From Planoprotostelium fungivorum (lineage: Eukaryota > Evosea > Variosea > Cavosteliida > Cavosteliaceae): 64,000 nt of DNA. Below the pieces are notes generated by a model. That model was not told the DNA's origin and made no database searches. It worked only from the letters and a program-made list of their open reading frames with translations. The stretch is taken from assembly GCA_003024175.1 (NCBI GenBank), contig MDYQ01000121.1, forward strand, positions 297,524 to 361,523, given 5' to 3'. The first letter of the stretch is position 1, and each line of letters starts with the position of its first letter. This document shows, piece by piece, positions 1-64,000 of the stretch. The position numbers and the translations under genes were made by a program.

Positions 1-519
1 GGCAGCCTCTGTGAGAGAAGACAGGCCACTGGTGACGAAAATGAGACGAGGGGTCGATGATTTGAGAAGCAATGGCACGAAGGTGTGGGTGAGAATGTGA
101 GTTCCAGTGACGTTCGTATCCCAAGCCTGGTTGAAGCACTCCCGAACGCTGATCTTTCCTTCCACTAAGGCCTGATCGAAAGATGCACCTGATCGCTGTC
201 ATAAGATGGATCGTGTGTGAGACTCAGAATCACCTGCGTTATTGATGAGAACGTCCAAATGACCTGTCTTGGAGGAGATCGCATCGAATGCCTGTGAGAT
301 GGAATCATCGCTGGACACATCGACTTGGACGGGAGTGATGTTCGATCGACTGTCGCTCGATAGAGCTTTGACTGTTTTGATTGCCTCTTCCGCCTTCTCC
401 AAACTGCGACTGCCCAAGAAGATCTCATACGGTGTCGCTGACGTGTAGAGCGCCTTGACGACCTCCAATCCTAATCCAGTGTTGGCTCCCGTGACGAAGA
501 CTCTGCTCTGCTCGCTCAT
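1..519 (-). CDS. short-chain dehydrogenase/reductase, N-terminal part
   Basis: Begins at an ATG at 519 (MSEQSRVFVTGANTGLG) and runs off the left edge, so the C-terminal half is missing. The Rossmann nucleotide-binding motif TGANTGLG is at residues 10-17 and the structural NNAG motif is near residue 90, as in classical SDR enzymes that reduce or oxidise small molecules with NAD(P). A 45-nt intron (about 189-233) interrupts the gene just after NNAG. Exon 2 resumes with ASFDQALVEGKISVRE and continues to IFVTSGLSS, which should carry the catalytic Ser; the YxxxK motif lies outside the window. The family resembles the carbonyl reductase/retinol dehydrogenase-like group, but the substrate cannot be told. 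The next gene (GH47) is on the same strand, with a 348-bp gap. Confidence 0.85.
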
Positions 520-867
520 TGTGTAGTTGTGTGTGATATGACAACATCGAATGTCCTATTACCCTCGGCCCTCCGATGTGCGGTCCTCCGATACGGTATA
601 TCATCCGCGGGACTTGTAATACCTATTTGTCCGAACCGTGCAAGCGACATGTGGAACTTATCAGCTTATCGTGCAACCGTAGTATATTCGTATTGGTAGT
701 TCTTTCTACTGCCCAACGATCACAAGCGGAAGACGTCAGCCGTATAGCTGTATAGAAGAACAAGTACATCCTTTATTTGTGAGAGATCACAACTAATGTC
801 AAACGACATGCAGATGCATCTTTGTGTGATGTCATCCTTATAGATCTATACGGCAGACTGTCTACAT
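520..867. other. intergenic gap, SDR 5' side / mannosidase 3' side
   Basis: There is no convincing reading frame. It holds the SDR promoter and the GH47 3' untranslated region. The only notable composition is several short AT-rich stretches. No RNA gene is visible. Confidence 0.5.
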
Positions 868-3765
<2,898 letters not shown>

Positions 3766-3857
3766 CTCGATAGAGCTGCTGGTGATGATGTCCAAGGCGG
3801 CCGAAGAAAAATCATTCCAGGAAATTTCTCATGCTTCTGCACCACCTAAGCAAGGAA

Positions 3858-6800
3858 ACAGATCAGAGAAGAACTTCCCGCCATTGTATTAGACAGACAC
3901 CATCAGGAGAATATTCTAGACGCACGAGAGAACAAGTTTTTGATGGTGAGTGCTGTTGATCGATGTCTTACGATGGAGGATATACAAGGATGTTAGCTTG
4001 GTCCTCGAACATCAGGTTGATTCTGATTCCATCTTACAGTGGTCATGCAAGTTGGTATTACTTCTGACAGATTGAAATTAGCACAGGTGATGATTCAGTT
4101 GTTTTCTAATGCATCTGAATGTCACACAGCTATTATTATCTGGTGGAAGAAACGAAGAAGCTCTGACGATCTATGAGAAGATCATTTCCACCGATCCTCT
4201 CTGTATCGATGCCATCACTGGTCGAGGAGGTTGTCTGTGGAACTTGGGAAAGAAGAATGGTGAACGATCCCATTCGACACCGGATGATTGACACCGTTTC
4301 ATAGAGGCCGTTCAGTGTTATATGACCGTCCTCACCAACGATCCAGATCATGTCATCGCCCTCTACGGTCTGGCACTCGCTCATTATGATTGTAGACAAT
4401 TCATCCAGATGGTGATCTAGATCATCCCATTTCACATCTTCTGATCAGATGAACTACAGATCACCCTCTTAGAGAGAGCTCATCACTGCCTGTACAAACT
4501 TCCAGCCGATTCTGACTACCGAAACAAAATTACGCTTCTTTACGTACAAGCCATCACCGACTACGGCACTCAACTCAAAATGGAGGGAAATCGAGAGGCC
4601 GGTCAGTACATGAAATTTCACCGATATTCCCGTGAAAACTCATCGAAAGTTCAGCCATCTCTCACTACACGAAGGCCATACAGTTGTACCCCAATCACGC
4701 TCCCACCTTCTACAATTCGGGTGTGCTGTGCAGTGACATGGGCAGATTAGACGAAGCTCTGACGTACTACAACCGGGCAATCATGATCGATCCCTACTGC
4801 GCCGAGGCCCACTGCAACATCGGTTTCGTGGAAAAATCGCGCGGGAATAATCTCGCGGCGATCGAGCATTATGCAAGAGCCATACGAGTTCGGCCGAATT
4901 ACGACATTGCACTTCACAACATGGCCGTAGCGATGTCAGATCTGGGAACTGAAATGAAAAACCGAGGAGACGTAAAGGTGAATTTCATCGAAATGAAACG
5001 GTCACATTACAATGAAACCGTGTCTCACGGTAACAGGGAGGCATTTCGAAATACAAGGAGGCCATACATTATGACGTGAGATACTCACCTGCCTATTATA
5101 ATCTGGGTGTGGCTTACACTCAATTGGGTAAGAGCAACAAGGCCAAGGTGTGAAGACGTCATCATTCTTCATCCAACATATTACCAGCACATGTATGAGC
5201 TGGCGATCAGCTTCAATCCAACGTACGCAGAAGCTCACAACAACTTGGGAGTATTATACGAGAGGAAGGGCAATGTAGAGAAGGCATTACAATGCTACCG
5301 AGTGGCTGTCAGCAGTAATCCTCAGTTCATTCAGCCACTGAATAACATTGGAGTCATATTCACTGCCCAAGGAAAAGTGAGGACGATTTCATCTGACGAA
5401 TATAAAACCAAGTTTATTCGATTTGAATGATTCACCCTGCGCAGGTGGATGAGGCTATTGTCAATCTGATGGCTGTCATCGAAGCGAAGCCAGAGTACAG
5501 TGAAACGTACAACAATTTGGGTGTGCTGTACAGAGATCTGGGTGACATCCCACAATCCATCAGCAACTACGACAAGTGTCTCCAAGTCAATCCATCCGCA
5601 CCGAATGCAGCGCAGAACCGTCTCTTGTCCATGAACTGTGAGTTCACTTCCCGCCAAAATTTTCCCGCCACATTTTCCCGCCGAAATGTAACATTCGGAA
5701 TCAGATTCGGACACACTCACCGTGGAAGAAGTGCAGAGAGCTCACTTTCATTGGGGCTCGACAGTTTGCCCCAAGCTACCACCACGCCCGAACCGGCGCG
5801 TTGTAGACGGACGAGCCATCCGAGTGGGCTATATCAGCCCCGATTTTTTCACGCATTCCGTCTCTTACTTTATCGAATCTCTCTTGTCCAATCACAACAA
5901 TAAGGAATGCACGGCCGTATGGTGAGTCCATCTACATCGAGTACATCTCCATCGAACACTGAAGCCAGTACGGAGAAATAAGGAAAAATGTGAAGAGGAG
6001 TAGAAGGCTGAAGAGTATACAGTTATTCGAACGCCCACATAGAAGACGCGAGAACCATCGAATTAAGGAAGATGGTGAAAGAGTGGAGAAATGTCAACGG
6101 AATCTCTGCACAAGAGGTGATAGCAAATCCAAAGGAGAATGACATGTTGAAATAAGCTGAATGAGAAAAGGTGTGTAAGATGATTGTAGACGATGACATC
6201 GATGTTCTCGTTGAACTGGCCGGTCACACTGCGGGAAATCGCATGGATGTCATCAATTTACGTCCCTGTGCCATACAGATGACCTATTTGGGCTATCCAA
6301 ATACAACGGGGCACCCTTGCATGGACTACCGCATGACCGACGAGGTAGAGATATCATTTTTATTATTTTTGGTTCGTTGTAGATTGATGGAGTCAGGTCT
6401 GCGATCCCCACCACACGACGCAAAAATTCTCGGAAAAATTGTTGAGGATTCCTGGAAGTTTCTTGTGCTACACCCCACCCAAACAGGCCCCTCTCATATC
6501 CTCACGAAATTTCCCCATGTTATCGAAATCTCCTTGACTTTTCTACGTCTCTCCAGCCCCCCACCTTCACAACGGTTACGTCACCTTCGGCTCCTTCAAC
6601 AACTTGGCCAAAATCACAGATTCAGTCATCTCCCTGTGGTCCAAAGTCTTGATCGCAGTACCCCACTCGGTAAGAGGATGATGTCATGATGACGAATGAT
6701 GACGTCATCACGCAGAGATTGGTGGTCAAGTGTAAGCCATTCGTCAGTCAATCCGTTCGCGCCAGATTTTTGGCTCGCTTTGCAGTTCACGGGATCGATC

Positions 6801-7519
6801 CTTTTCGGTGAATGTTCTTCGAATCGAAATTTCCATCGATTCTCATACGTCGTGAAGTTTCGATACGAGACGGGCAGGGGTTTTATTTCATTTTAATTGT
6901 TTTTACAGGATAGACATGATGGGGTTGACATCACTGACTGAAGATCACCTGAGGAGTTATCGATTGATGGATGTCAGTCTGGATACGTTTCCCTACGCTG
7001 GTACTACCACTACCTGCGAAGCATTGTACATGGGTGTACCCGTACTCACTCTCACGGGAAAGGTAAGACATGAAGTCAGACCACGATCACATCACATCTC
7101 ATGATCACATCTCATGATCACATCACATCTCCAACATCACATCTCATGATCACATCACATCTCAAACATCACATGACATGACGAGATGATTGCATAAGGG
7201 ATGTTGAACGAAACGACAGACACACGCACAGAATGTATCAGCGTCCATACTGAAGGCCGTGGGCTGCGATCGATTCATCTGCGACACAGACATCTCCTTC
7301 GTGGAGGCTGCAAAGTCCATCTGCGAGGACCTCGTCGATCTACAACGAGTCCGCGCTTCCCTGAGGGCCCAGATGCAGTCTTCACCCCTGTGCGACGCAC
7401 CGAATTTTACGAGAAAAGTCGAAGAAATGTACAGGAAAATCTGTACGGAGGAAGCAGAGGAGGACGAGAGGATCACTCTACAACGAGACACGAAGGGCTC
7501 GACGACGGGCGCGTTGTAG
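3858..7519 (+). CDS. SPINDLY-like GT41 protein O-fucosyl/O-GlcNAc transferase
   Basis: A nucleo-cytoplasmic TPR glycosyltransferase that modifies Ser/Thr of target proteins. A run of about 8-10 TPRs spans roughly 4130-5630 (for example NNLGVLYERKGNVEKALQCY and YNNLGVLYRDLGDIPQSI). The GT41 catalytic part follows: RAIRVGYISPDFFTHSVSYF, DVLVELAGHTAGNRMDV, QMTYLGYPNTTGHPCMDYR and DTFPYAGTTTTCEALYMGVP. The YAGTTTTCE block is the SPINDLY signature, and plant SPY is a protein O-fucosyltransferase, so that activity is the better guess. The C-terminus reads EEMYRKICTEEAEEDE and then stop TAG at 7517-7519, which falls inside a CGTTGTAG octamer. There are ten or more short introns. The 5' end is unresolved: the frame is open from about 3858 (IREELPAIVLD) but the first ATG exon is not certain. 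The gene is divergent from GH47 and the two starts lie very close. Confidence 0.88.
7070..7195 (+). repeat. short tandem CACATCTCATGAT repeats in a SPINDLY intron
   Basis: Overlapping copies of CACATCTCATGATCACATC and variants fill the last intron of the SPINDLY-like gene, between the exon ending VLTLTGK and the C-terminal exon. It is low-complexity; no gene is seen in it. Confidence 0.7.
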
Positions 7520-7546
7520 TGAGACGAATAAATTTTCGAGCGATTT

Positions 7547-9037
7547 TTATCTTTCTTCGAGGGGAACGAGGCCGCCGCGGTTCTTCTCTTCGTCGTCGTC
7601 GTCTTCGTCGATTCTCTGAATGAATCTCTGTGGTCATCGTATCAATACATCTCTCTCTCCAATTTGTGCCGTGATAATGATGTGATGTGATGATGTGATA
7701 CGATGAACTGATGTGATGATAAACTGTGATGATGATCACCTGCTGTTGACTTTCGTTCGCCTTCTTCTGGTGGCGATATACGAAATAGACCGCACCCGCC
7801 AGTGCCAATACCAACAGAATGGCCACCAAGAAGGCTATGAATACGAACAACTGCATCCTTCAGATTCTACCTCCTCTCTCCCCTCACCTTGTTCGAAGTC
7901 TGCACCATCGGCACGTTCAGATCTGCCAGAAGAATGAACGACATATACTCGATTTCAAGTCATCTCACCGAACGAATAAGACCAGTACAAGTGTCTGTGG
8001 CTTAGATTCAGCCTCGGTAGGGTCATGTCGATGTCTAAAACGGGTGGAAAATATCGTTCTATGGAATAATCGAAATCCGCGTTGTAGAGCGTGCCGTTGC
8101 CCCCCGTCAGGGAGAGATCTACGTCGGAGATACGTACGTATTCGGATACGTACATGTCGTTCGTATACATGAAGTTTACGCCCCGTGATCTTTTCGTGAG
8201 GGGGTTGTCTAACGATCTAACGTCTAAAACGCTGATGTCCGCGACAGATACGACGGAAAAGTGTAAGCTATGGTGTTTCAGAGGATGATGTCGCACGTGC
8301 ATCACGGTGACGATGTCGGGTGATGATGATCACCTGGCGTTGGTGGCTTGAGTGACCCAGTTGTACGCAGTCATCTCACAGAGAATACTGTATGGATGGA
8401 ATTGAATGGTATCATTCCAAGAGCCGTCCAGTGTGGTGGCGTTGTACAGCATGCTGTAAGAGATTTTGATCTGGGTCTTGCCTGCGGTACCTTTTCACTT
8501 TCATCAGAAATTTGACATCGATCCGCATGCTGAAACAGACTCTATGAACTCGATCGTGAGAGGTAAATGTGATCACCATTCATCCCAGCTGGCAAAAATT
8601 CAGACGGTTCGAATTCGCTCTCGAACGTGACAGTGTCGGCCATGGTTGCATTGAGACCGAGACGAGGCTCTCTGAGATAGTCGTGCTGACAAGTCGTATT
8701 GAATCGAAGTCTACTGAAGGGAAATCCCCAAATCTCTCCGTTCGAATCAACTTCGCCTGAGTTCGTCCTCAGATCGCGTTTGATGGTGATGTGATCATTT
8801 TGACTCACTGATGCGACCGTATTGCACACTGATATACCAATATTGTGTGTCAGGTATACTGGCGTTCGTTAGCACCCATTCTGGGTGATCTCTGTCGAAA
8901 TACAGCGTCGTGTCATTGAATGGTGTCGTCAGTGTGATGTCAGTGCTGTTCTTGTCGCATATCAAGAGAGACAGACATGATTGGATGGTAAGAGTGAAGA
9001 ATAGAAAGAGAGCCCACGGTCTCCATCTGTTTGTCAT
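7547..9037 (-). CDS. putative type I single-pass membrane protein, unknown family
   Basis: ATG at 9037. The first 25 residues (RPWALFLFFTLTIQSCLSL) form a clear signal peptide. The ectodomain has Cys and many NxT/S sites and is spread over several short exons. One strong membrane helix lies near the C-terminus (LFVFIAFLVAILLVLALAGA, about 7790-7850). After one intron the cytosolic tail reads RFIQRIDEDDDDEEKN and ends at TAA 7547-7549, so it is short and acidic. I do not recognise the ectodomain. It resembles small surface receptors or adhesion proteins of amoebae only in layout. It is convergent with the SPINDLY-like gene (27 bp between stops). A CGTTGTAG octamer lies about 30 bp upstream of its start. 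Confidence 0.65.
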
Positions 9038-9169
9038 CTCTCCTTTCCTTGAATCAGCCTCCCGTCGCTCGTTGTAGTTGGAAAGGAAATTCGATTTTCT
9101 TCTTTTTATTTCGTTTCCTCACATCACACATCATCCCATGATGATGTTCCTTCACGTGCACTCCTCCCT

Positions 9170-11242
9170 CTAAAACTGCTGCTGTTGATTCGAATACATG
9201 AACTGGCTCTGTTGCTGTTGTTGTGCCTGCTGCTGCGCGGCCTGCTGTGCCTGCTGCTGTGCCTGTTGCTGAGCCTGCTGCTGAGCCTGTTGCTGTGCTT
9301 GCTGCTGTGCCTGTTGATGCTGCGTGAACATCCTCGCTTGATTCGAATAATTCGGAGCCTGCCCGAACGCTTGACCTCTCCCCTGCGCTCTCAACATCTG
9401 AGACGTGTCAACAACTACACGCCCTGTCCATACGGTACCTCTAATTGTGCCGCCGTCGCGTTCGGTGCCCTGTTGACTGTCGGTTGACTTTGCCCCATTG
9501 GAGCCTGTCCCGGCCGCATGCCCACTGATTGAGTTAAAGAGGTCGATCGTTGCGTCTTACCTTGAGGTGCGGCCTGCGTGGTGTTCATCATCCCTCCGTT
9601 CTGTTGCTGCTGCTGAAGCTGCTGACGTTTCATCTGATGGCTGTCAGTTCGGGGGATTCCGAAGAAATTTCCTTTTTCCCGGGAAGGGAGGGGATTCCGA
9701 GGAAATTTTCACCTCATGCTGGTACTTGGATATGATATTCATGTAATTCAACATCTGCGTCTGCTGAGCTGTAAGAGGTTTGTGATCTCTGTGTGCAGTG
9801 AGAGCATCTTGCTTCTGCTGGTGGGTGAACTGCCTGGCAATATGTTACGGACTGGGCAGAAATGTGGACAGCTCACTGGAGGGCGATGTTGGCGTCGAGA
9901 ACTTGCTTTGGGACCTGCTGATGGGGTGTGAGTCATCGAGGAAATTCCATCTACAACGCTCACCCGATTCATCATCTGTCTCTGCTGAGCGGCAGCGACT
10001 CCCGCTTGTGTGTTGCCAGGAGTAACTTGACCCTGTTTCTATCAATATCATCCTTCTCTTCAAGAGTGCAAGTTATACATATCAATAGATTGAATATAGA
10101 TAGGATAAATGTGTTCACCCTGCCCACGCCAGCACCAGGAGTAGAGCCAGCAGGTACAGCTCTCACGTTCAGATTCGAGTTCATTGCCATCTGTGATGAA
10201 AGTTGTGCCGCAGTATTTCCCGGCGGCAGACCCGGTGTGGCTCCCTGCGTTCCCGCTCAATTTGAAATTCAAATTTCGAATTCGCGTTCGCCGTCTTCGC
10301 TGACACACGAGAGAAATCGTGGAAAAATCTCACCATGGTGGGTCGCGTGGCAGTTGAGGTGAGCGTGGGCGACATCTGCTGCTGAGCGATTGTGGCTTGA
10401 TGAGATTGAGCCAAGACTCTCTGTGCCGCGTTAGGCGCCTGTGAGGGGGTCAATTTCACGAGAGGTGAGGTCGATGATCACCGCATTGCTGATGTTGACG
10501 GGAGATGAAGCTTTTGGGGGCTGTCTCACGCCCATGCCTGTGGACGTGGCCGACAGCATGGCCTTCAGGTGGTCGTGATGGAGATCGATGGAGGGTGGTT
10601 CGACTTTCATGTTGGTTGGCATGACGAGTGACTCGACCTTCTTCTCGATCTAATGACGTGAGATGGGAGGCGATTTCAATGAGATGAGATGACATCACAA
10701 TCCTGACTCACATCGTCACAGAGAGTGATGTAATCGTTGATACGTTCTACGAGGTTGGCGTTGTTCTGGTCTTGATACTCGGATAACATCTGTTGTTCCT
10801 CTTCTTCCATTTCAGGCAGAACCTTCGTGCGAAGTAATTCTGGAACTGAAAGATCCATCAGAAGAAATTCCATTGTTTCGCAGAGAGCCGATTGTTCATC
10901 AACGCATATGTATGATACGATGATTTGTCACCGAAATGAGGCTGTGCAGGGTCTACGATTTTAGGTTGAACGACAAAATGCATCAATCCCTTTCCAGCGT
11001 CGGTCAATAGAGCTTCGGCGAGATTATTAACTTGTCCGCTGATGACAGTGAATTGTTCCAAAACTTGAGGCCTTCACAGACATCAATTCGAATGGACGTC
11101 TCATACGTTTGAAAGATGATCACCATTGCAAGTTAGGATTGGACTCCAATTTAGTCTGTAACTTCCTTATACGATTTCTGAGATCGTCTGCTCTGCTTCT
11201 GATCGTGTGTAAGGAATTGAGGTATGCATCATGCGCAGACAT
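9170..11242 (-). CDS. Mediator complex subunit 8 (MED8)-like, Gln-rich C-terminus
   Basis: Probable head-module subunit of Mediator, the co-activator linking transcription factors to RNA polymerase II. Conserved points in order: an N-terminal helix (SLHTIRSRADDLRNRIRKLQ), LEQFTVISGQVNNLAEAL (typical of MED8), and VPELLRTKVLPEMEEEEQQM, which matches the MED8 'P.yLRTK..PE.EE' block. After residue ~220 the protein becomes low-complexity: Pro/Ser/Thr segments, then poly-Gln and a run of QQQA repeats (about 9205-9320), ending MYSNQQQQF, stop 9170-9172. The start is taken as MSAHDAYLNS at 11242. The frame stays open upstream to about 11340 without an ATG, so an extra 5' exon is possible. The tail is far longer than in animal MED8, as is common for amoebozoan transcription proteins. 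About eight short introns. Confidence 0.78.
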
Positions 11243-11492
11243 CGTATCACATGTTTGACCCTCCGTGTTACTCGCGTTGTAGTGCTGGTAATTGTTCCAT
11301 CCCAAATTTTCAGGAATATCTCCTCCCTGTACAGCAACACACACTATCCTAAGGACCACGCTTAATCCTCATCCTCCATATTATCCATCGTGATGCGAAT
11401 GATAGGAACGTTAAACATCACGATTCTGTTCGCTGATCAGACCTGACTCACACAGAGACACGCATAGATACAGGGTTTACACAGATCTACGA

Positions 11493-13709
11493 TTGCTCTC
11501 CATCACCAAAGCCATCTGGAATACCAGCGACGTAGCCTCCGCCTCGGCAGATTTAGGCCTCGGAGTTTTTAACCAGACCAAAGTGTTGAGACCGATTGGG
11601 GAGTTTCAGTTGCGGGAAACGACCATCATCAGCATCATCTTTTACTTTGTGCGCAGAAAACTACGCCCAAATACGGAACCCACTTCTCATCTTGCATTCA
11701 TCAACATCATTGAGAAGCTGTCAACCTCGTGGGTGTTTGGATGATATCGATATCACCATACATGATCAAAACGGAGGGAAACTCTCAGCGACATATAGAG
11801 GATCTTCTTTTTCTTCCGTTCGACCTCAGCTGACGAAATCATCAGGCACAGATGAATGGCGGAAATGCGGGCAATATCGAGGAGCTCAAGAGGGGTGAGG
11901 CCATCGACGATCCTAGCGACCTATTGCTCCCTCCTTCTATTCTATATCACATTATCGGGCACCGATTGATTCCCACACAGAACTCTATCAGCAGATCCTC
12001 GACGTAACACCCACATACTTACATCGAGACAAGTCACCGTTCACATCATCCCTGTCTACATCGGATCTTATCGGAATGATAGAGACACTCACCCTCGCGG
12101 CAACGATCGATGCCGGGAGAGATCCTCTCTCATTCGAAGACGTCGACGTCAAGAACATCGAAGATGGACCTTCCATTATCTCTAAATACTGTGTTCCATC
12201 CGATCGTCTCGTCACTGCAGCTGCTGGGCTGCCCCAAGAAGGTAAGCTCTCATCATCATAAGTCTGTCCGTGTGAATATTCAACGATCACCAAGGGCTTT
12301 TGGGGCTATCAGCAGGTAGCAAGTGGGCGACGCTGGGTATTCACCTGAGGAGGATTCACGCTCAAAATACGAGGACCCTGACGGGTGATCTACACCGTTG
12401 TAGACAGTACGTAACTGACTTCCGAGAAGCTGTCGAGAACTCGAAACGGCCGCAAGAGGTACAGCCTCCCCCGAATCGAACTTTCGCAGAAGATCGTGAG
12501 AAGTTTCGTCCCAAACCGTTCGCTGAATGGATTCAGACATGGACGTGTTTGGATTCTATCCGTTGAAAGATCCGTTGGATTTGGTCAAGTGCAATCACTG
12601 TCTGAAAACCATCAAATCGAGCCGTTTCACTCAACACTTATGTGAGAGTGACATGCATGATGATGGACGATGGATGATCGTGATGGGCGATGAACTGATG
12701 ATGAGAACAGACCAGTGTCCACAGAGTTTCGATTTAGAGAATTTCTGTCCGACAGAAGAGATAGTTAAGCCAAAGAAGAAGAATGATATCCTTTCCTCTC
12801 TTCTCATCCTCTCCATCGTTCTCCTTGACTGATGTACGTAACGTACGCAAAGAGCCCCCACAACTGCCGAAAATCACCGAAATCTCATCAGACACGACGG
12901 TGGGGAAGATTCCAAGAAATGGCTCGGAACATTCAAAGAACAACCCGTCGAAGGCTTTACCACCGAACGACCCCAAGAGGAAGAGAGAGTCCATCTACAA
13001 CGCTGTAAATCCTCCACCTCCAGCTCGCACCAGCCTCGCCACAGATCCCCCAGTCAAAAAAGAAAAGAAATCGAAATCGAAGAAGAAAGTCAAACCGGAG
13101 CCGGCTCCATCTACAACGCAACAAAACCCCGTAGTCATCTCATCACCCAACAAAAGGGTCGTGGGGACAGCTGCCAACGCCAGCATGTCACCTCTTAAGA
13201 CGTCGGGCTCACTACCGAGGGTGACGAGTTCGGTCACGTCATCGAATGGTAACACACAATATACACCCATGGTTGTTCCCGCCATTTTTGCCAACATGAA
13301 GGAGGACCTGGCCCAGAGTGGGTCGCAGCCCGAAACATTTCAAGGGAAGTTGCAGCCTCCACAATTTGACGAAGTCGATCTGGAGTACTTTTCAAGTGAG
13401 TCATGATCTTCATAATCTAAACGTCGTCACCATCGAGATCATCTTGGCGATGATCACATCACCATCATCAGCCACATCACATAGATCATCGTCATCATGA
13501 TCCATCATGAACACAATCATGCATCAACACTAAAACTAACGATATGACAAGGGATGTCTGACCCCATGCCTGCGGAAGACTACGTTCCCGGCTTTGGAGG
13601 AGACAGCGGCCTCGTTGGCGTCAACGACGAGTGGAGTGGAATCGATTTAGGAGGTGACATCAACCTCGAGAGCATGGGAACGTTTGAAGATTTGTCTCTC
13701 CTCTTATAG
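11493..13709 (+). CDS. ATXN7/Sgf73-like SAGA subunit (5' part unresolved)
   Basis: The recognisable part is a zinc-finger-like segment near 12540-12640, MDVFGFYPLKDPLDLVKCNH, followed by C..., SSRFTQHL and a Cys after an intron. It resembles the N-terminal zinc finger of ATXN7/Sgf73, which anchors the SAGA deubiquitinase module. A canonical 41-nt GTGAG...TTCAG intron (about 12496-12536) joins it in frame to the upstream segment ending RTFAED. Downstream lies a basic region (KKEKKSKSKKKVKPEP, typical of nuclear proteins), then an acidic C-terminus ending INLESMGTFEDLSLLL, stop 13707-13709. The upstream exons (12000-12500; LYQQILDVTPTYLHR, LIGMIETLTLAATIDAGRDP) match nothing I know. The 5' end is only a guess, as frames between 11.49 and 11.95 kb are ambiguous. 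Alternative: two adjacent genes. Confidence 0.5.
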
Positions 13710-14095
13710 AGAGGTGAGGGTGATGATCATCAACACCACAATCCATCATCGGACGATGTTGCTGAAAGTTTTGACAGGAGACGAGGTCGTTCGTGAGAAA
13801 TGAAGAGAAAGACGATGTTTTATTCTATTTTATTTTACGTTGTAGATACGACTCAATTCTTCAGTTTTTCGGAAATGTTGCCATTTGGTGCTCTTGTTGA
13901 TGGGACATCATGTTTCACAATGTAAGGATAGGCAATGCTGGGAGCGCTCCCACATTTAATCTGTTGGGTCCAAACACAACTGTTCAAGGCATCACTCCCA
14001 ACCTCTTCTCCAGGGTCAATCAGAGTGATCCTCTCTTCACTCTGACGAGTGGTTTTAGCGCTACTTCCGTACGTTCTTTTGAGGGTAATGTGGCG
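13710..14095. other. intergenic gap before the RING-TRAF gene
   Basis: It contains one CGTTGTAG octamer at 13839 and an open frame in phase with the RING-TRAF gene from an ATG at 13910. The true start of that gene may therefore be 13910 rather than 14096. Otherwise no gene is visible. Confidence 0.4.
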
Positions 14096-15940
14096 ATGGA
14101 TTACGGCCAATCACGAGATTTAGATGGCCCAACTTTGGGTGAGAAAATGATGATTCGACTTTAATCATCACTCCAATAGTGAAATCACACCCGCTGAATT
14201 TATCGTAGATGATTTGGTGTGTGAGGAGAAGGACATCGAAGAATACAAATGTCCCATTTGCATGCAAATTCTACAAAGCCCCAGACAATGTAAAAACGGT
14301 CATTTATATTGTGCTCTGTGCATCCAAAAGTCTTTGGATAAGAGAGCAGAATGTCCACAATGCAGAGTCCCACTCAATCTCTCCGAATTAGCCAAGTGGG
14401 CTCGTCACACATTGCGAGCGCTCACTCATCTCCAGATCTCTCGTCGCAGAGAAGCATCTGAGGGCTTTGAAAGTACATTGTAAATATTATCTTATGAGAG
14501 AAGAATCGAAGAAGCCCGCACACAATGCAGAGGTCAATTGGATAGTCGATCCAGAGGGTTGCCAAGAGGTCGATCATCATCACATCATCCCTCGATCTCC
14601 CTCACCTATCTTCTATACCTCATCATTATTCTCACATCTTTTTACCCTCATTCCTCTTTCACGCCTCCACCGAGTGTGATGAACTCACACATCACAGACC
14701 TTCACCCAAGAAGAAGCAGAGAGACACGAGTCGAAATGCGGTTACGCCCCCGATCTGTGCATGTTTGGTGCCAACTGCCGAGTGAGGTGACGCCCAATCA
14801 CATCCAACGGACGTCTCACACCACGAACAGGAAGATGACAGTAGAGGAGCACAGAGACGCTTGCCCTTATCGAACGATCACTTGTGATCACTGCAAGAAG
14901 GAGATCAAGTTGGTTTCACTCGAGGACCACAATGTCAAATGCCCCGAGATCGTCATTCATTGTGAGCTGTGCCAGGCGGAGATGAAGAGAGGCCACCTCA
15001 GAGAACACAGACGACAACAGTGTCCAGAGGAAGATATACCCTGCGCTTATTCAGAGCAAGGATGTGATGCACAGGTATTTCCTCATTCTGAACCTTATCC
15101 TCTTGTTCACCGTATCCATCTGCACCCACATCCCATCTCATCATCATGTTGAGATCCCATCATCATCTCACCATCAAAGGTGAAACGAAAACAAATGCCA
15201 AGACACATGGAAGAATCCGCAGCATCTCACCTCGCCCGAGTCAGCCAGCACTTGAGTCAACAACTCTTCCAGATGTCCGAAGACTTCAAACAATCCCTCA
15301 AAGCCAGAGACGACAAGATCCGCTCGTTAGAGAGAGCCCTGGCCGACCAGAGTGAGACCACCCTTCTATTCCCTCTCCCTCATTTTTTTTACAGATTTCG
15401 ACATCGATTGGAAGATGAAGAACTGGTCTTCTCTGAAGAAGAAGAGTTACCTCCAGAGCGGAGAATTCGAACTGGCCGGTCTCAAATGGTATTTTCCCGC
15501 CTTCCCGTCCCAATGTCAATTGAACCATTCAGGTACATGGGCATCTACCCAAACGGTGACCTGCCTGACGCCAGAGGCCACATCTCTCTCTTCCTCTTCT
15601 TGTCTTCGAATTGTAGAGGACAGAAGGTTGGCTTACGTTTCTCCCTTCGCATCATGAACCACCGCAATCCCAACACGAAGATCGTCCAGAACGGTGGGTC
15701 CCAAATCCGGTTCTATCTGACGTCCCAAAAGGGTTTCGCGCCAATTTTCCCCTGGTGGAACGGCCGGAGGAACAAGTGTCGAAGGGGTGGGGAGCGAAGA
15801 GGTTCACCCCGTGTGATGAGATCACGGAAGCCAACGGCTACCTGAAAGACGACCTTCTCTTCATCCAGGCATCCATCACCGTCTGTAACATCAGATGGGA
15901 GGTTGAGACGGCCAACACGTCCATTGTAGGATATTGGTAA
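14096..15940 (+). CDS. RING / TRAF-type zinc finger / MATH protein (DG17-like)
   Basis: Likely a ubiquitin ligase or signalling adaptor. Order: a short N-terminus (MDYGQSRDLDGPTLDDLVCE, joined across a 70-nt intron); a RING finger with CPICMQILQSPRQC, NGHLYCALC and CPQC (about 14250-14365); two or more TRAF-type zinc fingers (HRDACPYRTITCDHCKK, HCELCQAEMKRGHLREHRRQ); a coiled coil (ASHLARVSQHLSQQLFQMSE); and a C-terminal MATH domain (FELAGLKWY, MGIYPNGD, KVGLRFSLRIMNHRNP, GWGAKRFTPCDEI). It ends IVGYW and stop at 15938-15940. The layout is that of the large RING-TRAF family of social amoebae (Dictyostelium DG17) and animal TRAFs. Introns are 40-50 nt, and one contains TTTTCCCGCC. The start could instead be 13910. 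Confidence 0.88.
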
Positions 15941-16126
15941 TAAAGAAAAATGGGATATCTGTTGCGGGTAGGGCGTGTCTCTATAGATGGAGACATGCGC
16001 AGGCGATGTGACATGTGAGAACGTCAAGGTTACCGATCGAGCGCTCGTATCATTTGAAAACTCGTCGGGGCATAGAGAAGTTAGCGCGACAGCCTCTATA
16101 GGCTGTTTATTCGTTGACGTAGAGAT

Positions 16127-18967
16127 ATGACCAGCAAGGTGAGAACAGACGGTGGGCCATTTCTAATGTAACTTTAGAATGAGCCGAATCACCTCGAGGG
16201 TGCTGGTTCAACTGACAATCCGAGTTCTAATGCAATCCCCAAAGTATCTTCTTTAACTCCATCTGGGAAGGCCGATCTCGCCAAGGGGAGAAGAGCCAGT
16301 GCATTGTCCAATCATCCCCAACCTGAAACACTACTCAGTCGTTTGTCAAGGAGGAACAGTCTTTTGAACTCGAGTTCATCTAATGTGATGCCTATGCCGG
16401 TCGTGCTGGAAGATGCAGCCTCTAAGCGAAAGAGTGGAAGGTTTAGCCCCAACCATTTCGTTCGCAGGGCAAGCGTCAACTTCTCATTGTCGAAGGATAA
16501 AGACGAGGTAGCTGCGCTCGAACAATTGAAAGCGGCAGCCCAGAGGAGGAGTTCGATGGTACCTGTATCAGAAACCAAGGTGATTGAGGCCACTCCACCG
16601 CCACCGATCAAGGAGGTATCATCCTCCAGTGATGAATCATCGAGTTCAGATTCGGACGGTGAAGACAGTAGAGACGAATGCAAACTGATTGAATAATAGA
16701 CGATGAAGATGACAGCGACACCGATACAGAGTCGGTTGGCTCAAAACTCAGTATCGGCGTCAAACTGAAGCAAGAGAGGAAGAAGAGAAAAGAAGCCAAT
16801 AACATCATCATGAAACTCTTAAGACAGGTGCGATGCTTGTCCAATGTCTTCGAGATAACGATGCGAAGGTGTCAGAATACAAGAAAGTCATCGAACACGA
16901 AAAAGCAGAGTTAGAGACTGTCTATTTCAACAAACGAAGGCAATGGTTAACGGAGGCAGCTGATTACCAGAACGAGATTCGCACTCTTGGAGAAGAAAAC
17001 GAACAACTGAAAGAGAAGATGGATGTGTGTCCATCGTCACATCATCGTCATCTGACCATCTCTTACAGGCGATGGAAGATGAAAATTCGAAGAGAGGGAA
17101 AGAGACGATCAACGATCTCCAAACTCTCATCAAAGAGTTGGCCATGATCGAAGAGTCGAACGAGATCATGGCGAAGCAGTTAGAATCAAAGGACGATACC
17201 ATTCGAAAATTGAGAGAGCAGGTGTGTCCATCACTGACACCATCAGCTTCTAAAATTTCTTTACAGATCGAGCAGAACAAGCAGAAGATAGAAGAGCTGC
17301 AGGGAGATAAAGACAGAATTCCAACGCCACGTGATCGATCACCAACAGCGACCACGGACGAGACTCTATCTCTTCGTGATGACCTCGAGAAAGAGAAACA
17401 GAAGACGAGACAAGTGAGGCGACACGCCTCATCATCCGATCTGACGGACGATGAAGGTGTCCCTGTTGGTGTCGCAGTTGCATCTCCTCCTCAACGACCA
17501 AGTTTCAGACACGAACGATCACCACAAACGTCTGCTGAACGATATCTACCAAGAGAAGGAATCTCATCGATCGACCCTGCAGCTATTAGAAGAAGAGAGG
17601 AAGAAGAGGGATTTGGACCGACAGAGGATAAGAGAGCTGGTGCAATCACAAGCGACCACACTGCATTCTTTGGAACAAGAGAGACAGAGAAGAGACGTTC
17701 TGACGCGACATCACTACGAGCAGAAGAACACAGGGTGAGCACGCGTGCGTCATCATCATGCGATCTGTTCTGATGGATCACATCTTAACTCGTTCAGAAT
17801 CCATGCTGGAGGCGAAGAGTTCATCAAACCTGTTTTTAGAATGCACAAGAGGAGAGCCCTGTCAGAAGACGATACGGCTTTGTCACTGTCTCTGAAGCGT
17901 TACTCTGACTTCATGATGGACGATGAGGTGAAGGCGAAAGAGTACGAAGAGGACTTCAAACTGCTTTCTCAACAGATCGCATCCGATGTCATAGAAGAAC
18001 GAGACTCACCAGAGCCAACCGTCTCGGAGATGGTGAGCGTCTAATCATCGAGATCGTGACGATGATGATGCACGGCTGACGAAGATGAACAGAGAAACCC
18101 TCGTCTGTGGAGGAGTGGAACAAATCCTGCGATCTACATACCCGCATTGCACAGGAGTGAGGGAGACATATTCAATCGTACAGTCAGCGAGTCGAGACCT
18201 CGAGGTAGACCATCATCACACGATCATTGACATCGCCAACGTCATCACATCATCTTCACCACGTCTATATCCCACGATGACGCGTTGTAGAACCACAGAT
18301 GGATCTATCTCCAAGAGAAGTCATCAAGGCTAACATGGACCGAATTGTACAGCAAGCGGGGATCACAAAGGCCGCAGAGAAGAAGGAGAAACAAGAAAAG
18401 AAGGAGAAGAAAGAGAAGAAGCGACAGCAGAAACAAGAGAAGGAGAAGAAGAAGAGGGAAGCAGAGCTCATCAAGAGAGAAAGAGAAATGGAAGCGAGAC
18501 GTCTCAAGGACATCCGCAAGACGAGAAGTACAGAGGACGACAGCTTGAGCTACACCTCCGGATCCAGCGGCGGCAACAGCCGAGAAGTTTCAAGAAAGAA
18601 TTCGCTCTTGAGAATATTTAAGAGGGTACCCTCTCACAACGACGTCGAGTCTGAACCGACTTCTCCTTCAACTAGTCGACCGCCCAGCCGCCTGGGAAAA
18701 CATTTGTCGTTACCACAGACATCATCGCAGATCGTCGAGCAGGTCCGTGAAGCTCTCAGCGCAGACTCGTTAGAGGAAGTCCCAGAGGAAATAAGGAATA
18801 CCGTGCAAGAGACGACGGAAGACGAGCCGAACCTCTTGAGTCTGAACGAGGCCGTGCAGCTGAAGAGGAATTTTGGAGGAACGGCGAGCGCAGGCGGCAC
18901 GTTGAGAAAGAAGAGGACCAGTAGTTTCTTTACCACCACTCGAAGCAAGTCTGGCGGCATCCACTGA
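16127..18967 (+). CDS. coiled-coil, Ser/Lys-rich protein of unknown function
   Basis: ATG at 16127 gives MTSK, then an intron and NEPNHLEGAGSTDNPS in frame. The N-terminal third is Ser-rich with basic RRxS-type sites (GRRASALSN, FVRRASVNFSLS), typical of kinase targets, followed by an acidic Ser/Asp patch. The middle (16860-17740) is a heptad-rich coiled coil. The C-terminal third contains a Lys/Glu charged helix (18370-18510) and a basic, Ser-rich tail ending TTTRSKSGGIH, stop 18965-18967. I recognise no domain; a short segment (RMHKRRALSEDDTALSLSL) might belong to a folded module. It could be a cytoskeletal or membrane-trafficking scaffold, but that is speculation. Stops are convergent with the GH125 gene, 25 bp apart. 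Confidence 0.7.
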
Positions 18968-18992
18968 TAGTAAAGAAAGGGAGAAAATGATT

Positions 18993-20769
18993 TTATTGTT
19001 TGAAGATGAGGTCGGGGTGTTCTGTGGCGAGTTGTAGAATGAGCTGGCCATAGAGCCCGTTGACCCAGGCGAACCAAGGACGAGTGAATTGGGTGGGATC
19101 GTTGACGTTGAAACTCTCGTGCATGAAGCCCGTGTCAGCCGTCGTGTCTTTCAATGTGTCCAACACTTGAGAAATCTCCGCCCTGCGGGAGATGAGATGA
19201 TGAACATCAATATCAACCATCTCTATTTATCATAGATGTGAGACGCTCATGACGACGATCGTGATGATGATTGTGAAATCATCGTGATCATGGTCACGAT
19301 GATGATCTCACTTGTCATCTGTTGTCATGGCTTTGATGATGAGACTCATGGGCCATACGTAATTGATACCCACGTGCGGACCTCCCACTCCCGCCGCCGC
19401 GCTACCGTTGAAAAAGTACGGGTTGTAGTTGGACAGCACAAACTCTCTCGTGCGGAGGTATAGAGGATCGTCCTTCTTCATGTACTCCATGTAAGGCAGA
19501 GCCAACAGACTCGGCACGTTCGCATCATCCATGACATTGTACCCTCCGAAGCCATTCACCTCATACGCGATGATCTGATCGTATCATCAGAAGGTTCGAT
19601 CGATGATCAAATCAGCTGATTGTGATCATGATCGCATGAGCTTCACACCTGACCGTATACGGGATGATTCACGATGGCGTGTTCCTCTATGGCCAATCTG
19701 ACTTCCTTTGCCAATAGTACGCAGTCCTTGTATAATTCGGTCTCGTTGTCTAAAGTTCTGATGATCTTGGCGACATTCATGAGCTCTACGGTCAACATGG
19801 CGTTGGCAGGGACGAGATAAGGGAAGAGAGTTGCATCATCGGATGGACGGAAGGCAGACTTGACGAGGCCGCAGCGACGGACTGGAGTGGATAGACCACC
19901 CGAGAAGAGGGTCTCGGTGGAGGTCGTCGTCTGTCGGCTGAAGAGATAGTCTAATGGAAAATGAGATGAGATGTGATATGATGGATGGACGAACCTTCGT
20001 CGCCGAGGGCTTCGAGAGTACCTCTCTGTTGGAGTCTGCAAGTGCGAATGACGGTCTGTGATGTGTCATTATCGTATCACATCAACACATGTTCTCACTC
20101 GAATGGCGTCGATCCACTGGCTCGATTTGAAGTAAGAATCGTCTCCGGTCTGTTCGAAATAGACACGAGAGAGTTTAAGAAATGATACGAGGGAGTCCAG
20201 CTCGTACTTGGACTCATGAACGAGAGGTGGAGGAGTCGGTTTCACTTGATCGTCTCGACTCTCAACTTGGGTGGCGTTGAAATTGAAGGCATTGGCGTAA
20301 GGGTCCTAAAGAGGTGTGAATGATAATGGGAGGTGATACAAGGCACCAGGTTGATGAAATAGGCTTGGGTGTGGATAGCTCCCAAGAACAGCTTCTGCAG
20401 TCTGACGTCGCTCTTCATAAGACCCACGTATGGCATCAATTGGTTCATCGAATCTCTCAACCACATGGCAGTGATGTCACCTGCTACGTTCAGACATTCT
20501 ACGATGATAGAAGATTCACCTGTGATGACAAAAGATGTTGGGAATGGCTGACTATCATTGAAGTAATCCACGGTAGTATCTAACGTGTTCGGGAAACAGT
20601 TCGAGAAGAGAGTGGCGAGGTCTTCGTCTTGCATCTTCTCCTGATACTGCGCGATGAGATCTTCGACCACATTGGAAGTAAACTTCCTCTGATCGACAGG
20701 TGGTCTGGCCTTTGGAAGAAGGGACAATGAAGATGCAACGAGCAGACACAGAAAGAAGGTCCTCTGCAT
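18993..20769 (-). CDS. GH125 exo-alpha-1,6-mannosidase-like, secreted
   Basis: ATG at 20769, with a signal peptide (RTFFLCLLVASSLSLL). Family marks: LFSNCFPNTLDTTVDYF, SFVITGESS, GDITAMWLRDSMNQLMPYVG (WLRDS carries the presumed acidic catalytic residue), AQAYFINLVP-like text, MLTVELMNVAKI, GFGGYNVMDDANVPSLLALP, GGPHVGINYVWPMSLI, and near the C-terminus MHESFNVNDPTQFTRPWFAW with the conserved HESF. This is the GH125 (formerly DUF1237) pattern of metal-independent exo-alpha-1,6-mannosidases. Stop TAA is at 18993-18995. About six introns; one (19251-19320) is a run of GATGAT/ATCATC permutations. The signal peptide suggests a lysosomal or secreted enzyme that degrades mannans or N-glycans, for example from fungal prey. 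The role is inferred; the family is firm. Confidence 0.85.
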
Positions 20770-20995
20770 CTTTGAACGATTTCTTGTCCTGACGTTTACT
20801 GTCCATCCATTACAAATGGCCGCGTTGTATATCTTGTCATTTTACTCGTTTATCCATGTTTGAGTGTGATCCTCTGATGTCTGAGCGAATGAGAACGAGA
20901 TGAGATGAAATAAAGGAATGTCTAACACCATCATGCAAACATCACTCGACACGGTCTTCAATCATACACCATCGAACATCATCCATCGAACGTCT

Positions 20996-23900
20996 TTAAT
21001 AGTATTCATCGTCCGAATCCTCTCCATAATATTCATCGTCATAGTAGTCGTCCTCGTCCTCATCATCACTGTAGAGAAATCCATCTTCATCGTCCTCATC
21101 CTCTTCATCTTCGTCTCCAAAACCGAAGCCGTTACCTCCACACTCACAATCTGGATCCGAACACGTCAATTTGATCACTTTCCTTCTCATCCTATCATCA
21201 TCGACCGATGAGACAGAAGGTGTGCTCGTGATCTCATCTTCCTTCGCATCCTCTCTCGTTTTTCCCGCGGCGGCTGGGGCTGGGTCAGAGGGGGGAGGCA
21301 CGAAATTTTGTGCCGCTCACGATGAGGTAGACGATCGACGAGGAACAAGTAGTCCTCTTGAAGAGGTGGCAGGGGCTGGAAGCTGCCGGTTAAGAGGTGA
21401 CCCTCTTGACTTCCAGGGTCGTCCTCTTTCCATACGCTGTTCCAATCGGCTTCGTTCTTCACGTTCAGCTCTGCGATGGACGCGGACATAAAAATGCGAT
21501 TGCGAATGCGATCCGGGTCCCAGTCCGCCGGGACGTTCCAACCGTAATCGCCGTACTTGAAATCTTCTCGCTGGAATCCGGTCAACTACAACGAGACAGT
21601 GACGTCACACACTCGGACTGAATCGTTCGTCTTTCGGAGTCCTCTCCTCGTCCGAAAGTTCTGAGGGAGAGAAGGACCTTTGCCCCAATCGAGAGACAAG
21701 AGATAACCCAATCCCTTATTCAATTTCTTCGTGTAGATCTCTGGGTTGATCTATCGAGCGTAAGGAGATCGATCTATATAGAGGACAGTCTTATTTCTTA
21801 TTCTCTCTTCATCTGACGTTGGTGCTTTTGTGAAGGGGAAGGATGGATAAAAGTGATATTCATATTCGTTGTAGATGGATGGGATATCGATGTGCGTTGT
21901 AGATGAATGGGATATCACGTGATCACCTGGTCCCGCGTGAAGCCACTGGTCATAACTCCAAATCCTCTCAGTGCATACTTGTACAACCTCGATTCGTACG
22001 TTGTAGATCGTCGGGTCCAATTGATGAGGTTGTATCCTTTGTTCAACGCCCTCTGTGCTCTCTGTGTGGCGTACACTTTCTCTCCATCGTAACCGACGCA
22101 GCAGCAATCTACATCGAAGCCCAATAGAATTTCGGCGGGAGATTTGTACAGACGTAGGATGATCTACAGACGTTGAGAAATGAATGAGAAATGAAAGAGA
22201 TGAAATGAGATGAAATGAGAAATGAATGCGATGAAATGAGGGAAGAGAAAGGGAAATCACTTGAATGTGTGGTAGAGGCCACGGACGTGAGATAGTGATA
22301 CTGTATTTCGAATGGAAGATGAAGAGCTTTTTCTCGTAATCGGGTCCAAAATTTTCGCAGACGACCTGATCGATGTAAGTGAGAGACGATCATCATGATC
22401 ATGACACGATTGTCCATCGGTCATCGTCAGCTCATCATCATCTTCTCACCTCCGCAATTCTTCTCGCCTTCTTGTTCGCTTCTTCCACCTTCAGTCCATA
22501 AACAAACAAATCGATGTCTGACCCCGGATCCATCGACATGGTATCTGAACTGAGTGCACCCAGGACAGAACCACCAGCAAGAAAGACGTTCTTCCAATCT
22601 AGACCTCTGAATGTGTCCCCCGTCAGAGCTTTCATCCTCTCTTGAAAGACGTCAAGTGTCACGATGGAAGGCACATTGGCACTTGAATTGTGTGAAATGG
22701 CTCTGTCGTCTCGCATAAAGTGTCGGAATAAGAGGACGCATTTTCGCTGCGTTGTAGATGAGAAGAATCTGGGAAAATTCTCTCACTTCTTCGAGGTTGA
22801 GGGGGGAGCGTCGAAATTCGGAAGGGTGTTGGTATACGTCGATGAGGTCTAAAAATAGATCGTCTAGCTTGTGATTCTGACGATCTGATACAAACAGCCT
22901 TCTCATTGAATTTTCCACCTCAATCATCTCCCTCTGGTCACGCCTGCACACGTCAGCACGACATCGTATGCGATATCATTTTGATCGGATTTTTTGAATT
23001 ACGTACGTCAAACCCTCCTCCCTCTCCTGCTGTGGAAATTCCGTGGAAATTCCATGGAATTCACGATCCCTCGACAGATCCATCCCCAGGAATAATCCGA
23101 TCGTCCTCTCGTCTGCCAGATAGAAAGGTAATTGGGCCAGAGTCTTGTACGCTCTCAGTCGAGGCAGTCTGTGGTCCACCATGTGCAGAAACGGGTGAAA
23201 GAGGAAGTAGATGACACTGTTGACTTCCCGTACGGCGGCGTGGGTGAACTTGCCTTGTCTTCCGTATTTCGACATGTGCAGGGCGAGGAAGTTACGCTCT
23301 CGGTTGGAATTCGATTCGAGGAGGGGAACGAATGGGACACCTGCATGATTTGAGATTCTACAACGAGCGGTGATGGATGGCATGAGATGAAGAGAGGAGA
23401 AGATCACCCTTCAAATACGGTTGATGCTGTTGTACACTGCTTTTGTAATGTGGTACCAAGCTGTTCCGATTCAATTTCCCGCCATTTCTCTCCTCTCACC
23501 TCATCACTTTCTTCAGAATCTCCTTCCTGTGAACTACTCCATCCTCTTCGCCCACGACATCACTCAGTAATTGGTCCAACAACCACCTCTCCTTTGAATT
23601 GGGACCGTCAGCGACGATCAAACCGGATCGTACCAATTGTACGGCATCCTCAGAAGAGCAGCAGCGATCCAGATTGAATCCGGGAGCGAAGGAGGCTCCT
23701 TGAGAGAACCATCGAGTGAGGAAGAGGACACGATGACGGCGGGGGAGGAGACGTAGGGAGAAGAGTACCTGGGAGGGTCAGGAGTGGCGGGTTGTAGATC
23801 GAATCGTACCGGAATGGCCTGGCAGAGAGTGGAGGTGAAGGTCTTCCAAGCGTCGAGTACCTTTTTGGGTGAGACGATCACACGAGATGATGATCGATGT

Positions 23901-25005
23901 GTTGATGATCTCGATGACGATGATGTTGATGTGGATGGTGATCAAGCGACGGATGACCGAAGACATGAAGTGAACGACGAACCTGCTGCTCTCGTGGACT
24001 ATCGACAGATTGGCCCTCAGGTAGTATGAGAATGGGAGGCGATTCCTTCTTGATCGATAGCTCGCGGATCGACCTGATTTCCTTCAGAGATGACTTCATC
24101 CACGATCGCTCACCATCGATCCAGTGGTTTGCATTCTTTCAATCGCTCGGTTAATGCATTTAGGTCCTACGAGAGGTAAGAAAGAGTTGAGAGATGATGG
24201 TGTCAATCACTTGTATGAGTTGATCGTGATCGTTGAAGCGTTCGTTTTGTAAGATGCCATTTCGACTGAAGAGGGGCTCTAAATCGAAAATCTTTTTTGT
24301 TCCACCCAGTGGAACAGCTTTCTTACCGATCTGATGAAACATCAACCCCGTGCTTCGATGATCGATCTCACTCTCAACTTCCTGACTCTCTTGCCCTTCC
24401 ACGGCTCCATGATCTGGGTTCTAGAGCCAAAGATCTGAGTGCAACGTAAATCTTCTCTCTCAAGGGCGATACACTTGAGTTCGTCTTTGTATAGAGCTGG
24501 ATCTTCTAATATGTCGGTGTTGCCTCGGGGGTATCCAATGTTTGCCTTGAGAGTCTGCAGTTCTGGCAGGGCCGTGATGAACCATTTGACCTGAATGATA
24601 TTAATCGTATAGAAGGGATCGTTGAATGTTCACCTGTGTGACGCTGATTGTGAGCTCACTGCTGAGGAACAGTGATCTCAGCTGTGGAAATCGTATGACG
24701 AATTGAAGGTGTGAGAAGGCCCAATATCGAGATTGTGCGTGGGAGATGCGTAGTGCTCGTACGTTCTCTCTGATGTATGGACAATTACTGAAGGAATCGA
24801 GTAGGTAGAGTGTGAGAAATTCATCACTCAAATGAAGAGATATGTCCAATTCGATGGCTTGCCAGACCGTCGCAGACTGATACAGTGCATCTTTCCATGA
24901 TCTACAGACCAAAGCGATGGAAAGGATATTTTTTGTATCTACCACGTTTGGTAGGATGTTTTCGATCAAGATGTGAGCATACTGCCCACCCCATGATATT
25001 GACAT
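20996..25005 (-). CDS. F-box protein joined to a nucleotidyltransferase-like conserved domain (one or two genes)
   Basis: N-terminal part from ATG 25005: an F-box (NILPNVVDTKNILSIALVCR, SWKDALY), predicted to bind Skp1. It is followed by LRR-like text (PQLRSLFLSS) and a chain of exons I could join in frame (MEPWKGKRVRKLR to IGKKAVPLGGTKK; DLNALTERLKECKPLDRW). The C-terminal part has a pol-beta nucleotidyltransferase-like signature: NVFLAGGSVLGAL then GSDIDLFVYGL (GGS...DxD), followed by ITISRPWPLPHIQVI, LRLYKSPAEILLGFDVDCCC, VGYDGEKVYATQRAQRALN and YALRGFGV. This block is shared with many fungal and protist ankyrin-type proteins of unknown role. It ends in a very acidic Asp/Glu/Tyr tail; stop 20996-20998. 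The link between the halves around 23.4-23.9 kb is the weak point, so a second gene could start there. It is divergent from coronin-7, 120 bp apart. Confidence 0.6.
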
Positions 25006-25125
25006 GGTCCAAAATTTGGAATTTCTCTACTGTGACATTTGGTAAGGTGTAGAAGTCATTGTAGATGATCTTGTGCACACAGCAAGGGCATTTTTTTCGG
25101 GTCAGAGGACAGAAGAACGTGAAGC

Positions 25126-28100
25126 ATGGCCTTTCGTAACGCCTCTAAATTTCGTCACACAGTCGGTTCTATCACTAAGAGAGTACGTCACTTCATTCCC
25201 ATCATGAATCTCATTAATCGTGCCCCTGACACTTCATTGCAGGAACAATGGTTCCCTGATCTGAAACCTACCACCTCCAGCGATTATAATTCCATCACTG
25301 CATCGGGTGCATACCTTGCATTCTCAACCGCAGCCACAGGTGCCATCGGTCTCTTAGACCTGAGCGCCCCTGGCAAGAGATCTGGCGAGGTGACCCTCAT
25401 TTACAAAACCTGGCATTTTACATCATAACAATGCAACTCGGTTTATCGCACCACCCTCTCCACAGAATAACTCATCAAAAACTAGATCCCACTCATTCAC
25501 GCCCACTCTGCCGACGTGACAGATATGAGTTTCTCCCCATTTTCAGATCACCTTCTGGCCACCACCTCCGACGACACCACCGTAAAGCTCTGGGAGATCC
25601 CTCAAAACGCATCCGCGAACATCTCATCCTCTAAATTGTCTCTGTCGGGTCACAAGAGGAGAGTCGAATGTCTTCGGTTCCATCACAGTGTCTCAAATCT
25701 TCTGGCCACTGGATCGGGTGACAAGACCGTGAAGATCTGGGATCTCGAAGCCGGAAAAGAAGCCATCAGCCTCGACGGTGACCGTCCATCATCTTCCACG
25801 TCGATCTGATGTTCGTGTCAGGTCTGCACGATGACATCGTTCACTCCATCTCTTGGAGTTGGGGTGGTGATTTACTCGCCACATCATCGAAAGATGGAAA
25901 GATCCGCATCATCGACCCCCGCTCGAAGACCGTCGTGCAAGTGAGCCCCCATCCATCTTCTTTTGAACTGACCCGTTGTAGTCTGGCGACGGCCACAAGG
26001 GAGTCAAGGCCAGCCGAATCCAGTGGTTGGGTAACACCGGTCGCATAGCAACCACTGGTTTCAGCAAGACGAGAGAGAGACAGTTTGGCATTCACGATTC
26101 GAACAATCTGACGAAGCCCATCTACTTTACCACTTTGGACAACTCTACGGGCATCCTCGATCTCATCTATGATCCAGACACCCAGATCCTCGTTTTGGCG
26201 GGAAAAGGTGAGCGTAAGTAGCGTACGTACGTACCGACCGTCTCAGGTGACTCGAGCGTCAAGTTGTACGAGATCAACGACAGTGGATTAGCAAAGGAAT
26301 CTTTCCAAGAATTAACCACGGTCACATCTACAGATCCACAGAAAACAGTCACGAGCGTTCCAAAGAGAAATTTGGACCTCATGAACACCGAAGTATTACG
26401 TCTCGTCAGGGTGAAATTTCGATGAAAACTCGCGAGATTTACTGATGAGTGACAGCTCACAAATAATGCTGCCGTGCCGGTTACGTACACGGTTCCCAGG
26501 AAATCGAAGGCGGAATTCCAGGAAGATCTGTACCCTCCCTCTCCTTCCACGGAGCCCGCTCAGAATGTACAAGAGTGGATTGGCGGGAACACCCTCCCCC
26601 CCGTACTCGTGCAGCTGAAGCCCTCTTCGAACCCCAACGCCTGGTGGAAAGAAGAATCAAAGAAGGAAGAGAAGAAGGAAGAGGTGAAGCCGTCAGCTGC
26701 CTCACCCGCCTCGGTGCGTTCAGACAAATTTCCGTGAAATTTGACGGAAATTTCAGAGCTCTCCCGCTGTTGTACGCAGTGCGTACAACTCCAACTTGGG
26801 AGGGGCCTCACCTAAGACGAGCCACTTGCAGTCTCCCTCTGCATCTTCTCCTTCTTCGACGAGAGGGTATTGATTTCGTTTTATTCTTCATCTACAACGC
26901 TCACTCTTATCAGATCCTTCTCCCTCAGCGGAAACTCCGACGACTCGAACAAGGTCCAGGTGAGAAGATTTCCACGAAAACGACATTTTGTTCTATTTTA
27001 TTTCGTTTTAATCTCTATCAGATCGTTCGCTACAGCAAGTACCGTCACATCGGAGTGAAGGGAACCAAGCCGGAAGCTTGTTACACCAACTTACAGACAA
27101 ACTTATCCGCCCCTCACTCTTCCTTCCTCAAAGCCAACCCCAAGTACTTTGTCGTACCCTGGAGAGGTACTGGAGGCCAGGTGAGAGATTCCCACGAGTT
27201 CTCCACGACTTTTCTCACTCAATTCCAGGTCGGTGTCATACCATTTGCAAAGCAGGGTAGACAACCCGACAAAGTGGGCTGTGTCGAGTGTGGCTCTGAA
27301 TGCCTCGATTTCGATTTCAACCCATTCAACGACGACATTTTAGCCACCGTGAATGAGGCCGCTCACCTTCAGATATGGAAGATCCCCGAGGGAGGCTACA
27401 AGACGGTCGAGCGTACTCCCAATTCCGTTCTCAAGGGTGAAATCTCGCGGAAAAGGCGGGAAAATTGAGGGATTGTACAGGTCATCAGAGGAGGGTAACG
27501 AGCGTCGATTTCCATCCTCTGGCTGAGAACGTGGCGGCCACGAGCAGCTCTGACTTCACCGTGAGACTGTGGGACATCACCCAGGAATCGGAGAAATCGA
27601 AGGTGGGGGAGGCCGTTCCCGCCATTTTTTCCCGCCAAATCTGACACGGTCATCAGGTGGAAGACCACGAAGATGCCATCTTGTCTGTTGGATGGAACTA
27701 TGATGGTAGCCAGATGATCACGTCTTGCAAAGACAAGAAACTCAGAATCTGGGACCCTCGCAGCGGCAAGCTCATCACGGTCAGTCTACAACGTTGTAGA
27801 TGACGATCTGAAATCTCACAGAAATTCGAAGCCCACGACGGAGCCAAGGGTTTCAAGTCCGTGTGGTTGGGAGAGCGCCAGCAGATCCTCACCGTAGGCC
27901 ACAGCAAGGGCAGCATGAGACAGGTCTCCCTGTGGGACGTGAAGAATACGAACACACCTCTCCACACCTTCGATGTAGACCAAGGTGCCGGTATCATGAC
28001 CCCCACCTTCGACCCCGACACCGGCGTCCTCTACTTGTCTGGCAAGGTGATTCTTCCGTTCTTCCGGTCCGTTCACCGAACCGACACGTCACCAGGGAGA

Positions 28101-28762
28101 CGGCAACATCAAGATGTTCGAAATCAACGACGAGTCACCCTTCGTCCACTTTTTGACCGAACATCGCACGAGCATTCCTGCCTTAGGTCTGGCGCCTCTT
28201 CCAAAGACCATGTGTGACGTGAAGAACTGCGAGATCGCCACCTTCTTGAAGCTGTCGAACGACTACGTCGAGCAACTGCACTTCTCCGTGCCGAGAACGA
28301 AGGTGAGTGAGGGGGGTGGGGAGGGGGGAGTGACGGGTTGTAGATGGAGTTCTTCCAGGACGATATCTTCCCCCTGACGAGGAGGACGGATAAATCGGTC
28401 ATCTCGGCGGACGAGTGGTTCTCTGGGAAGAACAACCAGCCAGTCAAGATCGATCTCAAGCCCGCAGGTGATGTTTTATTTCATTTTATTTCCCTCCGCT
28501 GAGAACCACACAGGAATGCAACCTCTATCTGAGGCACCCAAGGAGCAGAAGGTGAAGAAGTACGACTTTGCTGAAGAGAGACACAAAGACGACAGCCAAT
28601 TCTCCAAGGAGAAGGTGTGTTGTTCGACATCAGAGCGCGACTGATGTCCATCAGCTGTTGGATCGCTTCTACAAGCAGACAGGAAACCATGGAGAGAAAG
28701 ATGACACCGTCTTGAAACAAGACCTCATGCAGGGAGCTGCTGATGACGAATGGGACGAATGA
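25126..28762 (+). CDS. coronin-7-like (tandem coronin, two beta-propellers)
   Basis: An actin and membrane-traffic regulator. ATG 25126 (MAFRNASKFRHTVGSITKR). First propeller: HVTDMSFSPFSDHLLATTSD, DTTVKLWEIP, VSNLLATGSGDKTVKIWDLE, GDLLATSSKDGKIRIIDPR, then the coronin C-terminal extension (LYPPSPSTEPAQ). A spacer follows, then a second full coronin unit (IVRYSKYRHIGVKGTKPEAC, NVAATSSSDFTVRLWDI, MITSCKDKKLRIWDPRSGKL, GVLYLSGKGDGNIKMFEI, FPLTRRT). The acidic C-terminus DDEWDE is like the Arp2/3-binding CA tail of CRN7. Two propellers in one chain separate it from the single-propeller coronins and match Dictyostelium corB/CRN7. About twelve introns. One of them (27786-27799) carries the 14-bp palindrome CTACAACGTTGTAG. 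Stop TGA 28760-28762. Confidence 0.93.
27786..27799. repeat. palindrome of the dispersed octamer (CTACAACGTTGTAG)
   Basis: Two inverted CTACAACG copies that overlap by 2 bp lie in an intron of the coronin-7 gene. It is the only perfect palindromic form seen in the window. Confidence 0.8.
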
Positions 28763-28895
28763 GTGTAGAAGTAGAGAAGGAAATAAAAGACATGATCACA
28801 TGACGACATGATGGAATATAAGAATAATTCGTCGTCGTTTATTTGGGAGATCAATAAATAGAGTCTAGAGTACACATGAGACCTCTTGAATTTTC

Positions 28896-29924
28896 TCATG
28901 CCCAGTTGTTGCACATGTAGAGCCACACGGGGAAGATGAAGAGCGTGTCTAGATAGCTGATCGTAAACAGCTTCTTCAGCATCTTGTTGCTGTTCTTGAA
29001 CAGAAACCAGTTCATGGCTGCTCCTCCCCACATCAGCCACAGGTTGCTCTCGTAGACAAAGCCCGCCTGGCTGTGTTGCAGACTGACCGAGAGAAGGTGG
29101 CCCACCCAGCTGCCCGTGGATAGAGCTTGGAACATGGAGGTGTAGACGAACCACTTCTCGTCCACTCTTGAGTAGTAAGCCAGGTAAGCATTCCACAGGC
29201 AGCCGGCTAGAACGATAGAAGAAGCGAAGCGGGTGGTGTCTGAGATGCCGAGCTGGCAAGCGGCAAAATGGACGATGGCGTGCATTGTGAGATGCACAAA
29301 GACGTCTGGAAAGGCGGTGGCTTTGATGTTGAGTCCAGCGACGGTGATGAAAGGCCAAAAGTGGTGGGCACACGAGTGGAAGATTCCCCAAAGGGCCAGC
29401 CATGCGAAATAATACTTCTGGCAGAGGAGAAGCATCAGGATCTGAGCGGAAGTCGTCACGTAGAGGAAGTTTCTTCTAGTTCTCAGCCTCCCAAATTGTG
29501 CGCAGAGCGTGATGGCGGTGGCGAGAAAGAGCATGTTCGATACGATGAGGTGAATGTGTGTCTCGTCTATAGCAGGCATCCTCTCCCACAGAGATTTCTC
29601 TTGCGAGGTCGTTCCATTATTGAAGATCAGTGTCTCCTGTGGCCCGTAGAAGGAATAGAAGAGTACCTCGTGGCTCATGTCTGGTGGTGGTTGGTTTGTG
29701 AAATTCACGCAGCATACTTCCTCCCCGGTGTCAGGGAGCAATTTCCGACGCTCCATAGGACACGCACTCCATGTTGGCACGAGAGCAGCCCTACCAGAAG
29801 TCTCTTCAGCGAAGCGGTGGTCGGGGTAGGTCTCATCACCCCTATCGTCTGACGTGCGTGGTGGGTTGCCTGGGAATGTGAGAGACACAAAACACAAGAC
29901 GTTAGGAAGAAAGATCATTTGCAT
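28896..29924 (-). CDS. orphan multi-pass membrane protein, intronless
   Basis: A 342-residue frame without introns, unusual here. ATG 29924 (MQMIFLPNVLCFVSLT), with a hydrophobic start that may be a signal anchor, then a luminal/extracellular loop with NFTNQ and NNGT glycosylation sites. Six to seven hydrophobic helices follow (HLIVSNMLFLATAITLC, LYVTTSAQILMLLLC, WLALWGIFHSCAHHFW, VHLTMHAIVHFAAC, IVLAGCLWNAYLAYY, NLWLMWGGAAMNWFLF, ISYLDTLFIFPVWLYM). Histidines sit in or next to helices (SCAHHFW, HAIVHF), a pattern seen in some membrane di-metal or heme proteins, but I cannot assign a family. Stop 28896-28898, convergent with coronin-7 (133 bp). A long antisense frame over it (28669-29403) is treated as a shadow. 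Confidence 0.7.
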   Translation of the reverse strand: MQMIFLPNVLCFVSLTFPGNPPRTSDDRGDETYPDHRFAEETSGRAALVPTWSACPMERRKLLPDTGEEVCCVNFTNQPPPDMSHEVLFYSFYGPQETLIFNNGTTSQEKSLWERMPAIDETHIHLIVSNMLFLATAITLCAQFGRLRTRRNFLYVTTSAQILMLLLCQKYYFAWLALWGIFHSCAHHFWPFITVAGLNIKATAFPDVFVHLTMHAIVHFAACQLGISDTTRFASSIVLAGCLWNAYLAYYSRVDEKWFVYTSMFQALSTGSWVGHLLSVSLQHSQAGFVYESNLWLMWGGAAMNWFLFKNSNKMLKKLFTISYLDTLFIFPVWLYMCNNWA

Positions 29925-30195
29925 CACGATGGTTCTGCTCGCCGCGCCGAGCTCAGAGATTTCAGAGGAAGACTCTGCAGGAGCTTCAGGAGGGAGTCCC
30001 CTCAGATTGCAAACGCAGTTCTGTTCTCACCACACGACGCCAGTAATGATACTGGACTACAACCAGGTTCGAATCAGAAACGATGGTTCAGAACCTGACG
30101 ATATCAAGAGCCAACACCTGTGCACCAACTCCTGCGGAATCTCACAGTCGATGTCATGTTCTCTTACAACATTGCGGTCTCGATTTTCAATCTCT

Positions 30196-30669
30196 TTATA
30201 AAGAAATAGAATTCCTTCTGTACATCTCTACCATAGCTGAAGCGACTGCCACCGCCAGACAAAAGATGGCGAACCAAGCCCACATCCGCTGCGCCCGTAC
30301 AAGTTCAGAGTCGGTATAGAGACTCGATGCCTCTCTAAAACTCGTTGCTTTCTGGATCACCGTCGATGATTGCGTTGCAGATGATGTCGTGGCCGACGGA
30401 TGAGAATCATCGGATGAAGTCTTGACGGTGGATGATGTAGACGATGCAGTTGGGGATAATGGTGGCTTCGATGAAGTGGACGTGGGTGGATTGGACCGGA
30501 TGAGAGCTGGTGAGCTCAGAGCTTTCTTCAAAGAAAAGGACGAGCGACTTTTGAGACGAGGTGTGGTGGGTGTTGACGGACTATTTGGCAGAGATGATGA
30601 TGATGATGTAGATCCGGGAGTGTGATCCTTCTTCTTGTGCTTCTTGAACAGGTGTAGTATATGTGGCAT
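30196..30669 (-). CDS. tail-anchored Ser/Thr/Pro-rich protein
   Basis: 157 residues, intronless. ATG 30669 (MPHILHLFKKHKKKDHTPG), with a basic start. Residues 20-100 are Ser/Thr/Pro-rich and disordered with basic spots (PRLKSRSSFSLKKALSSPAL). One hydrophobic helix at the extreme C-terminus (MWAWFAIFCLAVAVASAM) is followed by only EMYRRNSISL. No signal peptide. This is the topology of a tail-anchored protein inserted post-translationally into ER or mitochondrial membranes. No family recognised. The C-terminal -ISL could be a PDZ-type ligand, which is speculative. Confidence 0.65.
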   Translation of the reverse strand: MPHILHLFKKHKKKDHTPGSTSSSSSLPNSPSTPTTPRLKSRSSFSLKKALSSPALIRSNPPTSTSSKPPLSPTASSTSSTVKTSSDDSHPSATTSSATQSSTVIQKATSFREASSLYTDSELVRAQRMWAWFAIFCLAVAVASAMVEMYRRNSISL

Positions 30670-31365
30670 CTTTCTTCTTTACAAAATGGACGATGATCAG
30701 AAACGAGTTTACACGGCCCGACTACCGAGGTGCCGATGGTTCCGAAATCCGAAGGCCGAAGTCACGTGACCCCTCGGTCATACAGTGGTGGCTGTGAAAC
30801 ATTCACTCTTTCAGCTGGATCTCACCTGTAGGTGGAGTTTTTGACGGAGGATATGCATCATGACCAAAAGCTCTTGTCTTTGATTGTTAGAGTGGAGAAG
30901 ATGCGAGAAAATAGTGAACTGAATCGAGCCACCAACCGCTTCAATTGATCTTGTTGTTATTTATGAGTTGTCATTTTAGACGATCGATAGAATACGATAT
31001 CTGGAGATGCACTATTGTCCCTACCTTCTCAGCTCAACAAAACACCTGTCGAGAGGGTCGTAGTTTACGAGGGTCCCTTGCCACGCAGGTGCGCGTGATT
31101 GGTGGAAGGTGTGATCTCGATGCAGGGTCAGTGGGGGTATTGGATGGAGTCAAGAAAATCCAAGGAGATTCTGGCACAACAGAGCAGACCCGTTATTGCT
31201 CATTGGTGATTTTCCTCTTCGCTGGTCAATCGATCTAATGTTGAAATTTGAAAATTCCGAATTCAGAGGAAGAATGCGTATTACAACCGACTAACCTATC
31301 AACCGAATGTTCGCGATAGGAGGAGAATGGACACCCGACATTCGCATCTTGACAAACATATCAAC
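30670..31365. other. intergenic region between tail-anchored gene and receptor copy A
   Basis: About 700 bp without a supported gene. It holds a CACGTGAC site near 30764 between the divergent genes. No octamer CGTTGTAG occurs here. This is the left edge of the receptor array. Confidence 0.5.
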
Positions 31366-34300
31366 ATGAGAGAAGTCTACATCTCATCGATCTTCTTCCT
31401 CTCCGTGGTGATCTTGCCGACCGCAGCTCAGAGCGAAGGTCTCTCTACAGTGGAAAGTCTGAGAAATGTCTGGTTGACCGCCGGTGGGTCTTCTGATTAT
31501 TACAAAGGACAGAACGTGAGTACTCGTGACGAGAGTGTTCTGTCTGAGAGTCGAACGACAGCCCTGCAACACGACCGACTTCCTCGGTGTCACATGCACG
31601 AATGACATCGTCACGGATCTTTCACTGACTGGAAAGAGTCTGAACGGAACACTGTCGCCTTCCATCGGTAGCGTCGGCCCTTCATCTCTATCATCTGAAA
31701 GTATCGCAGGCAGTTTGACGAATCTGACGAGTCTGATCATCGCTTCGACTAAGCTGAATGGACAGATACCCTCTACCATCGGTCAGCTGAAAAGTTTGAC
31801 CTACCTCCACTTGTACGACAGCAATTTTAGCGGACCCCTTCCTTCTTCTTTGGGAAATCTATCTAATCTGCAAAACTTGGACCTCAGCTATAACTTTCAG
31901 TGAATCATCAAAGTGCAGAAGCGAAGAGAAGATGACAGAGCATAGGTTGAATGGGTCAATTGACGTCCTACAGGGCTGTACAAGCCTCACGAGCATCACC
32001 TTGGTGACTTCTATTCTCATCATCTTCTCATCTGATGAGCACAGGGCATCAACAGCTTCACAGGAGAGATACCACCCTTCATTTTCAACTCTTCCATCAC
32101 ATACGCGGTACTGGGCCACAATCAATTCACTTATCCTCCCAACGTCATCTTCTCTTCTCCTTCTAAACTGACTGCTCTTTATCTTGGAGGTGAGATGATG
32201 TTGTACATCATTTACTGAAGGAGATGAAGGTATGGGGACGTTGGGAGATCTACCTCCCTATCTCTATGGAAATCTGACAGCTGTAAGTGCCTTATCCATT
32301 GACGGTAATAATGTTGCTGCTCTGCAAGACGACTTTGCCTCTGCCTTTCCCAATGTTGTCGAGTTTAACTTGGGATTTAATCCTCTGACATCGATTCCGT
32401 CACTGGTCACGATGACCAGCTTAACCAGTATTATTCTATCCAACAGCTACAACCTACGAAACATCACCAGTGTGTTGGTCAATCTGCCACAGTCCATCAC
32501 ATCCCTCAACCTCGATAACACAAGTAAGTGAAGTAGAACAAACTACTTTCCATAACACCTTCATCAGATGTCGAGGGAACGCTAGATGGAATGTCATCTC
32601 TGTTACCCAATCTGGTCAATCTGGTCATGTACAACGTCTATCTGTCTGGCGATCTGAGTGGACTGACATCTCTGTTCAATCTCAAGACACTGTCCATGAG
32701 AAGTGCCTTCCAAGGCTCGACAGCAAACAGAACGCTTCCTGCATCTTTTGGCAGTCTGAGTCAGCTGACATCTGTGGATCTGAGCGTGAGACTGGATGAT
32801 GTGATGTCTGTGATGACTGAAGGATCAGCACAATAATCTGATCGGTGGGATACCCTCGAGTCTGTCACAACTGCATGATTTGAACACACTGGATCTCAGG
32901 TGATCTATTCAGCTTGTCAAATAGTTAACGAAAACAGCTACAACTATCTCAATGGATCGGTACCATCTTTCATTAACGCCTCAACCTTCCCTTCCGTCAC
33001 ATCGATCGATTTATCGAGTAATCAGTTGATTCAGATCGATGCAAATGCTCTCAGTGGCATTCAATCCACATGCTCTGTTACCAACAATCCGCTGTCATGC
33101 TTCACTGCCCAGCCTCTGAATTCAACTTGCTTGATAGCGGTCAATGCAACATGTCCATTACAGTTGCTATACAGTGAAGACACATTGATCTCTTCCAGCG
33201 ATGCACAAGTGAGAAGATAAGAAGGAGAAGACGACTGAATGCGAATGCAGGGCATACTGAACAAGTCCACGTGGTCAGACCAAGTGAGTCTCATGTGTCA
33301 CGTCTTGTTGTAATACTCATGTATGATAGACAATAGTGATTGCAGCTGTGATGACTGCTCTGTTACGCACGACTAAGACGTTCACCTATACGTTTAACAC
33401 TACATCAATCAGCCTGCAGACGTACAATCTGAGTGTCATCGGCTCAGCAGTGATAGAGAACAAGATAGAGGGTCAGAACAGCTCTGTCAGTCTTCCAGCG
33501 TCAACAGTGGCAGAGTATAACGAAGGTGAGAGAACATGGAAAGAACAGAAAGAAGTAGAGACTGAGAGAGACAGTGTCTGTGGCACTCTCTTCTGTAGAT
33601 GCGATATCTCTTCTGTCTCTCTACAACCAGTCGATGTGAGTGTCTAGTTGTACAAGTCGTGAAAGGTGAGTGACGAAGGGACAGAAGAGGCAGAGTGATA
33701 GGAGTGCAAGTGTATGACGAGAGAGGAAGAGAGGTAGAGATAGTAGGAATGACAGAGAAGATCAACATCACTATAGGCTACATCGATGACATTCCTTCTG
33801 ATCAAGGTGAGTCGAATCACGATGTATGGTGAACAAGAAAATGAATCAAGGATAGCGGCAGTGTGTCAGTGGTGGAATGAGACACAGAAAGGATGGTCAC
33901 GTGACGGTTGTGATCTCTATATAGACGAAGCACGTTTGGCAGTGTGTCAGTGCAATCACCTCACAAATTTCTCTGTCGCGGTGGGGCCTTCCAGCGCTAC
34001 ACCCGTGAATGAAGGGGCCATACCTGCAGACGGAGGAATGTCGACAACGACTCTGATCATCATCATCTGCTGTGCTGCGGGTGGATCAATCCTCATTCTG
34101 TCCATCATCGCTATCCTCCTTATCAGGCGAAGCAGAACGGTGAGAGTTATTATGAGATGCGTCTGAACAAAAAGCAGACGAAAGGCGAAACGATGATCAG
34201 CATGACTGGCGGCGAAGAGATGAAAGGAAGAGTGACGATGGAAAGAAAGGAAAGAGAAGAAGAAGGCATAGAGACATGGAAGGCAGAGTGTGACGGCGTG

Positions 34301-35329
34301 ACTGCAGTCTGTGTGATGAAGGCAGTCAACGCAAGGGGCAAGGCAGAGCTGACGAGAGAGGCTGTCATGTTGCAGGTGAGAGAGAAGAGAAAGAAAGACC
34401 GGAGAGCGTCGAGAGCTGAGAGAGAAACAGAGACAGCATCATCCGAATATAGTGATGTATCTGGGTAAAGACAGTGCAGGTGTGATAACATGACGAGAGG
34501 AAATTGAAAGAAGCTAAAAGAGAGGACAGAAGGGTACATCGTGACAGAGTGGATGAACGCAGGAAGACTACAGGAATATGTGAAAAAGGAGGAGCTGGAT
34601 CTGAGCAGACTACTCAAGATGTGAGCGAAATTGAAGAGAGAAGAGCTGAACGGTATGCAGAGGAGAAGATGTGGCAAAGGGAATGACGTACATCCATGAA
34701 CAAGGTCTCGTACACACTCATCTCACAGCCAAGAGCGTGAGTCACCTTCACAATGACCACGAATGATGATGCTGAAGATCACCTGCAGGTGTTCTTGAGT
34801 GTGCTCGATGGAGAAGTGACAGCCAAGATAGCCAACATGCGTCACGCTGTCACAGAAGGTGACAGAGCAGAGCAGCGACAGATGGGACCGCACACAGTGA
34901 GTGACAGCAGAGACGAGAAGAGAGCTGACAGAGAGCGAGGCGCCAGAGGTAGGCAGAGAAGGAGTGTACAAGAAAGCATCAGATGTGTACAGCTATGGAC
35001 TGCTTTTGTGGTCGATGGTCGAACAAGAAGACATATCTGAGCAGGTGATGTCTTTCTCACACGCAGAATGTGCTGAACGCACTTAGACAGGAAAATGTCT
35101 TGCAACGAGAGAGTCCTCAGCCATAATGACGAAAAGCTGGGACACAGGAATGAAAGCTCTCGTTCTCAGCTGTGCCCAAACAGAAGATAGACCCAAATTC
35201 CTCGACATCGCAAAGAAGTTGAGGATACGAAGACAAGCTGCCTCTGCAGACGTGAAGAGCAAGGGGGTCGACAGGGCAGGGAAGCTCCACAGAGAAGACA
35301 CAAGTGGCGAATCATACGCACACCTCTAG
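31366..35329 (+). CDS. receptor copy A: LRR-GPS-TM-pseudokinase
   Basis: ATG 31366; signal peptide (IFFLSVVILPTAAQ). A conserved block ESLRNVWLTAGGS...YYKGQN precedes intron 1, then CNTTDFLGVTC (LRR N-cap) and plant-like LRRs (LNGTLSPSIG, NLTSLIIASTKLNGQIPSTI), mostly one or two repeats per exon to about 33.2 kb. A GAIN-like region (YNLSVIGSAVIENKIEG) leads to a four-Cys GPS motif at about 33860-33980 (VCQWWNET, DGCDLY, AVCQCNHLTNF). The membrane helix is at 34035-34125. Kinase-like domain: VCVMKAV keeps Lys and TREAVML keeps Glu, but HRD reads HTH (near 34710) and DFG is replaced in KIANMRHAV (34825). APE and SDVYSYGLLLW remain, as does the C-lobe end SCAQTEDRPKFLDIAKK. Stop 35327-35329. It is the most diverged copy. 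Confidence 0.75.
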
Positions 35330-35453
35330 TGCACCATAAAATTTGCCACATTCAACCTGTCTTACATCAGAGATCCTCCTTCGATGATTGAGTGGTAACA
35401 ATTCATGTGAGGGACCTGCAACCTGTTCTAGGCCGGAATAATCCGAAGTTGAT

Positions 35454-38400
35454 TTATCTTTTGGTTTTGACAACGAGGGCTGACGCCATTCGCCTTGTCA
35501 GCTGGCTCAAGCTCGCTCTATCTTCCTTCTTCTCTCGCACACTGTCTCCGATCAATCCTGCCACTTTCTCGTCTGTCATGCCCTCTGTCGTGTATGTCTC
35601 TCTCTTCTGACTCTTGTACACGTCCATTCTTCTGTTTGCCATAGCCCACAGCAACACATCCACACTCCACACATGTCCGCTCTCTGTCCATCTGCCTTCT
35701 CTCTCTACCTCTGGCGCCTGCCTCTTTTCACTCTCTCTTTCTCGTCATCACTTCTCTTCTCTCACTATGCATGTCTGCCTCTCTCCTTCTCTCACTTGTG
35801 TGCCCTCATCCACTGTACAGCTGAAAGAACAGAGCTTGGCTGTCAAAATTCCTCTGCCTGAGATCACTATCTGTGTCTCTCTTCAGCTTTCTTCATCATA
35901 CAATCACAACACAAAGATGACATACCTTGGATGGGATGACAGCTGTGTGAACTCTGCCCATGGACCCTATGTATGACAGTCCTTTGCTCACATCACTCGC
36001 TCTGTCTCTCTGTCAGATCTCGTCTCCATTTCATTTTCGTTCGTCTGCATTCGTTCATGTCACTTACATCGTCAGCATGCTATTTACACTCATCTGTTGT
36101 CTACTCGCGTACTCTGCCAGACTTCCTTGGTTCATCCATTCCATCACTACATACATCTCTGTCTCTCGTCACTCTCTCTTCCTTCTACTGTCTGTCTCAC
36201 CTTCTACATTGTAACCGAGATGCTGCACTACATTTGGATGATGTAACGACTGCCATCAACTCAGCATTTCTCCTTTCGGTATGAATAGTATACAACGATA
36301 TGTTATCCATGTAGCTACGTTCACCTTCATCAACTGACATTCTTCTCCGAATCTCTTCGCTTCCATCCTCTTCATCTTCTTCACTGCCACTGCTGTCGTT
36401 CCTCTATACGTTCCCTTCCACACTTCACTCTCTTCGCTCTCTGCTATCTTCTCTTCGTGCTTTATGGCGGTATCTATTACTGTACTCATTCGAATGTCTG
36501 CTGTCGCTCTGTACTGTTCCCTCTCAGTCTCTTCTCTTTCTTCTCTTCTCACCTTCTGACGGCCAAAGCGTTTGTAGATGAGAACAGCAGCCACAGAGAT
36601 GAGAATCAGTGCACCTGCAACACACAACACTGCGACGATGATCGCTGTCCTCGTGTTTGATGTTGGGGCCGATGTGGTGACAGAAGAAATATTTCTTTCA
36701 ACTGCGATGGAGAAGTTTGTGAGATGATTGCACTGACACACTGCCAGACGTGCCTCATCGATGTGTAGATCACAGCCGTCACGTGACCATACTCTCGGTG
36801 TCTCATTCCACCACTGGCACACTGCCGCTGCTTTCTCTCAGTCTCTGCTCTTCATCACAGATATCAGTGTTTCCGCTCACTCTGATTGGATGGAATGTCA
36901 TCGATGTATCCCATAGTGATGTTGATCTTCTCTGTCACTCCTCCTATCTCTACCTCTCTTCCATTGCCATCGTACACTTGCACTCCTATCACTCTGCCTC
37001 TTCTGTCTCTTTGTCACTCACCTTTCATAACATGCAAGCGAAAATATTCTCACATCGACTGGTTGTAAAAGGACAGAAGAGATGTCGAGTCTACAGATGA
37101 GAGTGCCACAGACACTATCTCTCTCAGTCTCTACTTCTTTCTGTTCCTTCCATGTTCTCTCACCTTCGTTATACTCTGCCACTGTTGACGCTGGAAGACT
37201 GACAGAGCTGTTCTGACCCTCTATCTTGTTCTCTATCATTACTGATCCAATCACACTCAGATTGTACGTCTGCAGGCTGATAGACGCAGTGTTGGATGTA
37301 TAGTTGAATGTCTTTGTGGTGCGCAACAAAGCAGTCAGCACAGCTGCGATCAATACGGTCTGCATTGTATTTAAGGATTGTATCGAGATGTCGACATATT
37401 TTGCTCACTTGATCGGATGAGGTGGCATTCGTCAGTATATTCTGCATTTGCGTTCAGTCGTCTTCATTTGCTTGTATCTTCTCACCTGTGCATCACTGGG
37501 AAGAATCAAAGTCTCTTGAGTCCAACGTACATGTAGCAGGGGCGGGCATTACGCAGGATGAATTGAGAGGCTTGACACTGACGCATGAGAATGGATTGTT
37601 GATAACAGAGCACTTGGATGGGTTTGTGAAGCCGCTGAGAGCATTCTTGTCGATCAGAGTGAACTGATTGTTAGACAGATCGATCGATCTCAGAGAAGGA
37701 AAGATACTGGCGTTCATGAAGGATGGCACAGATCCGTTGAGATAGTTGTTGCTGTTGTCGTTCGCCATTGAATCACATCGATGAATCACCTGAGGGTCAA
37801 TGTGTTGAGATTACGTAGTTGTGACAGGCTGGAAGGTATTCCACCGATCAAATTGTTGCGCTGACCCTTCAGTCAACACAGACATCACATCATCCAGTCT
37901 CACGCTCAGATCCACAGTCTTCAGCTGACTCAGACTGCCAAAAGATGCAGGAAGCGTTCTGTTTGCTGCCGAGCCTTGGAAGGCCTTGCTCATAGACAGC
38001 GTCATCAGGTTGTACAGAGATGTCAGTCCACTCAGATCGCCAGACAGGCGGACGTTGTTCATGTTCAAAGCGGTCAAATTGGGTAAAAGAGATGACATTG
38101 CATCCAGAGTTCCCTCGACATCTGACAGCGTTACAGAGAACTATTTTTGTTCCACGTCACTCACTTGTGCCATCGAGCCTCAGGTACGTGATGGACCGCG
38201 GCAGATTGACCATCAAATTTGTGAGATTTCGTAGATTGACATTGTTGTACAGCTCGACTCTGTTCAAGTTCTTCATCGAGACCAGGGACGGAATGGATGT
38301 CAGACCGTTGTTATTTCCCAAATCGATTTGAGTGATACTGGGAAAGGCAGAGGCGAAGTTGTCTTGCAGACGCTGGATGTTATTATTGCTGATCAATAAT

Positions 38401-39690
38401 GTTTGTACAGCCGTCAGATTTCCGTAAAGATAGGAAGGTAGATCTCCCGAAACTCTTAGACCTGATCTCCTTCAGTGAATGATGTTCGAGGCGAGTCTCA
38501 CCCGCAAATTGAATCGAAGTCAATTTAGAAGGAGAAGAGAAGATGACGTTGGGAGGATAAGCCAATCGATTGTCGGCCAGCACTGCTACTGTGATGGAAG
38601 AGTTGAACACAAAGGGTGGTATCTCTCCTGTGAAGTTGTTGAAGTTCTGTTGTGCACGTCAGATGAGGAATTAGACGAAAATGAGATTGAAATGTTACCA
38701 CGGCGATGCTCGTGAGGTTTGTACAGCCCTGTAGGACGTCAATCGACCCGCTCAGCCTGTACTCTGTCATCTTCTCTTCGCTTCTGCGCTTTATGGCTCA
38801 CCTCAAATTGTTGCTGACGTTCAAAGTTCTCAAATTGTACAGGTTTCCCATAGAAGAAGGAAGGGGTCCGCTAAACATGCTGTGAGACAACTGGAGATAG
38901 ATCAGACTCTGCAGCTGACCGATGGCAGGAGGTATCTGTCCGTTCATTTGAGTCGAAGAGATGTTCAGACTGTTCAGATTCGTCAGTTGACCTATCAATC
39001 TCAGCTGACGAAGGGGATGGATGTTACCGATGGAAGACGACAGTATTCCGTTCAGACTCTTCCCAGTCAGTGAAAGACTTGTGACGATGCCCTTCGTGCA
39101 TGTGACACCGAGGAAGTCGGTCGTGTTGCAGGGCTGTCGTTCGACTCTCAGACAGAACATTCATGATCAGGAATGGGTATTTGAGTGAGTGAGTGACCCC
39201 CCTGTTAAGTGAATATTTGAGTATCCCGAGGATAGGATACTCAAATACTCATGACAGTAGTCATTGCACGTGCGATGAGACGGCGTCCCACCTGAGAGAG
39301 GCAGGTACATCCGAGCAGGAGTCCAACAACAAGAGGAAGGATATTGTATCAATGAAGGTGGATCGTGCGTGATCGTCTTCGTCACACGATGTGATTGGTG
39401 ATGTGATGTGACATGTGTTGCCGTCATATGATGAATGAACGTAACGCATCATATCTAGAATGAGTATTGTTGAGTGAGTATCATCCTAAATGAGTGAGTA
39501 TTCGATGGAATGCGATACTCAAATACCCATTCCTGTTCATGATACAAGTACTCACGTTCTGTCCTCTGTAATAGCTAGTAGACCCACCGGCGGTCAACCA
39601 GACATCTCTCAGACTATCCGCTACAGCCTGAGCTGAGGTAGGACTGAGCACCAAGGTGAGGAAGAAGATCAGTAGCAGGCAGACTCTCAT
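35454..39690 (-). CDS. receptor copy B: LRR-GPS-TM-pseudokinase, with a MITE in intron 1
   Basis: ATG 39690; signal peptide (RVCLLLIFFLTLVLSPTSAQ), then DSLRDVWLTAGGSTSYYRGQ and intron 1, which is 46 nt in sister copies but here carries a 368-bp insertion. LRR exons run to about 37.5 kb, the GAIN-like region to 36.9 kb, the GPS motif lies at 36700-36820 (MCQWWNETPRVWSRDGC, AVCQCNHLTNFSIAV), and the TM helix at 36570-36650. Pseudokinase: AVAVKKM keeps Lys and ECQLMK keeps Glu. The Gly loop is IAESEESEVWKG (no glycines before V), HRD reads HTA (GRVHTAVIPSK, about 35960), and DFG reads SFS (AKLCSFSC, about 35830). The C-lobe ends SLSQLTRRMASALVV, stop 35454-35456. The kinase is clearly closer to C-E than to A. 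Tail to tail with copy A. Confidence 0.75.
39168..39535. mobile_element. hAT-like MITE in intron 1 of receptor copy B
   Basis: Terminal inverted repeats of 19 bp are perfect: CAGGAATGGGTATTTGAGT at 39168-39186 and its reverse complement at 39517-39535. They are flanked by an 8-bp direct repeat TTCATGAT (39160-39167 and 39536-39543). The homologous intron of copy C lacks the insert and has a single copy of the target. An 8-bp duplication and CAG... termini are typical of hAT elements. At 368 bp with no reading frame it is non-autonomous. Subterminal GAGTGAGT repeats and an internal hairpin (about 39211-39260) are also present. It lies within the intron, so splicing may continue. Confidence 0.88.
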
Positions 39691-40440
39691 CCTCGGTGGT
39701 CCTGGAATATCCGACAGAGATGCCGCTGCCTTTTCAGAAGAAAGTGTGCGACCCAATGGATAAAAGTGCAAAAACGGGGCAGAATCGGATTGGAATTTTC
39801 CAAAGGAGGTGGCAGGGTGGACGCGTCAGGATAAAACGTTTGAGGACAGCTGGCAATGTGAGTTTCTAAGGGACGGCCAGAAACGAGATCCGATGAGTCC
39901 GTGCGAGTGGTGGAAGGGCAGGTGAGAGACATTTCATTCTCAGTGTGGATCACATTTGAAATCTTCGAGTCGAAGAGAGATACATAAATCAACCAGATTA
40001 CTCTGTCGAATACTGATTTGTCGTCACAGGTCTCCTCCGAATCTGGATCAACCACCCCACCTGATTCGAATTCGAAATGATTACCAGCCCCTCACTGTGA
40101 TCGGTCAGCTCGCTTCGACTGTTCGATGTGGAGGGTGAGCCTCCGAATGTCCCTCGCATCTCGTCTGACTCGTACAAGGGACATTCATCATCTAGTTCTT
40201 GTTGACACTTCATCAGTGTAGTGCATCTGGATACCGAGGGAAGAGGTTGACGACTCTCCCGCTCCATTCTACCACGCCCATCCATCACACGAGACGACCT
40301 TGTGGTGACAGGATGCAAATTGGAACGGCCACGCCTTGAGAATTTGGGACACAATTCGACGTTCCAGCTGTGTAACTGCGATCAACATGGGCGGATGATT
40401 TCATGATGGGTGAGTTGAGCTGAAGATGCTGATGATGATC
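39691..40440. other. upstream region of copy B with family X remnants
   Basis: It holds an 18-bp motif GTGCAAAAACGGGGCAGA (39766-39783) that recurs near 63010 and, with one change, near 50713. From about 40140 it carries the left part of the repeated 'X' sequence also seen at 50.9-51.2 kb (GTGGTGACAGG-type core near 40300). Frames are broken. No intact gene here. Confidence 0.5.
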
Positions 40441-40989
40441 AGCCTCACGAGACGGACGACGAGCAATATGAGAGGAGGTTACAAAATGTGATCCAAGGAA
40501 AGATGGAATCGCCACAGATCACGTTTCGCCAGCAGGGTCAGCCCGACATCGAGACGAAGATTCGAAGTTGGGAAATTATCTCCGTAGTGTGGATCATCTC
40601 TGCCCTCTGTCACTGTGGGGTGAGCCATTCATGACATCGACGATATCGCCATCACATCAATCACATGGATGTGATGGGACTGATGTGATGCAGTCATCTA
40701 CATGGTGGCTTCATTGACGATCGGTAATGAGCCAGTGATGTTGGAAGGAAGAACGGATGATGTCTATCTGATGGGTCAGCTCATCACTGCCCTCGTCATC
40801 TTGATGATACTCCTCAAATCTCCCTCTCTATTGTGTAAGTTCATCTTATTCTCTATCCCTGTTCATACATCTCTTGTATTCGTTTCTTATTCTCTCCGTC
40901 TCTTTGGTTCATCTCTTATTCATCTCTTCGTTCTTATTTTAACTCTTCATTATGTTGATTTCTCATCAGATATTGGAATGCCGTATTGA
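40441..40989 (+). CDS. 3' part of a small membrane-protein gene (family X), possibly broken
   Basis: Two or three exons can be joined: PHETDDEQYERRLQNVIQGK, then FRQQGQPDIETKIRSWEIIS with a first hydrophobic helix (VVWIISALCHCG), an intron, then VIYMVASLTIGNEP, and a second helix (QLITALVILMILLKSPSLL), intron, IGMPY, stop near 40987-40989. It is a short protein with two membrane helices and a charged N-terminal side. The 5' end is not identifiable because upstream frames contain stops. The first exon has damaged relatives at 51.2 kb. No family recognised. It may be the last transcribed remnant of a gene carried along by the receptor duplications. Confidence 0.35.
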
Positions 40990-41544
40990 TGGGATCGATC
41001 ATCACGATCGTGAGATGATGATGAACAGACGATGATGAACAGATGATCGATGCGATAGAAGACGTGCTCGTTGTAGACGGCCAAGATCACACGATCTCTT
41101 CTGGACCGTGATGGGAGCCGGTGTCGGTGTCGTCACGAAATTTCGAGTCGAAATCGTGGAGGCAGCACCCAAGGTAACACTGCTGCATTTGGAGTGAGAT
41201 TCCGATTCCATCATCCGTGTCATCTCAGGTGAATCTGTTCGTCCACTGAGAAGACAGGTTCGATAGAGGTCTTGCCGATGTCTTCACACAACATTGCGTC
41301 ATGAACGCTGATCACTTTCTGAACACCTCACTTGGATGAATCTTGTAAGATAAAGCTCTGTATCTGTACAATGGAATGAGAAGATGAAAAGGCAGAGACG
41401 TCCTGTTGTAATCTGGCGATTGACTCTGCCACCTCAGACACATTGTCCCTTCCATATCAGATGGCTTCGAAACCATCTGATATCTATTACCACTCGGCGT
41501 GTTCGTTTATTCTCTTTGGTCATCTCACAACGAGAGTTATGTTT
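40990..41544. other. family X remnant between small membrane gene and copy C
   Basis: It contains a CGTTGTAG octamer (41069), a segment matching 51.40-51.55 kb and, inverted, 61.56-61.74 kb, and a block AAAAGGCAGA..CGTCCTGTTGTAATCTG (about 41388-41420) that recurs near 52070. No intact reading frame. Confidence 0.55.
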
Positions 41545-44500
41545 TTACTTTTCGACGTAGACGTTATCGATTTGATGAGGCTGTGTTTCCCAGTTCTTCT
41601 TCTTCTCCTCTGGCGCCATTCTTCTCGTCATCTCGCTCAGGCTCACTCTCTCTTCTCTTCTCTCTCTCACACTGTCTCTGATCACTCCTGCCACTCTCTC
41701 GTCTGTCATGCCCTCTGTCGTGTATGTCTATCTCTTCTGACTGTTGTACACGTCCATTCTTCTGCTTGCCATAGCCCACAGCAACACGCCCACACTCCAC
41801 ACGTGTCCGCTCTCTGTCCATCTGCCTTCTCTCTCTACCTCTGGCGCCTGCCTCTTTTCACTCTCTCTTTCTCGTCATCACTTCTCTTCTCACTATGCAT
41901 GTCTGCCTCTCTCCTTCTCTCACTTGTGTGCCTTCGTTGACTACGCAACAAAAGGAAGAAAGTTTGGCTGTCACTATGCCATGTCCTGTGATCACTATCT
42001 GTCCCTCTCTCAGCTCTCATCATCTTACAATCACAACACAAAGATGACATACCTTGGATGGAATGACAGCTGTGTGTACTTTGCCCATGGACGCTATGTA
42101 TGACAGTCCTTTGCTCACATCACTCGCTCTGTCTCTCTGTCAGCTTCTCTCTTTTCATTCTCCATCGTCTTCATCCTTGTGTCTCACATCGTCAGCATGC
42201 TGTCCACGCTCATTTCTTGTCCTCTCGCATACTCTGCCAGATTGCCTTCACTCATCCATTCCATCACTACATACATCTCTGTCTCTCTTCACTCTCTCTT
42301 CTTTCTACCATATGCCTCACCTTGCATGTTGTGACCGAGATACTGCACTACATTTGGATGATGTAACGACTGCCATCAACTCAGCTTTCTTTCTTCCTTT
42401 CGATATGATATCCATACGAAGGGTTGCTATTCGTGCAAGTGTCCTCTCACTTTCATCAGCTGACATTCTTCTCCGAATCTCTTCGCTTCCATCCTCTTCA
42501 TCTTCTTCACTGCCACTGCTGTCGTCTCTCTGTACGTTCCCTTCCACACTTCGCTCTCTTTGCTCTCTGCTATCTTCTCTTCGTACTTGACGGCTGCTTC
42601 TGTCACTGTGCTCATTCCTATGTCTTCCATCGCTCTGTACTGTTCTCTCTTCAATCTCTTCCCTCTTTCGTCTGTTCTCTCACCCTCTGACGACCAAAGT
42701 GTTTGTAGATGAGAACAGCAGCCAGAGAGATGAGAAGCAGTCCACCTGCAGCACAGCATACAGCGATGATGATCACTGTCCTTGTTGGAGCTGATGATGC
42801 ATTCTGATCGAGAGCGATAGAGAAGTTTGTGAGATGATTGCACTGACACACTGCCAGGCGTGCTTCGTTGATGTACAGATCGCAGCCTTCACGTGACCAT
42901 ACTCTCGCTGTCTCATTCCACCACTGACACACTGCCTCTGTTCTGTCTCAGTATTCTATGATCAGAATTGGCGAATTTACTTACTTTCATCAGAAGGGAT
43001 ATCATTGATGTATCCCATAGTGATGTTGATCTTCTCTGTCACTCCTCCTATCTCTACCTCTCTTCCATTGCCATCGTACACTTGCACTCCCACCACTCTG
43101 CCTCTTCTGTCTCTTTGTCACTCACCTTTCACAGCTTGTACAACTATAGACTCACATCGACTGGTTGTAAAAGGACAGAAGAGATGTCGAGTCTACAGAT
43201 GAGAGTGCCACAGACACTATCTCTCTCAGTCTCTACTTCTTTCTGTTCCTTCCATGTTTCTCACCTTCGTTATAGTCTGCCACTGTTGACGCTGGAAGAC
43301 TGACAGAGCTGTTCTGACCCTCTATCTTGTTCTCTATCATTACTGATCCAATCACACTCAGATTGTACGTCTGCAGGCTGATTGATGCAGTGTCGGATAT
43401 ATAGTTGAACATCTTTGTGGTACGTAACAGAGCTGTCATCACAGCTGCGATCACCATCGTCTACATCATACATCAGCATCGCAGTGTGACAACATGTACG
43501 ACTCACTTGGTCTGTCGACGGAAACTGCTTCAGTATGTCCTGCATTTGCATTCAGTCGTCTTCACCTCCTCACACTCTCTCACTTTTGCCGCACTAGAAG
43601 AGATCAATGTGCCTGCACTGTACAGCAACTGTAATGGACATGTTGTGTTCACTGATATCGAGCAATTTGAGTTGAGAGGCTGCGCAGTGAAGCATGAGAA
43701 TGGATTGTTGATCATAGAACATGTGGATGTGAAGCCGCTGAGAGCGTTCTCCTCGATCAGAGTAAACTGATTGTTAGACAGATCGATTGATGTCAGATTA
43801 GGAAAGGTACTGACGTTCATGAAGGATGGTATAGATCCGTTGAGATAGTTAGATCTGTTGTCGTTCACCTTTCAATCACATCGATGAATCACCTGAGGTT
43901 CAGTGTTGTGAGAGCTTGTACTTGCGACAGACTAGAAGGTATTCCGCCAACCAAATTGTTGCTCTGTCCCTCTTCAGTCAGCACAGACGTTGTATCACTC
44001 AGTCTCACGCTCAGATCCATAGACGTCAGCTGACTCAGACTGCCAAAAGATGCAGGAAGTGTTCTGTTTGCTGTCGAGCCTTGGAAGGCATTGCTCATAG
44101 ACAGCGTCGTCAGCTTGTACAGAGATGTCAGTCCACTCAGATCGCCAGACAGACGGACATTTTTCATGATCAGAGTGACAAGAATGGGTAACAGAGATGA
44201 CATTCCATCCAGTGTTCCGTTGACATCTGATGACAGCGTTACGGAGATCAGTTTGTGTTCCACTTCACTCACATGTGCTATCGAGGTTGAGGTACGTGAT
44301 GGACTGTGGCAGATTGATCATCAAACTGGTGACATTTCGTATATTGTAGTTGTTGTACAGCTCGATCTTGGTCAAGTTGATCATTGTGACCAGTGACGGA
44401 ATCGATATCAGACGATTATATGCCAAGTTGAGGTTGGTAATGCTTGGAAAGGCAGAGGCAAAGCTGTCTTGCAGAGCAGTGATGTCATTACCATCGACAG

Positions 44501-45425
44501 ATAAGGTCGTCACACTTGTCAGATTTCCATAAAGATAGGAAGGTAGATTTCCCATCGTCCCTATACCTTCATCTCCTTCAGTGAATGATGTACAACATCA
44601 TCTCACCTCCAAGATAAAGAGATGTCAACTTGGAAGGAGAGGAGAAGATGACGTTGGAAGGATAAGTGAAATTGTTGTAGCTCAGTTGCGCGAATGTGAT
44701 GGAAGAGTTGAACACAAAGGGTGGTATCTCTCCACTGAAGCTGTTCAAGTTCTGTTATGCTCGTCAGATGAGAAGATGAAGAGAACGAGTATCACCGTGC
44801 CGATGCTTGTGAGGTTTGTACAGCCCTTCAGCACATCGATTGACCTATTCAGTCTGTACTCTGTCATCTTCTCTTCGCTTCTGCACATCAATAGTTCACC
44901 GATAGTTATAGCTGAGGTCCAGGGTCTGTAGATTAGTCAGATTTCCCATAGAAGAAGGAAGGGGTCCGCTGAACATGCTGTGAGACAACTGGAGGTAGGT
45001 CAGACTCTGCAGCTGACCAATGGTAGAGGGTATCTGTCCATTCAGCTGAGTCGAATAGACGCTCAGACTCGTCAGATTCGTCAAACTACCTGCGATACTT
45101 TTAGCTGACGGAGAAGGAGTGACGCTACCGATGGAAGGCGACAGTGTTCCGTTCAGACTCTGTCCAGTCAGTGAAAGACCTGTGACGATGCCATTCGTGC
45201 AAGTGACACCGAGGAAGTCGGTCGTGTTGCAGGGCTGTCGTTCGACTCTCAGACAGAACATTCATGATACAAGTACTCACGTTCTGTCCTCTGTAATAGC
45301 TAGTAGACCCACTGGCGGTCAACCAGACATCTTTCAGACTATCCACAGTCTGAGAGGGATCTACACTCTGAGATGCGGTTGGCAAGATCACAGCGGAGAG
45401 GAAGAAGAAGCATAAGATCTTCTGC
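41545..45425 (-). pseudogene. receptor copy C: LRR-GPS-TM-pseudokinase, lost start and early stop
   Basis: The body is well preserved: LRR N-cap (CNTTDFLGVTC at about 45210), LRR exons to 43.6 kb, the GAIN-like region, GPS at 42820-42932 (MCQWWNETARVWSREGC, AVCQCNHLTNFSIAL), TM at 42705-42785, N-lobe KGTYRETTAVAVKKMKRMEA, HTA instead of HRD (about 42080) and SFC instead of DFG (about 41960). Two lesions are visible. The signal peptide (ILCFFFLSAVILPTASQ) has no ATG of its own and is fused at about 45425 to the kinase C-lobe DNA of copy D. A TAG at 41728-41730 interrupts the C-lobe where copies B and E read Glu (SQKR|ETYTTEG). Sequence homologous to the normal end continues to a TAA at 41545. 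It could still make a truncated protein if an upstream ATG in another frame is used. Confidence 0.6.
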
Positions 45426-48400
45426 TTGCCATAGCCCACAGCAACACGCCCACACTCCACACGTGTCCGCTCTCTGTCCATCTGCCTTCTCTCTCTACCT
45501 CTGGCGCCTGCCTCTTTTCACTCTCTCTTTCTCGTCCTCACTTCTCTTCTCACCATGCATGTCTGCCTCTCTCCTTCTCTCGCTTGTGTGCCCTCATCCA
45601 CTGTACAGCCAAAAGAACAGAGCTTGGCTGTCAAAATGCCTCTGCCTGAGATCACTATCACCTTCTACGTTGTGACCAAGGTACTGTACGACGTGTGGGT
45701 GATGCCATGACTGTTCTTATTTCAGCCTTCGCCCTTTCCTCCGTTTTCGCTCGATAGCCTCACCTTCATCAACTGACATTCATCCTTGAACTTGTCCACT
45801 TCTGTTCTCTTCATCTTCTTCACTGCCACTGCTGTCGTCTCTCTGTATCTTCCCTTCCACACTTCGCTCTCTTTGCTCTCTGCTATCTTCTCTTCGTACT
45901 TGACGGCTGCTTCTGTCACTGTGCTCATTCCTATGTCTTCCATCGCTCTGTACTGTTCTCTCTCAGTTTCCTCTCTTTCTTCTCTTCTCTCACCGTCTGA
46001 CGACCAAAGTGTTTGTAGATCAGAACAGCAGCCACAGAGATGAGAAGCAGTCCACCTGCAGCACAGCATACAGCAATGATGATCACTGTTCTTGTGTTCG
46101 ATGTTGGGACAGATGGGGTATTCTGATCGAGAGCGATAGAGAAGTTTGTGAGATGATTGCACTGACACACTGCCAGGCGGGTTTTGTCGATGTATAGATC
46201 GCAGCCATCACGTGACCATACTCTCAGTGTCTCATTCCACCACTGACACACTGCCTCTGTTCCCTCTCAGTATTCCATGAGTAGAATTAGTGAATTCTAC
46301 TTACTTCGATCATAAGCTATATCGATGTATCCCATAGTGATGTTGATCTTCTCTGTCACTCCTCCTATCTCTACCTCTCTTCCATTGCCATCGTACACTT
46401 GCACTCCTATCACTCTGCCTCTTCTGTCTCTTTGTCACTCACCTTTCATAACATGCAAGCGAAAATATTCTCACATCGACTGGTTGTAAAATGACAGAAG
46501 AGATGTCGCGTCTACAGATGAGAGTGCCACAGACACTATCTCTCTCAGTCTCTACTTCTTTCTGTTCCTTCCATGTTCTCTCACCTTCGTTATACTCTGC
46601 CACTGTTGACGCTGGAAGACTGACAGAGCTGTTCTGACCCTCTATCTTGTTCTCTATCATTACTGATCCAATCACACTCAGATTGTACGTCTGCAGGCTG
46701 ATAGACGTAGTGTCGGATGTATAGCTGAACGTCTTTGTGGTACGTAACAGAGCTGTCATCACAGCTGCGATCACTATCGTCTACACCATACATAAGGATA
46801 GAATTGAGATGTCGACATATTTTGCTCACTTGATCGGATGAGGTGAAATTCGTCAGTATATTCTGCATTCGCGTTCAGTCGTCTTCATTTGCTTGTATCT
46901 TCTCACCTGTGCATCACTGAGAGAGATCAAAGTGTCTTGGCTGTACAACGAGTCCAACGAACATTCAACAGAGGTGGGCATTACGCATAATGAGTTGAAA
47001 AGCTTGACACTAAAGCATGAGAATGGATTGTGGATAACAGAGCATGTGTTTGTAAAGCCGCTGAGAGCATTCTTGTCGATCAGAGTGAACTGATTGTTCG
47101 ACAGATCGATCGATCTAAGAGAAGGAAAAGTAGAACCGTTCATGAAAGATGGTACAGAACCGTTGAGATAGTTGTAGCTGTCGTCGTTCATTTTTCAATC
47201 ACTTTGATGAATCACCTGAGGGTCAATGTATTGAGATTACGTAGTTGTGACAGACTGGAAGGTATTCCACCGATCAAATTGTTGCTCTGACCCTTCAGTC
47301 AACACAGACGTCACATCACTCAGTCTCACGCTCAGATCCACAGTCGTCAGCTGACTCAGACTGCCAAAAGATGCAGGAAGTGTTCTGTTTGCTGTCGAGC
47401 CTTGGAAGGCATTGCTCATAGACAGCGTCGTCAGCTTGTACAGAGATGTCAGTCCACTCAGATCGCCAGACAGACGGACGTTGTTCAAGATCAGAGTGTT
47501 CAAATTGGGTAGAAGAGATGACATTCCATCCAGTGTTCCGTTGACATCTGATGACAGCGTTACAGAGAACTATTTTATGTTCTACTTCACTCACTTGTGC
47601 TATCGAGGTTGAGGGATGTGATGGACTGTGGCAGATTGACTAACACACTGGTGATATCTCGTAGGTTGTTATTGTTGACCAGTTCGACTTTGATCAAGCT
47701 GGTCATCGTGACTAGTGATGGAATTGATGTCAAAAGATTATATCCCAAGTTGAGATAGGTAACGTTGGGAAAGGCAGAGGCAAAGCTGTCTTGCAGAGCA
47801 GTGATGTTATTACCATGGATAAATAAGGTCGTCACACTCGTCAGATTTCCGTAAAGATAGGAAGGTAGATTTCCCAACGTCCCCATACCTTCATCTCCTT
47901 CAGTGAATGATGTACGAGATCATCTCACCTCCAATAGAAAGAGTCGCCAACTTGGAAGGAGAGGAGAAGATGACGTTGGAAGGATAAGTGAAATAATTGT
48001 AGCCCAGCTGTGCGGATGTGATGGAAGAGTTGAACACAAAGGGTGGTATCTCTCCACTGAAGTTGTTGAGGCCCTGTTGTGATCGTCAGATGAGATGATG
48101 ACGAGAACGAGAATCACCGTGATGATGCTCTTGAGATTTTTACAGCCCTGTAGAACGTCGATTGACCCGTTCAGCCTGTACTCTGTCATCTTCTCTTCGC
48201 TTCTGCACATCAATAGTTCACCGATAGTTATAGCTGAGATCCAGGGTCTGTAGATTGTACAGATTTCCCATAGAGGAAGGAAGGGGTCCGCCAAACATAT
48301 TGTTCATCAATTGGAGGTTTGTCAAACTCTTCAGCTGACCGATGGTGGAGGGTATCTGTCCATTCAGCCGAGTCATAGAGATGCTCAGACTCGTCAGATT

Positions 48401-48741
48401 CGTCAAACTACCTGCAAATATATCAGCTGACTGAGGACGGAGTAATGTTACCGATGGAAGACGACAGTGTTCCGCTCAGACTCAGTCCAGACAGTGAAAG
48501 ACCCGTGACGATGCCACTAGTGCAAGAGACACCGGGGAAGTCAGCTGAGTCGCAGGGCTGTTGTTCGACTCTCAGACAGAACATTCTCGATACAAGTACT
48601 CACGTTCTGTCCTTTGTAATAGCTCGTAGACCCACCGGCGGTCGACCAGACATCTCTCAGGCTTTCTACTACCTCCTGAGCTGCTGTCGGAGCGAGCACG
48701 CCAATGAGGAGAAAGAAGGATACGACGCAGACCCCGATCAT
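45426..48741 (-). pseudogene. receptor copy D: LRR-GPS-TM with internally deleted pseudokinase
   Basis: ATG 48741; signal peptide (GVCVVSFFLLIGVLAPTAAQ) and VVESLRDVWSTAGGSTSYYK, close to copy F. LRR exons, the GAIN-like region and GPS (46130-46251, VCQCNHLTNFSIAL) look intact, as do the TM helix (46020-46105) and kinase N-lobe (KGRYRETTAVAVKKMKRTEV). After HPHVVQYLGHNVE (about 45680) the hinge-to-catalytic-loop part is missing. The sequence jumps directly to that encoding ISGRGILTAKLCSFGC, out of frame, so translation would stop at LYSG (about 45600). The C-lobe then breaks off at ~45425 into the signal-peptide sequence of copy C. The ectodomain plus TM could still be expressed as a truncated receptor. 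Confidence 0.6.
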
Positions 48742-50401
48742 GTTCGTCAGTTATCCGGTGTAGAGATCGTCAAACGCGTTGCGTTCTTTGTCCTCCGACT
48801 GGAATATGTCCTTCTTGGAATTCTCCTTTTCCTCTTCTGCCCCACTGAGCCAATCCATTCCTAAGATGATCTTGAGCAATGGGATGTCAAGTACCAAGAA
48901 GGTCCAATACTCTGTGTGACCGTCAATAGTGCGGCCTCGTACGAGGAGTCAGATGAGGAACACGGTCCTCCTTATGTCGACGTCTACATACAAAAAATAT
49001 GTTGCAACTCGCATATTGATAGAGATACGAGCTATAAGGTCGTTCGTCCTCCAATCTTTCGTGAAATTTCTATCTGGACCGAATTTTCCCCGCATTCCAC
49101 GCTCGGAGTAAGAACAAGAACACAGGTGTTTAAATGGTAGAATAACAAATAAATGTGAGTGTTCATTTTATTCCATTGACTCATTGAGCCGGCGACGAGC
49201 GAAGAGGTCAAAGAAGATGGTGCAGCAGAGGTGATCTCCTGGCACTCGAAGATATCATCACAACAACAACATCGTCATCATCCTCTCACGGTTTTCCTCT
49301 GAAGGTGGGACAGACTGCCGAGCGTCCACCACTTTTGTCGTGAGATTGTCCGACCCTACATTTTTCCTGTCCCTCCCCTAGCTATCCCTCATCTAATCTC
49401 TTTCGCATGCACCATCTGCGATGAAGGATGAAGATGGCAACGGAGATCACTCATCTCTGAAGATGGGATCTGCTCCTCACTCACCTAGATGTGGGCTACC
49501 TACACCGGCCGATACGACCATCCCTCGATGACAGATTGGAGAAGACAGCGGCTCTCAGATTCCAGGAATTGACAGCCAGAGGATCGAACCTCGATAGAAC
49601 ACACGATGCCAACTTAGAAACATCGATCAGATGAGAGATGTTGACAGACGGACGAGATGGAAGCCACTCACCTCCAAACTGATTCTGCCAGCCACAGCAA
49701 CTCCACAACCTGCAGGAGATCAACAGGCCGTTGGAGCTCCAACGGAAACCTCTCACCGGGGCCGTGCAGATACCTCTAAGGAAGTACGATTCAGTCAGGG
49801 GTAAAGACTCCATTGATCGATGGTGAGGATCATGATGCGATTTGCAGACTAGATGCATGACAACTGTTTAGTGTGAGAGAGAGGAGTGATGATAGATTCA
49901 TCGAAGGAGCTCAAAGATGGTCAGTAGGATGAATCTCACCAAGATGTCTTTGCTGGAGCACTCTTTTGAATCTAGGTTTGATGATCGGAGGCCAGATTCT
50001 CTACATTTGCGTTCGAGACACCCACTGTATGATGCTCTCAGGGAAGGATGCAACTGCATGTGGAAAAGGTGAGCATAACTTACAATAACTACGATTCTCA
50101 CCAGTTCTTCGCTGTCAATCACATCACATACAGAACGACTTTCTGTTTCAATTTTCTGGATACGAACTCCGGCAGTCTACAACGGAGTTCGGAATATAGT
50201 CCGAGAAATAAATATCGAACTTGCAGTATTTTAGACGGTACGTTCGATATGAGGTGAATGCATACCGATGTCCTTCATTTCCTTCAACAACATTCGCTTG
50301 AAGCGAGTTGGTCACATCTTCCTCGAACACTCTGTGTCTGCTCTATAGACAATCAAGACTGATCTCCGAGACAGCTGACCTTTCTACTGCAGTCCTCTAA
50401 A
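48742..50401. other. inter-array region upstream of copy D
   Basis: The first ~110 bp upstream of copy D match the DNA upstream of copy F (63.03-63.127 kb), including GAATTCCAAGAAGGACATAT. A lone open frame at about 48865-49140 (+) reads LEQWDVKYQEGPILCVTVNS and later GPPYVDVYIQK, ends RTQVFKW, and has no start codon. It may be an orphan 3' exon. Another short frame starts at ATG 49934 (MNLTKMSLLEHSFESRF). Neither is recognised. From about 50260 the DNA matches the 5' flank of the coiled-coil/GRAM gene. Confidence 0.45.
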
Positions 50402-50710
50402 ATGAGTAACAAATCACGAGGACATCTTTCGATGGGACAACAGAAGTTATAAATCGATATTATATGGAGGAGAACTGGTTAACAAAGAACAAGAGGCTGC
50501 CATGGTCGCTGGTGCAGTTATCGAGACAGAGTTTGGCAAACCGTTGTTGGAAAAGACACAAAAGATGGAAGAACAGATCATCACGCTGATTGAGGAGGGC
50601 AATCAGAATACGTTGGTGAACGAAACGTTTCTCGTTAGATGATTGAACACCGACCGTTGTCCTGTAGGTCCTCCGAGAGTTGAAGAGTTGGAACACAATC
50701 TCCGTCCATC
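50402..50710 (+). pseudogene. relic of the coiled-coil/GRAM gene, 5' part
   Basis: It opens with the same ATGAGTAACAAATCACG as the intact gene at 52328 but stops after about 16 codons. Degraded matches follow to the coiled-coil exons (NKEQEAAMVAGAVIETEFGK, MEEQIITLIEEGNQNT, VEELEHNL). The ~140 bp before the ATG are also nearly the same as those before the intact gene. The promoter was therefore copied with the gene, which argues for segmental duplication rather than retroposition. Confidence 0.8.
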
Positions 50711-52327
50711 AAGTGTAAAAACGGGGCAGATCCAGAGGAGGAATGAATGTAGAGTAATGGGTGGGCAGAAAGATAGACATCTCGCTCCACATTTGTCATC
50801 TTCGAGCCGAGGAAGAGCACACCAACATGTTCTGTCGAATCACCATTTGCCACAAGCTGTTTTTCCAGGAGAATGACGTGCGAAAGTCCAATCGAACTTG
50901 AGAGAGTGAGCCTTCGAATGTCCGCTGCATCTCATCTGACTGGCACAGGGTCATCATCCAAACCTTGTTGAAACGTATTCAGGGCGGTTGGTACAGTGCA
51001 TCCACATACCGAAGGAGGACGCAAACAGACTCTCACATTCACGAGAATGACGAGCACACATCCCATCACACGAGACGACATTGAGCGTGGTGATCGGCTG
51101 CAAATCGGACGGCTGCACCACTCTACATCTGAGAATGGGATCTAAATTCGATATCTGGCAAGAACTGTGATCATGACAGGTGAGTTGAGAAGATGATAAT
51201 GATCGACATCACGAGACAGACGCCGAACAATATGACAAAAGGAGGCGATGCACGTGATCTAGGGAGGTTGAGATCGCTACAGATCACGTTTCGACCGTCA
51301 CGGTGAGCTCGACATCACGATCGTTAGACAATGATGATCTGACAATGATCGTGATGACGATGGTCTGACGACGATGACCAGTGATCGATGTGATGGGAGA
51401 CGTGCTCGTTGTAGATCGCCAAAATCATCACCTCGATTTCTTCTGGACCATGAGGGAACGGCGTCATCACGAAATTTCGGATCGAAGGTGACGCTGCTTG
51501 ACTTGGAGGAATATCGATTCCATCACCCGTGTCAAGTGAGTCTGTTCGCTCACCCGCATGTCAAGGGACAGGTCTTCACGTGTCAGATGTGCTGTTGAGC
51601 TGACAAGGTTGGGCATCCTCACTGTCCTCTTTGGCGAGGAAAGAGGACAGAGAATGAAAGACATGTATAAAATCAGAGATGAAAAGCAGAAATGTCCTGT
51701 TGTAGTGACGGTCTGACTGCCGCCGTATATCGTCTTCCATCAGTGACTCGACGTCTCGACGAAGCGATCTGCCATCTACTACCGCCCAGCACGTTCGTTC
51801 ATTGTCCTCTGTGATTTTACAACGAGACTTGGATTCTCACTTCTCAGAGTAGACGATTCCGTCCATTTCGTGAGACCGGGGTGCCTTCCAATTCTTCTCC
51901 TCCCCATTCTTCTCGTCATCTCCCTCAAGCTCACTCTCTTCGGTTCTCTCTCACACTGCCACCCTCGTCTGTGATGTCCCCTATCGTGTAGGCTTCTCTG
52001 TTGGCTGTTGTACAGCTGCCTCTTGGACGGAAATGGCATTGAGAAGAAAGGTTGCAAAAAAAGAGAAAATGAAAAGGCAGAAACGTCCTGTTGTAATCTG
52101 ACGGTTGACCTCTGCCGCCATCAGACACATCACCCCTTCCACTTCACAGTCGAGTACGAAACTCCTCTTTCTGAGGTAAATGCATCGTCACCGAAGTTCT
52201 TCATTTCTTTCAAAAACATCCACTTCAAACGAGATGGTCACATCTTCCTCGGGCACTCTGTGTCTGCTCTATAGACAATCAAGACTGATCTCCGAGGCAG
52301 CTGACCTTTCTATTGCAGTCTTCTGAA
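50711..52327. other. family X remnant and 5' flank of the coiled-coil/GRAM gene
   Basis: Starts with an 18-bp motif (50713-50730) close to those at 39766 and 63010. 50880-51600 matches family X at 40.14-41.25 kb, with broken frames and a CGTTGTAG octamer at 51407. A receptor 3' relic follows (listed separately), then a repeated block near 52070 and the duplicated promoter of the next gene. Confidence 0.6.
51837..52012 (-). pseudogene. 3' relic of a seventh receptor copy (pseudokinase C-lobe end)
   Basis: On the minus strand it matches the last C-lobe exon of copies C and E (TIGDITDEGG, SLREMTRRM, NWKAPRSHEMDGIVYSEK), ending at TGA 51837-51839, with frame damage. Its position after family X repeats the X/receptor order seen at 41 kb, so it marks a receptor copy deleted down to its tail. 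Confidence 0.65.
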
Positions 52328-55300
52328 ATGAGTAACAAATCACGGGGAGCTCTCTCTCCAGGCAACAGGGGGTCCATGGATGTCTTCAGGAAGAGTTTAG
52401 ACATTCCAACCGATCTATCCGATGCACAAGTTTGGGAACAAGCATACAAGCAACTGGAGGAAGAATTGGCCAACAAAGAACAAGAGGTCGCCATGGTCGC
52501 TGGTGAACTCTTCGTTCTCGAATCAACTGTGATACGAGCACAGAGTTGGGTAAATCATTATTGGAGAAGAATCAAGAGATGGAAGGACAGATCATCACGT
52601 TGATCGAGAAGGACAACCAAAACACGATGGTGACGAAACGTTTCTCGATGAATGATCGATCACCGACCATGGTTATACAGGTCATCCAAGAGTTGGAACA
52701 CAATCTCGCAGAAGCCAAATCGAAGAGGAAACAAGAGAAGAGCGATGAGCCAACGTTTGATGCCAACTACCTCCAACAAGAGTACCGACTTCAGCAAGAG
52801 GTGAGCACCTCTGATGACCTGTCAAGATGTGATAGACGTGTCCTGACTCTTTCATAGAGGAACGAGCAGCTCATGCACACCCTAAATCAACTGCAACTGA
52901 ATCACGAGGATCTACAACAACAGATGAAGAAGAAGGACAAGCAAGCACAGAGCGAAGTGAGTCGAAAGACATCGGGAGAGGATGGACATCTCATGATGAT
53001 GTCGATTGATGGACGATGACCGATGAGAGAACAGGTGGCAGAGCTGAAGAAATCACTGTCGCACTTTGAAGAAGAGTCGCACAAACATCAGAAGTCATTA
53101 GAGTTGATGTTGACTCGTGACAACGAATACAAGAGGCAGACTTCACTCTTGGAGGCCGAAAAGAACAATCTGTCAGGTGTGACTCGTTGTAGAACAAACT
53201 TTTTGGGAAGATTCTGAGAAAAATCGTAGAACAGTGCGCTGCGCTGGACCAGAAATTGCAGAGCCTGACGAAGAACTACAACGAACTGAAGAGAAAATTC
53301 AAAGAAAAAGAATACGAGACCAACGAGGCCAGAGACCAACTCGAGCTGGTGAGTGGGAAAATTCGAGGAAAATGCTGAGGGGTAGAATAGTACAAGGAAG
53401 AGATGAAGGGATACGGAGACAACATTCACAATCTACAAACGACAGTGGCAACTCTGGTCAAGCAGAACTCACAGCTGCAGGTAGAGAACCAAGAGGTGAG
53501 TTTCCCGTCGAATTCCTCCCGCCAAAATTTTCCCGCTCAAAACGAGGATCTCAATTTCGAACAGCTGTCGGATCACTTGAGAGAACAGAGGGAGATGCAA
53601 ATGGGAGATCAGAGAAACCTACCCGAACACATCTCTAGCATGGACGCGGTGAATCTCTCGAATATGTACATCTACATCGTTGTAGACGCTCGATGATTCA
53701 CTCGTTCTAACTCACCTAGACGGACTCGTTGTTTGCCGAGCTGGCCCAATCGATTGGGACGCGAAAGCAAGATGTTGTTTCCGCTCCAGCACAGGATGCT
53801 GCGCCTCTCATTGATCTACAACCAGACGTACTTTCCACTACAACGAGCCAAAACGTCACGACGAATCCTCTGACGGACAGTCCACCCATCACGAACAGTC
53901 AATCTACAACGAGCCTCGTTCCCGCGTCCCCCGCAGCCAAGGACAATGGAAATTTGAGGGTGAAATCTCTTCGAATCTTCCGTCGTTTTTCACTGAAATT
54001 TCACAGGTGATTGGTCAAGTGAAGAAGAATCCATTGGAGTCAGACCATCACGTGGTGCGTACAATGTGCAATCGTACAGCCGGGAAAACTCACGGAACAT
54101 TCAGGTCGACCCCGGGGCTACCATGTCCGAGTTCTTCTTCACGGCAGCGGCAGCTGTGAAGATCAATCTATTTATAGCTTATCCAGATAAAGCTATCCAA
54201 CTACAAGAGGTCGATCTGAAGGTGCGTAACGTCATCATACGTCATCACATACCCTGATCACGTGACGCTGAAGAAGATTCACAGAAAATGTACGAAACGG
54301 CCATGAAGGAGAACATCGAATTCCATCAGTGGTATCCATGGATACAAGACCAGGTTCGTCTACATCGTTGTAGATGCCCGATGACGTAAACTGACGTCAT
54401 CAGTTCAATCAGCGAGTCATTTCGGTCAACCGTTCGGCGGCACCCGCTACTCCTCGCGGTGGACAGTCAGAAAGTTCCAAGAACGTTCCGCAGCCCACAC
54501 CGCTGAAGATGACAAAATCGGCAGAGACACCAAAGAAAGTGGTGGCATTACCACCCCAGCAGACTCAAACTACAAGCAGCCAAGATGGCGCCGCGTATAA
54601 CGAGTTGGAGAGGAAGGCGAATAACAACGGTAAGACATGGATCATGATCGTGTCGTGGTGCCGATCGACATGATGATCGTGACATCAATCTGCATCATCT
54701 CGATCGATCGAGATCATCATCATCATCTCTCCGAGAAGATGACACCGATCGATTCGCAGGTTTCAGTTTCTGCCCTCCCAACACCAGTCCCATCCCCGTT
54801 ACCTTCTTAGAAGAAGACGATTCCGACAGACACAAGCCCTACGCTGCCTTCGTTCACAAGTACCAAGATCAGAACACAGCCATGCACAAGATCTTCTCTT
54901 TCATGAAGCCCAGCGAGTTCCTCATCGAGTGTGAGTTTTAGATCGTGTGGAGAGTGATGACTGTGTCAGTCTATTCGAACTGCATGATGGATAACATCAA
55001 GGGAAATCTGTATGTGACGGAGCACGGAATTTATTTCCACGCGTTGAGACAGGTGAGGGTTTTATTTCGATTTATTTACACCCCACATTCTTCCATTCAT
55101 CTTATTGTTCCATCTTTTCATCTTCATTCTATGAATTCATAGAAGAGCGAATGTAGAGATGGATGTAAAAGTGAATTCTCCTTCATCTCATCTACACACA
55201 GACACCCACACAAGATTTACGCATCAAACTGCTGTACAACGACATCAAGAACATTCTCAAGCCATTCGGTCTATTCGTCTGGTCACGTGACATCTTCCAC

Positions 55301-55456
55301 GTAGAAACGAAGAAGAACACCAGGGTGATGTCTCGTTGTAGATGAAATCATTGACGTGGGTAGTTTGTCTTGGGAGGCTTCGCATCTTTAGATGGCACTT
55401 TTGAAATTGTGAAGAAGTTGTTTCAGACTCACTCGACTGAGAACAGCGACGATTGA
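52328..55456 (+). CDS. coiled-coil protein with C-terminal GRAM domain
   Basis: ATG 52328 (MSNKSRGALSPGNRG). From residue ~30 to ~420 it is a long coiled coil (YKQLEEELANKEQEVAMVAG, EYRLQQE, QLNHEDLQQQMKKKDKQA, NYNELKRKFKEKEYETNEA). A Ser/Thr/Pro-rich linker follows (ALPPQQTQTTSSQDG), then a C-terminal GRAM-like domain: FSFMKPSEFLIE, DNIKGNLYVTEHGIYFHA, RIKLLYNDIKNILKPFGLF, FLGGFASLDGTFEIVKKLFQ. It ends THSTENSDD, stop 55454-55456. GRAM domains bind phosphoinositides, so a tether or membrane-contact role is plausible but inferred. About twelve short introns, several holding the CGTTGTAG octamer or TTTTCCCGC. It is the only intact member of three copies in the window. Confidence 0.8.
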
Positions 55457-56330
55457 GACAATAAAGAGGACGGAGGTTGATGCACAACTGTTTACATGAG
55501 TGGCGGGTGAATCTGCATGGCTTTGTGTGAATTGAACATTTTACATTTTATTCAAACACAAATTTCGCCCTGTCGTAAACCAGCAACCGTTGCCGGTAAC
55601 TTGTGTCCTTGCTGGGTGCCCCAGCAGAGAAATTGGTATGTGAGAACAATGAGATTGGAGATATATATCACTAGGAGATATGACAGCATCGATTGAATAC
55701 ATAGAAGGAGAGAGGGGATTGAGACAAGATGGATATTAATCGAGGAAAATCAGATGTCAGCGGATGCAGGATTCTGAGGCACTACACCCAGAGTCAAACC
55801 TAGCATGACCAGGCTCTCATGGAGCTCACACTTGTTTCCAAGCGGATCTTGTCGCTTGGTGATGATCTTCTGGCTGAGGAGTGCCGAAAATTTGTTCTCA
55901 TTTGAGATCATCTGATGGTGTGCGATGTGATGACTCTCACGTTGGTGTGACCAGCTGATCTATCTTTGAGCAGCCTCTATTGAATTCTCTGCAGATGTTT
56001 GTGGTCATCTCGTTGCCCAAAAGTGGAGGATATGATGCCTGAAGCGTCATCTTGTGTAATTCTGCTCTGAAGAAGACAAGCTGTCTTTTCAAATCTATGA
56101 GACTCACTGAACTTTCAAGAGAAACCCATTCAGAAACCCATACAGATGTCTCATCTTTCGACGATTCATCTTTCTCGGGCACTCGCAAGGGGATGCGTCG
56201 TTAGTTAAGGATAATGGAGATCGATAGAAGGAGACATAATGGACTCACGAGGAGCGTGTTGCCTCTTGGTCAGAAGGAAAAAAAGTGTGAAACCGAATAA
56301 TACGGTGATGTCTCCTCCTGAGGAGGTCCG
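55457..56330. other. non-coding stretch after the GRAM gene
   Basis: No supported gene or repeat with clear borders. Open frames here are short and lack start context or homology. A direct-repeat copy (GAGGTCC, 56324-56330) at its end marks the MITE insertion site. Confidence 0.45.
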
Positions 56331-56703
56331 GGGGGTGGTGGCTAAGAGGCAGGGTTTATACGCAACATTGGGCTAAATCGCGTTCATCATTTCAGCTAAA
56401 TCGCTTTAGCTTTACCAACAACTATGGGATCAATCTGTGACCATAAGTGCATAGTGTATGGATCATCTGATTCCTCTGCAGAGCGATATCGCTTAAGCAT
56501 TCCCAGTATCAGAACTAAATCGCTTCTGCTGTTTAGCTTTTTGTAAAAATCATCACCAAGAGTACCAAAAAACTTTTCAAAAAATCAATCCAACAGCACA
56601 TAGAGTACTTTCAGAGCACAACGCATCATCCTATAGTGTTGAGAGACCAAAATGCGATTTAGAAAATGTTGCGTATAATTCCTGCCTCTTAGCCACCACC
56701 CTT
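56331..56703. mobile_element. MITE-like element with ~45-bp inverted termini
   Basis: The two ends are inverted and nearly the same over about 45 bp: GGGTGGTGGCTAAGAGGCAG then TTATACGCAACATT on the left, and the reverse complement on the right (about 56650-56700). GAGGTCC flanks both sides (56324-56330 and 56704-56710), 7-9 bp as a target duplication. AAATCGC subterminal motifs recur inside (near 56376, 56397, 56523 and inverted near 56655). No reading frame. Long termini and a duplication of 7-9 bp fit a MULE- or hAT-type non-autonomous element. The superfamily is uncertain. Confidence 0.72.
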
Positions 56704-57337
56704 GAGGTCCGTTCCTTAGTGTGGTGCGCGACACATGTGTCGTTTTATCATTTTTTGTGCGATGGAATAGAGTCTCAGCTCTTTGACTGTAAAAATGGGA
56801 ATTTGACGACACGAATCCAACGCTCTTGGTCCTCAATGGGAAAACTCGAAACTGATGCTGAAAAGGAGGAAGAACTAATTTATACACAGTATTATGAACG
56901 GCAACTCTGAACTTTTCGTGGAGCAGGCTGTGTGATGTGATCTGCTGTGCATACTACAGGGAGTCAGCATGTTTGCCCCTGCGCCCGGCAAGGCTTAGGA
57001 TAGGCCAACTGGACCAAAATTCAGTCGTCTAATTGTGATGGCTTAATAAAAAGATCAGTCACCTAAGATTTGGTCTAATTCCTATTACGAAATGTTTGAT
57101 GGTCAACTCACCTGAATCGAAGATGAGATCGACTGCCCTGTGATGTTTGTGGATCTGAGAGGGTACGAATACAATGCTTGTTGCGACTGCGCTTGTTGTG
57201 ATGGAGATGTTTGTCCCCGCTGCGATGTTTATGACATTGTCTGACCGTTGTCAATAAAGGTATCATAACAGTCTTCAGACACTTACTAATGATGGGGTGG
57301 AGGCGAAGTGTGTCCAACCTGTTCTTAATAGGTCAGA
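56704..57337. other. non-coding stretch before receptor copy E
   Basis: No supported gene. A short open frame at 56719-56910 overlaps the right flank of the MITE and lacks homology. Confidence 0.4.
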
Positions 57338-57388
57338 GTTCCATCATCAATTCTTAGGGTCCACTCTGATCAGAATTGATGATGGAAC
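57338..57388. repeat. perfect 17-bp inverted repeat (hairpin) upstream of copy E
   Basis: GTTCCATCATCAATTCT at 57338-57354 and its exact reverse complement at 57372-57388, with a 17-nt spacer. It sits 118 bp before the receptor E start codon. It could be a small foldback element, a regulatory hairpin or the edge of a duplication. No target duplication found. Confidence 0.75.
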
Positions 57389-57505
57389 AAAGGGCGGCTT
57401 CGGAAAATTAAAAGCTTGTTCTCCTGAGACCGCGAATTGACGACAGCAAACGAACACATTCTCAGAAGAGGAACAAAGACACAGTCTCCAAACTCTGTTC
57501 CCCCA

Positions 57506-60500
57506 ATGAGAGGATTCTGCTTCTTGTCGATCTTCCTCCTCTCCGCTGTGATATCACCGACCGCAGCTCAGGATGTGATAGTTAGCAGTCTGAGAGATGT
57601 CTGGCTGACCGCCAGTGGGTCTTCTGATTATTACAGAGGACAGAACGTGAGTACTTGTGACCAGAATGTTCTGTCTGAGAGTCGAACGACAGCCCTGCAA
57701 CTCAACTGACTTCCTCGGTGTCACATGCACGAATAGCACCGTCACGGGTCTTTCACTGACTGGACGGAATCTGAACGGAATGCTGTCGCCTTCCATCGGT
57801 ATTAATAACATCACTTCCTTGTTCTCTCTCTGTCAGCTGAAAATATTGCAGGGAATTTGACGAATTTGACCAGTCTGAGCATCACTTTGACTCAGCTGAA
57901 CGGACAGATACCCTCTACCATCGGTCAGCTGCAGAATCTGATCTCTCTCCAGTTGGCCAACAGCAACTTTAGCGGACCCCTTCCTTCTTCGATGGGAAAT
58001 CTGACTAATCTACAGAAACTAGACCTCAGCTATAACTATCGGTGAATCATCGATGTGCAGAAGCGAAGAGAAGATGACAGAGTACAGGCTGAACGGGTCG
58101 ATCGACGTTCTACAGAGCTGTACAAACCTCACGAGCATCGGCACGGTGATACTCGTTCTCATCATCTTCTCATCTGACGAGTACAACAGAACATCAACAA
58201 CTTCACAGGAGAGATACCACCCTTTGTGTTCAACTCTTCCATCACATTCGCGCAACTGGGCTACAATCAATTCACTTATCCTCCCAACGTCATCTTCCCT
58301 TCTCCTTCCAAATTGACATCTCTTTATCTTGGAGGTGAGTTGATATTGTACATCATTCACTGAAAGAGATGAAGGTATGGCGTCGTTAGGAAATCTACCT
58401 TCCTATCTTTATGGAAATTTGACGAGTGTGACGACCTTATCTGTCGACATTAATGACATCACTGCTCTGCAAGACAGCTTTGCCTCTGCCTTTCCAAACG
58501 TTACCAACCTCAACTTGGCATATAATCCTCTGACATCAATCCCGTCACTGATCACAATGAACAACTTGACCACGATCAATCTGTACAACAGCTACAATCT
58601 ACGAAACATCACCAGTGTGTTGGTCAATCTGCCACAGTCCATCACGTACCTCAACCTCGATAACACAAGTGAGTGAAGTGAAACACAAACTGTTCTCTGT
58701 AACGCTGTCATCAGACATCATCGGGACACTGGATGGAATGTCATCTCTGTTACCCAATCTTGTCACTCTGAGCATGAAAAACATCCGTCTGTCTGGTGAT
58801 CTGAGTGGACTGACATCTCTGCACAACCTCACGACGCTGTTGATGAGCAATGCCTTCCAAGGCTCGACAGCAAACAGAACGCTTCCTGCATCTTTGGGCA
58901 GTCTGAGTCAGCTGATGACTGTGGATCTGAGCGTGAGGCTGAGTGATACGACCTCTGTGTTGACTGAAGAGGAACAGAACAACAATTTGATCGGTGGAAT
59001 ACCTTCGAGTCTGTCGCAACTACAAGCTCTCAAAACACTGAACCTCAGGTGATATATTGAGGTGATCAGATAATGAAAGACAACAGATCTAACTATCTCA
59101 ACGGTTCTTTACCATCCTTCATGAACGCTTCTACCTTTCCTTCTTTGAGGTCGATCGATCTGTCTAACAATCAGTTTACTCTGATCGAGGAGAACGCTCT
59201 CAGCGGCTTCACATCCACATGTTCTATGATCAACAATCCATTCTCATGCTTCACTGCGCAGCCTCTCAACTCAAATTGCTCGATATCAGTGAACACAACA
59301 TGTCCATTACAGTTGCTGTACAGTGCAGGCACATTGATCTCTTCTAGTGCGGCAAAAGTGAGAGAATGTGAGGAGGCAAAGACGACTGAATGCAAATGCA
59401 GGACATACTGAAGCAGTTTCCGTCGACAGACCAAGTGAGTCGTACGTGTTGTCACACTGCGATGCTGAAGTATGATGTAGACGATAGTGATCGCAGCTGT
59501 GATGACAGCTCTGTTACGCACCACAAAGACGTTCAACTATACATCCGACATTGCGTCTATCAACCTGCAGACGTACAATCTGAGTGTGATTGGATCAGCA
59601 GTGATAGAGAACAAGATAGAGGGTCAGAACAGCTCTGTCAGTCTTCCAGCGTCAACAGTGGCAGACTATAACGAAGGTGAGAAACATGGAAGGAACAAAA
59701 AGAAGTAGAGGCTGAGAGAAACAGTGTCTGTGGCACTCTCATCTGTAGACTCGACATCTCTTCTGTCTCTTTACAACCAGTCGATGTGAGTCTATAGTTG
59801 TACAAGTTATGAAAGGTGAGTGACAAAGAGACAGAAGAGGCAGAGTGGTAGGAGTGCAAGTGTACGATGGCAATGGAAGAGAGGTAGAGATAGGAGGAAT
59901 GACAGAGAAGATCAACATCACTATGGGATACATCGATGACATCCCTTCTGATGAAAGTAAGTAGATTCGCCAATTCTGATCACAGAAGACTGAGACAGAA
60001 CAGAGGCAGTGTGTCAGTGGTGGAATGAGACAGCGAGAGTATGGTCACGTGAAGGCTGCGATCTGTACATCAACGAAGCACGCCTGGCAGTGTGTCAGTG
60101 CAATCATCTCACAAACTTCTCTATCGCTCTCGATCAGAATGCCCTATCAGCCACAACATCGAACACGAGGACAGTGATCATCATTGCTGTATGCTGTGCT
60201 GCAGGTGGACTGCTTCTCATCTCTGTGGCTGCTGTTCTGATCTACAAACACTTTGGTCGTCAGAAGGTAAGAGAACAGACGAAAGAGGGTAGAGATTGAA
60301 GAGAGAACAGTACAGAGCGATGGAAGACATAGGAATGAGCATAGTGACAGACACAGCCGTCAAGTACGAAGAGATGATTGCGGAGAGCAAAGATAGTGAA
60401 GTGTGGAAGGGAACGTACAGAGAGACGACAGCGGTGGCAGTGAAGAAGATGAAGAGGATGGAAGCGAAGAGATTTGGACAAGAGTGTCAGCTGATGAAGG

Positions 60501-61409
60501 TGAGAGGACACTTGCACGGATAGCAACCCTTCGTATGGATTTCATATCGAAAGGAAGAAAGAAAGCTGAGTTGATGGCAGTCGTTACATCATCCAAATAT
60601 AGTGCAGTATCTTGGTCACAACATGCAAGGTGAGGCAGATGGTAGAAAGAAGAGGGAGTGAAGAGAGACAGAGATGTATGTAGTGATGGAATGGATGAGT
60701 GAAGGCAGCCTGGCAGAGTATGCGAGAGGACAAGAGATGAGCGTGGACAGCATGCTGACGATGTGAGACACAAGAATGAAGACGATGGAGAATGAAAAGA
60801 GAGAAGCTGACAGAGAGACAGAGCGAGTGATGTGAGCAAAGGACTGTCATACATAGCGTCCATGGGCAAAGTACACACAGCTGTCATTCCATCCAAGGTA
60901 TGTCATCTTTGTGTTGTGATTGTAAGATGATGAGAGCTGAGAGAGGGACAGATAGTGATCACAGGACATAGCATAGTGACAGCCAAGCTCTGTTCTTTTG
61001 GCTGTACAGTCGACGAGGGCACACAAGTGAGAGAAGGAGAGAGGCAGACATGCATGGTGAGAAGATCTGTGACGGGGAAAGAGAGAGTGAAAAGAGGCAG
61101 GCGCCAGAGGTAGAGAGAGAAGGCAGATGGACAGAGAGCGGACACGTGTGGAGTGTGGGCGTGTTGCTGTGGGCTATGGCGAGCAGAAGAATGGACGTGT
61201 ACAACAGTCAGAAGAGAGAGACATACACGACAGAGGGCATGACAGACGAGAGAGTAGCAGGAGTGATAGAAGACAGTGTGAAAGAGAGAAGAGAAGAGAG
61301 AGTGAGCCTGAGCGAGATGACGAGAAGAATGGCGCCAGAGGAGAAGAAGAAGAACTGGGAGACACCGCGACCGAATCAAATGGATGGAAACGTGTACGTC
61401 GAACAATAA
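57506..61409 (+). CDS. receptor copy E: LRR-GPS-TM-pseudokinase, most complete copy
   Basis: ATG 57506; signal peptide (GFCFLSIFLLSAVISPTAAQ); SLRDVWLTASGSSDYYRGQN; a 46-nt intron 1; CNSTDFLGVTC; LRRs (NLTSLSITLTQLNGQIPSTI, NLISLQLANSNFSGPLPSSM, YLYGNLTSVTTLSV and others) to about 59.4 kb. The GAIN-like region (LQTYNLSVIGSAVIENKIEG, REVEIGGMTEKINIT) is followed by GPS at 60009-60130 (MCQWWNETARVWSREGC, AVCQCNHLTNFSIAL) and TM at 60170-60240. Pseudokinase 60300-61400: loop IAESKDSEVWKG without glycines, AVAVKKM (Lys kept), HPNIVQYLGHNMQ, YVVMEWMSEGSLAEY, KVHTAVIPSK for HRD, TAKLCSFGC for DFG, APEVEREG, HVWSVGVLLWAM (the F-helix Asp is His), SLSEMTRRMAPEE, end NVYVEQ and TAA 61407-61409. About 20 introns. 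No disabling lesion found. Confidence 0.8.
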
Positions 61410-62159
61410 ATACAAGACATCTCTATGTAAAGTACGACTGCCTTTTCATCCTCTCGTTCTTTGCCTCTTCTTTATCACACAACATACAGCCAAGTGAGGT
61501 GTTGATGAGGTGAGACCATCACTCTTCTACAATGGATTGCTCTGTCTTTAGCCTTGCCACACATGTGAATGAACAGACTCACCTGACACGGATGATGGGA
61601 ATCAGAATCTCACTCCAAATGCTGCAGTCTTGCCTTCGGTGCTGCCTTCACGATTCGAGCACGAAGCTCGTGAAACTGGATACCTCAGGCGTAAAAGAGA
61701 TCGGGATGACTCTGACGATCTACAACGAGCACGTCTCCCGTTACGTCAACTTTCTGATCATCGTAGTCAGATCATCATCGTCTGATCAACGCGATCATCG
61801 TCTCACGATCGTGATGTCGAGCTGGTGATGATGATTGTCGTCGTGTCTTCTCACCTATCTCATGAGAGCCGTCCCAATTTGCAGCCTGTCACCACGGTCT
61901 GATACGATGGACGGGATGAAAAGGCACAAATTGTCTCGCCCGTCTCACCGTGACCTGATGCGTCGGAATACTTGTGCATCATCTCAGGCCGACATATGGA
62001 AGGCGGAAATGACATTGTCCCTGTACAGCTTCTCGATGAGATCGTAGACAGATGGCATTGCCTCCGTATCCCAGCAACATCCACATGTACCTACGCCGTC
62101 TCATTCTTTCGTGACACCCGACCTCTCACCTCCCTGACCTCGGGCCTGATGATGGACGG
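61410..62159. other. family X remnant, inverted
   Basis: On the minus strand it matches family X at 40-41.2 and 51 kb: a block near 61560-61740 with a CGTTGTAG octamer (61720-61727), and a VVTGCKLGR-type core near 61880. Frames are broken. Its orientation mirrors the 41-kb and 51-kb copies, as copy E mirrors C. Confidence 0.6.
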
Positions 62160-62807
62160 CAGAAACTGAAATCTGCAAACTACTCTGGGTCTCGTTCTCT
62201 GGATGATGATCATCGATCGGGATGATGCATCTCGATGATCTCGTTGTCGATCGGACTCAACGCCACGTTCATCTTCATGTGGAACGTTCTTGGAACTTTC
62301 TGACTGTCCACTGCGGGGCGTAGCGGGTGCCGCCGAACGATTGACTGAGAAGACTCGCTGATTGAATTGTTCTCGTCAGCTTATCATTTCTGAGGCTTCT
62401 TCTCTGCATCTCTCTCGGCATCTTGAGAGAGATCTGTTCTCTCCTCAGTCGTTGTCCATCGTTCGACATTATCTTGAAATGTCCATCAAACGTCGGCCCA
62501 TCGCTCTTCTCTTGTTTTCTCTTCGATTTCGCCTCTGCGAGTTGTGTGTTCCAACTTTTCAGCTCTCGGAGGACCTACAGGACAACGGTCAGTGCAATCA
62601 TCTAAATAGAAACGTTTCGTTCACCATCGTGTTCTGATTGTCCTTCTCGATCAACGTGATGGTCCGTCCTTTCGTCTCTTGATTCTTCTCCAATAACGGT
62701 TTATCCAACTCTGTCTCGATAAGTGCACAAGAGACCATGTCAACCAGCTCTCCTCCATGTGACCCCTGTTGTCCCGTCAAGACATGTCCTTGTAATTTGC
62801 AACTCAT
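62160..62807 (-). pseudogene. relic of the coiled-coil/GRAM gene with internal deletions
   Basis: It starts at ATG 62807 (MSCKLQGHVLTGQQG) and keeps pieces of the intact gene in the same order: KPLLEKNQETKGRTITLIEK, a KSKRKQEKSDGPTFDGHF-like coil segment, then a jump to SVNRSAAPATPRSGQSESSK (near 62290-62350) and to the exon start FQFLPS that matches FSFCPP of the intact gene. Most of the coil and the GRAM domain are gone. Frames are disrupted. Confidence 0.75.
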
Positions 62808-63127
62808 TTCAGAGGACTGCAATAGAAAGGTCAGCTGTCTCGGATTTGAAGCGGATGTTGTTGAAGGAAATGAGGGACATCTGTGACGATGCATTTACCT
62901 CTGAAGGAGAGAAGTTTCGTGAGCGACTACTCTGGAAGGGGTGATGTGTCTGATGGCGGCGGAGGTCAACCATCGGATTACGACAGAACGTTTCTGCCTT
63001 GTGGAGCGCGTGCAAAAACGGGGCAGAAGAGGGAAAGAAGAATTCCAAGAAGGACATATTATTATTACCGTCGGAGGACAAAGAACGCTCGTCCTTCGAC
63101 GACCTCTACAACGGATAACTGACGAAC
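62808..63127. other. upstream region of receptor copy F
   Basis: Minus-strand flank of the GRAM relic followed by the promoter side of copy F. It contains the inverted repeat block shared with 41.4 and 52.07 kb (near 62950), GTGCAAAAACGGGGCAGA (63010-63027) and about 100 bp shared with the upstream region of copy D. A CTACAACG octamer lies 15 bp before the start codon (63106-63113). Confidence 0.55.
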
Positions 63128-64000
63128 ATGATCGGGGTCTGCATCGTATCCTTCTTCCTCCTCTTTGGCGTGCTCGTTCCGACCCAAGCTCAGAGTCCCT
63201 CTGTAGCGATCAGTCTGAAAGACATCTGGTCGGCTGCCGGTGGGTCTACTAGCTATTACAGAGGACAGAACGTGGGTACTTCTATCGAGAATGTTCTGTC
63301 TGAGAGTCGAACGACAGCCCTGCGACTCAACTGACTTCCTCGGTGTCACTTGCTCGAATGGCATCGTCACAGGTCTTTCACTGACTGGAAAGAGTCTGAA
63401 CGGAACACTGTCGCCTTCCATCGGTAACCTCACTCCTTCTCTGTCAGCTAAAAGTGTCGCAGGTAGTTTGACGAATCTGACGAGTCTGAGCATCTATTCG
63501 ACTCAGCTGAATGGACATATACCCTCCACCATCGGTCAGCTGCAGAGTCTGACCTATCTCAAGTTGTCTAACAGCATGTTCAGCGGACCCCTTCCTTCTT
63601 CGATGGGAAATCTGACTAATCTGCGTACCTTGGACCTCAGCAATAATACTGGGTGAACTATCTCTGTGCAGAAGCGAAGAGAAGATGACAGAGCACAGGT
63701 TGAACGGGTCAATCAACGTCCTACAGGGCTGTACAAACCTCACGAGCATCGGCACGGTGATACTCGTTCTCTTCATCTTTTCATCTGACGAGACAACAGA
63801 ACTTGAACAGCTTCAGTGGAGAGATACCACCCTTTGTGTTCAACTCTTCCATCACATCCGCACAACTGAGCTACAACAAGTTCAGTTATCCTTCCAACGT
63901 CATCTTCTCCTCTCCTTCCAAGTTGACATCTCTTCTTCTTGGAGGTGAGATGATGTTGTACATCATTTACTGAAGGAGATGAAGGTATGGGGACGTTGGG
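63128..64000 (+). CDS. receptor copy F: LRR N-terminal part, cut by window end
   Basis: ATG 63128; signal peptide (GVCIVSFFLLFGVLVPTQAQ), SLKDIWSAAGGSTSYYRGQN, intron 1 (GTGGGT donor rather than GTGAGT), TDFLGVTC, and LRRs (LNGTLSPSIG, NLTSLSIYSTQLNGHIPSTI, YLKLSNSMFSGPLPSS). The sequence leaves the window within the LRR region. The first exon and upstream DNA are closest to copy D. The GPS, TM and kinase parts cannot be seen. Confidence 0.75.

Follow-up and report, generated by a model that had tools for sequence, protein, structure and literature searches.

Results

Receptor-gene copies in the cluster

The window is the whole 64,000-nt stretch of DNA analysed here; all coordinates are positions within it, and the receptor-gene cluster spans 31366-64000. 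The cluster holds six receptor-gene copies, A-F; a gene unbroken between start codon and stop is present in A and E alone:

31366..35329, + strand: copy A, intact gene for a receptor of 1034 aa, with 19 introns (curated splice model; Pfam LRR_8, GPS, PK_Tyr_Ser-Thr)
35454..39139, - strand: copy B, damaged paralogue lacking exon 1 (spliced alignment to E, guided model, upstream DNA)
41548..45415, - strand: copy C, ectodomain, TM helix and pseudokinase (spliced alignment to E)
45418..48741, - strand: copy D, intact ectodomain and TM helix (spliced alignment to E)
57506..61409, + strand: copy E, intact gene for a receptor of 990 aa, with 19 introns (curated splice model; Pfam)
63128..63998, + strand: copy F, signal peptide and first LRRs, running off the window end (spliced alignment to E)

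The 19 introns of each intact gene are short. In the curated model of copy A they are all GT-AG and internal stops are absent; the curated model of copy E was also recovered in the spliced self-alignment. Copies B, C and D were modelled by spliced alignment to E, with approximate splice sites. The end of copy B falls at 35484 by this alignment and at 35454 by the guided model; its signal peptide is missing together with exon 1, and the model requires a frameshift near 37516. Copy C is without a clean start codon, its start region being fused to the cut tail of D, and its kinase C-lobe is interrupted by a single in-frame stop (E residue 928). The kinase of copy D has suffered an internal deletion and a frameshift. 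A first, sequence-only reading had counted five copies with complete ectodomains. This overstates the case: five copies do have the GAIN/GPS part, but the whole ectodomain can be followed from a start codon in three (A, D and E), copy C being doubtful at its start.

Domain order and LRR array

The products of A and E both begin with a signal peptide and plant-type LRRs; a stretch of GAIN size follows, closed by the GPS, and then come a stalk, a single TM helix and the kinase-like domain. LRR, GPS and kinase lie in one spliced model in each gene, in the order proposed from the letters alone, and the Pfam search with copy E matched all three families. The expected single TM helix was also found: in a hydropathy scan with a threshold of 1.6, only the TM stretch and the signal peptide exceeded that value in A and E. 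By Pfam and hydropathy, these proteins have the LRR ectodomain, single TM helix and kinase domain that define an LRR receptor kinase.

34047..34121, + strand: single TM helix, copy A (hydropathy scan, splice mapping)
60171..60245, + strand: single TM helix, copy E (hydropathy scan, splice mapping)
36256..36837, - strand: GPS, TM helix and kinase N-lobe of copy B in one stop-free frame (direct translation)
57735..59237, + strand: plant-type LRR array, copy E (LRR_8 1.2e-17, LRR_4 1.9e-17)

We considered whether the LRR-GAIN-GPS part and the kinase-like part might be separate neighbouring transcripts, an idea to which the two halves of copy A (see below) lend something, as they show that different histories are possible. 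However, copy B carries GPS, TM helix and kinase N-lobe in one uninterrupted frame, readable without splicing, and five copies repeat this domain order, most of their introns lying at corresponding positions (spliced alignment, judged by eye). On copy B's single frame we rejected this idea, which we regard as very improbable.

The LRR array of copy E is preceded by an LRRNT-like PCNSTDFLGVTC stretch and contains 13 strand motifs by a relaxed pattern, of which 3 also fit the strict one. Exposed positions of the LRRs were more variable than the others, both in the first strand set (41/60 vs 120/297) and in the 10 strand motifs used for the final selection test (38/50 vs 125/315). Across all 10 copy pairs dS was also raised at exposed positions (0.65 vs 0.26), so that dN/dS was equal at exposed and other positions (0.52 and 0.52); the A-E pair alone gave 0.64 vs 0.43. 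With the higher variability matched by raised synonymous change, we make no claim of positive selection for the concave face of the LRRs.

GPS motif and the stretch upstream of it

The signature CQWW...W...GC...CQCNHLTNF occurs at five sites, 33864 (+), 36819 (-), 42929 (-), 46248 (-) and 60012 (+).

33861..33977, + strand: GPS, copy A (PF01825), scissile bond HL|T at 33962|33963
60009..60125, + strand: GPS, copy E (PF01825), scissile bond at 60110|60111
36721|36720, - strand: scissile bond, copy B (motif position)
42831|42830, - strand: scissile bond, copy C (motif position)
46150|46149, - strand: scissile bond, copy D (motif position)
59499..60134, + strand: GAIN-sized stretch including the GPS, copy E (GPS end significant, upstream part weak)

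Homology to the GPS family was borne out in all five copies, PF01825 being significant in the whole models (E = 2.2e-10 for A and 1.3e-9 for E) and in pieces of the other copies (E from 6.6e-11 to 3.8e-12), namely B (6.6e-11), D (5.6e-12) and a piece that C and E have in identical form. Every copy exceeded the curated cut-off of 22.5 bits, the two whole models scoring 38.8 and 41.3 bits and the three pieces 43.0, 47.0 and 46.4 bits. An alignment of the five copies shows no variation at the four GPS cysteines, the tryptophan positions or HLT, so the scissile site HL|T is kept even in the damaged ones.

We took a GAIN domain to be the GPS with a preceding beta-sandwich (subdomain B) and a helical subdomain A. 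The GAIN/GPS module described by the earlier reading stands for its GPS part in five copies, but not for an upstream GAIN fold, where no Pfam family was found: neither of two pieces upstream of the GPS (copies E and D) was matched, and the upstream part of copy D alone matched no adhesion GPCR in the PDB, both of which count against the explanation we prefer. The whole length of the module was matched in the PDB search by ADGRG2 only, weakly (E = 0.0025), and in a shuffle test against this protein, which was chosen because it aligned, local p was 0.003 (E), 0.056 (D) and 0.001 (A). The match to ADGRG2 and the shuffle test give weak sequence support to a GAIN fold, which may precede the GPS. 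At E up to 10 the five-copy profile matched 20 PDB sequences, every one an adhesion GPCR, and of the 21 matched by copy E alone, 19 were adhesion GPCRs.

The weak upstream sequence leaves room for a different explanation, in which the GPS is a disulphide-stabilised, non-cutting juxtamembrane fold and the proteins stay uncleaved, as conventional LRR receptors whose pseudokinase is a scaffold; the catalytic environment of the GAIN may then be incomplete, and some adhesion GPCRs do carry uncleaved GAIN domains. Against it stands the invariance of HL|T in 5/5 copies, damaged ones included, despite dS among copies of up to 0.42 in GAIN+GPS, and we consider it rather unlikely.

Kinase-like tail

34244..35254, + strand: pseudokinase, copy A, introns included (PK_Tyr_Ser-Thr 9.6e-27)
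60362..61298, + strand: pseudokinase, copy E, introns included (PK_Tyr_Ser-Thr 1.4e-24)

The kinase-like domain of copy E found its best PDB match in Src (1.6e-20). In copy A, HTHLTAKS replaces HRDxxxxN and ANM replaces DFG, and copy E has HTAVIPSK and CSFG at the HRD and DFG sites. The HRD Asp is lost in all four copies that have the loop (D is without it) and the DFG Asp in all five, so that the pair of aspartates of an active protein kinase is missing; the beta3 Lys is present in 5/5 copies, one column later in A. Judged by these residues the tail is a pseudokinase, as it had been labelled.

The loss of catalytic residues, together with the damage to B, C and D (three of the five loci seen as far as the kinase, a proportion that counts against our preferred explanation), would suit a largely dead cluster, an array of decaying pseudogenes without a working receptor. 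On the other hand, A and E are open across 1034 and 990 codons, none of the 10 copy pairs reaches a kinase dN/dS of 0.5 (range 0.18-0.41), and two diverged tails, only ~35% identical, have identical losses, both being without the HRD and DFG aspartates. A dead cluster therefore seems improbable to us.

Two halves of copy A

Nucleotide identity between A and E, taken in windows, is 0.77-0.94 over residues 1-690 and 0.39-0.56 from residue 691 on, and dS is 0.31 in GAIN+GPS vs about 2 in the kinase. The similarity collapses just past the scissile site. On these alignments the outer and inner halves of copy A have different histories, and copy A combines an E-like ectodomain with an anciently diverged TM-pseudokinase, a finding new here. 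GAIN+GPS dN/dS was 0.16-0.44 in 8 of 10 copy pairs; the exceptions, E-D (1.07) and C-D (0.81), both have dS near 0.06.

Discussion

LRRs occur in polycystin-1, and PKD1-like proteins carry REJ and PLAT domains. Neither domain was among the Pfam matches of A and E at E up to 1, and with one TM helix, against the 11 described for polycystin-1, these two proteins do not show the combination of REJ, PLAT and 11 TM helices of the PKD1-like class. Polycystin-1 and PKD1-like proteins are described as having a GAIN/GPS in the ectodomain adjoining the membrane (PMC11697300), a position shared by the cluster receptors, in which the GAIN part is only GAIN-sized. Adhesion GPCRs share the GPS with its four Cys, Trp positions and HL|T; LRRs are listed among their extra domains, and the TNFSIAL of the cluster receptors resembles TxFAVLM, given as their tethered-agonist consensus (PMC12716839). 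Unlike them, the cluster receptors have one TM helix instead of seven, a pseudokinase tail and no 7TM tethered-agonist pocket; Pfam 7tm was absent after the GPS of A and E at E up to 1.

LRR receptor kinases, reported from plants, oomycetes, Monosiga, Chlorella and Ectocarpus, have the same LRR-TM-kinase order and lineage-specific expansions (PMC3268121), whereas the cluster has a GPS/GAIN-sized module between LRR and TM and has lost kinase core residues. The single-pass isoform of Drosophila Cirl is a form of an adhesion GPCR that also has one TM helix, but it is a variant of a 7TM receptor, with which it seems to form pairs, and the passage describing it mentions no kinase-like domain (PMC13197933). 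GPCR-TKL/K fusions, reported from choanoflagellates, oomycetes and amoebozoans, also join a membrane receptor to a kinase tail, with seven TM helices (PMC12716839) rather than the one in A and E. We found no earlier description of the order LRR-GAIN-GPS-1TM-kinase-like in the open-licence PMC literature, which is consistent with its being undescribed. Searches by GAIN/GPS alignment found no relatives in viral or prokaryote contigs (155 and 26 pattern matches, 0 confirmed by tblastn) and, as they covered such contigs only, say little on protists.

Given this architecture, the GPS homology, the retained cleavage residues and the lost kinase residues, we favour, with modest confidence, a birth-and-death cluster of single-pass LRR receptors whose GPS self-cleaves at HL|T and whose pseudokinase signals. 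The LRR ectodomain would be the binding part. A putative GAIN-type module adjoins the membrane, and its GPS, with the self-cutting residues retained, would cleave HL|T during secretion, leaving an outer fragment (the LRRs and most of the GAIN) non-covalently held on an inner one (the beta-strand TNFSIAL, a stalk of ~20 residues, the TM helix and the pseudokinase). Ligand binding or pull may loosen or remove the outer part, after which the inner part would alter its pairing or shape, and the dead kinase fold could relay the signal as a scaffold or as an allosteric partner of an active kinase. Such receptors may serve in sensing prey or non-self.

We read the cluster receptors as two-part proteins with exchangeable halves. 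More tentatively, we suggest that they form a class of autoproteolytic one-pass LRR receptor pseudokinases whose GAIN module, in the absence of a 7TM core, acts as a release switch. Recombination or gene conversion at the cleavage site would re-pair outer and inner halves, and a single type of recognition half could then work with various inner signalling halves. If cleavage does take place, this receptor family would have a GAIN switch unable to use a 7TM agonist pocket, and the mechanical release of the GAIN itself would thus be separable from tethered-agonist activation.

Domain order of the receptor genes

All models of the receptor copies (paralogues A to F) are conceptual and were read from the DNA. 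Two of them were spliced without an internal stop:

31366-35329, + strand: copy A, intact, 19 GT-AG introns of 38-61 nt, 1034 residues
57506-61409, + strand: copy E, intact, 19 GT-AG introns of 38-81 nt, 990 residues

Each encodes a protein that opens with a signal peptide and an LRRNT-like segment, continues through plant-type LRRs into a GAIN-sized stretch closed by a GPS, and carries a single TM ahead of its kinase-like domain. When conceptual copy E was run against Pfam, GPS (1.3e-9), LRR_8 (1.2e-17) and PK_Tyr_Ser-Thr (1.4e-24) were matched, and copy A gave 2.2e-10, 2.9e-20 and 9.6e-27, respectively; the order LRR-GPS-one TM-kinase-like domain claimed by the sequence-only reading is present in these spliced models far beyond chance. 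The GPS signature was found at five places in the window, two on the + strand and three on the - strand, and pieces of the other copies also matched Pfam GPS (B, 6.6e-11; a piece identical in C and E, 3.8e-12; D, 5.6e-12). The GPS pattern with its HL/T site, claimed for five copies, was borne out: all five copies share the four GPS cysteines, the Trp residues at WW and W, and HLT without change. A five-copy profile searched against the PDB (E up to 10) retrieved 20 sequences, all of them adhesion GPCRs (best 4.6e-5), and copy E alone retrieved 21, namely 19 adhesion GPCRs and two weak unrelated proteins.

In copy B, a single stop-free frame from 36837 down to 36256 runs through the GPS, the TM and the kinase N-lobe to QLMK, showing that the GPS-to-kinase link is independent of guessed splicing; the spliced alignment model places a 39-nt in-frame intron inside this stretch. 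Intron positions, judged by eye, mostly match among A-E and support the remainder of the one-gene model; the copy E intron 57799-57836 is not matched in any of A, B, C and F.

The stretch upstream of the GPS

With the GPS attached, the copy E stretch gave a full-length alignment to ADGRG2 (E 0.0025), while the five-copy profile reached ADGRG2 only from position 132 onward. Against composition shuffles, the upstream alignment gave local p values of 0.003 (E), 0.056 (D) and 0.001 (A) and global z of 3.3-4.9, ADGRG2 having been picked because it aligned. Without the GPS, the upstream part matched no Pfam family in either piece (0/2; copies E and D), and that of copy D alone found no adhesion GPCR in the PDB, only four weak matches to one other protein. 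Judged from sequence, the stretch ending in the GPS is probably a GAIN domain.

Within the GAIN-sized stretch, residues 541-630 (copy E numbering; 59559-59925, + strand, and homologous stretches in A-D) are among the segments most alike between copies, with nucleotide identity of 0.91-0.99 in the five pairs shown, and this likeness may reflect recent gene conversion.

The kinase-like domain

The nearest relatives of the kinase-like domain were Src-type kinases for copy E (1.6e-20) and TYK2 (2.9e-16), EGFR (1.3e-15) and CTR1 (1.9e-14) for copy A. The pseudokinase label is upheld, as the catalytic-loop Asp is lost in E, A, B and C (copy D lacks the loop itself) and the DFG Asp in 5/5 copies; a beta3 Lys and APE are retained. 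The same catalytic losses occur in two kinase-like tails only ~35% identical. Kinase-domain dN/dS of 0.18-0.41 in 10/10 pairs suggests that the fold is being maintained and is not in decay.

Probable exchange between copies and state of the cluster

In 60-codon windows, nucleotide identity between A and E stayed at 0.77-0.94 through residue 690; window 661-720 gave 0.63, and those starting at 691 or later 0.39-0.56. The A-E dS was 0.31 in GAIN+GPS and ~2 in the kinase, compared with 0.18 and 0.36 for B-E. Since selection on the protein is not expected to shift dS six-fold, the copy A ectodomain and tail, as read from these sequences, have different histories, through recombination or gene conversion. 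At the residue level, A and E part ways past CQCNHLTNFSVA/SIA, about six residues beyond the scissile bond; as this is one event only, its closeness to the cleavage site may be coincidence.

Copy B lacks exon 1, the apparent end of the first intron being all that remains upstream, and its spliced alignment requires one frameshift near 37516. A single in-frame stop interrupts copy C at E residue 928, and the signal-peptide exon of this copy, lacking a clean start codon, is joined onto the copy D kinase tail. Copy D lacks E residues ~808-862 and also requires a frameshift, and copy F reads open as far as the window end. The cluster therefore counts two intact and three damaged genes plus one truncated by the window end, which together with signs of tandem fusion points to birth and death.

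At 45300-45520 (- strand) the copy D kinase C-lobe continues directly into the copy C signal-peptide exon (...AMASRR / LCFFFLSAVILPT); unless the assembly is wrong here, this is a scar left by tandem fusion. A gap between receptor copies holds two diverged direct copies ~2 kb apart, 50264-50682 and 52190-52695, matching over 167 nt at 89%, 53 nt at 83% and 63 nt at 79%. Elsewhere in the window lie:

4636-6689, + strand: O-GlcNAc-transferase-like gene, TPR repeats, then a glycosyltransferase family 41 piece (PF13844, 4.5e-14)
14484-15152, + strand: TRAF-type zinc finger (PF02176, 2e-11)
20242-20841, - strand: GH125 metal-independent alpha-mannosidase piece (PF06824, 6.4e-25)

Published context and a possible mode of action

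GAIN is reported from adhesion GPCRs and PKD1-like proteins (PMC11697300), GAIN and 7TM are found separately outside holozoans (PMC12716839), amoebozoan family 2 GPCRs gave no sign of GAIN (PMC10445921), LRR receptor kinases have several independent origins (PMC3268121) and a 1TM form exists for Drosophila Cirl (PMC13197933). The Acanthamoeba (PMC4053784) and Physarum (PMC4758236) genome papers do not use the term GPS in their main texts, and no open-licence PMC paper was found that brings together a GAIN domain and a pseudokinase; database-only precedents may exist. The amoebozoan label given by the sequence-only reading is plausible.

By analogy with established GAIN biology, HL|T would be cut in the secretory path and both fragments would remain together. 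Ligand or force acting on the LRR part might then, by the same analogy, free the strand TNFSIAL. Because a single TM offers no 7TM pocket, the inner half would pass on the signal by pairing differently or becoming exposed, with the pseudokinase as a scaffold. The variable LRR surfaces suggest a role in recognition for these receptors, but dN/dS at those positions was not raised when all pairs were taken together.
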